Below, piece after piece: positions 1 through 40,413 of a stretch of 40,413 bases of DNA (its first letter is position 1; the number at the start of each line of letters is the position of its first letter). This DNA is from Lachnospiraceae bacterium (GTDB lineage Bacteria > Bacillota > Clostridia > Lachnospirales > Lachnospiraceae). The stretch lies in NCBI GenBank assembly GCA_017617395.1, contig JAFZWG010000045.1, positions 1-40,413 of the forward strand, written 5' to 3'. Position numbers and translations under genes: made by a program. The notes below the pieces were generated by a model. The model did not search any database, was not told the origin of the DNA, and saw nothing but the letters and a program-made list of their open reading frames with translations.

Positions 1-756
1 CTCACCGCCTGTCGTAAGAAGTGTGAGCGTGTCCGAAATCTTCTGGTACAACTGCTCGTTCGTGCACTCGCCGCGGTAGATCTGGTGGAACACCTCACCG
101 TCGCGGATGAACAAAACGCGGGACGCGTGGCTCGCCGCCTTTGTCGAGTGCGTAACCATCAGAATCGTCTGTCCCTGCGAGTTGATGTCGCGGAACACGC
201 GCAGGAGGTCATCGGTCGACTTCGAGTCGAGCGCGCCCGTAGGCTCATCCGCAAGGATCAGCTTCGGGTCCGTGATGAGCGCTCTGGCCACCGCCGTGCG
301 CTGTTTCTGACCGCCGGACACCTCGTACGGGTACTTCGCCAACAGCTCCGCGATGCCGAGCCGCTCGGCGATCGGCAGAAGCTTTCCCTCCAGCTCCGCG
401 GGCTTTGCGCCGTTTAGCACCAGAGGCAGCAAAATGTTGTCACGGATGGAAAATGTATCCAGCAAATTGAACTCCTGGAACACGAACCCGAGGTTCTCGC
501 GGCGGAACGTTGCCATGTCCGCCTCCCGGATCGTCGAGAGCTCCTTGCCCTCCAGCAGAACCTTGCCGGCCGTCGGCCGGTCAAGTGCCGCCAGGATGTT
601 GAGGAGCGTCGTCTTGCCGGAGCCCGACTCGCCCATGATTGCCACATACTCCCCCTTCTCCACCGTGAACGTCACGTTCGAAAGCGCCTGCACCTTGTTT
701 CCCCCGAACCGTGTGGTGTAGACCTTCTGAAGATTGCTTACTTCCAAAATACTCAT
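1..756 (-). CDS. BceA-type ABC transporter ATP-binding protein (C-terminus cut by window edge)
   Basis: ATPase of a MacB/BceA-type exporter, the class that moves or detoxifies cell-wall-active peptides such as bacitracin. I translated 252 residues from the ATG at 756-754, which follows GGAGG by 5 nt; no stop appears before the window edge. Seen: Walker A GESGSGKTT at 42-50, Q-loop FVFQEF at 91-96, signature SGGQ at 147-150, Walker B LILADEP at 166-172, switch His in VTHS. BceA proteins are about 250-260 residues, so only the last few are missing, and the BceB permease should lie just outside the window. The BceS/BceR-like genes at 2223-3901 and a BceR-like site at 961-974 support the subfamily. 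The exact peptide substrate cannot be read from the sequence. Confidence 0.93.
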   Translation of the reverse strand, partial: MSILEVSNLQKVYTTRFGGNKVQALSNVTFTVEKGEYVAIMGESGSGKTTLLNILAALDRPTAGKVLLEGKELSTIREADMATFRRENLGFVFQEFNLLDTFSIRDNILLPLVLNGAKPAELEGKLLPIAERLGIAELLAKYPYEVSGGQKQRTAVARALITDPKLILADEPTGALDSKSTDDLLRVFRDINSQGQTILMVTHSTKAASHASRVLFIRDGEVFHQIYRGECTNEQLYQKISDTLTLLTTGGE

Positions 757-900
757 AACTGCCTCCGTCTTGCGGCGCCTGCCGCGTTTCTCTCTGCCGG
801 GCGATGCCCCGTCCGCGTAACGCTCCCCCGAGTCGGTGCCCGCATTCCCTGCGCTGCATCACCGTACGCGTCCGGGGCTCACTCCCGTGCTTACATCTGC

Positions 901-974
901 ATTATACGACAGGAAAAATCGGGGAAACATCGATTTTGGTTACATTTTCCGCGGCTGATGTGACACTTTTGTAA
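901..974 (-). promoter_or_regulatory. Probable BceR-activated promoter of the ABC transporter
   Basis: A perfect -10 TATAAT lies at 901-906 (minus strand) with no good -35 at the right distance, as is typical of activator-dependent promoters. About 70 bp upstream, 961-974 reads TGACA-N4-TGTAA, which fits the inverted repeat TNACA-N4-TGTAA described for BceR-type regulators. The rest of the 757-1033 gap is a leader of about 140 nt and a weak hairpin. Confidence 0.55.
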
Positions 975-985
975 GGTCACGCAAG

Positions 986-1005
986 GGCGATGGAAATCCA
1001 CCGCC
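986..1005 (-). terminator. Weak hairpin after the deacetylase gene
   Basis: A 9-bp stem with one A-C mismatch and a 2-nt loop lies 28 bp after the stop of the deacetylase gene. There is no T-run on either side, so it is at most a partial terminator or an mRNA 3'-end stabiliser. Confidence 0.3.
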
Positions 1006-1033
1006 CCCCGAAATATCTTTGTATTGCTCTTGC

Positions 1034-2179
1034 TTACGGCACTTCGTCAAGGAGCGCGAACCGGTAGCCGGCCTCCTCCAAAAGCGTCAGTACCGCGTCC
1101 AGCTCGTCCGCGTTCTGCTGGCAATCGTTGTGGATCAGCGCCACGGCGCCGCTGTGATGATACGTCTTAAAATGGTTCGTCACATACCCGGGCGCCGGCG
1201 GGTTCTTCTTGTCGTAATCGCCGTACGCGATGCTCCAGAACACAGTCCGGTAGCCTGCGTCCCTGATCAGCGTCAAAAGCCGCACCGTGTACGAGCCCGA
1301 CGGCGTGCGGAAGAACGGGTCCATCTCGTAGCCCGTCACCTCATAGAAATACTTCGCACAGTCGAAGATCTCCGCGATGATATCCTCCACCGCCATCACG
1401 CGGAGGTCCGAGTGCGACACCGTGTGGTTGCACACCGCGTGGCCCTCCTCCTTCATGCGGATTGCGAAGTCGGTGCATTTTTCGAGGTACATCTTCGTGA
1501 CGAAGAAGCTCGCCTTCGCATTGTGCTTTTGGAGCGTGTCCAGAATCTTATCCGTGAGATTCGAAGGATATCCGCAGTCGAACGTCAGATAGATCACCTT
1601 GTCCTCATCGGTCGCCGACTTGTCCACGTAAAATCCGCCGTAATCCATGATCGGGATGAACTCGCGCGTGCCGGACTGTGTGTGGTCCGTTCGCCGGATG
1701 AACTGCCACGTCCGCTCGGATGTGTTGTCGAGCGAGTTGTAATAGTCCACCTTCGAAAGAAGCTCCTCCCGCTTCTCCTCGAGCCGCTCCAGCGGTGTCT
1801 GCGTGGGCGTCGGAGTCGGTGTCGGCGAGTTTGTGGGCGTCGGTGAATTCGTCGGCGTCGGCGTGTTCGAAGGCGTCGGCGTCACGGCCGCGGTCAGCTT
1901 TGCGGCCTCCTCTCCGTCCAGGTCCTCAAACCGGCTCTCATCGTACAATGTGATCCCCACCAATTGAAACTTCGAGCCCTTCTGCCGTTTCATTTCAAAG
2001 GTGTCGCTGCCAAGCTCCATAACCTCGCACAGCTTGTTGTACTGCGTGTACTTGTATAAAAGCGCCTTGTACTCAACGGTTCCCCCGTCCTCCAGCACCT
2101 TTCGCCGCGGCACCAGCAGCACCGCCAAAAGCACCACGACGATCACTGCGATGATCCATCCTTTTCCTGTCTTCTTCAT
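1034..2179 (-). CDS. PdaA-like polysaccharide (peptidoglycan) deacetylase, membrane anchored
   Basis: Family 4 carbohydrate esterase, 381 residues, probably removing N-acetyl groups from peptidoglycan sugars outside the membrane. Seen: one N-terminal membrane anchor (about 8-24), a 25-100 segment starting EDGGTVEYKALLY, a Thr-Pro-Ser-Asn linker at 100-129, then the deacetylase fold. Catalytic motifs are LTFDCGY (Asp201), NHTVSHSDL (metal ligands His252 and His256), FRTPSGS, and a C-terminal LIHND. TFDCGY and FFRTPSGSY are close to the PdaA (muramic delta-lactam) branch rather than generic chitin deacetylases. It follows the kinase gene by 43 bp with no terminator, so it probably belongs to the same transcript and would add a wall-modification arm to an antimicrobial-peptide response. 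A role in spore cortex is the alternative. Confidence 0.85.
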   Translation of the reverse strand: MKKTGKGWIIAVIVVVLLAVLLVPRRKVLEDGGTVEYKALLYKYTQYNKLCEVMELGSDTFEMKRQKGSKFQLVGITLYDESRFEDLDGEEAAKLTAAVTPTPSNTPTPTNSPTPTNSPTPTPTPTQTPLERLEEKREELLSKVDYYNSLDNTSERTWQFIRRTDHTQSGTREFIPIMDYGGFYVDKSATDEDKVIYLTFDCGYPSNLTDKILDTLQKHNAKASFFVTKMYLEKCTDFAIRMKEEGHAVCNHTVSHSDLRVMAVEDIIAEIFDCAKYFYEVTGYEMDPFFRTPSGSYTVRLLTLIRDAGYRTVFWSIAYGDYDKKNPPAPGYVTNHFKTYHHSGAVALIHNDCQQNADELDAVLTLLEEAGYRFALLDEVP

Positions 2180-2222
2180 AATTGCATCCCCCTTTTTTTA
2201 TTGTATCGGCCCCGTTCGCCGA

Positions 2223-3233
2223 TCATTCCGCAACAATCTCTTCCTTCCGCATGTCGATGGTAAATGCGGTCCCCCTGCCGACCTCCGATTCCACCGAGAG
2301 GCCGATGTTAAGCTTGTGCGCGACTCTCTTACAGAGGTAGAGCCCAAGTCCCGTCGCGCGCCCGCCGTCCGTGCCGCCCGCGGACACAAGGCGTCCGTTA
2401 AAGCCTGTGAAGCCCTTCTCAAAGATGCGCGGCACATCCTCCGGCGCGATGCCGATGCCGGTGTCCCGCACGATCACCTTCGCGTCCTCCGTGAGCGTGA
2501 CGGTCACGCCGCCCTCGTAGGTGTATTTGACGGCGTTTGAAAGAAGCTGCTCCAAAAGGAAGGTGAACCATTTGTCGTCCGTGACGACCCTCACCTTGCA
2601 CGGCTCGTAGGAAAATGCAAGCTTCCTCGCGATAAACTGCGGCGCGAACCGCCGTATGGACGCGCGCACCAGCTCGTCGAGGTCGCACTCGCGAACCGCA
2701 AGGTCCGAGGCGTCCGAGCCCAGGCGGATGTAGCCAAGCGCCATATCCACGTAGCTCTCGGTGCGGAACAGCTCGGCCGCAATCGCGCGGCTCTGCTCGG
2801 TGTCCTCCGACTTCACCAGCATCTGCATGACCGCCAGCGGCGTCTTGATCTGGTGAACCCACGTCGTGTAGTAGTCCTTCGCCTCGCGTCGCTCCGTGAA
2901 GCGCTGGTCTTCGAGGTCCTCGATCCGCTTCCACAGCGCCTGCACCAGGTCCGAATAGTCGGTCGCCGCAACGCCGTACTCGTCGATCAGGTCCGTGCGC
3001 TCATACGATGCCGAGCGGATGCTGCGGAGTCTGGCGCGATGCCGGCGATACTCGCGGATGAAATCAAACGTCAGCAGAAACACCCCGACCGCAAAGCACA
3101 GCAATACCGAGTATATAAGCGAATCAAACGGCACATTATGCAGCCAGAAGATCAGCCAGCAGATCAGTACGACGGCGCAGCCCCAGAGGATGGGATACAC
3201 GCGGTCCTTCAAAAATTCAGCGAAAAATTTCAT
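2223..3233 (-). CDS. BceS-type intramembrane-sensing histidine kinase
   Basis: Sensor kinase of 336 residues. The ATG at 3233 overlaps the stop of the response-regulator gene (ATGA), so the longer upstream reading is not needed. Two N-terminal membrane helices (about 14-31 and 38-56) are separated by only a few residues, leaving almost no extracellular sensor. This is the hallmark of BceS-like kinases that sense through their ABC transporter. The H-box is WVHQIKTPL with phospho-acceptor His127, followed by an ATPase domain with an N-box around LLSNAVKYT, DTGIGI and GLGLYL. Expected partner: the regulator encoded just upstream; signal: flux through the Bce-type transporter at 1-756. Confidence 0.93.
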   Translation of the reverse strand: MKFFAEFLKDRVYPILWGCAVVLICWLIFWLHNVPFDSLIYSVLLCFAVGVFLLTFDFIREYRRHRARLRSIRSASYERTDLIDEYGVAATDYSDLVQALWKRIEDLEDQRFTERREAKDYYTTWVHQIKTPLAVMQMLVKSEDTEQSRAIAAELFRTESYVDMALGYIRLGSDASDLAVRECDLDELVRASIRRFAPQFIARKLAFSYEPCKVRVVTDDKWFTFLLEQLLSNAVKYTYEGGVTVTLTEDAKVIVRDTGIGIAPEDVPRIFEKGFTGFNGRLVSAGGTDGGRATGLGLYLCKRVAHKLNIGLSVESEVGRGTAFTIDMRKEEIVAE

Positions 3234-3901
3234 TCGACAATATACCCGCTTCCTACCTTGGTTGTGATATACCCGGCCAGCCCGAGCGCCTCCAGCTTCT
3301 TGCGAAGTCTGGTGACATTCACGGTCAGCGTGTTCTCTTCCACATAGCAATCATCCTGCCACAGCGCCGTCATCAGCGCATCGCGCGAGACGATCTTGCC
3401 CCGGTTTTCGAGGAGCGTGCGCAGGATGCGGAATTCATTTTTCGTAAGCTCCACGCGCTCGCCCGCGACCGTCACGGAATTGTCGCCCAGGTTGAGCTTT
3501 AGCCCCCTGTGCTCCAGCTCCTGCGGCATCTCGCCGAGATCATATGCCCTTCGCAAAATGGCCGAGACCTTCGCGGTGAGCACCATCGGATCCACGGGCT
3601 TCGGGATGAAATCGTCCGCGCCGAGGTTCATCGCCATGACGATGTTCATGTTGTCCGCCGCCGATGAGAGGAACACGATCGGCACATTCGAGACCTTGCG
3701 GATCTCGGTGCACCAGTGGTAGCCGTTGAAAAACGGCAGCATCACATCCACGAGCACCAGCTGCGGCTCGCACGCCGCAAACTCCTCCATCACGTTGCGG
3801 AAATCGCGCGCCGTGACAACCTCGTTGCCCCAGCTCTCGATCTGCCTCTTCACCGCCTGCGCCAGCGCATAATCATCTTCAATCAGGAAAATTCTCTTCA
3901 T
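3230..3901 (-). CDS. OmpR-family response regulator (BceR-like)
   Basis: 223 residues: receiver domain (acidic pair Asp9-Asp10 and phospho-acceptor Asp52 in LVLVDVMLP, Lys in PKPVDPM), then a winged-helix DNA-binding domain ending in TVNVTRLRKKLEALG and VGSGYIVE. It overlaps the kinase gene by 4 bp downstream and the XRE-type gene by 4 bp upstream, so the three genes are translationally coupled. Likely targets are the transporter promoter at 901-974 and perhaps its own operon. Assignment to the BceR branch rests on the adjacent BceS-type kinase and ABC ATPase. Confidence 0.93.
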   Translation of the reverse strand: MKRIFLIEDDYALAQAVKRQIESWGNEVVTARDFRNVMEEFAACEPQLVLVDVMLPFFNGYHWCTEIRKVSNVPIVFLSSAADNMNIVMAMNLGADDFIPKPVDPMVLTAKVSAILRRAYDLGEMPQELEHRGLKLNLGDNSVTVAGERVELTKNEFRILRTLLENRGKIVSRDALMTALWQDDCYVEENTLTVNVTRLRKKLEALGLAGYITTKVGSGYIVE

Positions 3902-4140
3902 TCGGCAGCCCTCCGCTCATTCTCACACATTTCGTTTGCGCAGGCATCCATACGCCCCTTTAGCATCTCTTCCATAGTCATGTCGAGCGCCTTCGCGAGG
4001 CGATACACGGTCTCTGCGGTGCATTTTTCGATCTTCGTCTTCCCGCAGCACAGATCGCTGATGGTTGCGTACGGAACGCCGCTGCGCTTCGCAAGCCGGT
4101 ATGCGGTGATCTTCTTTTGATTCAACAAATCGCGAAACAT
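3898..4140 (-). CDS. Small XRE-family helix-turn-helix regulator
   Basis: 80-residue Cro/CI-type DNA-binding protein. The helix-turn-helix spans about residues 10-60 (ITAYRLAKRSGVPYATISDL is the core), with a short acidic C-terminal tail. It is the first gene of the operon, and its ATG at 4140 follows GGAGGAAGG. Two copies of a 16-bp palindrome lie between its start codon and the upstream gene, one of them inside the promoter spacer. The simplest inference is autorepression, giving the operon a second control layer beside the two-component system. The pairing of this protein with that palindrome is inferred, not shown. Confidence 0.85.
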   Translation of the reverse strand: MFRDLLNQKKITAYRLAKRSGVPYATISDLCCGKTKIEKCTAETVYRLAKALDMTMEEMLKGRMDACANEMCENERRAAE

Positions 4141-4169
4141 CCTTCTTCCTCCAATTGCGCCGCACAGTA

Positions 4170-4185
4170 TAACGGTGCACCGTTA
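4170..4185. promoter_or_regulatory. Operator O2: perfect 16-bp palindrome
   Basis: TAACGGTGCACCGTTA is its own reverse complement. It lies in the leader of the XRE-type gene, 57 bp from the second copy. A TATACT hexamer (minus strand, 4165-4170) abuts it as the -10 box abuts O1, so the pair may be a duplicated promoter-operator unit whose second -35 has decayed. Confidence 0.7.
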
Positions 4186-4222
4186 CAACTTCGCCGATGA
4201 CATTTTCCATGCCATCTGTTCC

Positions 4223-4251
4223 ATTATAACGGTACACCGTTACATTGTCAA
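4223..4251 (-). promoter_or_regulatory. Consensus sigma-A promoter of the XRE-RR-HK operon
   Basis: TTGACA (4246-4251), 17-bp spacer, TATAAT (4223-4228) on the minus strand: a perfect match to the vegetative consensus. It starts 5 bp after the stop of the COG3044 gene. A promoter this strong normally needs a repressor, which fits the embedded operator. Confidence 0.88.
4227..4242. promoter_or_regulatory. Operator O1 inside the promoter spacer
   Basis: TAACGGTACACCGTTA has 7-bp arms TAACGGT/ACCGTTA around a 2-bp centre. It overlaps the last bases of the -10 box and fills the spacer, so a bound protein would block RNA polymerase. Confidence 0.7.
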
Positions 4252-4255
4252 GGTG

Positions 4256-6076
4256 TTATGACTTTAGTTTCCCGTACGTAAGCCTCCGCATGCGGTTGAT
4301 CACGGCGTACAGATCGCACACCCGCGGCATCGCCAGGAAGCGCTCACACTCCGGGAAGAAGCCCGAGTAGATGGTGTCGAGACCATTTGCCGCAATCTCG
4401 CGGAAAATCCTCTCCACCTCGTCCTTCAGGTCCACAAACACACCGTTCTGACGGTTCTCCATCAGCCGGATCATGAAGCCGATCGACGTCCGCTGCTCGC
4501 GGCAGAGTATGTTCGCGATGCTCCTGGTGTCGATCTTCTCCGCACCGATCATGATGAAATCGATGTCCGGCACGGCGAGTTTCTCCTGCCATGCCTGCTC
4601 GGGATACGACGTAAAGCCCTCCGTCTTCAGCCTGCGGTTCTGCGTCCACGTCGCCGCCTTCGGGCCGCTGCCCTTCGCGCTGCTTTCGCGGCCGCTTTGC
4701 GCCTGCCCGCCGAGCTCCTTCGCCGTCTCCGTCACGTTGTAGATCACGTACTCCTCCATCATGTAGACCGTGTCCGCGACCGAGAGGTACTCGCCGCTGC
4801 CGCCGATGACCAGGATCGTCGAGACGCCGCACGCTTCGTACAGCTCGTTCACGCGCTCCGTGAACGGCGTGATCGGCTCCCTCCGGATCAGCTCCTTCAT
4901 CAGCCGGTCCCGGATCATGAAGTTCGTCGCGCTCCGGTCCTCATCGATCAGCAAAAGCTTCGAGCCGCAGTCGATGGCTTCCAGAATATTTGCCGCCTGA
5001 GACGTCGAGCCGGACGCATGGTCCGTTGAAAAATCCTCTGTCTCCCCGCCGGGCACCCACGAGATAAACGGCGAGATATCAATGTTCTTGATACACCTTC
5101 CGTCCTCCGCGCCGATCGACATGGCACTTTGGTCCGTCACGCACAGCTCGCGCCCGTCGCCGAGCACATGGTCGTAGATGCCGGCCGCAATCGTGTCAAG
5201 GATCGTTGACTTGCCGGAGTAGCCGCCGCCCGTGATGACGGTGACGCCCCTGCGGATCCCTAAGCCCTTGATGCCGCAGGCCTCAATCTCCTCCTCCGGA
5301 GGCGCCGTAAACGGAATCGCGCCCTCCATCGGCAGTTCGGTCTTCGCCTCTCTGGGCAGGATACTGCCGTTCGCGAGGAACGCACAATACTCACTCGTCC
5401 GAAGCCATGCCCGCAGCTCCCGCTGCTTGTTCGCAAGCTCGATCACATCGCGCACCCGCGAGCGATTGAAGCGCTCCTCAAACAGCGCCACTGCCATCGG
5501 CATGTCGGCCGTCAGCATCTGAATCGCCTTCTTGAGTCTCTTCGCCGGCAGCTGAACCTGGTACCGCATGCTGAGGCACATCTGCGGCTCGCCGACCTCC
5601 TCCGGCCGCCGATGCACGATGATGTTTCCGCCTCCGTTGTCGTAGTCCTTCCGCGGCCTCATCGCAAAATACGCCGTGTTCCGCTCCAGCACTTCCCCGC
5701 CCGGCCGGACCATGAAATAATAGCCCGTCTGTTCCGGCGTCTTGTGCCGGTTGTAAAGCTCTTCGTTCATCTCCTCGAGGTATGGCAGGAACTCCCGGTA
5801 GCAATAGTCCGCCACCGTCGTTTCGTACGTGTCGATTCCCAAGTTTTCCGCGGGGATCTGACACAGGATTGTCGGTCTGTCCAGCGACATTTTGTTTGTG
5901 AGCTCCACGGTAAATGAGCACTCTCCGTACCAGAACGTCGGCTCGCTGACAAATTGCGGCAGCCCGGTCGGATTGCCCGGCGTGCCGGCAGGAATCATGA
6001 CCTCCGCCTCGTACATTTCCCGGTAGTTCACAGTTGCATTGTCCATTTTTAACAGGTATCGTTTTAACCGAATCAC
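4256..6076 (-). CDS. Predicted ATPase of the ABC class (COG3044)
   Basis: 606 residues, cytoplasmic, no membrane segments. The C-terminal half has ABC-ATPase motifs: Walker A GGGYSGKST at 283-291, a signature-like SGSTSQA near 355-361, Walker B LLLIDED at 374-380 followed by RSATNFMIRD, and VIGGSGEYLSVAD further on. This pattern is that of COG3044, soluble ABC ATPases of unknown cellular role found across bacteria and some eukaryotes. The N-terminal 250 residues are less typical. The ATG at 6076 follows AGGGTG; no strong promoter is visible upstream. The gene stands alone between the stress operon and the AT-rich island, so context gives no clear pathway. A nucleic-acid-related role has been suggested for relatives; nothing here tests it. 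Confidence 0.85.
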   Translation of the reverse strand: MIRLKRYLLKMDNATVNYREMYEAEVMIPAGTPGNPTGLPQFVSEPTFWYGECSFTVELTNKMSLDRPTILCQIPAENLGIDTYETTVADYCYREFLPYLEEMNEELYNRHKTPEQTGYYFMVRPGGEVLERNTAYFAMRPRKDYDNGGGNIIVHRRPEEVGEPQMCLSMRYQVQLPAKRLKKAIQMLTADMPMAVALFEERFNRSRVRDVIELANKQRELRAWLRTSEYCAFLANGSILPREAKTELPMEGAIPFTAPPEEEIEACGIKGLGIRRGVTVITGGGYSGKSTILDTIAAGIYDHVLGDGRELCVTDQSAMSIGAEDGRCIKNIDISPFISWVPGGETEDFSTDHASGSTSQAANILEAIDCGSKLLLIDEDRSATNFMIRDRLMKELIRREPITPFTERVNELYEACGVSTILVIGGSGEYLSVADTVYMMEEYVIYNVTETAKELGGQAQSGRESSAKGSGPKAATWTQNRRLKTEGFTSYPEQAWQEKLAVPDIDFIMIGAEKIDTRSIANILCREQRTSIGFMIRLMENRQNGVFVDLKDEVERIFREIAANGLDTIYSGFFPECERFLAMPRVCDLYAVINRMRRLTYGKLKS

Positions 6077-6212
6077 ATTGTCACCCTTTTAACCTTTCAT
6101 GTCTGTTGCTTTGTTGATTAAGGAACGAACAGCGAGGTTGTAAGGTAATGCGGAAAATGATGGGAACTGACGCCAGGTTCCTGAAGTATGCAGGAAGGGC
6201 TTAGTTTTCCCC

Positions 6213-6295
6213 AAAGAACCCCTCTACATTCGCAAAAATGCGACTTTGAGCAAAAAATCAATGTAGTCGCATTTTTGCTTACTACGGGGTTCTTT
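6213..6295. repeat. 83-nt long inverted repeat, terminator- or MITE-like
   Basis: Outer arms AAAGAACCCC (6213-6222) and GGGGTTCTTT (6286-6295) enclose inner arms GCAAAAATGCGAC (6232-6244) and GTCGCATTTTTGC (6266-6278), both perfectly complementary, with a 21-nt loop. On the plus strand a TTTAT run follows, so it could end plus-strand transcription, but I see no plus-strand gene. The base composition is much more AT-rich than the neighbours. The stretch 6077-6212 holds only short alternative hairpins and no ORF I can support. Confidence 0.7.
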
Positions 6296-6323
6296 TTTAT
6301 TCTATTACCTTACTTTTGGGCAC

Positions 6324-6348
6324 AAAAATACCGTGACAAACGCCACGG
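6324..6348 (-). terminator. Rho-independent terminator of the small transcript
   Basis: 7-bp stem with one G-U pair (6331-6337 with 6342-6348) and a 4-nt loop, followed on the minus strand by TATTTTT. Confidence 0.7.
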
Positions 6349-6387
6349 GTGTGATTGGAACTTTTTGAGTTGGACAGACGTGTTTTG

Positions 6388-6453
6388 TTAGAATTCCAAT
6401 TCCCGAGGTAATGATACTTTATTCTGTTTGTTCACTGTACTCATGCCGAACAT
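6388..6453 (-). CDS. Possible 21-residue peptide (sORF)
   Basis: The ATG at 6453 follows TAGGAGGT by 9 nt, one of the best Shine-Dalgarno sites in the window. The peptide begins MFGMSTVNKQ and ends LPRELEF, basic in the middle, with no membrane segment. The ribosome-binding site is predicted to pair with a stretch inside the ORF, so translation may be switchable. It may instead be the remnant of a longer gene. Confidence 0.4.
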   Translation of the reverse strand: MFGMSTVNKQNKVSLPRELEF

Positions 6454-6499
6454 AACTCAATTACCTCCTAAGAATTGATTTTAGATTTCGCTACCCGCG

Positions 6500-6528
6500 A
6501 TACTATCACAGAAACACTCCGCTGTCAA
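6500..6528 (-). promoter_or_regulatory. Promoter of the small transcript, overlapping an inverted repeat
   Basis: TTGACA (6523-6528), 17-bp spacer, TAGTAT (6500-6505). The -35 box overlaps the arm CTCCGCTG (6517-6524) of an inverted repeat whose partner CAGCGGAG is at 6546-6553, directly after the upstream gene's stop. That repeat may serve as a weak terminator for the zinc-ribbon gene. Confidence 0.75.
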
Positions 6529-6559
6529 CCTCTTCTTTTCGTTGGCAGCGGAGCGTATT

Positions 6560-7735
6560 TTACAGCTTTGGTTTTTTCGGCATCGCCAGTCTTGCGTGGC
6601 AGTTGGCGCAAATTGTCACCTTTGGAAGGTTCGAATACCCGCAATGCGGGCATTTGCGTTTCACGGTACCGCCGCATCTGGCGCAGATTGCGACCGAAGG
6701 ATCATTCGCGTAGCCGCAGGTGCATTCCTTCTGCTGCATGACAGCCGCGGCCTTACGACGCAGCACATCGTCCCGGGCCTGCTGGGACTCGGATCCGAGA
6801 GGGGCACCGCAGCCGACGCAAACCGCTGTTCCGGCCCGGTTAATGAGCCAACAGGAACGGCATTTGCGAGCTCCCGGCGGCAGGATTTTACTACCGCGAA
6901 GCTTTGAATCCTCGATCTTGCGCTGCTCTTCCTCCTTGGCGATCCGCTCTTCCGCGAGATCCAGAAGTTTTGACCTGCCGTAGTAGGACAGCCGCGGCAT
7001 CGGAGCATCCTTCTGCGGGGCGTGGTATTCGTCCCCGGCCTGTCTTCCCACACGGGGATTGTATCCGCAGGACGGGCAGGTGATCGATGACCACTCCTGT
7101 TCCTGTCCGCAATAAACACAGTAGATGACGGACTCCCGGAGCGTCTTGAAGATGTCGTAATCGGCATCGTCGACTCTGCGGGTCTTCCTCGAAACCGGAA
7201 GCTTCTTGCCGCAGAATTCGCAGTGCGTGGCGTTCCGGTCGTTATCCTTGCTGCAGGAGCGGCAGCGAACCATGCCCTCCGGAACAGGATTTGCCACCGG
7301 CGTGACATTTTCCGGCACGACGTTCACTACCGGCGTCTCGAATGTCTCCGGTTCCTCGGTCAGCTCCTTGTTGGCCTGCTCCCAGAACTCGGGATCGTTC
7401 AGACCGAGGTTCCCGTAGAGGTCATCCTCGCCGGCTTCGCCGAAAAATTCATCCTCCGTCGGCATGCCCTCGATCGGCTTGTCCGAAAGCCCCGGCGCGC
7501 CGGCCCCGCTGTCCGAATACGGGACAAATCCGAGCGGCATTCCGCACATTCTGCACGCGGTGTCCGTCGCTTCATTATCGCTCCAGCAATAGGAGCAGCG
7601 GATCTTGCCCTTCGCAATCGGATCGAGCAGTCCCCTGACCTTCTTGCCGGGCTCCTCCCTCGGCAGAAAATTCCCGCACTGCTCGCAGACAACGGCATAA
7701 TTCGGATTGTCACGACCGCATACGAGACAAATCAT
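6560..7735 (-). CDS. Multi-zinc-ribbon protein (seven ribbons)
   Basis: 391 residues from the ATG at 7735, which follows a GGGGGGAAAG site. An in-frame start 45 codons earlier is rejected because it would include the promoter. Seven Cys-x2-Cys...Cys-x2-Cys-Gly units are spread along the chain: the first uses Cys3, Cys6, Cys17 and Cys20, the sixth is a shorter CTCG variant, and the last is CPHCGYSNLPKVTICANCHA. The linkers are acidic or proline-rich and probably flexible. No signal peptide, membrane segment or enzyme domain is visible. Zinc-ribbon arrays of this kind usually bind nucleic acid or protein partners, or serve as sensor stalks; the function here is unknown. It is monocistronic, with its own promoter. 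Confidence 0.85.
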   Translation of the reverse strand: MICLVCGRDNPNYAVVCEQCGNFLPREEPGKKVRGLLDPIAKGKIRCSYCWSDNEATDTACRMCGMPLGFVPYSDSGAGAPGLSDKPIEGMPTEDEFFGEAGEDDLYGNLGLNDPEFWEQANKELTEEPETFETPVVNVVPENVTPVANPVPEGMVRCRSCSKDNDRNATHCEFCGKKLPVSRKTRRVDDADYDIFKTLRESVIYCVYCGQEQEWSSITCPSCGYNPRVGRQAGDEYHAPQKDAPMPRLSYYGRSKLLDLAEERIAKEEEQRKIEDSKLRGSKILPPGARKCRSCWLINRAGTAVCVGCGAPLGSESQQARDDVLRRKAAAVMQQKECTCGYANDPSVAICARCGGTVKRKCPHCGYSNLPKVTICANCHARLAMPKKPKL

Positions 7736-7780
7736 ACGCTTTCCCCCCGATGAAAGATTTCGGTTCCCCCGATGGAAACA

Positions 7781-7809
7781 ATTGTACCACAGCGCCCCGC
7801 GTGTGTCAA
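7781..7809 (-). promoter_or_regulatory. Promoter of the zinc-ribbon gene
   Basis: TTGACA (7804-7809), 17-bp spacer, TACAAT (7781-7786), about 45 bp upstream of the start codon. Confidence 0.85.
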
Positions 7810-7833
7810 TATGATTTACGCCGCCGTGCATGT

Positions 7834-7865
7834 AAAAAGCCTCCCCCGCAGCATCGCGGGAGAGG
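7834..7865 (-). terminator. Terminator of the esterase-GH43 gene
   Basis: 11-bp GC-rich stem with one mismatch (7839-7849 with 7855-7865), loop of 5, followed on the minus strand by TTTTT, 25 bp after the stop codon. Confidence 0.88.
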
Positions 7866-7890
7866 CTCATTTTCCGAAAGATCAGTAGTA

Positions 7891-10806
7891 TCAGTGGATG
7901 AAGCGAACCGACAACAGATGTCCGTTTCCGCCACCCACCTTCGTGAGATACAGCGCCGAAACGCCGTCCGGAATCGGGCAGGCTGCACGGTACTTCTCCC
8001 AGACGTCGGAGGAGTCCACCTTGACGGTGCCGATGACCGGACCGCCGAGCTCGGTGCGAACCTCGAAGCTGTCGTGGATGTACCCGCGAACCGTCAGTTC
8101 GATCTCCTTCACGCCCTTGAAATTGATGTATTTGAAGCCGATCGTCGTGCCCTCGTGAATGTTGGCAACATACGAAGGGTTCTCGTCGCCGTCACGGCCG
8201 TCCTGCGTGATGCGCGGCTGGTTGCCGATTCCGACAAGCCAGTGCATCGGCTGCGTGATCTCGTTGTCAAAGAGGTTGCAGGCGATGTGCGCCGGAATCT
8301 CCTCGGTGTCACGCAGCGGACCGCCGTTTAGGCCGCACGACGTGATCTCGACCTGCTTGATCGAGCCGTCCGCCGCAAACTTCACTTCCTCCGCGCAGCC
8401 CTGGCGCGAATACCAGGTCGCGTTGGTCTGGCGATGGTAGAAGATGTAGCGCTTGCCGGCAATCTCGATCAGGCTGCCGTGGTTGTTTGCACCGTACGCC
8501 GCAGGCGTCTCCGCATCCTTGTACGAATCGATGTGGAAGTCGCTGTTGGAGACGATCACACCGCCGTACGTAAACGGCCCCTCAGGGCTGTCCGAGGTCG
8601 CGTAGCACAGCTCGTGCATCACCTCGGAAGAGTAGATGAAGTAGTATCGGCCGTCGAATTTGCGAATCGAGGAAGCCTCGAAAAATGCATGTCCCTCAAA
8701 GCCCGTTCCCTCGCTGTAGCAGGAGCCCGGAACGACGATGCGCGGATCCTTCACGATCGTGAGCATGTCCGGTCCGAGAACCGTCAGCTGCGAGCCGTGG
8801 CGGCTCTTGTCGCCTCTGCCGCAGAAGCCCGTGAAGAGGTACGTCGTGTCACCCTCGGTCAGCACGCCCGGATCGAACTGCGGCTCGTCGCCCTCGCGCT
8901 CGCCTAGTCTCGTGCCGTCCGCATAGTGGACATAGCCGTAAAATTCATATTTGCCGGCCGGCGTGTCGCATACCGCGACAGAGACGATGCCGACCTTGTC
9001 AAGCACGTAGTACAGATAGTACCGCCCGTCGGGACCCACGGTCACATCGGGCGCGTACAGAACCATGTTGCCGCGCGAGTTGACCGGATCCTGCGTCTTC
9101 TTGTACGTGACGCCCTCGTATCTCCAGTCGCCGAGGTTGTTGATCGGCGCGGACCAGCACACATAGTCGCCCTGGCAGAACACATAGCCGTTGAACTGGT
9201 CGTGCGAACCGTACACATAGACGCGGTCGCCGAACACGTACGGCTCGCCGTCCGGGATGTACTCCCAGTTCGGCAGGTACGGGTTGTACGCCTGCTTGCG
9301 CTCCGGAATCGTCTGGTCGGTGAGAACACCGATCATGAAGTCGTTGAACGGCGTGTTCTCATAGCTCGGCACGCAGCCTTCCGAGAGGAAGTTCATGCCG
9401 TAGTGCGAGCCCGTTCCGTACGGCTTCCACGCCGGCATGTCCGTGCCGTCGGCATCCTTGCCGTTCGGGTCGCCGGTCTTCACGAAGTTCGTTAAGTAGT
9501 TGCACATCTGGCGTGCCAGGTCGTAATGGTATCCCTTGAACGGTCTCCAGCAGGCTGCCAGCGTCTCAAAGAAGAACCACAGGTCAACCGAGTGGAACGT
9601 GCCGGGGTTGTCCCAGCCCGGGATGTCCGGATTGAAGTTGTAGTAGTAGCTCGGCGCCTCATTGTGGGCAAATGCAGCCTTCACGGCGCACTCCAGCCCG
9701 TCGGTCGACGCCCACATCTTTCCGTTGCGCGTCTTCGCCTCGTCGAAGGTCATGAATTTGTCGAACTTGTCGCCGAGCGCGTCCTTCGCCTTCTTGATGA
9801 AGTCCTCCTCATCGTCCGCGAAGATGCACGCCTTGAACTCGTCGCCGGTGTTGCCGGCGATCATCGGAACGTTCGCGTGCTCGCCCTTGAGGAAGAGAAT
9901 GTACGGATCCTCGACCATGAATTTGTGGTCGATGGTCGGCGCAAAGCGCGGGTGCGTCTGCGCGAACTCGCCGTACTTATCGCGGATGTACGCAGCATCC
10001 AGAGCTCTCGCCTCCTCGAGCGTCTTCACGCCGAGGAATTCGAAAAATGCTTCGCCGTTGGGCTCATTTGCCTCAATCGGTCTCGGGGTGATGAAGCCGT
10101 CGAGCATGTAAGGGCTGCGGATCATGCCGCTGTGCACGATCGCCTTCTGGAACAGGCCGATGCTCTGCGGGCTCGTCAGCTGGTTCATGACGCTGCCGCC
10201 GCCGGCCGACTGGCCGCCGATCGTGATGTTCTGCGGATCGCCGCCGAACGCCGCGATGTTGCGGATAACCCACTTGATTCCCGCCTGCTGGTCGAGGTTA
10301 CCGAAGTTGGTCGGCGCCTCGGGCGACTCCTTCGTAATCTCCGGATGCGAGATAAAACCGAACGCGCCGAGGCGGTAGTTCACACTGACGAACACCACGC
10401 CGCGCTTGGCGATATTTTCCCCGTTAAATTCCATCTCCGGCGGATAACCCCACTGAAAACCGCCGCCGAAGAACCATACGTACACCGGAAGCTTCTCGGT
10501 GTCGTCCTTCGCGTTCGTCCACACGTTTAAGTACAGACAATCCTCATCCATCGGAATCTCCGGATCCACATGCCACTCGCGGCAGTAGATGTCCGTTCCG
10601 AGACCCGGAATATCCTGCATCGAGATCGGTCCGAACGAATAGCAATCCCGAATTCCTTCCCAATTTGCCGCGGGCTGCGGCGCACGCCAACGATTCTTCC
10701 CGACCGGCGGAGCCGCGAACGGGATGCCCTTGAACACACTCACGCGCGTATTGTTGCCGGGCAGGCCACGCACAAGACCATTTTCCGTCTTTACTACTTT
10801 AAGCAT
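7891..10806 (-). CDS. Bifunctional carboxylesterase (type B) - GH43 glycoside hydrolase fusion
   Basis: 971 residues without a signal peptide, hence cytoplasmic. Residues 1 to about 500 are a type-B carboxylesterase: oxyanion loop FGGGFQWG, nucleophile Ser200 in GGQSAGGGS, acid Glu323 in NTGDEF, base His405 in FHSVDLW. Residues from about 508 to 810 are a five-bladed GH43 domain with candidate catalytic Asp519 (IPDGEP), Asp587 (YAPDV) and Glu710 (FFEASS). The last 160 residues look like a beta-sandwich carbohydrate-binding module. A likely job is to strip acyl groups and arabinose or xylose side chains from imported xylo-oligosaccharides, complementing the GH10 enzyme at 30468-31691; substrates are inferred. 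AGGAGGT lies 11 nt before the ATG. Confidence 0.88.
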   Translation of the reverse strand: MLKVVKTENGLVRGLPGNNTRVSVFKGIPFAAPPVGKNRWRAPQPAANWEGIRDCYSFGPISMQDIPGLGTDIYCREWHVDPEIPMDEDCLYLNVWTNAKDDTEKLPVYVWFFGGGFQWGYPPEMEFNGENIAKRGVVFVSVNYRLGAFGFISHPEITKESPEAPTNFGNLDQQAGIKWVIRNIAAFGGDPQNITIGGQSAGGGSVMNQLTSPQSIGLFQKAIVHSGMIRSPYMLDGFITPRPIEANEPNGEAFFEFLGVKTLEEARALDAAYIRDKYGEFAQTHPRFAPTIDHKFMVEDPYILFLKGEHANVPMIAGNTGDEFKACIFADDEEDFIKKAKDALGDKFDKFMTFDEAKTRNGKMWASTDGLECAVKAAFAHNEAPSYYYNFNPDIPGWDNPGTFHSVDLWFFFETLAACWRPFKGYHYDLARQMCNYLTNFVKTGDPNGKDADGTDMPAWKPYGTGSHYGMNFLSEGCVPSYENTPFNDFMIGVLTDQTIPERKQAYNPYLPNWEYIPDGEPYVFGDRVYVYGSHDQFNGYVFCQGDYVCWSAPINNLGDWRYEGVTYKKTQDPVNSRGNMVLYAPDVTVGPDGRYYLYYVLDKVGIVSVAVCDTPAGKYEFYGYVHYADGTRLGEREGDEPQFDPGVLTEGDTTYLFTGFCGRGDKSRHGSQLTVLGPDMLTIVKDPRIVVPGSCYSEGTGFEGHAFFEASSIRKFDGRYYFIYSSEVMHELCYATSDSPEGPFTYGGVIVSNSDFHIDSYKDAETPAAYGANNHGSLIEIAGKRYIFYHRQTNATWYSRQGCAEEVKFAADGSIKQVEITSCGLNGGPLRDTEEIPAHIACNLFDNEITQPMHWLVGIGNQPRITQDGRDGDENPSYVANIHEGTTIGFKYINFKGVKEIELTVRGYIHDSFEVRTELGGPVIGTVKVDSSDVWEKYRAACPIPDGVSALYLTKVGGGNGHLLSVRFIH

Positions 10807-10830
10807 ATTCTAGAATACCTCCTAAACAGC

Positions 10831-10866
10831 GGGCCGGAGTCCCCCGTTTGGGAGAGACTCCGGCCC
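10831..10866 (-). other. Stable 5'-UTR hairpin of the esterase-GH43 mRNA
   Basis: Perfect 11-bp arms GGGCCGGAGTC/GACTCCGGCCC lie close to the predicted transcript start and 18 bp before the ribosome-binding site. No T-run follows on the minus strand, so mRNA protection or a protein-binding site is likelier than termination. Confidence 0.6.
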
Positions 10867-10880
10867 GAAGATATACAATT

Positions 10881-10909
10881 ATTATAGCGTCAAGCGGCAA
10901 AACTTTCAA
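10881..10909 (-). promoter_or_regulatory. Promoter of the esterase-GH43 gene
   Basis: TTGAAA (10904-10909), 17-bp spacer, TATAAT (10881-10886). Upstream, 10938-10949 is a perfect 12-bp palindrome TTTGATATCAAA with a second half-site GTATCAAAA at 10954-10962, a possible operator for a local sugar regulator. Confidence 0.75.
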
Positions 10910-11005
10910 CCGAGGGGCGATGTATTATGCCATACACTTTGATATCAAATTAGGTATCAAAATTGCTTTTTAACGCTTTCCGACATGTCAGCTGGCGACA
11001 TGCGG

Positions 11006-14000
11006 TCAGGCTTCCTCTTCCTCCTTGCGGCGAAGACCCATCGCAATGATGAGAATCATCAGACCGCCGAGGACGAACATCCAGATGTAAGGCGTGCTGG
11101 ATGCGTTGTAGCTTGTAGGAGCGACACACGTATCCTCCGTGTTCGTGAACGTCACGGTACCGTCAGTCAGTACGGTTTCGATCTCAAACGCACCGTTCGT
11201 CTCGTCACCGTCGTTATCGGTATATTCCTCGGAGATCGTCTTGACCGAGTAGCCGTCCTGAACCGCTTCCTCGATCACAAGCTTCGCACCGCACGGGATC
11301 GTCAGGATCTGACTTGCAGCACCGTTATCGGCTACCGTGATCGTAAAGGTCATAACGCCTTCTGCAAAGTCATTTTCCGAATATGCGGTCATGACATTGG
11401 TATCGTTCTTGACCGTAGCCGTGAACTCGAACGTGCCGCCCTTGCCGACCACCGTCTTCGTCACCGTCACTTCCACCATCTTTCTGGTGTTGGTGAACAC
11501 AACGTACTGATCATCTTCAAGCGCTGTAAACGTAACGTTCAAACCGCTCTGCTCCGAACCGAGGTTGTTCGCATCGGAGCCGATCTGGTACACCGTTTCA
11601 TACCACTCGTCAAGCGTCTCCTCGATCGCCAGCGTCGAGTTCTTCGGAACGTAAAGATCAGTGGTTTGATTGCTTGCCAGCGTAAAGGTAAGCTTGCCCT
11701 CCGCATCGGTACCTTCCGTTCCGTGTACGTTCGATGTCGTAATCGGATTGCCTTCGCCGTCCGTAAGCAGCACTGTGAACAGGAAACTGTTGGAGTTGTA
11801 GTCGTTCACAACCGTCTTCTTCACGATCACACGAACCAATCTCGGGTTGATAACTGTGATGGTGTAATACCCGTTTTCATCCGGAGTATCACTTACTCTT
11901 ACATTTTCCGTCCCTGCAGGAACGCTCACGCCGTCGTCGCCGATGGTGACGTTCACAGGGTTCTGCAGCTTGGTGTAGCGAACGCCTGCATGATCCGGCA
12001 TCGAAGTTTCCGTCAGTGTGTAGGTTCCGACGAACACCTCGTCGTCCTCAAATACAAGTCCGGTTCCCGCTGCAGAGAACTTCGTTCCGGCAAATACACC
12101 CGGGAACGTGAAGTTCGCGCTATCCAGCGGCGTACCCTCGTCGTCTACAACGACAAGGCGAACCTTCTGCGTCTTCATGGTGTTGACAAAGGATACTTCC
12201 GTGTCATCTTCCAGAACAAACTCGAAGATGTTGCCGTCGGTCGTATTCTCATCCGCCACGCTCGATCCGTCGTCGGTCTTCGCTGCCGTCGCCGTCGCCT
12301 TGTAAAGCGTCTCGTCAACGGTTTCGGTGATGCGAAGCTTCGCACCTACCGGAATACCTTCGATCTTCCAGCCTTCGGAGCCGCTGACTACAATTCTGCT
12401 CGTCTCCTCAAGCTCAAATCCTTCATAATGTGTGCTGTCCGTTCCGTTGACGAACTCAACGCTGAACGGGAAATTCTCTGCATTCAGCGTCTCCGGAAGC
12501 AGCGTCTTGGTAATCGTCACATCCGCCGTCTTGCGGGAGTTTGTGAAGACTACGGTGCCGCCGACACCGACAGTTGCCCATTGAATTGCACTGTTATTCT
12601 CCGTTATTCCCGCAGGAATAATTGGAGAATTATTCGCCGCAAGACCAACAATCTCAGTCTGCGTCTCATATTGTTCATCCGTTGCTTCGGTAACGGTCAC
12701 ACTGGTAAGGTTAACGAGGTTATAACTACCATTCTGTCCGTTTTCCCAGCCAATATAAACAACATAAGGATTACTAGCATTACTGCTGATTCTAACCGGT
12801 GTTCCGTCGGCATCATATTTCCGAACCGCGACCCGCATCGCAGCTCGTGTGCCAGATCCTCCGTATCGATGATCCATGGTAATCACTAAGTATTGACCAT
12901 GAGAAAGATCAAACGAGCCACTTTCATCTATAGTTGTGGCTGATCCCCAACTATATCTGCGATATTGGCCTTGCACGCGAACCGTAAACGTAAACTCTCT
13001 GCTCTGGTCACCGGGAAGAATGACTTCCTTGTAAACCTTAACTACTCCTTCAACATCACTAGATCCCCAGACTGCATAGAGATTCTTTTCGTTCACCGGA
13101 TCGCCATGGCTATCCCGGAAGAAATCCGCCAGTACCAATGTCTGGTTCATCACATTGCCGTTGCTGACAGGATACGTTGCCGTTGTCGCATTCGGGTCCT
13201 CATCCCAGCCTTTGAACTCACGTCCGACTCGTACTCGTACTGCTCTTAATTGGTACGTCTCATCGTTAACATCAAAAGTTTCTTCCCACGTGGAGTCCAC
13301 CGGATCGTTATCATGAAGAATCAACGTTCTCGGGCTCTTCTTTGCGGACAAGGTAACCGTAACCGCACGGCCCTCGGCGTCTTCGTAGAACTGATCCGAA
13401 ATGGAATATGCGGTATTGTTCTTAATTCCCGTTACCGCTTCCGGATCTTCCTCACCGCTGCGGCCCGCATATGTGCTTGTAACTTCCATAACCCAGCCGG
13501 TGCCAAGCGTGTTGGTGCCGCTGAGAGTAAACGTCTTGCCTGCGCCGTAAGGAACAACAAGTCTGGTCGTGCCCGGCTCAAGCGTGATATTATTGGGATC
13601 CACCGGCTCGCGGGAGAACGACCCGTTGGCCTGGTTGACTACGTACAATGCACTGGCATCCTCGGACGTAATCTTCACCGTCAGCGTCTGCTCCGTGTTG
13701 TTGACAATATCCAGATATACCATCGGCTCCCAAACCGCATAAAGCACATGGCTTGTTCCCGGGCTGACCGCCACTACATCGTCGGCAGCAACATCGGGCG
13801 TAAAATCAGTATCCGGACTGTCAATATCAAAACCGATCAGGCGGAAACCTGCAGGATGACGGAAGAAATTCGTTCCCGCGGGATTCAAAGCGGTACCGTT
13901 CTGCTCACTCTCCGTAAGCGTCGTCGCGTATTTGTACAAATGTACAGCAGCGTTCGACTGCGTATCCCCGAACAGAATCTGGTACGGCTGCTCCACACCA

Positions 14001-17000
14001 TTAACAATCTTTCTGTCTTCCGCAATCACATAGTGAACAAGCGGGTAGTCCCAGCTCGGAAGATCACTGCTATCCGAGGTAACCAGATAACCCTGTCCCT
14101 CATGCATCGCGTCCTCGCTGGCGTCCAGCGTCAGACTTACAACATCCGGACGGCGGAATGCTTCTTCGCGCTTCTCGTAAACCGCCTGCATGTGGATGAT
14201 CATGTTCGCATCCGAATACTTCGCCTGCACCGTAAGCGCATGACCTGCGGTGTAATATACGCCGGGCTCGAGAGGTGTATAACGGGGCCGTCCGGCAACC
14301 GTCTCGACCTTTACGATCTGCCAGCCGCGGAACTGATACTCATCGGAATCAACACCGTTCACACGAATCGGTGTCGGCTCCTGCATCGCCTGCGTCGTAG
14401 CTCCGTCGGTGTATGCCTCCGAACCGTCCTCGGGATCAATCCAGGATTCAAGGCTACCGTTGACATAGTCACCGTTGCTTGCATAATACTCGGTCGTATA
14501 CTGCAGGCTGTAGCCGCCGTCCAGACGCCAATATGCTCTCAGAGTCGTATCATGGTCTGCAGGCTGCGTAAAGTCGAACGGCATCGCGGCACGGTTGCCT
14601 TCGTCATCGATCTCATACCATGCAAGGAACACGTATTTTTCGCCGGCAAGCAGCTTGCGATACTTCGCCGTCGAAACATACACACTCTCCCACTGCGCGC
14701 GAGGCAACGCCACCATCGTGTCGTTCTTGTCAGCATTACGCTTTGCCACCTGCGCTACATAATAGTTGTAAAATGCTTCCAGCGACTCATCCGTATCCAG
14801 GATGTAGACCGCGTTACGCGCATCTGCACCAAGCTTGCCGCCCTGCGTACCGCCCTCAAGTGCTGTGAACTGTGTGTACACATAGCGATATACTTCGTTC
14901 GGAGCCATCTGAGCAGCTTCCGCGTCACTGATCTCTACGTAAGGACGAACAACATTCGCATACTGCGCAATCGTCTGTGTCGCAATATTATCGAAGTACG
15001 TTGCCTTCGAACCGTCATATGCGTTCGTGCCTACATTTTCCAGGCCTGTTGCACCGAGATTGCTTGCCAATGCATCGCCGTAGTTGATGTGATCGATCAC
15101 ACCGCCGTTCGGGTCGACCTTGATTGTATACTCAACCAGGCCCCACTTCGCATAGACCATCTTATTGGCCGCAGGCATAGTTGCCGTATTGAAGTCAAAC
15201 TCCTTGGTACAGCTGGCATCCTCGTACCATCCCATGAAATAGTAGTCACTGCTGGGTGCCGCGGGCGCAATCATACCGGCATATTCGGCAAGCGGCGCTT
15301 CGTAATAGATGCCGTTAACTACTGTTGCCTCCGGCTCGTCTCCCGCGAAGGTATGCGGATAATTTGCAGAGAATGCAAGTTGGAACTGTCCTCTGACATA
15401 ACGAATATACAAGTTGTTGGTGCCAACGGAAACATTGCCTCCGGATTGCGTCTGCGCCCAGCTGCTGGTATCCCAGTTATTCGCCGCAGACGTCGCATTC
15501 GGTGCAATATAATAGTACCGGACGGTAAACCCATCATACTTTTCCGAGAAATACCAGGTACCGCCACCGCTCGTCAGAGTCTGGTTTGTCCAATCATTGA
15601 TCTCCGGCCAGCTTCCGTCAACGTTCTGCTTATAGTGATTATAGCTATAGCTTCCGGTCGTAGTTTCACCAGCGTAATAGTTTTCCGATTCCTTGAACGT
15701 ATCAATAAATGTTACTCGAGTTCCTGCAGTCGAAGTGCCGCTGTAACTATCATACCACGAGTTGCCCGTCGGCCAGGAGTATCCTGCCGTCTGCAGCATC
15801 TGTCCGTACAAGCCGGAAAATGCCTGTGTTATGCGCCAGTTCGTATTGCCCGAACTCACGACGTAACGAGGGCCGGAATACGGCAAATAGTCACCGGTCT
15901 GCGCAAGTCCCTTGCTGTATCGATTCCCGGTATACTCCGTCATCGTTCCGTTATTGTCATAGCAAAGGGTTTCCTGATACAGGTACACGTTGCGGGTCGC
16001 ATTATTCAAACTAAACGTATTATTGTTGTATTGAAGATAATAGTTCCCGTTCGACAATCTGTTGTATACGCCGTTCCAGGACCAATCCAGATTTGATTCG
16101 GTATTGGAAATCTGCAGCGCATTGTTCGAGCTTCTTCTGCGGAGATAGTAGTTTCCGTTTCTGAATCTGTAACCGTTTGAAACCGCCCAAACGGATGTAT
16201 CAGCAACATCGGAGGCCTCGATATAATTCGGCGCTCCCGAACGAATCGTAACCGCATCCGGGCTTACGGTAGTATTACTGCGACCGAGAGCGTAGGCGTT
16301 TCCGATACTGTCGGACGAAACAATCAAATAGTTCTTTCCCGCCGTCAAGGTCGATGTGTAAACAAAGTTCTGGATAAGTTCCACATATTCGCCGTTAACC
16401 AGACCGTATTTGCCGGCGGCATCCTGAATGTAGCTTTCCGCATAGACAGGAATAAACCATTCGCCGTTCTCGTAATGAAGCGCTACCCACTCACCGTTAA
16501 CAAACGCATATTGCGTTCCGTTGTTGTTGGTTGCAACAGCATAGCCGTTAGTAGTCCTCTCAAAGAACTGAAGCGTGATTAAATCGCGGTCATAGTACAC
16601 ATTTAATACAGTACTGCCCTGCGGATCGATTTCCGTGTCCGCATCGTAACGACCGAGATGGAAACCGGTGAAGGCACCGTTCGGATTGGTCGAAGCATAG
16701 TTGCGGTCCGCCTGCGTGGTTCCGACGGTATAGTTACCGTTTCCGGAATACATAAAGTCACGCTCAAAATGAGTGTAGTAATCGTATGTCTTTTCCGAAT
16801 CGGAAGCGTTCGGATTGTCCGTAACCCTCTGCTTCCAGATAACAACCTTGTAGGTTACATCCTCAACGTCCTCAACCCACTTTGCGTAAAGGTTCAGGCT
16901 GTCGAGAGGCGTGTAGACGTACAGATTACCGTCAACCGTGATCTTGAAAGCAAGACCGGTCTGGGGCTGCTCGCTTGCGTCCAGGTATTCGCGGTCTTCG

Positions 17001-19111
17001 GAGTACTCCGCACCGTTTACGCCGTGAACGATCTTGCCGTCCGCGCCGGCAACCATGATGCCGGTACCGTTGTGATCGTCATCTTCCGAAAGATACCAGC
17101 CATCGAAGATGTAACCGTTTCTCTTGGCAACCGGAAGGGTGTTCTGCGGATACTCGTTGATGTCGCTGGTGTACATAAACTCGGAACCGATATACAACGC
17201 ACCATTGCCGGATGCGCCGAGGCTGAAGTGAATCCAGCGTGCCTCAACGAACTTCGGATAGAGATCCACGTCGTACTGGCCGACGGTCATGTACGTACCG
17301 TCTCCGCCGGCAGGATTGATGATCTCCTCGCCGTCGATATCGATCGTGCTGATCAGCTGCCAATCCTCTTCTCCGCCGTTGTTCGCGTTGACATTGTATT
17401 CCCAGCCGACAAAGATCAGGTGAACAGGGTCCATACTGGGCGCCTGAATGTCACCGATGCGAACCGATGTCTGGTGGCTGTTGCCGATTACCGCAAGCTT
17501 GCGGGCCAGAATGTTCGTCGCCGTCGTCTCTCCGCGTGCTCCGAGATGGAAGTTCACAAAATAGTAGTTCTCGTAAATCGGTGCAAGGTAAACGTGCGCA
17601 CAGCCTTCCTTGTCGATGTAATCGGACGAAACGGTATGCGAAACACCGTCAAACGTCCATGTCACGGAAGTTACCTTGCCGTCACCGTCCTTCTCTGCGC
17701 TGATCTCCACAGCATCGCCGAGCTCCACGCGCGACGTATCATCCGGCCAGCTGTAGCGGATACCGCCGTCGTTGCCGGTGGAATCATAATCGACCGTGTA
17801 CCAGCCGTAGAAAAATGCATCCTCAAGATTGTGCGGAGCCTCGATCATCTCGAGCGTATCGCCGTCGCGAACGATCAGGCTGCGCTGCTGCTTTCCGGCC
17901 TTGTTCTCGAACCAGAAGGAATCCGCCGTATAGTAAGCGACTCCATTTTCCGTGGTCGGAGCGATCGTCGTCGGAGCGATGAAGTGGAACTCCACGCGAG
18001 GCGTCACAACCTCGCCGTCCTCATGCGCGATAACCGTGTAAACCGAGAAGCTGTCGGTCGTAAACTGCACGGTCTCACCGTCGACAACGGCGTCCATATC
18101 GTATGCCGAAATCTTGGCGGTCTCCTCGTCTTCAACGAAGTGAACGACCTCAACCTTGGCATAATCATCCAGACCGCTGCCGGCCAGCGTGATGCGGACA
18201 TCCACATCGCCGCTCGGCTCATAGACGCGGCTGTTGTCATTCTTATCAACAATCTTGATGTCAAATACTCTCGAGTACGCGATGTTCTCTGCGTCAACAC
18301 CCAGCTTCGTCGCGCTCTGAGCAACGTAATCATCGTAGCCCGCATCGCCGGGAAGAAGCTCGGTAACCACAAGCTCGGTGTCGTTCATGGGAACGCCGGA
18401 GTTGCTCTTGTACGTTACCTGAACATCGTACGTGGAACCGTCGGAAACCGTAATCGTCTTCTTCAGCACGGTCTCAACAACAGCGTTGACCGCAAGCGTG
18501 TCCGTCTCGTACACAACCGAGTCGCCTGCCGGCGCTGCCGGTGCGATCTTCTCGGGATCCGCGTCCTCGCCGTTCTTGCTCCAAACCTCGACTTCCGCGG
18601 AAGTCTCTTCAAGCGCGGGACTGGAGATCTCTACTTCAATCTTCGAGTCCTCGGGCTGCCACTTGATATCCTGTGCTCTCTGCTCCTCGCTTGCGTAAAC
18701 AGAGATGTCGTACGCAACCAGTGCCTGCTGGCCGTCAACTTCCACCTCGGTCGGGATTGCTTCCGCAACCGCTCCCTCGGGAAGCATACCGGAGAGTACG
18801 ATCGTATCGCCTTCATAAGCGGTACCCTGAGGGCACTCCGCCGTAATCTTCTGCTCGCTCAGCTGAAGCTCCGTACCGTCCGCAGCCTTCGCGCCGCGGT
18901 CCTCGGAAGGCGTCTCCGCTTCCGTCTCACCGGGCGTTTCGGTCTTCTGCTCGGGCTCGGTCGTCACCTCGGGCTCGGTCGTCACCTCCTCCTGCGGCAT
19001 CACAACCGCACGAAGGCCGGACTCCGTCTTCGCCACAGCAATCCGGTCCTGTCCAACGTTGGTCAGGATCAGACAAACCATTATAAACAATGCCAAAATA
19101 CGTTTTTTCAT
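11006..19111 (-). CDS. Giant cell-surface adhesin / pilus-associated protein
   Basis: 2701 residues, the largest gene here, probably the tip or wall-anchored adhesin of the pilus. Seen: signal peptide (1 to about 28), an acidic Thr-Glu-Pro linker, several InlB/Listeria-Bacteroides-type repeats recognisable by FxGWY and YAKW motifs across about 370-1950, a Tyr/Asn-rich central stretch with repeated NGNYYLR/NGNYYLQ, then about five tandem beta domains (2045-2661) each opening like VTVTKTVV and closing like VVFTNTRK, the layout of Cna-B/DUF7601 modules that often carry Lys-Asn isopeptide bonds. The C-terminus has a hydrophobic helix and RRKEEEEA tail but no LPxTG; the best sorting candidate is APTSY at 2664-2668. 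Its ATG overlaps the sortase stop (ATGA), so the two are coupled. Confidence 0.88.
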   Translation of the reverse strand: MKKRILALFIMVCLILTNVGQDRIAVAKTESGLRAVVMPQEEVTTEPEVTTEPEQKTETPGETEAETPSEDRGAKAADGTELQLSEQKITAECPQGTAYEGDTIVLSGMLPEGAVAEAIPTEVEVDGQQALVAYDISVYASEEQRAQDIKWQPEDSKIEVEISSPALEETSAEVEVWSKNGEDADPEKIAPAAPAGDSVVYETDTLAVNAVVETVLKKTITVSDGSTYDVQVTYKSNSGVPMNDTELVVTELLPGDAGYDDYVAQSATKLGVDAENIAYSRVFDIKIVDKNDNSRVYEPSGDVDVRITLAGSGLDDYAKVEVVHFVEDEETAKISAYDMDAVVDGETVQFTTDSFSVYTVIAHEDGEVVTPRVEFHFIAPTTIAPTTENGVAYYTADSFWFENKAGKQQRSLIVRDGDTLEMIEAPHNLEDAFFYGWYTVDYDSTGNDGGIRYSWPDDTSRVELGDAVEISAEKDGDGKVTSVTWTFDGVSHTVSSDYIDKEGCAHVYLAPIYENYYFVNFHLGARGETTATNILARKLAVIGNSHQTSVRIGDIQAPSMDPVHLIFVGWEYNVNANNGGEEDWQLISTIDIDGEEIINPAGGDGTYMTVGQYDVDLYPKFVEARWIHFSLGASGNGALYIGSEFMYTSDINEYPQNTLPVAKRNGYIFDGWYLSEDDDHNGTGIMVAGADGKIVHGVNGAEYSEDREYLDASEQPQTGLAFKITVDGNLYVYTPLDSLNLYAKWVEDVEDVTYKVVIWKQRVTDNPNASDSEKTYDYYTHFERDFMYSGNGNYTVGTTQADRNYASTNPNGAFTGFHLGRYDADTEIDPQGSTVLNVYYDRDLITLQFFERTTNGYAVATNNNGTQYAFVNGEWVALHYENGEWFIPVYAESYIQDAAGKYGLVNGEYVELIQNFVYTSTLTAGKNYLIVSSDSIGNAYALGRSNTTVSPDAVTIRSGAPNYIEASDVADTSVWAVSNGYRFRNGNYYLRRRSSNNALQISNTESNLDWSWNGVYNRLSNGNYYLQYNNNTFSLNNATRNVYLYQETLCYDNNGTMTEYTGNRYSKGLAQTGDYLPYSGPRYVVSSGNTNWRITQAFSGLYGQMLQTAGYSWPTGNSWYDSYSGTSTAGTRVTFIDTFKESENYYAGETTTGSYSYNHYKQNVDGSWPEINDWTNQTLTSGGGTWYFSEKYDGFTVRYYYIAPNATSAANNWDTSSWAQTQSGGNVSVGTNNLYIRYVRGQFQLAFSANYPHTFAGDEPEATVVNGIYYEAPLAEYAGMIAPAAPSSDYYFMGWYEDASCTKEFDFNTATMPAANKMVYAKWGLVEYTIKVDPNGGVIDHINYGDALASNLGATGLENVGTNAYDGSKATYFDNIATQTIAQYANVVRPYVEISDAEAAQMAPNEVYRYVYTQFTALEGGTQGGKLGADARNAVYILDTDESLEAFYNYYVAQVAKRNADKNDTMVALPRAQWESVYVSTAKYRKLLAGEKYVFLAWYEIDDEGNRAAMPFDFTQPADHDTTLRAYWRLDGGYSLQYTTEYYASNGDYVNGSLESWIDPEDGSEAYTDGATTQAMQEPTPIRVNGVDSDEYQFRGWQIVKVETVAGRPRYTPLEPGVYYTAGHALTVQAKYSDANMIIHMQAVYEKREEAFRRPDVVSLTLDASEDAMHEGQGYLVTSDSSDLPSWDYPLVHYVIAEDRKIVNGVEQPYQILFGDTQSNAAVHLYKYATTLTESEQNGTALNPAGTNFFRHPAGFRLIGFDIDSPDTDFTPDVAADDVVAVSPGTSHVLYAVWEPMVYLDIVNNTEQTLTVKITSEDASALYVVNQANGSFSREPVDPNNITLEPGTTRLVVPYGAGKTFTLSGTNTLGTGWVMEVTSTYAGRSGEEDPEAVTGIKNNTAYSISDQFYEDAEGRAVTVTLSAKKSPRTLILHDNDPVDSTWEETFDVNDETYQLRAVRVRVGREFKGWDEDPNATTATYPVSNGNVMNQTLVLADFFRDSHGDPVNEKNLYAVWGSSDVEGVVKVYKEVILPGDQSREFTFTVRVQGQYRRYSWGSATTIDESGSFDLSHGQYLVITMDHRYGGSGTRAAMRVAVRKYDADGTPVRISSNASNPYVVYIGWENGQNGSYNLVNLTSVTVTEATDEQYETQTEIVGLAANNSPIIPAGITENNSAIQWATVGVGGTVVFTNSRKTADVTITKTLLPETLNAENFPFSVEFVNGTDSTHYEGFELEETSRIVVSGSEGWKIEGIPVGAKLRITETVDETLYKATATAAKTDDGSSVADENTTDGNIFEFVLEDDTEVSFVNTMKTQKVRLVVVDDEGTPLDSANFTFPGVFAGTKFSAAGTGLVFEDDEVFVGTYTLTETSMPDHAGVRYTKLQNPVNVTIGDDGVSVPAGTENVRVSDTPDENGYYTITVINPRLVRVIVKKTVVNDYNSNSFLFTVLLTDGEGNPITTSNVHGTEGTDAEGKLTFTLASNQTTDLYVPKNSTLAIEETLDEWYETVYQIGSDANNLGSEQSGLNVTFTALEDDQYVVFTNTRKMVEVTVTKTVVGKGGTFEFTATVKNDTNVMTAYSENDFAEGVMTFTITVADNGAASQILTIPCGAKLVIEEAVQDGYSVKTISEEYTDNDGDETNGAFEIETVLTDGTVTFTNTEDTCVAPTSYNASSTPYIWMFVLGGLMILIIAMGLRRKEEEEA

Positions 19112-20553
19112 CGGCGCACCTCCGATTTCTCGGCGGCATTTTCAGACTGTACCGCACTGTTCTCGCGGTACCGGGTCAGCGCGAGATCCGCAACCCAGCA
19201 CGTGATCATAAACAGCAACATAAGCGGCGTCCACTTATCGATCAAAATCATCGGCAGACGCATGTTCTGAGTGTTTATAAACGCGATAAATGCAACCGCT
19301 GCCACAGCGATCTCCACCGCCATACCGATTGTGAACCGGTATGCGAAACGATCGACATGATAGTAGCGCTTCTCAACCGCCTTGGCAAATTCTGCCTTCG
19401 TAACCTCTCCGGCCTTTCTGCCGTGAAGTCTGCGGGCAACCGCCATGATCTCCTCGCGCTCCGCAAGCTGTGCGGGCGTAAGGCCTTCTGCATTCCACAG
19501 AGCCGCCTTCGCAGCATTTACTCTGCGCATCTTGTCGATGCGGCCGAATTTACCCTTGAGGCGGTTCACCGGAACCACGATATACAACGTCACGAGCAGG
19601 CATACCAGATTGACAAGTGCCCACGCGTTAAATCCATAAGAGCTTCCGCCCGGCATGAAGCGGTTGAAGAATCTGCCGAGCCACGTGGAATGCTCGCTCG
19701 TCTGCGGAGCATCAGGGCCGCCGTTCGGCTTGCCCGAAATCACCGGCGACGGTGAAGGCTCAACCAAGGCAGTGATGCTCGGCTCCACCGACGGTGTCGG
19801 CTCGTCGGGCTCTTCCCGAAGCGTCATCTCTCCAAACAAAACGAGACGACCGTTGGTACTGACATCGGTACAGGTCGAAAGTGCTACCACTTTCGTCACA
19901 TCCGATGCTTTCACCGTCGTCTTCACAACCGCATTCTCGGTAACATATGCGATTAAACTCTCAAGATTTCTTTTGCCGACATTGTAGACGGTATCCTCGT
20001 ACGCCACCGTGCGGAGCAGCGCGAAGAAACGCACATCGTACGTTCCGTCGGGCGTCACAATCACGCCTTCCTGATGGCTTTCCAGGAAGCCGGATTCCAG
20101 ATACCGGTCGATGTCACCAAACATGGCACCGTTGTCCATGTGGTGACCGTAGATCACAATGTAATTATCACTGAAATCAGCTGCATTTTCCGTCGACATG
20201 TAAATCGCGCCGGAAATGCTGATATTCTTATCAACGTCATGTTTTGCATAGTACAGATCGTTCACGCCCTGCATCACGGGGTAATCAATTGCTGTTCCCT
20301 CGACGCGAAGCCAGGCACGATAATCCTCTCTCTCTTCCACGAGGGATTTCTGTGCCTCCTCAATCTGTTCCGTGCTGTCAAACGCCTGAATGCCGGATTC
20401 AAAAGCTCTGTTTTGTGTGTACATCTGCTCATAAATCGAGTAGCCGCCGAACGTAACCAGCGCCGTCCCCAGGAATACCGAGGATGCCACGATGATACGT
20501 ACGCCCACAAGGCTCAGCGCATTAAGCAATCCTTTTATCTTCAGAAAGTGCAT
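19108..20553 (-). CDS. Class B sortase with a C-terminal multi-helix membrane domain
   Basis: Transpeptidase that would link pilin or adhesin sorting motifs, acting on the outer membrane face. 481 residues from the ATG at 20553, chosen because AAGGAGA lies 5 nt upstream. Seen: N-terminal membrane helix (about 17-40), catalytic His137 in IYGHHM, Cys228 in ALSTC, Arg236 in NGRLVLFG. After the catalytic domain (about 245 residues, usual length) comes a Pro/Ser linker and a further domain with three hydrophobic helices (about 295-320 and two near the end) plus a basic, Ala-rich cytoplasmic-looking loop. No other sortase is in the window, so this one probably both polymerises and processes the substrates, as class B enzymes do in streptococcal FCT pili. 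Confidence 0.9.
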   Translation of the reverse strand: MHFLKIKGLLNALSLVGVRIIVASSVFLGTALVTFGGYSIYEQMYTQNRAFESGIQAFDSTEQIEEAQKSLVEEREDYRAWLRVEGTAIDYPVMQGVNDLYYAKHDVDKNISISGAIYMSTENAADFSDNYIVIYGHHMDNGAMFGDIDRYLESGFLESHQEGVIVTPDGTYDVRFFALLRTVAYEDTVYNVGKRNLESLIAYVTENAVVKTTVKASDVTKVVALSTCTDVSTNGRLVLFGEMTLREEPDEPTPSVEPSITALVEPSPSPVISGKPNGGPDAPQTSEHSTWLGRFFNRFMPGGSSYGFNAWALVNLVCLLVTLYIVVPVNRLKGKFGRIDKMRRVNAAKAALWNAEGLTPAQLAEREEIMAVARRLHGRKAGEVTKAEFAKAVEKRYYHVDRFAYRFTIGMAVEIAVAAVAFIAFINTQNMRLPMILIDKWTPLMLLFMITCWVADLALTRYRENSAVQSENAAEKSEVRR

Positions 20554-20644
20554 TTGATTCTCCTTCCACGGCCGCAAAGCCGTGCCTCTTTCTACGCGAA
20601 CAAACGGTCTGTTGCATACGCTTATTTAGTACTTCTTCAAACGG

Positions 20645-21364
20645 TCAAAGCTTATTGCGCCGGAACAATGTAATTACCGTTCCGAGCACCTCGTCCTTGG
20701 AGACCGGCCCGAAGTATCTGCTGTCCACTCCGGTATCGCGTCTGTCCACCAAAACGAAGTATTGACCTTCTCCCATCGTCAACGGGTACGTCACGCGATC
20801 TCCGCGTTTACTCGTTTCCATGTAGAATATCGATTCCTCAACAATGACATTTCCGTTCACGACCAGCCGATGATTGTCATTGATATCAACCGTATCACCG
20901 GGGGCCGCCATAACGCGACCGACAAGCAGTTGCTTCTTTCCGCTTCCGTCAATATCTTTCTCGAAGATGATGACGTCCTGGAACGCCGCGTCCTTATCCA
21001 GCCGATAGAAAATCAGCAGGTCGCCGCCGTCAATGCGGGGCTCCATATCTTCCGTCGGCATATGTGTAACACCGATAATCTTAAAAAACAGGATCCATGC
21101 TACCACGAGGAACCCGATCAGGTAGATTAGAAACCACTGACCGTTCTTCATGCCCTTCTCGGCCTTGGAGAGTTCCTTCTCCAGTTTGTCCGGATCTTCC
21201 TCGACAGCCTCAGGCAAATCCTCCTCGTCCTCCGCCTCATCTTCCGGGTCGGGGACCTCTGCCCAATCATCGTCTTCCACATCCGGCTCGGCCTCAAGAA
21301 TCTCGCGAAGGGACTCCTCATCGACCTCTTTTGACCGGTTTACCAGCTTATTTTCCTCCGTCAT
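20645..21364 (-). CDS. SipA-like signal peptidase I homologue, predicted catalytically inactive
   Basis: 239 residues from the ATG at 21364 (GGAG 8 nt upstream). A long acidic N-terminal region (about 1-68) precedes one membrane helix (76-95) and a signal-peptidase-like domain. The usual catalytic serine of SMxP is Asp106 in TEDMEP, and the general-base lysine of KRVxGxPGD is Gly149 in GRVMAAPGD. S. pyogenes pilus protein SipA shows the same Asp and Gly replacements and acts as a pilus-assembly factor rather than a peptidase. Position between pilin and class B sortase matches the streptococcal order of functions. The acidic N-terminal extension is not a usual signal-peptidase feature. Confidence 0.88.
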   Translation of the reverse strand: MTEENKLVNRSKEVDEESLREILEAEPDVEDDDWAEVPDPEDEAEDEEDLPEAVEEDPDKLEKELSKAEKGMKNGQWFLIYLIGFLVVAWILFFKIIGVTHMPTEDMEPRIDGGDLLIFYRLDKDAAFQDVIIFEKDIDGSGKKQLLVGRVMAAPGDTVDINDNHRLVVNGNVIVEESIFYMETSKRGDRVTYPLTMGEGQYFVLVDRRDTGVDSRYFGPVSKDEVLGTVITLFRRNKL

Positions 21365-21395
21365 AGCACGCTCCACAGCATTTTTAGGTAAAAGA

Positions 21396-21431
21396 ACCCG
21401 ACAGCTGTCAATTTCACAACAGCCGCCGGGT
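21396..21431 (-). terminator. Attenuating terminator after the major pilin gene
   Basis: 13-bp stem with two G-U pairs (21396-21408 with 21419-21431), followed on the minus strand by TTCTTTTA. Imperfect tail and no promoter before the next gene suggest partial read-through, giving more pilin than assembly proteins. Confidence 0.7.
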
Positions 21432-21482
21432 CCTCAATCGACCCGACTAACCGTTCAGGGCCGTAAAGTCCGAATCAGGCAA

Positions 21483-22856
21483 TCAAGCCTTCTCCTCATC
21501 CTTGTTGCGACGAACAAGCTTCAAGCCGAAGAACAGCAAGAGCAGACCGCCGAACAATACCAATGCGTAAGGAGCATAGCGAATGATCAATCCGGTAGGG
21601 GAAATCGTCAGAACCTTGTTGGTGACATCGATCGTCAAATCTTTACCAACTGCCGTGTTCAAATCTGTATTAATCGTGATCTGTCTGGACTGATATGACG
21701 GCTTGTTCATCATTTCCTGCTGTTCCACCTCCGGATCTTCATCCGTAGAGGTCAGATGGGAATCAACATTGGCATAAGTTTCATCCTCATAAGTAGCAAC
21801 AGAGGCCGTCGTTGCCTCGTAAATGACACCCTTATCCATGTTGGTCTCGTAAACATCTACGTCAACACCGCACGGAATACCGATGTACTTGATTGAAGCG
21901 CCGTTCTTAAGGTATACGATGCCGCCCTGATCACCGCTGACCGGAGTAACCCATTCTCTCGTTACGTCTCCCGACAGGACCTTCGCAATCACGCGATAAG
22001 CACCCTGGGGACCATTCGTATTGTCCAAAAATACCGTGAACGGGAACTCAGAATTCTTCTCGCTGTAGGAATCACCGGTAACCGTCTTGGAGATAATAAC
22101 ATTGAACGTATAGTAGCTGTCTGCAGAAATGGATACCGTATCTCTTCTCTCGGCAGTACGGGCAACAAAACCGGTCGTCTTGATAACATCCGTCGTATTC
22201 TTGTTGTCTTCGTTGATATCATCCGAGTTCACACAGAAGCAGGTATATCCGTAAATATCCCACTTGCTCGCGGGATCATTCGCATCCGGTTCCTCAGCAT
22301 AACGAACATAGACATCGACAAAACGAACATGCGCACTAATCTCATCGTCCGTCTCTGTAACACCTGCATCAGCATAGTCATCAGCGGTTTCACTGATCTC
22401 ATACCGATAAATGCCGGCTCCTCCGAAATCAACGTCCTCAAAGCTGATTACAATATTCTTGTAATTTGCTGCACCGTCTAATGCTGCATCCAGGGTCTCC
22501 TCGTCGGTCCATGCAATGACACCATCTTCGGCAATCTCCGCACCGTCAACGCCGGGATTTACAGAAGCGTAAAGGCCGGTTGAATCCGTCACAGTCGCCG
22601 TATCCGCTACCTCTGCGGGGGCAATCGTGTACGTATAGGTGATGTTCGGGGCTGCAACCGTAGTTTCGGATGCATTGTACGCCGTGATCTCCTTAAGAAG
22701 AACCAGCGTCTTTTCCTGCGACTCCGGCGAACCATCCGGGGCAAACGCTCCTACTTCGCCGCTGTCTTCCATTTCCACGTCAGCCAGCGCCACTGCGCTC
22801 ATGGCAAATACCATCACTAAGGACAGTATCAACGCAATAATTTTGCGAGCTCGCAT
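21483..22856 (-). CDS. Major pilin, FctA/Spy0128-like with isopeptide-type domains
   Basis: 457 residues from the ATG at 22856, 7 nt after GGAGG. Signal peptide 1 to about 25 (ending AVALA), a first domain with KEITAYNAS and TYTYTIAPA near 50-80 typical of clostridial pilins, a second domain opening NVIISKTVTGD (DUF7601-like), and a sorting signal: SPTGL at 419-423, hydrophobic helix, LVRRNKDEEKA tail. The xPTG motif resembles the QVPTG of streptococcal FctA, which a class B sortase polymerises. It is the first structural gene after the promoter at 22970-22998, followed by an attenuating terminator, as expected for the most abundant pilus subunit. Confidence 0.88.
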   Translation of the reverse strand: MRARKIIALILSLVMVFAMSAVALADVEMEDSGEVGAFAPDGSPESQEKTLVLLKEITAYNASETTVAAPNITYTYTIAPAEVADTATVTDSTGLYASVNPGVDGAEIAEDGVIAWTDEETLDAALDGAANYKNIVISFEDVDFGGAGIYRYEISETADDYADAGVTETDDEISAHVRFVDVYVRYAEEPDANDPASKWDIYGYTCFCVNSDDINEDNKNTTDVIKTTGFVARTAERRDTVSISADSYYTFNVIISKTVTGDSYSEKNSEFPFTVFLDNTNGPQGAYRVIAKVLSGDVTREWVTPVSGDQGGIVYLKNGASIKYIGIPCGVDVDVYETNMDKGVIYEATTASVATYEDETYANVDSHLTSTDEDPEVEQQEMMNKPSYQSRQITINTDLNTAVGKDLTIDVTNKVLTISPTGLIIRYAPYALVLFGGLLLLFFGLKLVRRNKDEEKA

Positions 22857-22901
22857 ACTCATTCCTCCATATCTTCCGATACTTGTTGTAGGTTGGGAAC
22901 C

Positions 22902-22974
22902 AAAAAAATACAATGGCTCCGTGTGTGCGTTTTGAGGGCATAGCTTTGCCATCAACCACACACACGTCCATTGT
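22902..22974 (-). terminator. Hairpin terminator between the kinase and pilin genes, sharing bases with the pilin promoter
   Basis: Minus-strand arms ACAATGG (22968-22974) and CCATTGT (22910-22916) enclose CGTGTGTGTG (22957-22966) and CGCACACACG (22920-22929), with a small internal hairpin GGCA/TGCC in the loop. The outer arm is followed at once by ATTTTTTT (T-run 22902-22908). RNA started at the promoter at 22970-22998 would lack the outer left arm. Confidence 0.75.
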
Positions 22975-22998
22975 ACTCTATTGTTGTAGAATATTCAA
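22970..22998 (-). promoter_or_regulatory. Promoter of the pilin operon
   Basis: TTGAAT (22993-22998), 17-bp spacer, TACAAT (22970-22975). The -10 box is embedded in the left arm of the terminator hairpin, so initiation here and termination of upstream transcripts use the same bases. Confidence 0.78.
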
Positions 22999-23042
22999 GT
23001 AAAAGACTCAATATGCAGAAATTTTACTCGAAACAGAGTTTC

Positions 23043-24932
23043 TTATATATCAAAGAAGAAACTCGTACCACTCTCATCACTTATGCAACCGTATTTTGCT
23101 TTGTGGAGTTCCAGTATCTGCTTTGTGATGGCGAGCCCGAGGCCGCTTCCGGCAGCATCCTTACCATTCCTGGTTCGCGAGTCGTTCGCGCGATAGAACG
23201 CATCCCAGATGTGCGGAAGCTTGTCCGCGGGGATCGGCGCACCGTCGTTCGTGATCTGATAGTGAACCGCATCCGGCTTCTTTGTGATTTCAATGGCAAT
23301 CTTATGATTGCTGTAATGAATAGCATTGGTCACAAGGTTCGCAAGAACCGTGCGAAGCATCTTGAGATCACCGGTCACGGTGGCATCCGCGGCGTTTTCG
23401 GGCTCATTTACCGTGATGTATTTGTCCTGGGTGATTGCTGAGAGCTGCGAGAGCACCGCGTTGTTCAGCTCCGGAAGCACAATCGGCTCGGGATGCATCT
23501 TCAGCGCGTCGGACTCAAGGCGGGAGAGCTCCAGGATGTTCCCGACAAGACCGTTCACATGGTCGATGCTGGCCTGCATGTCCTTCGCGCAGGCCTCGCG
23601 GTCGCTCTCGGAGAGGTCGTTCCAGTTCTCCGCATAGGTCTTCAGAACCGCGAGCGGTGTCTTCAGCTCATGAGCAGCGGCGCGGGTGAGCGTAACGCGG
23701 CTTTTCTCGAACTGCTCATGTCTCTTCTGAAGCAGCTTTACCAGAAGCAGAACAACAGCAATCACAGCCACCCAGATGATGCACAGTGCAATCAGAGACG
23801 TCTTTGTCTGCTGCAGAGCCGTCTTGAGCGGATGAGTCTCGTAGCAGAGGAAGTAGTTCGGAATCAATCCGCTGGTGTAATAGCCGATGGACGACGTGCC
23901 GTACCACCGTGTTGTGAAGAGGCCCGGATCCCAGCAGGTGGCAAGATTATTCTCCACCCATTCGCGGGAATTGATGTCGTATTCCTTCAACAGGGCCGCC
24001 ACCGCCTCCTCTGACTTCTCCTCGTTCTCCCGGCTTGCTTTTTCGCGTTGACGGTTGGCATCCTCCTGTGTCTCCCCTCCCATGCGTCTGACCACGGAAA
24101 TCATTCCGTATCGCATACAGGTTGCCTGTTTCTCGCCGTTGTCCAGCGTTCCGACTGCGGCGCTCATCGACAGGTACGGAAGGTAATCGATGTCGCTTCC
24201 GAGACTGTCAAAGACAAACGGGATGCCGTCCTTCGGTGCTATCGACGAGTCGTAAGATACCGTGTAACGAACGGTCTCGCTTCCGTTCGCCGCAGGCAGC
24301 TCAAGCGTCTGCGCAAACACGATATTCCCTTCGCGAATACCGGTAATCCGACCGATAAAATAGTACCCGTTGAGATCAAGTCTGCCGTCAAGCGTGTCTG
24401 TTCCGATCTGATTTATCACATCGTCCGGAATCGGCACGTAATAGCAGTACGGATATGTCCGGAATTCCGGATACGAATCGTCACTTCCTTCCGCACCCTT
24501 CACATCAACCTTCACATCCGCTTGCCCGTCAACGGAAACGGGTATCGTCACCTCCGAAATTTCAAGGAAATTCGTCGGAAAATGACTCACCTTTCCATCC
24601 GCATCCACCGACACGCGATAACTCGCGGCATCGACTCTTTGCCCCGAAGTCAGGTTGTATTTTTCGCTCTTTATGGCGTTGAAGAACGACGACATACCGA
24701 GGAGCATCCTCGCGTGGTCGAGTTCTCCGCTATTGATCAGCTTATCCACGTCAATATCCCCGCTTAAAACGGCGTAGAGAGCTCTGGTACTGTCTGCAGC
24801 CTCAATCTCCTGATACAGCTTTTTGTTCTCCCGACTGACCTCCGATAACACCACATAGAGGATAACCCCCACAAAGACTGCGCTGACCAGAAGGCACAGC
24901 CACAGCTTCATTTTTCGATACTGCTTTTTCAT
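23043..24932 (-). CDS. Sensor histidine kinase of the pilus locus
   Basis: 629 residues. Membrane helices at about 9-30 and 378-400 flank a large extracellular domain of about 345 residues with no family I recognise (contains a charged coiled stretch near 290-315). The cytoplasmic part has H-box AAHELKTPL with His421 and an ATPase domain with NLVTNAIHYS, FYRAND and GSGLGLAITKQI. It probably phosphorylates the regulator encoded 23 bp upstream. GGAGG lies 5 nt before the ATG. Being directly upstream of the pilin genes, it likely senses an envelope or host cue and controls pilus expression; this link is by position only. Confidence 0.92.
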   Translation of the reverse strand: MKKQYRKMKLWLCLLVSAVFVGVILYVVLSEVSRENKKLYQEIEAADSTRALYAVLSGDIDVDKLINSGELDHARMLLGMSSFFNAIKSEKYNLTSGQRVDAASYRVSVDADGKVSHFPTNFLEISEVTIPVSVDGQADVKVDVKGAEGSDDSYPEFRTYPYCYYVPIPDDVINQIGTDTLDGRLDLNGYYFIGRITGIREGNIVFAQTLELPAANGSETVRYTVSYDSSIAPKDGIPFVFDSLGSDIDYLPYLSMSAAVGTLDNGEKQATCMRYGMISVVRRMGGETQEDANRQREKASRENEEKSEEAVAALLKEYDINSREWVENNLATCWDPGLFTTRWYGTSSIGYYTSGLIPNYFLCYETHPLKTALQQTKTSLIALCIIWVAVIAVVLLLVKLLQKRHEQFEKSRVTLTRAAAHELKTPLAVLKTYAENWNDLSESDREACAKDMQASIDHVNGLVGNILELSRLESDALKMHPEPIVLPELNNAVLSQLSAITQDKYITVNEPENAADATVTGDLKMLRTVLANLVTNAIHYSNHKIAIEITKKPDAVHYQITNDGAPIPADKLPHIWDAFYRANDSRTRNGKDAAGSGLGLAITKQILELHKAKYGCISDESGTSFFFDI

Positions 24933-24955
24933 AAATCCTCCCTGCCGCTGCGCCG

Positions 24956-25630
24956 TTACTCCTTCCAGTAATAGCCGGCCTTCATCGCGGTCGCGATGTG
25001 CTCGCCGACTTCCCCCAGTGCCGCGCGCAGCTTTTTGATATGGTTGTCCACGGTCCGCTCATAGCCCTCGTAATCGGCTCCCCACACGAGATCCAGAATC
25101 TGCGTGCGCGAGAGGATCTGATTCCGGTGCTCCACCAGCAGAAGCAACAGATCGTACTCCTTCGGCGAGAGCGTCACCGCGGTTTGCTTCACGAGGACAC
25201 GGCGTCTGGCCGGTTCAATGCTCAACTCCCCGATCCGCGTGATGCCGTTTCGCACGACAAGCCCGCGGTAGCGGTTGATCAGCGCATTGATCTTCGCCAG
25301 GAGAATCTCGTTGGAAAATGGCTTTGTGATATACTCGTCCGCTCCGATCTCGTAGCCCTCCACGATCGTCTCCTCACGATCCAGTGCCGTCAGGAAAATG
25401 ACAGGAACATCGTATCGCTCGCGCAGGAACCGGCACACCGTAAGACCGTCTTTCTTCGGCATCATGATATCCAGAATAACCGCGTCATAGCGATTCCCCA
25501 TAATCGCCCATTCCGCTTCTTCCCCATCGCAAACCGCGTCAACCGTAATCCCCCGTTTCCGAAGAAACGCTGCCGTAATGCTGCGAAGTCCCGGTTCGTC
25601 CTCTGCGAACAACACTCTGTAAGCCATCAT
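24956..25630 (-). CDS. OmpR-family response regulator of the pilus locus
   Basis: 224 residues from the ATG at 25630, preceded by GGAGGGG; the second ATG immediately follows and is also possible. Receiver domain with acidic Glu10-Asp11-Glu12 and phospho-acceptor Asp54 in VILDIMMPKKDG, conserved Lys in ITKPFSNEI, then a winged-helix domain with SPKEYDLLLLL and RTVDNHIKKLRAAL. First gene of the locus, 23 bp before its kinase. It may bind its own leader, where TTTGTA/TACAAA forms a short inverted repeat. Confidence 0.93.
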   Translation of the reverse strand: MMAYRVLFAEDEPGLRSITAAFLRKRGITVDAVCDGEEAEWAIMGNRYDAVILDIMMPKKDGLTVCRFLRERYDVPVIFLTALDREETIVEGYEIGADEYITKPFSNEILLAKINALINRYRGLVVRNGITRIGELSIEPARRRVLVKQTAVTLSPKEYDLLLLLVEHRNQILSRTQILDLVWGADYEGYERTVDNHIKKLRAALGEVGEHIATAMKAGYYWKE

Positions 25631-25703
25631 TTTCCCCTCCTCTGATGCCATCGTAACAGGCGGATGTATCGGTTTTGTATCCGGTTACAAACTTTTTGAA
25701 AAT

Positions 25704-25732
25704 ATTTTACTATACGTCGTGCGCGGATTCAA
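25704..25732 (-). promoter_or_regulatory. Promoter of the pilus two-component system
   Basis: TTGAAT (25727-25732), 17-bp spacer, TAAAAT (25704-25709), immediately after the rubrerythrin terminator. Confidence 0.7.
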
Positions 25733-25740
25733 CCGAAAGC

Positions 25741-25774
25741 AAAAAAGCGCCGCCCGCCAAATGACGGACAGCGC
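25741..25774 (-). terminator. Terminator of the rubrerythrin gene
   Basis: 12-bp stem with three G-U pairs (25747-25758 with 25763-25774), 4-nt loop, followed on the minus strand by TTTTTT. Confidence 0.9.
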
Positions 25775-25800
25775 CTTGAAAATCGTATTCAGCCGGCAGA

Positions 25801-26460
25801 TCAATAGTTCTCTGCGTGAATCTCGAAGTAGCTCTGCGGATGTGCGCACACAGGGCAAACCTCGGGAGCGTTCGTACCGACCACGATGTGACCGCAGTTG
25901 CGGCACTCCCAAACCTTGACCTCGCTCTTCGCGAACACTTCCTGTGCCTCAACGTTGTGAAGCAGTGCGCGATAGCGCTCCTCATGGCGCTTCTCGATCG
26001 CAGCTACGCCGCGGAACTTCGCAGCGAGCTCCGGGAAGCCCTCGGCCTCGGCCGTCTTCGCAAAGCCCTCGTACATGTCGGTCCACTCGTAGTTCTCGCC
26101 GTCTGCCGCAGCCGCCAGGTTCTCGGCGGTGCTGCCGATGCCGGCAAGCTCCTTGAACCACATCTTCGCATGCTCTTTCTCATTGTCCGCGGTCTGCAGG
26201 AACAGAGCCGCAATCTGCTCGAAGCCTTCCTTCTTCGCCTTCGAAGCAAAGTAGGTGTACTTGTTTCTCGCCTGGGACTCGCCGGCAAATGCAGCCTGAA
26301 GGTTCTTCTCCGTCTGCGTTCCCGCATACGGGTTCGAAGCCTTCGCCTCGCTCACCAGCTCAAGGCTGTCACCGGTAGCTCCGCAGAGCGGGCATACCGG
26401 CTCCTCGCCGTCCGCAACCGTAAATACCTCACCGCAAATCGTGCACTTGTACGTTTTCAT
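25801..26460 (-). CDS. Rubrerythrin with rubredoxin-like domains at both ends
   Basis: Non-haem iron peroxidase of anaerobes that reduces hydrogen peroxide with electrons passed through rubredoxin. 219 residues, against about 190 for the common two-domain type. Order: N-terminal rubredoxin-like knuckles CTIC...CPLC (6-9 and 23-26), ferritin-like di-iron domain with [10 protein letters not shown] and NEKEHAKMW plus a later EKRHEERY, then a C-terminal rubredoxin domain CRNC...CPVC. AAGGAGAG precedes the ATG. It follows the superoxide reductase gene by 77 bp; together they turn superoxide into water. Confidence 0.95.
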
Positions 26461-26537
26461 TGATGTTCTCTCCTTACCCTTGATATAGTTTTGTTATACT
26501 GACGCATCTCCGCGCTGCGCGGAATTCTTCCAGAAAA

Positions 26538-26918
26538 TCAGGCCTTCCAAAGGCTGTGCAGGTTGCAATATGCCAGCACCGCCTCAACCTCATCGCCCTC
26601 GCAGATAGCGAAGCACGCCTTCGGCTCATCCCCCGGCTTCAAAGCCTTTCTCTGATTGCCGAACTTGGTCTTGAGTGCGATCCACTCGATATAATGCTCC
26701 GGCAACATCGGATGCGCAACGCTTCCTACCGTCACCGTGACGATCCCGTCAGCTACCGTGTACACCGGCACATGCTTCTCCACGGAAGCGTCGGTCGTAC
26801 CCGGAATAATCTCCTTCATCGGCTGTCCGCAGCACACGATCGGCACGCCCGTCTTCTTGACGACGGCAACGATCTGCCCGCAGTGCTCACAGCGATAAAA
26901 CACCATTTCCATATTCAT
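26538..26918 (-). CDS. Desulfoferrodoxin (2Fe superoxide reductase)
   Basis: 126 residues. Centre I: Cys10, Cys13, Cys29, Cys30 (desulforedoxin-like site). Centre II: His49 in the EKHVP motif with Glu47, His69, His75, Cys118 and His121, a complete set of ligands. It reduces superoxide to hydrogen peroxide in the cytoplasm, which rubrerythrin from the next gene can remove. GGAGG lies 5 nt before the ATG. First gene of the operon. Confidence 0.96.
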   Translation of the reverse strand: MNMEMVFYRCEHCGQIVAVVKKTGVPIVCCGQPMKEIIPGTTDASVEKHVPVYTVADGIVTVTVGSVAHPMLPEHYIEWIALKTKFGNQRKALKPGDEPKACFAICEGDEVEAVLAYCNLHSLWKA

Positions 26919-26985
26919 AAACCCTCCTTCTTAGATTTTCGCGCCTGGCGCCGCACGCCGCATCTAGGCATCGTGCTTAAGAGGA

Positions 26986-27014
26986 AGTATAGCAAAGAAA
27001 GGCGTTTTTTGCAA
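26986..27014 (-). promoter_or_regulatory. Promoter of the superoxide reductase-rubrerythrin operon
   Basis: TTGCAA (27009-27014), 17-bp spacer, TATACT (26986-26991). Confidence 0.8.
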
Positions 27015-27017
27015 TCG

Positions 27018-27031
27018 AGGAAACGCTTTCT
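27018..27031. promoter_or_regulatory. cre-like site upstream of the -35 box
   Basis: On the minus strand AGAAAGCGTTTCCT differs at one position from the Gram-positive cre consensus TGWAARCGYTWNCW. It sits 3 bp upstream of the -35 box and overlaps an inverted repeat GGAAACG/CGTTTCC (27019-27025 with 27037-27043). CcpA control is possible but unproven. Confidence 0.4.
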
Positions 27032-27141
27032 TTTTCCGTTTCCATGTACTTTTCTCTACTTAATTTTGTCCCTGTCGGTTTCGCGCTTTCCGCGAAGGAA
27101 AATAATCGCCCGCCTCCCGGCAGACAGTTCCTTTGAAGTTC

Positions 27142-28488
27142 TTATGTAAGCCCCGATTTCTTCTTAAGCCACGAGCGGTAGCGCATCAGACACGAGATTC
27201 CGGCGATCATCCAGGTGAGTCCCGCGGTCAGCCAGATGCACCACACGCCGATGTCCGTGTAGCCCAGCAAAATGATGGGCAGGCAGATCCGGCCGGCCAT
27301 CTCGACAATGCCGTTGACGAAGGAGAAAAATGCATCCCCGACGCCGTTCAGGGTTCCTCTCGTGACGTAGATCAACCCCAGGAAGAGGTAGAAAAAGCTT
27401 GTGATCCGCAGCGCCCTTCCGCCCATCGCGATGACTTCCGCGTCCTTTACGAACATGCCGATCAGGTTGTTTCCGAAGATCTGCATCACCGCGAACATCA
27501 AAAGGGAGAAGACGCCCACCGCTGCGAAACCCTTTCGAAGGCCCTCGCGGATTCGCGCTGACTTGCCCGCGCCCCAGTTCTGGCCGGAGTAGTTGGAGAG
27601 CGCCATGGACATCGAGCCGTACGGCTGCTGCACCAGCTGCTCGAGGCGGTTGGTCGACGTGTAGGCCGCGATCGCGACCGCGCCGAACGTGTTGACCACG
27701 CGCTGCAGCGCAGTCGTCGAGATGGCGATCATGCTCCATTGCAGCGCGAGCGGAACGCCGAGCTTGACGGCCCGCTTGATAATATCCCAGTCAACTCGCA
27801 TGTGCTCGCGGTCGACGCGGAAGTATTCGTTGGTCCGCACCGCGTAGACCAGCGACCCGAGACCCGCCAGCAGCTGCGCAAGCATCGTTGCGAACGCCGC
27901 GCCGAAGACGCCGAGGCCGAAGAATCCGACGAAGAGGATGTCCAGAACTACGTTGAGGACACTCGAGACGATCAGGAAGTACAGAGGCGTCCGCGAGTCG
28001 CCGAGCGCCCGCTGCATGGAAGCCGCGTAGTTGTAGACCGCGACCAGCGGCACGGAGGCGCAGGTCATGCGCATGTATGTGATGGACTCCGGCAGGATTT
28101 CCGCCGGCGTTCCCATGAAGTTCAAGACCTTCGGAACGAGGACAAATGCAATCGACCCCATGATGAGCGCGGCCGTGAACATGATGTACGCGGAGTTGAC
28201 GATCGCGCGCTTGACATCGTCCCTGCGGCCGGCGCCGAAGAGCTGCGCGGTGACGATTCCGCCGCCGCTGCCGATTCCGTTGCTCACGGAGAAGAAGAGG
28301 AAGGAGACCGAGCCGGTCGCGCCGACTGCGGCGAGTGAATTTTTCCCGAGCAGTCTGCCGACGATGATCGTATCCGCGAGGTTGTACGCCTGCTGAAAGA
28401 GGTTTCCGAGAAGAAGCGGCAACGCAAACAAAGCGAGCAGCTTCAAAGGCTCGCCTTCCGTCATGTTCTTTGTTCCCGAAATGCGCAC
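27142..28488 (-). CDS. MATE-family multidrug/sodium antiporter
   Basis: 448 residues, about 12 hydrophobic helices, typical of MATE/NorM-DinF exporters that use a Na+ or H+ gradient to expel cationic compounds. Seen: N-terminal LPLLLGNLFQQAYNLADTI followed by VGRLLGKNSLAAVG, and the second-half counterpart PLALQWSMIAIS. The start is GTG at 28488, chosen because AGGAGG lies 9 nt upstream; the internal ATG at 28464 has no ribosome-binding site. No regulator gene is adjacent and substrate cannot be inferred. Confidence 0.93.
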   Translation of the reverse strand: MRISGTKNMTEGEPLKLLALFALPLLLGNLFQQAYNLADTIIVGRLLGKNSLAAVGATGSVSFLFFSVSNGIGSGGGIVTAQLFGAGRRDDVKRAIVNSAYIMFTAALIMGSIAFVLVPKVLNFMGTPAEILPESITYMRMTCASVPLVAVYNYAASMQRALGDSRTPLYFLIVSSVLNVVLDILFVGFFGLGVFGAAFATMLAQLLAGLGSLVYAVRTNEYFRVDREHMRVDWDIIKRAVKLGVPLALQWSMIAISTTALQRVVNTFGAVAIAAYTSTNRLEQLVQQPYGSMSMALSNYSGQNWGAGKSARIREGLRKGFAAVGVFSLLMFAVMQIFGNNLIGMFVKDAEVIAMGGRALRITSFFYLFLGLIYVTRGTLNGVGDAFFSFVNGIVEMAGRICLPIILLGYTDIGVWCIWLTAGLTWMIAGISCLMRYRSWLKKKSGLT

Positions 28489-28556
28489 GATCGATTTCCT
28501 CCTTTCGTCCCGGATTCGGCCACATTATAAGCGCCTCCCGTCGGAAAATGCAACAC

Positions 28557-28585
28557 AAAAACGCCCCTTCCGAAGAAGAGGCGTT
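28557..28585 (-). terminator. Terminator of the TrpB2 gene
   Basis: 12-bp stem with two G-U pairs (28560-28571 with 28574-28585) and a 2-nt loop, with a short T-run on the minus strand, about 65 bp after the stop codon. Confidence 0.82.
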
Positions 28586-28650
28586 AAAAGCACATGAAAA
28601 CATGCCGTAAAGCATATTTTTCGCGTTTTGTTTGTGTCTTGCCGGGGCGA

Positions 28651-30024
28651 TCAGTCTACCTTCGGAAGCTTCTGAAGGCTTGCTGCAATCTCCTCGTCGG
28701 ACGGGATGTAGTCGCCCATCTCGCCGTTGTTGAACTTCTCGTAAGCAACCATATCGAAGTAACCGGTACCGGTCAGACCGAAGACGATCGTCTTCTCCTC
28801 ACCGGTCTCCTTGCACTTGAGTGCCTCGTCGATTGCTACGCGGATTGCATGCGAGCTCTCGGGAGCGGGAAGGATACCCTCGACGCGTGCGAACATCTCC
28901 GCAGCCTCGAACACCTTCGTCTGCTCAACGCTCGTTGCCTCCATGTAACCGTCCGCGTACAGCTGCGAGAGCGTGCTGCTCATGCCGTGGTAGCGAAGGC
29001 CGCCCGCATGGTTGGGTGCCGGCATGAAGTTGCTGCCGAGCGTGTACATCTTTGCAAGCGGGCAAACCATACCGGTGTCGCAGAAGTCGTAAGCATATTT
29101 GCCGCGCGTGAAGCTCGGGCAGGATGCCGGCTCTACGGCGATGATGCGGTAGTTCTTCTCACCGCGAAGCTTCTCGCCCATGAACGGAGCGATCAAACCG
29201 CCGAGGTTGGAACCGCCGCCTGCGCAGCCGATGATCATGTCCGGAACGATGCCGTATTTGTCGAGTGCGGCCTTAGTCTCGAGACCGATGACCGACTGAT
29301 GAAGGAGTACCTGGTTCAAAACGGAGCCGAGCACATAGCGGTATCCCGGATTGCTCACGGCAACCTCAACCGCCTCGGAGATGGCGCAGCCAAGGCTTCC
29401 GCCGGTTCCCGGATGAGCCGCAAGAATTCTCTTGCCGACCTCGGTCGTCTCGGACGGCGAAGGCGTAACGCTCGCACCGTAGGTTCTCATAACCTCGCGG
29501 CGGAACGGCTTCTGCTCGTAGGAAACCTTAACCATGAACACCTTGCAGTCAAGACCCAAGTATGCACATGCCATCGAGAGCGCCGTGCCCCACTGACCTG
29601 CACCGGTCTCGGTGGTCACACCCTTGAGGCCCTGCTTCTTTGCGTAATATGCCTGCGCGATTGCGGAATTCAGCTTGTGGCTGCCGCTCGTGTTGTTGCC
29701 CTCAAACTTGTAGTAAATCTTCGCGGGCGTGCCGAGCTTCTTCTCCAGGCAGTATGCACGCACCAACGGCGAAGGACGATACATCTTATAGAAATTGCGG
29801 ATCTCCTCGGGGATCTCGATAAACGCGGTATCATTGTCGAGCTCCTGCTTTACGAGCTCCTCGCAAAATACTCCGCCGAGTTCCTCAGCCGTCATCGGCT
29901 GGAGCGTTCCCGGATTAAGCAGCGGCGCGGGCTTATTCTTCATGTCCGCACGCATGTTGTACCAGGACGTAGGCATCTCATTTTCTTCCAGGTAAATCTT
30001 GTAAGGGATTGCATTCTCAGACAT
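28651..30024 (-). CDS. TrpB2-type tryptophan synthase beta chain
   Basis: PLP enzyme joining indole and serine to give tryptophan. 457 residues from the ATG at 30024 (AAGGAGA upstream), the length of the TrpB2 branch rather than the roughly 400 of TrpB1. PLP lysine is Lys117 in GNNTSGSHKLNSA; the phosphate loop is CAGGGSNLGG. Motifs RPSPLVRA and GLRYHGMSSTLSQL fit TrpB2. No trpA or other trp gene is adjacent, consistent with indole salvage. A T-box leader upstream shows that the gene responds to uncharged tRNA. Confidence 0.94.
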   Translation of the reverse strand: MSENAIPYKIYLEENEMPTSWYNMRADMKNKPAPLLNPGTLQPMTAEELGGVFCEELVKQELDNDTAFIEIPEEIRNFYKMYRPSPLVRAYCLEKKLGTPAKIYYKFEGNNTSGSHKLNSAIAQAYYAKKQGLKGVTTETGAGQWGTALSMACAYLGLDCKVFMVKVSYEQKPFRREVMRTYGASVTPSPSETTEVGKRILAAHPGTGGSLGCAISEAVEVAVSNPGYRYVLGSVLNQVLLHQSVIGLETKAALDKYGIVPDMIIGCAGGGSNLGGLIAPFMGEKLRGEKNYRIIAVEPASCPSFTRGKYAYDFCDTGMVCPLAKMYTLGSNFMPAPNHAGGLRYHGMSSTLSQLYADGYMEATSVEQTKVFEAAEMFARVEGILPAPESSHAIRVAIDEALKCKETGEEKTIVFGLTGTGYFDMVAYEKFNNGEMGDYIPSDEEIAASLQKLPKVD

Positions 30025-30081
30025 TTTTGTGTCTCCTTTCGTTTTGTGGTCGGGACTCGGATTTCCGCTCGCCCTGAGCAT

Positions 30082-30371
30082 AAAGAACGTCCTGTCCCGC
30101 ATTAATTTGGTTAATGCCGGGACAGGACGATAATTTCATCATTCCTGCGGTGCCACCCTGCTTGATGCTTTCGCATCCTCTTTCGCGCATACATGATATG
30201 CCGGTCTTTGTTCACGGGGGATCCTTGCCCCGGCGCCCATACTCCGGTTTTCACCGTTTCCTCTTGCCCTCAAAAGCCCATTCAATCCTTCGGATGTTGC
30301 CGCAATCCCAGCACCTGCGACTCTCTGTGTACACCCCGTTGAAGAATCTACTCACTCTTTCTCATCGGTTT
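30082..30371 (-). promoter_or_regulatory. T-box riboswitch (probably tRNA-Trp)
   Basis: The leader contains the T-box core GGGTGGCACCGCAGG (30144-30158), an AG-bulge region AGAGAGTCGCAGG, and an AGTAG motif near its 5' end. The specifier candidate is TGG in GAATGGGC, as expected for a tryptophan gene. The competing terminator is an 18-bp stem with one bulge (30088-30105 with 30111-30129) followed by TTCTTTA. Uncharged tRNA should stabilise the antiterminator. Confidence 0.92.
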
Positions 30372-30377
30372 AGATTT

Positions 30378-30406
30378 TTTATACCACGGGCGGCGGCGTG
30401 TGTCAA
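30378..30406 (-). promoter_or_regulatory. Promoter of the T-box-trpB2 transcript
   Basis: TTGACA (30401-30406), 17-bp spacer, TATAAA (30378-30383). Confidence 0.85.
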
Positions 30407-30457
30407 GAACAATATTCAAAGAAGATGCCTTGCAATATATGTCAAGAAGAATATTGC
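30401..30457 (-). repeat. Direct repeat spanning the -35 box
   Basis: TGTCAAGAACAATATT (30401-30416) recurs as TGTCAAGAAGAATATT (30440-30455), 15 of 16 identical, 39 bp apart. Both copies carry TTGACA on the minus strand, but only the downstream one has a -10 box at the right distance. Confidence 0.7.
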
Positions 30458-30467
30458 ATTCTGATAA

Positions 30468-31691
30468 TTACTTATCCTCTTCCTTGTAGTCGAAACCGGC
30501 GAGGTCGCGGATCTGAGCTGCGCCCCAGAAGGCAGGCTTCTTCTGGTAGTTCTGGTTGTAGAGGAGCGGGCTGTAACCCTTTCTCCAGGACATGCCGTCG
30601 GCAAATCCCCAGAACGTCAGAGCATCCATCTTCAGTGTGCCCGCATCGATGCGCTCGAAAATACCGTTGATCAGGTCGTAGTAGTACTGGCCCTGAGCGG
30701 CGAGGTTCTTTGCGTTGGCAGGCTTCGGAGTCTGGTACTTGCCGAGGCAGACATCGAGCTCCGTCAGCTGGATCTTGAGGCCGAGTTTGCTGAGCTGGTC
30801 AACCGTCTTGAAGTAGTCGGTCAGGCTGTCCTGCGTATAAAGGTGAGCCTGGAAGCCGATACCGTCAATCAGGTATTTGCCGTTCTCATCCACGAGCGTC
30901 TTTACGAACTTCTCGAGGGTGTCGGTCTTGAACTGCTCGTTGTAGTCATTGTAGTACAGGTCGATGCTCTCCGGAGCATACTTGTTTGCATAGTAAAATG
31001 CATACCACAGATAGTCGTCGCCGATGGTTGAGGTCCAGTTGCTCTTGCGGATCGAGCCGTCCTCCATCCACGCCTCGTTGACAACGTCATACGCGTAGAT
31101 CAGGTCGATGTAGCCCTCTTCCTCAAGCTTCGTGAACACCTGCTTGATATAGCTCTCGAGACGCGCAAGCATTACCTCGCGGCCGACAAGCTTCTTCGAC
31201 GTATCGAAATCCTCGTAGAAAATCCAGTTCGGGGTCTGGCTGTACCATACAAGCGTATGGCCGCGAACCGCCATTCCGTTCTCACGCGCCCACTTGAGCA
31301 TGGTGATCATGTTCTGGTTGAATTCTACAACCAGGTCGCCGGTCTCCTTGCTCTTCTGCTCGTTGAAGAGGTAGTCGGGCTTCATATCATTTTCCATCGT
31401 AACGCTGGTGAACTGGGACGTGATGAGCTTGCTGTAAGCCTCGGTTCCGGTCATCACCGTCGTAAGGCACGTTCCGACCTTCAAACCGTGTGCGGCAAAT
31501 ACATCCTTCAGATATACATCCGGCAACGGAGTGGGCGTAGGCGTGGGCGTCTCGGTCGGCACCTCGGTGGGCGTCGGCGTTGCAGCCTCGGTAGGCGTTA
31601 CGCTGGGGGTTGTGTTCTTGTCCTTGCCGCATGCGGCCAGCAGACCGAACATGGATAAAACGATCAGGCACAATACGATTGTCTTCTTCAT
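30468..31691 (-). CDS. GH10 endo-beta-1,4-xylanase, lipoprotein
   Basis: 407 residues from the ATG at 31691 (AAGGAG upstream). Lipoprotein signal with lipobox LLAAC (Cys21), a Thr-Pro-Glu linker (about 27-57), then a GH10 barrel: VRGHTLVWYSQTPNW, acid/base Glu206 in DVVNEAW, nucleophile Glu311 in QLTELDV, FWGFADG near the end. It should be tethered outside the membrane and cut xylan backbones. The esterase-GH43 enzyme at 7891-10806 could process its products inside the cell. No terminator follows, so some read-through into the T-box promoter region is possible. The 31692-31807 gap shows no clear promoter. Confidence 0.95.
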   Translation of the reverse strand: MKKTIVLCLIVLSMFGLLAACGKDKNTTPSVTPTEAATPTPTEVPTETPTPTPTPLPDVYLKDVFAAHGLKVGTCLTTVMTGTEAYSKLITSQFTSVTMENDMKPDYLFNEQKSKETGDLVVEFNQNMITMLKWARENGMAVRGHTLVWYSQTPNWIFYEDFDTSKKLVGREVMLARLESYIKQVFTKLEEEGYIDLIYAYDVVNEAWMEDGSIRKSNWTSTIGDDYLWYAFYYANKYAPESIDLYYNDYNEQFKTDTLEKFVKTLVDENGKYLIDGIGFQAHLYTQDSLTDYFKTVDQLSKLGLKIQLTELDVCLGKYQTPKPANAKNLAAQGQYYYDLINGIFERIDAGTLKMDALTFWGFADGMSWRKGYSPLLYNQNYQKKPAFWGAAQIRDLAGFDYKEEDK

Positions 31692-31807
31692 GAAACTACT
31701 CCTTATTCGCATCTTTTCGCATAGTTTACTCTCGCGCCGGCATCTCCCCGGCGCACCTTGTCCATCATATCGCGTATGTGTGTAAAAATTGTGTGCTGCG
31801 GGATGTC

Positions 31808-33022
31808 TTATTTTTGCCTGATTTCGATGATCACATACTCGGACTTCGTTCCCGTCTTGTAGTGAATCTCCCAGTCGGAGATGCCCGATGTGACGATAAA
31901 TGTCGTCTCGCCGCGCGTCTCGAGCCCGTACGTGCGGTCGTTGGCGCCCATCAGCCGGCCGATGGGTCCGAGCGGGATCAGCTGGCCCCCGTGCGTATGG
32001 CCGGACAGCACCAGGTCAACCCCTGCCGCAGCCTCCGCCTCGTAGTCGTTCGGCTGGTGGTTGATGTCGATCATGTAGCGGCTCCGGTCCAGTTCCTTGG
32101 TCAGGTCCGCAATGCTTCGGCGCCCTCCGGTGCCGTTGTTGTCGCCATTGTTGGCACTATTGTCTCCGCTGTTGCCGGCGCCGTTTCTGCGGCGCGAGGA
32201 GTCGCTTCGGTCCATTCGGCCGATGACGTAAAATGTGTCCGCGACAAGCTCGACCTCGTCCTCGAGCACATGAACGCCGCTCGCGGTCAGCGCCGCCTCG
32301 AGCTCCTGCGGCGTGTACCCGCGGCTGTTGTTGTATCCCTTATCATGATTTCCGTACGAAAAATACACCCCGTACTTCGGTGTGAGCCCTCCCAAAGCGC
32401 GGCAGGCCGCAAGCATGTCCTCGCGGGTCGTGGAGTCGTCGATGAAATCGCCCGCTACGATGACGATGTCGGGATCGTCCTTCATCGCCTCCGCGAGGTG
32501 CTCCGCAAAGCCGTCCGCGTCAAATGTCGTTCCGACGTGCGAGTCCGCGATCAGCAGAATCCGCAGCTGCCCGCCCGGCAGCTCCTTCGACGTCTCAAGG
32601 CAGTACTCCGTGCGGTCGACGTGAAATGCATTGTACCGCCCGACCGCCAGATAGACCGCGCACACGACAAGGACGATGATGCCCGTAATGTAGGGACGCG
32701 GGGGCGCGGAGGAATCCGGGGCGTCCGACGGGGCGGCGGGTGTTTTCATTTTCCGCTTTTTGAGAATTGAAAAAAGGCCGGTCGCGAGGTCCGCAATCAG
32801 CCAGAATGCCGCCAGATGCAGCAAAATGATAACCATATTGACGAGGTCAAAGATACCGTACACAGCGAGGGCTGCGACCGGCACGGCGCCCAGAAGAATC
32901 CGCAGCGAACGACGGTTGCCCGCGAGACGGCGAACAACCGCAAAACGGCCGAACCGGCTGATCAGATACACAATTCCGACGGCGGTCAGCACCAGCGCGA
33001 CGCCTAAAATCGCAAGCCACAT
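31808..33022 (-). CDS. Membrane-bound metallophosphoesterase, copy 1
   Basis: 404 residues: about four N-terminal membrane helices (to residue 127), then a calcineurin-like phosphoesterase domain with Asp160-x-His162 (ADSHVGTT), GDFIDD (Asp192), GNHD (Asn225, His226), NHQPND and GHTHGGQ, a full two-metal site. The domain probably faces outward. An insertion rich in Asn, Gly and Asp (encoded by about 32118-32193) is absent from the paralogue at 34480-35556. The ATG lies 3 bp after the stop of the secreted-protein gene, so translation is likely coupled. Substrate unknown; relatives act on nucleotides or lipid head groups. Confidence 0.88.
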   Translation of the reverse strand: MWLAILGVALVLTAVGIVYLISRFGRFAVVRRLAGNRRSLRILLGAVPVAALAVYGIFDLVNMVIILLHLAAFWLIADLATGLFSILKKRKMKTPAAPSDAPDSSAPPRPYITGIIVLVVCAVYLAVGRYNAFHVDRTEYCLETSKELPGGQLRILLIADSHVGTTFDADGFAEHLAEAMKDDPDIVIVAGDFIDDSTTREDMLAACRALGGLTPKYGVYFSYGNHDKGYNNSRGYTPQELEAALTASGVHVLEDEVELVADTFYVIGRMDRSDSSRRRNGAGNSGDNSANNGDNNGTGGRRSIADLTKELDRSRYMIDINHQPNDYEAEAAAGVDLVLSGHTHGGQLIPLGPIGRLMGANDRTYGLETRGETTFIVTSGISDWEIHYKTGTKSEYVIIEIRQK

Positions 33023-33025
33023 ACC

Positions 33026-34426
33026 TTACCCTTTCCTGCGCGGGACCTTCTTGCTGCCTATGTTTTTAATCAAATGTTTGATGATCGCAAAGAGGATGAG
33101 CACCACCACGAAACCGCCCATCCAGAGGAACAGGCAGACTCCCAGAGGCTGCACCGGGCACATGCCGCAGAGGCTGCACTCGCTCTTTTCCTCCGAATTT
33201 TTCCCGGAGAGCATCCACGACGGAATCGGCGTCGGCCGGGGCGTCGGCGTGGGCGTGATGTCCCCTTCCTCCGGAACCGGCACGATCATCGTGTTCTCGT
33301 CGACAAGAAGCGTCGTCACTTCGGAAAATGCGGATTCATACTCATTGCCCGCGTACACGATAAAGTACTGGCTTCGGAGCTCCACCTCCGTTCCGTGTCC
33401 GATCTTGTGCTTCGGCTGCTCGACGCCGGAGATGTCCCACTCCGCGTCGCCTGTTGCAACTTCAAGCTCACCGCCGACGAGGTCGACCCACTCGTACTCC
33501 TCGTCCGGGTCCTTGATGCGGCCCTGCGTCACGATCTGCACGTAGCCGCCTGCCTCCGTGACCTTTGCGATCGCGTCCGCAACCGTGTCCGGCACGTTGA
33601 CGCTCAGCACGACAAACGGTCCGTGGCCGTTGACTTTTGCCTTGAATCTCGGGTTGAACACCTGCGGAGCATCGAAGTACTCCGAGAGGTGGTACTCCAC
33701 GTGGTCGGCGTCCTTGCCGTACGCGGACAACGACGACCAGTCGGAAAATACATACGTCGCCTTGGTCTCGCCCTCCTTCTTAAGCGCCACTCCGTAGCGC
33801 ACGCGAACGAACAGCGTATGACTCTCAAAATCAATCTTCACATGCGAGTTGACAACCGTGTACTGCGACGTCTTCAGAACGCTCTTCCAGCCGACGCTGT
33901 ACGCGCCGTTCTTGCCGTCGTTCCATTTTGCGTCGCGCTCGCTTCCGGGGTTGCCCATGTCGCGAAGGATCAGCGCCGTGTCCGTCGCCTCCTTCGTACA
34001 ATTCATCTTGACATACGCCCAGTCGCCGAGCACATATTCATCCGGGTGCGCGGCATCCACGGATGCGCGTCCGGTGTCGTTGTCCCATTTGTCGCTGTAT
34101 TTCCAGTCGGACGGGCTGTCGATCGCCCAGTCGATCTGCGCGAACACGCTGAGTTCGGAGTAGCCGAGCTTCTTGAGCGCCTCCTTGCGCGACTTGTCGT
34201 CCTTCGCAAGCCACTCCGCCATCGACGCGTTCTTCGTGTACGATACCTTGCATGCGCTCGGGTCGCTGCTGCTTCCCTGGAACTCCGCCTTCACCCCGCT
34301 CGGGGCCTCCAGCTCAAAGGGAAGCTCGCCCTCCGCCGCCCGCGCCGTACCGACCGGCGCCGCCAGCACCACAAGCATCACCGCACACATCGCGGCCGCA
34401 ATCCATCTTCCGACAAATCTGTTCAT
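33026..34426 (-). CDS. Secreted, membrane-anchored protein of unknown function
   Basis: 466 residues. Signal peptide 1 to about 31, an extracellular beta-rich region without a family I recognise, a Thr-Pro-Arg linker near the C-terminus (TPTPTPRPTPIPS), a Cys motif CSLCGMCPVQPLGVC just before the membrane helix, and a basic tail ending VPRRKG. The four cysteines beside the membrane could bind metal, form disulphides or be lipidated. GGAGGT lies 9 nt before the ATG. It sits between two paralogous phosphoesterases and is coupled to the first, which suggests a shared envelope task. Confidence 0.8.
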   Translation of the reverse strand: MNRFVGRWIAAAMCAVMLVVLAAPVGTARAAEGELPFELEAPSGVKAEFQGSSSDPSACKVSYTKNASMAEWLAKDDKSRKEALKKLGYSELSVFAQIDWAIDSPSDWKYSDKWDNDTGRASVDAAHPDEYVLGDWAYVKMNCTKEATDTALILRDMGNPGSERDAKWNDGKNGAYSVGWKSVLKTSQYTVVNSHVKIDFESHTLFVRVRYGVALKKEGETKATYVFSDWSSLSAYGKDADHVEYHLSEYFDAPQVFNPRFKAKVNGHGPFVVLSVNVPDTVADAIAKVTEAGGYVQIVTQGRIKDPDEEYEWVDLVGGELEVATGDAEWDISGVEQPKHKIGHGTEVELRSQYFIVYAGNEYESAFSEVTTLLVDENTMIVPVPEEGDITPTPTPRPTPIPSWMLSGKNSEEKSECSLCGMCPVQPLGVCLFLWMGGFVVVLILFAIIKHLIKNIGSKKVPRRKG

Positions 34427-34451
34427 GTAGAAATAACCTCCAAAGTATCAA

Positions 34452-34484
34452 GGTGACAGTTGGGGACGGTTCTCGGTTGTCACC
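34452..34484. repeat. REP-like hairpin repeat, divergent copy
   Basis: Arms GGTGACA/TGTCACC with a GGGGACGGTTCTC core. The right arm supplies the TGA stop of the phosphoesterase gene at 34480-34482. Confidence 0.75.
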
Positions 34485-35556
34485 TCACATCAATCACCGT
34501 ATAATCCGACCACGCGCCCGTCTTAAACGAGATGCCCCACGTGCCGGCGCCGGCGCTCACGACAAAGTTCGTCGTGCCGCGGACCTCCGTTCCGACGAAG
34601 CGGTCGGCGTCAAAAAAGCCGGGTACAAACGGTGCAACCCACGGAATCGGCAGTAAAAAACCGCCGTGCGTGTGCCCGCACAAAACCAGATCGACCGCCG
34701 CCCGCGACTCCGCGTCGAAGTCGTTCGGCTGGTGATCCATAACAATACAAAATCGATCTGCCTCGAGGCCCTCGGTCAGCGCCGCGATGCTCTTACGGCT
34801 GTCGCTTCGGTCCCTGCGTCCGACGACGTAACAGCCGCCGTCCGTGAGGACAACCTCGTCGCAGAGGACGCGGACTCCATTTTTCGCGAGTTCCTCGTGC
34901 AGGCTCGCCAACGTCCTCTCGCTGCTGTCCTCGACCTCGTGGTTTCCGTCCACGTAGTACACGTCGCAGACCTTCGCAAGCGCGGCAAATGCCCCGCACG
35001 CGCGCATCATGCTCTCCTGCTCCGTGCTCCCGTCGATGAGGTCTCCCGCCACCGCAACGATGTCCGGCTTCTCGTCGGCGATCCGCTGCAACAGCTTCGC
35101 CAAATCCTCATCATCCATGGTCGTTCCGAGATGCACGTCCGAGAGCAGCACAATCCGCAACCCGTCGTTCGGAAGCGCCTTGGCTGTCTCGACGCTCACC
35201 TCCGCGCGGCGCACCGTATGTGCGCTCACGTAGCCGGCCAGCAGGTAGACGATGCACCCGAGAATCGCCGCCGCAACCACCGGCAGCACCCCGCGATGCT
35301 TCTTGTTCGCAGCCGCGCCGAGCACGGCATCCGCGACCTCGGTTCCGAGGAAAAAAACACCCAGATGCAGCAGGATCACCACTGCATTCAGCGAATGAAC
35401 GATACCGAACCCGGCCGTCGCAACCGCCGCCACCGCCACCAGGCCGAGGCTTATGTTGCGCACCGCCGCGGAACCATCGCCCCGCGACCTGAAAAACGCC
35501 AGGCTTACGACGGAAATTACGAACGTCAGCACCAGAATGCCGATCCAGACCAACAT
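34480..35556 (-). CDS. Membrane-bound metallophosphoesterase, copy 2
   Basis: 358 residues with the same layout as the copy at 31808-33022: about four membrane helices (to residue 113), then Asp140-x-His142 (SDVHLGTT), GDLIDG (Asp172), GNHE, DHQPNDFD and GHTHGGF. The two share motifs such as RRDRSDSRKSIAAL and MDRSDSSRR, so they are paralogues from an old duplication. GGGAGGT lies 9 nt before the ATG. An extended -10 TGGTATACT at about 35664-35672 (minus) may be its promoter. Substrate unknown. Confidence 0.88.
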   Translation of the reverse strand: MLVWIGILVLTFVISVVSLAFFRSRGDGSAAVRNISLGLVAVAAVATAGFGIVHSLNAVVILLHLGVFFLGTEVADAVLGAAANKKHRGVLPVVAAAILGCIVYLLAGYVSAHTVRRAEVSVETAKALPNDGLRIVLLSDVHLGTTMDDEDLAKLLQRIADEKPDIVAVAGDLIDGSTEQESMMRACGAFAALAKVCDVYYVDGNHEVEDSSERTLASLHEELAKNGVRVLCDEVVLTDGGCYVVGRRDRSDSRKSIAALTEGLEADRFCIVMDHQPNDFDAESRAAVDLVLCGHTHGGFLLPIPWVAPFVPGFFDADRFVGTEVRGTTNFVVSAGAGTWGISFKTGAWSDYTVIDVR

Positions 35557-35579
35557 CTTCCGAATACCTCCCCCGAAAA

Positions 35580-35650
35580 GATGACAAGGGGACAGTCCCC
35601 AGTTGTCATCAACCGGTCAGATGACAACTGGGGACTGTCCCTCTGTCATC
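35580..35650. repeat. BIME-like pair of inverted REP hairpins
   Basis: Two 31-nt units (35580-35610 and 35620-35650) in opposite orientation, separated by 9 nt. Each forms a hairpin with outer arms GATGACA/TGTCATC and inner GGGAC/GTCCC. They differ at three positions. The same pair with the same 9-nt spacing starts at 40365. Confidence 0.88.
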
Positions 35651-35717
35651 AACTCCGCCCTACAGTATACCACATTAGCGCCACCTTGCCTATAGGTATT
35701 TTCTTCGGTGGCCCCTA

Positions 35718-35756
35718 GTGACAAGGGTAGTGACAAGGGGACAGTTCTTTTGTCAC
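35718..35756. repeat. REP-like repeat with partial duplication
   Basis: GTGACAAGGGGACAG... with arms GTGACAA/TTGTCAC (35730-35756), preceded by a duplicated AGTGACAAGGG start at 35718. Core partly degenerate. Confidence 0.75.
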
Positions 35757-35780
35757 CTTCGTCTGCGCCCGTTAATCTGC

Positions 35781-35938
35781 ATCCTTCAGGCGACGGCGGG
35801 CTCGCTTCGCAGCGACATGAACTTATCCGAAAACATACAAAAACTTTCTCGAGCGAGCATTTTCCTGCGAGCGAGAGAAAGTCTTTTGCATGTTTCGGAT
35901 CGTTTTGCCAACGAAGCGAGCCCCGTCGCCTACAGGAT
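35781..35938. repeat. 158-nt imperfect palindrome at the end of thiC
   Basis: Outer stem: ATCCT/AGGAT, GGCGACG/CGTCGCC, GGGCTCGCTTCG/CGAAGCGAGCCC (35798-35809 with 35912-35923). Inner stem: ATCCGAAA...CAAAA and CTTTCTC paired with their complements at 35875-35900. The apex holds CATTTTCC. The right end covers the last thiC codons. Too long and imperfect for a simple terminator; it resembles a MITE or large palindromic unit. Confidence 0.75.
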
Positions 35939-37234
35939 GTCGATATATTCGCCGTTGAGGGCTTTGTTCATGCTGCGGACGGCGCAGAATTTGCCGCACA
36001 TGGAGCAGCTATCCTCGTGCTCGGGCGCGCGGCTGTCGCGGATCGCCTTCGCGGTTTCGGGGTCGATCGCGCACTCCCACTGCTTCTCCCAGTCGAACGT
36101 GCGGCGGGCGTCGGCCATCGCGTCGTCGATGTCGCGGGCGTGCGGGATCTTCTTCGCGATATCGGCTGCGTGAGCGGCGATGCGCGAGGCGATGATGCCC
36201 TGCTTGACATCCTCGACGTTCGGAAGAGCGAGGTGCTCCGCGGGCGTCACGTAGCACAGAAATGCCGCGCCTGCCGAGGCCGCGATCGCGCCGCCGATCG
36301 CCGACGTAATGTGGTCGTACCCCGGTGCGATGTCCGTCACCAGAGGACCCAGCACATAGAACGGCGCGCCGAGGCAGACGGTCTGCTGCAGCTTCATGTT
36401 GGCCTCGATCTGGTCAAGAGGCATATGCCCCGGTCCCTCGATCATGACCTGCACATCCTTCGCCCACGCGCGTTTCGTGAGCTCCCCGAGGCGCACAAGC
36501 TCCTCGATCTGGCACACGTCGCTCGCGTCCGCAAGGCAGCCAGGGCGGCACGCGTCACCCAAAGAGATCGTCACATCGTACTCGCGACAAATGTCGAGAA
36601 TCTCGTCGAAATGCTCGTAGAAAGGATTTTCCTCGCCGGTCATACACATCCACGCGAAGACGAGGGAGCCGCCGCGGGAGACAATGTTCATTTTCCGCTT
36701 ATGCGTGCGGATCTGGTCGATCGTCTTTCGGGTAATTCCGCAGTGCAGCGTCACGAAGTCGACGCCGTCCTCCGCGTGCAGCCGCACGACGTCGATGAAA
36801 TCCTGCGCCGTCAGCGTCGCGAGGTCGCGCTGGTAGTGGATCACGCTGTCGTACACGGGCACGGTGCCGATCATCGCCGGGCACTCGCTCGTGAGCTTGC
36901 GCCGAAACGGCTGCGTATTGCCGTGCGACGAGAGGTCCATGATGGCCTCGGCGCCCATGTTCACGGCCGCCATCACCTTCTCCATCTCGATGTTGTAATC
37001 CTTGCAGTCGCGCGAAACGCCGAGGTTGACGTTGATCTTCGTGCGCAGCATCGAACCCACGCCGTTTACGTCGATGCAGGTGTGCAGCCGGTTCGCGCAG
37101 ATCGCCACCTGCCCGCGCGCCACGAGGTCGCGGATCTCCTCCGCGCTCCGGAATTCCTTCTTCGCAACCGCCTCCATCTCGGGCGTAATAATGCCGCGCT
37201 TCGCGGCGTCCATCTGAGTCGTGTAATTTCTCAT
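35930..37234 (-). CDS. thiC: Phosphomethylpyrimidine synthase ThiC
   Basis: Radical-SAM enzyme converting aminoimidazole ribotide to the HMP phosphate of thiamin. 434 residues, the short bacterial form without the extended N-terminus. Seen: [42 protein letters not shown], and the C-terminal cluster motif CSMCGKFC (Cys410, 413, 417). I read the spacing as C-x2-C-x3-C, one residue shorter than the usual C-x2-C-x4-C. AAGGAGA precedes the ATG. Last gene of the operon, 51 bp after thiED. Confidence 0.97.
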
Positions 37235-37285
37235 TTCTGTCTCCTTGTATTGTCAATTTTTAATTGTTATGCGAAAAATGCAGCC

Positions 37286-38722
37286 TCACTCCGCCGCAAA
37301 TCCTCCGACCGCGTACGCGTGGTTCATCGGTCCGCTTCCGCTGCCCAGATCGAGCATCGCCGCAAGCGCGCCCGTTAAATACCGCTTGGCCCGCGCCACC
37401 GCCTCCGGCAGCGGGTAGCCCTGCGCCAGGAAGGACGCGATCGCCGACGAGAGCGTGCAGCCCGTGCCGTGCGTGTTCGGGTTGTCGATCCGCTCGCCGC
37501 GGAACCACTGCCCCTGCCCGTCCGCGAAGAGGTAGTCGCTCGCGTCCAAAACGCGGTGGCCGCCCTTTAAAAGCACCGCGCAGCCGGCCTCTGCGGCAAT
37601 CTTAGCGGCCGCAACCTCCATCGATGCCTCGTCCGTGATCTTCATGCCCGATAGAACCTCCGCCTCGGGGATGTTCGGCGTCGCCAGGCGCGCCAGCGGA
37701 AGCAGCTCGCTCACAAGCGTTGCGACCGCCTCGGACTGCATCAGCGACGACCCCGACGTCGCCACCATCACAGGGTCGACCACGACGTCGGTCGCTTTGT
37801 ATTCCCTGAGCTTCGCGGCGATCACGCGGATCAGCTCGCTGTTCGCGACCATGCCGATCTTGACCGCGTCCGGCTCGATATCGCGGAAAATGCTGTCCAT
37901 CTGCGCCGCCAGAAACTCCGGCGTGACCGGAAAGATGCTCTCGACGCCGGTTGTATTTTGCGCCGTGAGGGCCGTAATCGCGCTCATCGCGTACACGCCG
38001 TTGGCGGTCATCGTCTTGATGTCTGCCTGAATGCCCGCGCCGCCGCTACTGTCACTCCCCGCGATCGTGAGCGCCGTTCGCATCCCGTACGCCGCGCGCT
38101 CCGAAAGCTTGCGGAGCTCCCGCGCCGCCGCCTCGATGTCGGGCGCTCCGAAGATTGCGCCGACCAGCGCCACGCCGGCCTGACCAAAACCGAGGAGCTT
38201 CGAAAGATTTTCCTTCGTGATGCCGCCGATGGCCACCACCGGCACGTCCACCGCGTGCGTGATCTCGCCGAGCACCGCGTGCGGCAGCACATGCGTGTCC
38301 GTCTTCGTCGCCGTCTCGTACATCGCTCCGACGCCCAGGTAGTCCGCGCCGGCCGAAACCGCCGCCCGTGCCTCCGCGACCGAGTGCGCCGAAGCGCCGA
38401 TGATCAGCCGATTGCCCGCGAGCTCGCGCACCTTCGAAACCGCCATGTCCGACAGCCCGACATGGACGCCGTCCGCGCCGCTTGCAATCGCCACCTCCGC
38501 CGAATCGTTGACGATGAACAACGCTCCGTACCGATGACACAGCTCCGCCAGCTCCTTCGCCTCCGCCAGGAGTTCCTCGCGCGTCGCCGTCTTATCCCGC
38601 AGCTGCAGGCACGTCGCGCCGCCGCGAAGCGCCGCCTCCGCCTGCTCATAAAGCGTCATGCCGTCCGCTCTCGCGCCGCCCGTCACCGCGTACAGTAGAA
38701 AATTCTCCTTCGTACACTTCAT
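37286..38722 (-). CDS. thiED: ThiE-ThiD fusion (thiamin-phosphate synthase / HMP-phosphate kinase)
   Basis: 478 residues. Residues 1 to about 210 are ThiE (QLRDKT, VNDSAEVA, GVHVGLSD, VVAIGG), which joins HMP-PP with thiazole phosphate. Residues from about 214 are ThiD (IAGSDSSGGAGIQADIKT, DPVMVATSG, NTHGTGCTLSSAI), which phosphorylates HMP and HMP-P. The fusion places two successive steps in one chain. GVHVGLSD lacks the Gln often seen in the GVHLGQxD motif. It overlaps thiM by 4 bp (ATGA). Confidence 0.96.
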   Translation of the reverse strand: MKCTKENFLLYAVTGGARADGMTLYEQAEAALRGGATCLQLRDKTATREELLAEAKELAELCHRYGALFIVNDSAEVAIASGADGVHVGLSDMAVSKVRELAGNRLIIGASAHSVAEARAAVSAGADYLGVGAMYETATKTDTHVLPHAVLGEITHAVDVPVVAIGGITKENLSKLLGFGQAGVALVGAIFGAPDIEAAARELRKLSERAAYGMRTALTIAGSDSSGGAGIQADIKTMTANGVYAMSAITALTAQNTTGVESIFPVTPEFLAAQMDSIFRDIEPDAVKIGMVANSELIRVIAAKLREYKATDVVVDPVMVATSGSSLMQSEAVATLVSELLPLARLATPNIPEAEVLSGMKITDEASMEVAAAKIAAEAGCAVLLKGGHRVLDASDYLFADGQGQWFRGERIDNPNTHGTGCTLSSAIASFLAQGYPLPEAVARAKRYLTGALAAMLDLGSGSGPMNHAYAVGGFAAE

Positions 38723-39597
38723 GTTTCGTCCCCCGTTCCTTCGATTTCTTCGATCCTCGCGCGTGCCGCAAGCTCCGCGCCCGTCAACCGGTTAACCGCA
38801 TCCAGAAGGTATCGCCCGTACGTCGCATTGCCGTCCGCGGGCGTCATGCGCTCCGCGGCGATCTCCCCGGCGACGCCCATCGCCGCGACCGCCGCCACGG
38901 TCGCCTCGTACACTTCCTTCGGCGAACTCGCGACAAATCCCGCAATCAGCGACGTCAGCTGGCACCCCGTGCCCGTCACCGTCGCCATCTCCGGCCTTCC
39001 GTTTCGCACGCACGCCGTGCGCGTGCCGTCCGTGACAACGTCGATCTCGCCCGTGACCACGATGACCGCCCCGCATGCGCGCGCGAGGGCGCGCGCTTCT
39101 TTACAAACGAAGCCAACCTCCGCCTCGCTCATGCAATCCGTTGCCGCCGCATCCACGCCGGCCGCCGCTGTGCAGGAGTTCTGCGAGGTGCTTACGTTAG
39201 CCCCGATCATCCCCGCAAGTGTCCGGATTTCGGTCCGGTTTCCGCGGATGACGCTCGGTGTGCCAATCGCTAAAAGCTCCGCCGCCGCGCGTCTTCGAAA
39301 CGCCGAAGCCCCGACACCGACCGGATCGAAGACTGTGGGAATTCCCTTCCGCGTCGCCGCCTCAAGCGCAAGCTTTAACGAGCGAACCGACCGCTCGCTC
39401 GGCGTCCCGAGATTTAACAGCAGCCCGTCGCTCGCGGCCGTAATCTCCGCGACCTCCGCCGGATCGTCCGCCATCATCGGCCTCGCGCCGCACCCGAGCA
39501 AAAGGTTCGCGCAGTCCGTCGCCGTCACATAGTTGGTGATACTGTGAATAAGCGGCCGCACCCTCCGCACCGCTTCCGGATAGATGCTCGCGTTCAT
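38719..39597 (-). CDS. thiM: Hydroxyethylthiazole kinase ThiM
   Basis: 292 residues, ribokinase-like fold. Phosphorylates the thiazole alcohol for salvage. Seen: SITNYVTATDCANLLL, MMADDPAEV, FDPVGVGAS, and catalytic-loop GTGCQLTSLIAGF. Coupled by ATGA overlaps to thiW upstream and thiED downstream. The thiazole made available by ThiW feeds this enzyme. Confidence 0.97.
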   Translation of the reverse strand: MNASIYPEAVRRVRPLIHSITNYVTATDCANLLLGCGARPMMADDPAEVAEITAASDGLLLNLGTPSERSVRSLKLALEAATRKGIPTVFDPVGVGASAFRRRAAAELLAIGTPSVIRGNRTEIRTLAGMIGANVSTSQNSCTAAAGVDAAATDCMSEAEVGFVCKEARALARACGAVIVVTGEIDVVTDGTRTACVRNGRPEMATVTGTGCQLTSLIAGFVASSPKEVYEATVAAVAAMGVAGEIAAERMTPADGNATYGRYLLDAVNRLTGAELAARARIEEIEGTGDET

Positions 39598-40139
39598 GCG
39601 CAGTTCCTCATTTTCCGCGGGTTCTCCTCGGACAATGCATCCTGCATGTGCGTGAGCACCCCGGCTCTCTTAAGGCTTAGTAAAATGCACCCCGCCACCA
39701 GCGCGCCACCCGCTGTCGAGATCAAAAACGGGATGACGTATGCATACCACGCGACCGCGGCCGCGCTCACGCCCATGAAGAGCACTGCGACCGGATACGC
39801 GCACAGGCCGCCGAGCACCGCCGTGCCGAACACCTCGCCCGCGAGGGTCGGGAGCATTTTCCGCGTAAATCGGTACGCAAGGCCGCACAAAAGCGCGCCG
39901 AACATGCTGCCGGGAAATGCCATCAGACTTCCGATCCCCGCCAGATTCCGGATGAGCGACGCCGCGCCGGCCACACCGACGCCGTACCACGGCCCGAGGA
40001 AGACCGCGCAAAGGATGTTGACCAAGTGCTGAACAGGCGCGCATTTGCTGCCGAACACCGGCACCGAGAACAGACTGCCGACCACGGCGACGGCGCACAG
40101 AAGGCCGGCCAGGGTCATTTTCCGCGTGTTGAGTTTCAT
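39594..40139 (-). CDS. thiW: ThiW, thiazole-specific ECF transporter S component
   Basis: 181 residues with about five hydrophobic helices. Conserved KCAPVQHLVN, LGPWYGVGVA, SLIRNLAG and AFPGSMFGALL match the ThiW family, predicted thiazole-uptake S components working with a shared ECF energising module encoded elsewhere. AGGTGA precedes the ATG. First gene after the TPP riboswitch. Confidence 0.93.
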   Translation of the reverse strand: MKLNTRKMTLAGLLCAVAVVGSLFSVPVFGSKCAPVQHLVNILCAVFLGPWYGVGVAGAASLIRNLAGIGSLMAFPGSMFGALLCGLAYRFTRKMLPTLAGEVFGTAVLGGLCAYPVAVLFMGVSAAAVAWYAYVIPFLISTAGGALVAGCILLSLKRAGVLTHMQDALSEENPRKMRNCA

Positions 40140-40177
40140 GTTGATTCACCTCATGTTTTATAGTTTTTGGGCATAAG

Positions 40178-40208
40178 AAAAACAGGGGCAGCCATCAGCT
40201 GTCCCCTG
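40178..40208 (-). terminator. Riboswitch-controlled terminator before thiW
   Basis: CAGGGG-CAGC arms pair with GCTG-CCCCTG (40183-40208) and a run of five T follows on the minus strand. It would form when TPP is bound and stop transcription before thiW. Confidence 0.87.
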
Positions 40209-40224
40209 CTTGTGTTCAGGTTTC

Positions 40225-40322
40225 TTCGTATGGCTTCCTACGGCGGCATTATCCGCATCAGGTCAAGGGTCGAAGCGCAATAACTTCCTCTCAGCCCGCC
40301 TGCGCGAGCTCCCCTGTCGTTT
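40225..40322 (-). promoter_or_regulatory. TPP riboswitch (THI element)
   Basis: Minus-strand RNA has ACAGGGGAGC, GGCUGAGAGG (CTGAGA core at 40289-40294), ACCCUUGACCUGAU and GCGGAUAAUGCCGCCGUAGGAAG (within 40236-40262), the conserved parts of the thiamin pyrophosphate aptamer in correct order. It controls the thiW-thiM-thiED-thiC operon. Confidence 0.97.
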
Positions 40323-40333
40323 GTCCGTTGCCA

Positions 40334-40362
40334 ACTATACTACGCGTCGTCTTGTTTGTCAA
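40334..40362 (-). promoter_or_regulatory. Promoter of the thiamin operon
   Basis: TTGACA (40357-40362), 17-bp spacer, TATAGT (40334-40339). A REP unit starts 3 bp upstream of the -35 box. Confidence 0.88.
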
Positions 40363-40364
40363 TA

Positions 40365-40413
40365 GATGACAGAGGGACAGTCCCCAGTTGTCATCTTGGG
40401 TGGAGATGACAAC
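40365..40413. repeat. BIME-like REP pair, cut by the window end
   Basis: A full 31-nt unit (40365-40395), a 9-nt spacer, then GATGACAAC (40405-40413) opening a second unit in opposite orientation. Same structure as the pair at 35580-35650. Confidence 0.85.

Follow-up and report, generated by a model that had tools for sequence, protein, structure and literature searches.

A strongly over-represented octamer in a Lachnospiraceae genome is a candidate DNA uptake sequence

Enrichment of the octamer

The octamer GGAAAATG occurs 1313 times in the 2.3 Mb draft genome of a Lachnospiraceae bacterium (G000), compared with 25 times for the reversed word used as a control, and its excess extends to every reading frame and to the DNA between genes. 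An earlier note had proposed it as a genome-wide signal, a reading that these counts bear out. From the distribution of the word and the pilus and competence homologues encoded in the genus, we consider it probable that GGAAAATG, in the full form ~C-G-[G/A]-[A/C]-A-A-A-T-G-[C/A], serves this bacterium as its DNA uptake sequence.

The window, meaning the whole stretch of 40,413 nt that was analysed, lies in G000 and has a GC content of 56.7%, in line with the earlier estimate of about 56%. It contains 28 copies of GGAAAATG (Table 1), whereas 100 dinucleotide-preserving shuffles gave a mean of 1.20 and a maximum of 4, and by third-order Markov z-score the word ranks top among all octamers of the window (28 vs. 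1.85, z 19). The earlier note had reported about 27 copies between 448 and 40133 where about one was expected by chance. Its enrichment, chance expectation and first copy (448-455) held, whereas the exact count is 28 and the last copy lies at 40116-40123. Neighbouring octamers with C, T or A as the last letter were indeed rare (3, 1 and 4 copies), the count by eye having been correct for C and T and one short for A. The near variant GAAAAATGC was found seven times, as estimated, and fits the same recognition profile as GGAAAATG. According to our own gene calls, 21 copies lie wholly within genes, read in sense as Glu-Asn (8) or Lys-Met (5) and in antisense as Phe-Ser (5), Ile-Phe (2) or His-Phe-Pro (1), six are intergenic and one lies across a gene start. 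The genic copies occupy five of the six frames, which agrees with the description of copies in differing frames (Glu-Asn, Lys-Met, Phe-Ser, His-Phe), and the six intergenic copies were likewise recovered.

Table 1 Copies of GGAAAATG and of two of its single-change variants in the window
Feature	Position	Strand	Context
GGAAAATG copy	448..455	+	antisense in gene (Phe-Ser)
GGAAAATG copy	943..950	-	intergenic
GGAAAATG copy	2610..2617	+	antisense (Phe-Ser)
GGAAAATG copy	4201..4208	-	intergenic
GGAAAATG copy	6152..6159	+	intergenic
GGAAAATG copy	7306..7313	-	sense (Glu-Asn)
GGAAAATG copy	7868..7875	-	intergenic
GGAAAATG copy	10779..10786	-	sense (Glu-Asn)
GGAAAATG copy	11371..11378	-	sense (Glu-Asn)
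GGAAAATG copy	11902..11909	-	sense (Glu-Asn)
GGAAAATG copy	15034..15041	-	sense (Glu-Asn)
GGAAAATG copy	15815..15822	+	antisense (Phe-Ser)
GGAAAATG copy	17944..17951	-	sense (Glu-Asn)
GGAAAATG copy	20184..20191	-	sense (Glu-Asn)
GGAAAATG copy	24577..24584	+	antisense (His-Phe-Pro)
GGAAAATG copy	25313..25320	+	antisense (Phe-Ser)
GGAAAATG copy	25393..25400	+	antisense (Ile-Phe)
GGAAAATG copy	25628..25635	-	overlaps gene start
GGAAAATG copy	28543..28550	+	intergenic
GGAAAATG copy	31388..31395	-	sense (Glu-Asn), within GH10 glycosidase gene
GGAAAATG copy	32747..32754	-	sense (Lys-Met)
GGAAAATG copy	33323..33330	+	antisense (Phe-Ser)
GGAAAATG copy	35858..35865	-	intergenic
GGAAAATG copy	36689..36696	-	sense (Lys-Met), within thiC gene
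GGAAAATG copy	37885..37892	+	antisense (Ile-Phe), within fused thiamine monophosphate synthase + phosphomethylpyrimidine kinase gene
GGAAAATG copy	39609..39616	-	sense (Lys-Met)
GGAAAATG copy	39855..39862	-	sense (Lys-Met)
GGAAAATG copy	40116..40123	-	sense (Lys-Met)
GGCAAATG, single-change variant enriched in 360 kb sample	4384..4391 (first)	-	n=5: 4384-, 9667+, 10065-, 26284+, 34984+
GAAAAATG, single-change variant enriched in 360 kb sample	1476..1483 (first)	-	n=10: 1476-, 3436-, 4022-, 8680+, 10042+, 17810+, 24909-, 27325+, 34878-, 37273+

A 360 kb sample of G000 contained 205 copies, far above the third-order Markov expectation of 18, a comparison that had been suggested for the complete genome; on this sample the earlier note's refuting outcome, counts close to that expectation, was not observed. 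GGAAAATG ranked first among octamers by over-representation in this sample and in a 200-257 kb sample of a congener, G010. Coding copies numbered 134 in G000 against 18.0 in synonymous-codon shuffles, each of the six frames being enriched 3.6- to 38-fold, and 103 against 12.0 in G010. Between genes, G000 carried 63 copies where 4.8 were expected (~13-fold, compared with ~7-fold in coding DNA), which corresponds to densities of 1.38 per kb in intergenic DNA and 0.43 per kb in genes. In both genomes the excess was present in all six frames and between genes.

The recognition profile was derived from single-change variants and is selective, positions 2 and 3 allowing changes and the core AAAT allowing none. 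Flank preferences are weak (A/T at -7 and -5). A literature search for the bare GGAAAATG returned nothing on bacterial genome signals among the matches listed, judged by title.

Lineage distribution and dialects

GGAAAATG marks 20 of the 22 genomes of the genus, and in some congeners GGCAAATG equals it in abundance. The longer form CGGAAAATGM was counted at 608 vs. 3 in G000 and at no more than 84 in each of 244 other sampled genomes of the class, a sample drawn without any congener, G110 or G126. In genomes of the family generally, GGAAAATG outnumbers the reversed word ~two- to five-fold. The strong signal is restricted by lineage among the sampled genomes.

Outside the genus, the dialects were followed in two genera with one genome each, of which one carries a different dialect and the other shares GGAAAATG. 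In the first (G110), GGNCAATG occurs 2302 times genome-wide vs. 162, and the top-ranked words are GGTCAATG and GGGCAATG. These dialect words are in excess on both strands in three frames. Unlike in G000, they show no intergenic excess, with 14 seen vs. 26 at coding density, and the top word was seen 0 times between genes vs. 7.3 at coding density. In the second (G126), GGGAAATG and GGAAAATG rank highest. The dialects follow lineage and keep a common frame, GG..AATG. Two further dialects had been suspected, GGCAATG in G006 and GGCTATG in G023/G024, but neither stood out in word ranking, except for single words, GGCTATGA and CGGCTATG among them, which ranked third on 99-120 kb samples.

Type IV pilus and competence homologues

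Homologues of PilB, PilT, PilC, pilins, PilD, PilM, ComEC and an HHH_3 (ComEA-like) protein are encoded in the genus, which by homology would combine a type IV pilus able to retract with DprA, ComEC and a ComEA-like protein. ComEC and DprA were each found in 20 of the 22 genomes, and the ComEA-like gene was seen in G000. In that draft genome a contig ends within pilB; the remainder of the pilus operon was observed in congeners alone, and no second pilin could be retrieved from G000.

Two small pilins are encoded between pilC and pilD. No scanned pilin passed the cut-off of the ComP_DUS family (PF16732), the best reaching 21.7 vs. 27.3 bits; matches below the cut-off occurred in 2 of 10 first pilins, and none was listed for the 9 second pilins. 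Presence or absence of the second pilin was tried as a way to the receptor and rejected, since G017 and G007 both have it. Among the second pilins recovered, only that of G006 is shortened.

Several observations run against an uptake role, among them the G110 words that show no excess between genes, the lack of even spacing in G010 and the pilin scores below the ComP_DUS cut-off. G017, with GGAAAATG at family background (257 vs. 57), keeps intact-looking ComEC, PilB and DprA and both pilins. ComEC is split in the motif-bearing G016 (807 copies vs. 99), and no DprA match was found in the motif-rich G009 (1578 vs. 34), which is 95% complete. Among 16 chosen genomes outside the genus, PilB was present in both strongly marked ones and absent from the five mildly enriched ones, which speaks for an uptake role; against it, seven of the nine PilB-bearing genomes were not strongly marked. 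As a look at depletion in recently acquired mobile DNA, copies were counted around two TraG genes: none lay in 3.3 kb (~2 expected) and 7 lay in 20 kb (~12 expected), too little DNA to weigh either way. The PilB tree comprised 19 rows, with the second PilB of G011 left out and G110 added.

A model of DNA uptake and its alternatives

Among the roles listed in the earlier note (uptake, Chi, methylation, chromosome organisation), uptake fits best. We infer that uptake is the cause of the enrichment, and likewise which protein reads the motif. Double-stranded DNA bearing the motif would be bound by a DNA-binding pilin in the type IV pilus, which is predicted to be retractile, and the two small pilins are the candidate readers. 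Retraction powered by PilT would then draw the DNA to the cell, where the ComEA-like helix-hairpin-helix protein would hold it, ComEC would let one strand through, and DprA and RecA would recombine the entered strand. Because motif-bearing fragments would enter more often, recombination would favour the motif, and by such molecular drive it would slowly spread through the chromosome at tolerant places. This would explain thousands of scattered, strand-neutral copies with poor conservation of position, as well as the intergenic excess in the genus and the lineage dialects.

The octamer could instead be recognised by some other protein that binds double-stranded DNA throughout the genome (nucleoid, segregation or sequence-specific methylase) and needs many sites across the chromosome, an explanation we regard as unlikely. 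The copies lie scattered and show no polarity other than that of composition, the tolerance of variants resembles that of a binding site, and spacing in G000 is more even than random (a CV of 0.85 where 0.96 is expected, with 10 of 1000 simulations as low). Even spacing was not seen in G010. Motifs of such proteins are usually palindromic or polar, and GGAAAATG is neither, though some copies pair inverted: pairs less than 60 bases apart were opposed in 17 cases vs. 4 in the same direction, and as many opposed pairs arose in 4 of 1000 random placements for G000 and 33 of 1000 for G010. Over-representation is also not expected for restriction sites. Site conservation is weak, with 33 of 102 aligned copies intact where ~26 were expected (summed bin by bin; Fisher p 0.58 without binning; alignments of <150 columns or >97% identity left out), and copies turn over between species. 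Together with a copy number above 1300 in 2.3 Mb, this suits molecular drive better, and fixed structural sites fit worse than drive with the different top words of a related genus. A site-specific regulatory role was rejected, aligned copies being kept intact little more often than control words.

It is improbable that the octamer is a Chi-like site for AddAB-type recombination, although its length, genome-wide over-representation and lineage differences would suit one. Chi is described as polarised on the leading strand (PMC8022716). The suggested strand-skew check gave a raw leading-strand excess of 131:74 in G000 (p 8e-5), which is not above composition-matched words (0.639 vs. 0.684), and in G010 the fraction was below composition (0.555 vs. 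0.710). Run through this test, E. coli Chi did show polarity (36:16, a fraction of 0.69 where permuted words gave 0.52, p 0.017), which makes a Chi role unlikely for GGAAAATG. The enrichment of E. coli Chi was also weaker, with 49 copies against 19.5 in synonymous shuffles (2.5-fold) and no clear excess between genes (2 vs. 1.2). A Chi-like or replication-polar chromosome-organising role therefore does not fit.

An origin of the octamer in codon or codon-pair bias, or in context-dependent mutation, to which the family-wide excess and the G110 words without intergenic excess might point, is very improbable and already contradicted for this genus, because G000 and G010 exceed protein- and codon-usage-keeping shuffles in all six frames, with no single codon pair carrying the excess as the earlier note had argued, intergenic density is even higher than genic, and the variant profile is specific.

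Returning to uptake, the best reading is that the proposed sequence arose independently of those in Neisseriaceae and Pasteurellaceae, which a 2025 paper names as the only families known to select DNA by uptake motifs (PMC12616744). We lean slightly towards the wider proposal of a third, independently evolved uptake-sequence system, the first outside Gram-negative families, with GG..AATG dialects in at least three Lachnospiraceae genera and, as the reader, a pilin from a type IV pilus of Clostridia type. If so, self-tagged DNA uptake would have evolved again in Bacillota, some uncultured Lachnospiraceae would be naturally competent, and natural transformation would be a working, species-restricted route of gene exchange in the gut. 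Adding the tag would offer a practical handle for engineering intractable gut commensals, and new pilin/dialect pairs would become available for studying motif-receptor co-evolution.

Relation to known signal sequences

The spacing of the Pasteurellaceae USS is more even than random, as is that of GGAAAATG in G000. The two differ in sequence, and flank preferences are only weak here. HIP1 of cyanobacteria is a highly abundant octamer and a palindrome; GGAAAATG resembles it in abundance but is not its own reverse complement. Chi and Chi-like sites are also over-represented octamers, whereas GGAAAATG is unpolarised beyond composition, more strongly enriched and enriched between genes as well. 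The USS, of ~9 letters, is reported in hundreds to thousands of copies, a likeness to GGAAAATG (PMC5031613), and its receptor is described as predicted only (PMC12616744).

The DUS of Neisseriaceae is unrelated in sequence, with a CTG core rather than the GG..AATG frame, and has 10-12 letters vs. 8-10 in the present Lachnospiraceae (Bacillota) host. Its copy number is given as about 1900 in N. meningitidis vs. 1313 here (PMC3630211). The DUS receptor is ComP, to which no pilin here matched above the Pfam cut-off, and uptake here is putative. The DUS and GGAAAATG are both short, non-palindromic words with very high copy numbers that belong to the most over-represented words of their genomes; they lie on both strands and in inverted pairs, and their hosts encode homologues of the type IV pilus, of ComEC and of DprA. 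The DUS is also described as forming lineage dialects around a fixed core (PMC3630211).

Abundance of the octamer in the window and the genome

The window contains 28 copies of the octamer GGAAAATG, compared with a mean of 1.20 and a maximum of 4 in 100 dinucleotide shuffles. Ranked by third-order Markov z, with 1.85 copies expected, it is the window's top octamer. These counts bear out the far-above-chance density reported in an earlier note. The genome-wide enrichment proposed there was likewise found: the draft genome containing the window, G000 (2.34 Mb, 97 contigs, 85% complete), carries 620 + 693 copies, against 11 + 14 of the reversed word. The check it suggested against a third-order Markov model, run on 360 kb of G000 (the window plus 20 further stretches), again ranked GGAAAATG first (205 vs. 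18.1), as it did in 200 kb (10 stretches) of the congener G010 (140 vs. 17.4). The longer form CGGAAAATGM numbered 608 copies vs. 3 in G000 and at most 84 in each of 244 other genomes sampled across the class, a sample without any congener and without G110 and G126, two Lachnospiraceae genomes from other genera.

Recognition profile

Observed and expected counts of the 24 single-change variants of GGAAAATG were compared, with coding and intergenic DNA counted apart. Enrichment in both was seen for GAAAAATG (coding 46 vs. 9.3, intergenic 51 vs. 7.1), GTAAAATG (29 vs. 4.9 and 8 vs. 2.1), GGCAAATG (50 vs. 6.5 and 9 vs. 2.5) and, less strongly, GCAAAATG (22 vs. 7.6 and 11 vs. 4.5), and last-letter variants were in excess in coding DNA only. 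For the 12 variants of the AAAT core (positions 4-7), the ratio to expectation ranged between 0.3 and 1.3 in genes; the intergenic ratios, which come from tiny numbers, did not exceed 2.3. In a motif model built from intergenic sequence, the preferred letters were C at -1 (80%), G/A at position 2 and C/A at +9. Mutational decay alone would treat positions alike and so does not explain this uneven tolerance; the profile resembles the set of changes that a binding protein would accept. That GGAAAATG is the site of another genome-wide DNA-binding protein, or of a methylase, is an unlikely reading that keeps some weight beside such a profile; most of our measurements match what would be predicted for a DNA uptake sequence that spreads by molecular drive.

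Strand, spacing and positional turnover

In the G000 sample the leading strand, which is the G-rich one, carries 131 copies and its complement 74. This polarity was discounted because permuted same-letter words show equal or greater bias, with leading-strand fractions of 0.639 for GGAAAATG vs. 0.684 in G000 and 0.555 vs. 0.710 in G010. As a control, Chi in 200 kb of E. coli K-12, oriented by the origin and terminus of that chromosome, was polar (36:16, 0.69 vs. 0.52, p 0.017) and had 49 coding copies vs. 19.5, 2.5-fold over synonymous shuffles, and 2 intergenic copies vs. 1.2. That GGAAAATG acts as a counterpart of Chi, whose properties we took from passages of PMC8022716, is quite improbable: both words exceed synonymous shuffles in genes, but only Chi is polar beyond its control.

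Copies in G000 were spaced more evenly than expected by chance (CV 0.85 vs. 0.96; 10 of 1000 simulations as low; variance/mean 0.69 in 5-kb bins), and no such evenness was found in G010 (CV 1.06 vs. 1.03). Pairs less than 60 bases apart in the two genomes comprised 17 opposed and 4 same-direction cases, compared with about 6.6 and 7.1 when copies are placed at random. Of 102 copies with an aligned site in another species, 33 were intact vs. about 26 expected (our sum over composition-matched words in matching identity bins), and an unbinned test gave p 0.58. Copy number is thus maintained while positions turn over.

Coding and intergenic copies

With our own simple gene calls, the density of GGAAAATG was 1.38 per kb in intergenic DNA vs. 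0.43 in genes in G000, and 0.88 vs. 0.64 in G010. Against shuffles of synonymous codons inside each gene, the observed coding copies numbered 134 vs. 18.0 predicted in G000 and 103 vs. 12.0 in G010, and all six frames were enriched (3.6- to 38-fold and 2.5- to 27-fold, respectively). Codon-pair bias, which the earlier note had already judged insufficient for the window, is thus insufficient in both genomes, and the six-frame enrichment together with the intergenic density contradicts a coding by-product.

Distribution and dialects

Within the genus, 20 of 22 genomes carry GGAAAATG 6- to 126-fold over the reversed word (ratios are our arithmetic), while the counts of G006 (221 vs. 82) and G017 (257 vs. 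57) match the background level of the family. Among 119 other genera of the family, one genome each, a tenfold excess appeared in only two, G126 (1616 vs. 82) and G110 (783 vs. 41). De novo, G126 ranked GGGAAATG first and GGAAAATG next, and the top words of G110 were GGTCAATG, GGGCAATG, GGCAAATG and GGCCAATG; its genome-wide count of GGNCAATG was 2302 vs. 162. Five dialect words in the G110 sample were in excess in three frames, on both strands (63 vs. 12.6, 53 vs. 2.9 and 32 vs. 2.6). They showed no intergenic excess there (14 vs. 26 at coding density; zero copies of the top word), so that of G000 is not common to all dialects. GGCAAATG rivals GGAAAATG in several congeners (G012, 614 vs. 491; G007, 622 vs. 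672; G004, 438 vs. 449) and equals or falls under its control count in G006 and G017. The nearest named records are the Lachnospiraceae-labelled MAGs RGIG2905 (goat omasum), with 10 copies and no control word in an 11.3-kb locus, and RUG13295.

Homologues of pilus and competence genes

Homologues of the required uptake genes, as judged by sequence similarity, are present in the genus. PF00437 ATPases occur in 22 of 22 genomes and a full PilB-type ATPase in 17; it is cut by contig ends in G000 and G003 and was not found in G012, G020 or G021. The loci read run pilB-pilT-pilC, one or two small pilins, pilD, pilM and more pilus genes (Pfam T2SSE, T2SSF, N_methyl, Peptidase_A24, PilM_2). By homology, ComEC and DprA are each in 20 of 22 genomes, ComEC not being found in G020 or G021 and DprA not in G015 or the motif-rich G009; G000 also encodes a ComEA-like HHH_3 protein near comEC. 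Fifteen of the 22 genomes encode a full-length second small pilin; it was not recovered in six drafts, including G000, and it is shortened in G006, where motif counts are near background. Two first pilins match Pfam ComP_DUS below cut-off (E 0.0055 and 0.00038), which may offer a clue to the receptor, as a lead only.

Features by coordinate or locus
Sequence	Position	Observation
Window	7891-10806	Carboxylesterase and GH43 glycosidase domains fused in a single open frame (Pfam)
Window	11006-19111	Predicted 2,701-aa protein (very large) with C-terminal hydrophobic segment and charged tail; adjoins putative sortase and signal peptidase genes (from translations only)
L237 (G010)	6875-17523	Longest interval free of GGAAAATG (10.6 kb) among the sampled DNA of G000 and G010; spans a putative Tad-type pilus locus (our reading of translations)
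L222 (G006)	6379-6618	Second small pilin without most of its globular part
L167-L170 (G015, G016)		ComEC match in two pieces; pseudogene or assembly error
L225, L226, L230 (G000, G014)		Second PilT-like gene outside the pilus operon, and separate TadA/CpaF-like ATPase (both named by reading)

Motif level and machinery

In a PilB tree of 18 genus genomes (G000 partial) and G110, the three genomes lowest in GGAAAATG per Mb (G006, G015, G017) form one group (90/90 support), and a nine-member clade holds the most motif-rich species (97/95); eight of its members have 450-648 copies per Mb, and the ninth, G007, has 269. The motif-poor group includes the shortened pilin and one split ComEC (G015); no lesion was seen in the machinery genes examined in G017, and G016 retains the motif yet has a split ComEC. 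Among 16 genomes that we chose outside the genus, nine have a PilB-type ATPase, namely both strongly marked ones and seven not strongly marked; none of five mildly enriched genomes has it.

Comparison with known uptake systems

We infer motif-dependent uptake as the causal step and, likewise, the identity of the motif receptor. Literature searches, judged from their listings, showed no report of a defined uptake sequence for Lachnospiraceae, Clostridia or other Bacillota; for Veillonella, uptake bias is reported and candidate words were sought, with none named in the passages available from PMC5397411. Passages of PMC12616744 name Neisseriaceae and Pasteurellaceae as the sole families known to select DNA through uptake motifs, and for the Pasteurellaceae signal PMC5031613 gives copy numbers from hundreds to thousands. 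The words described here share GG..AATG, whose counterpart in the neisserial dialects, according to passages of PMC3630211, is CTG.
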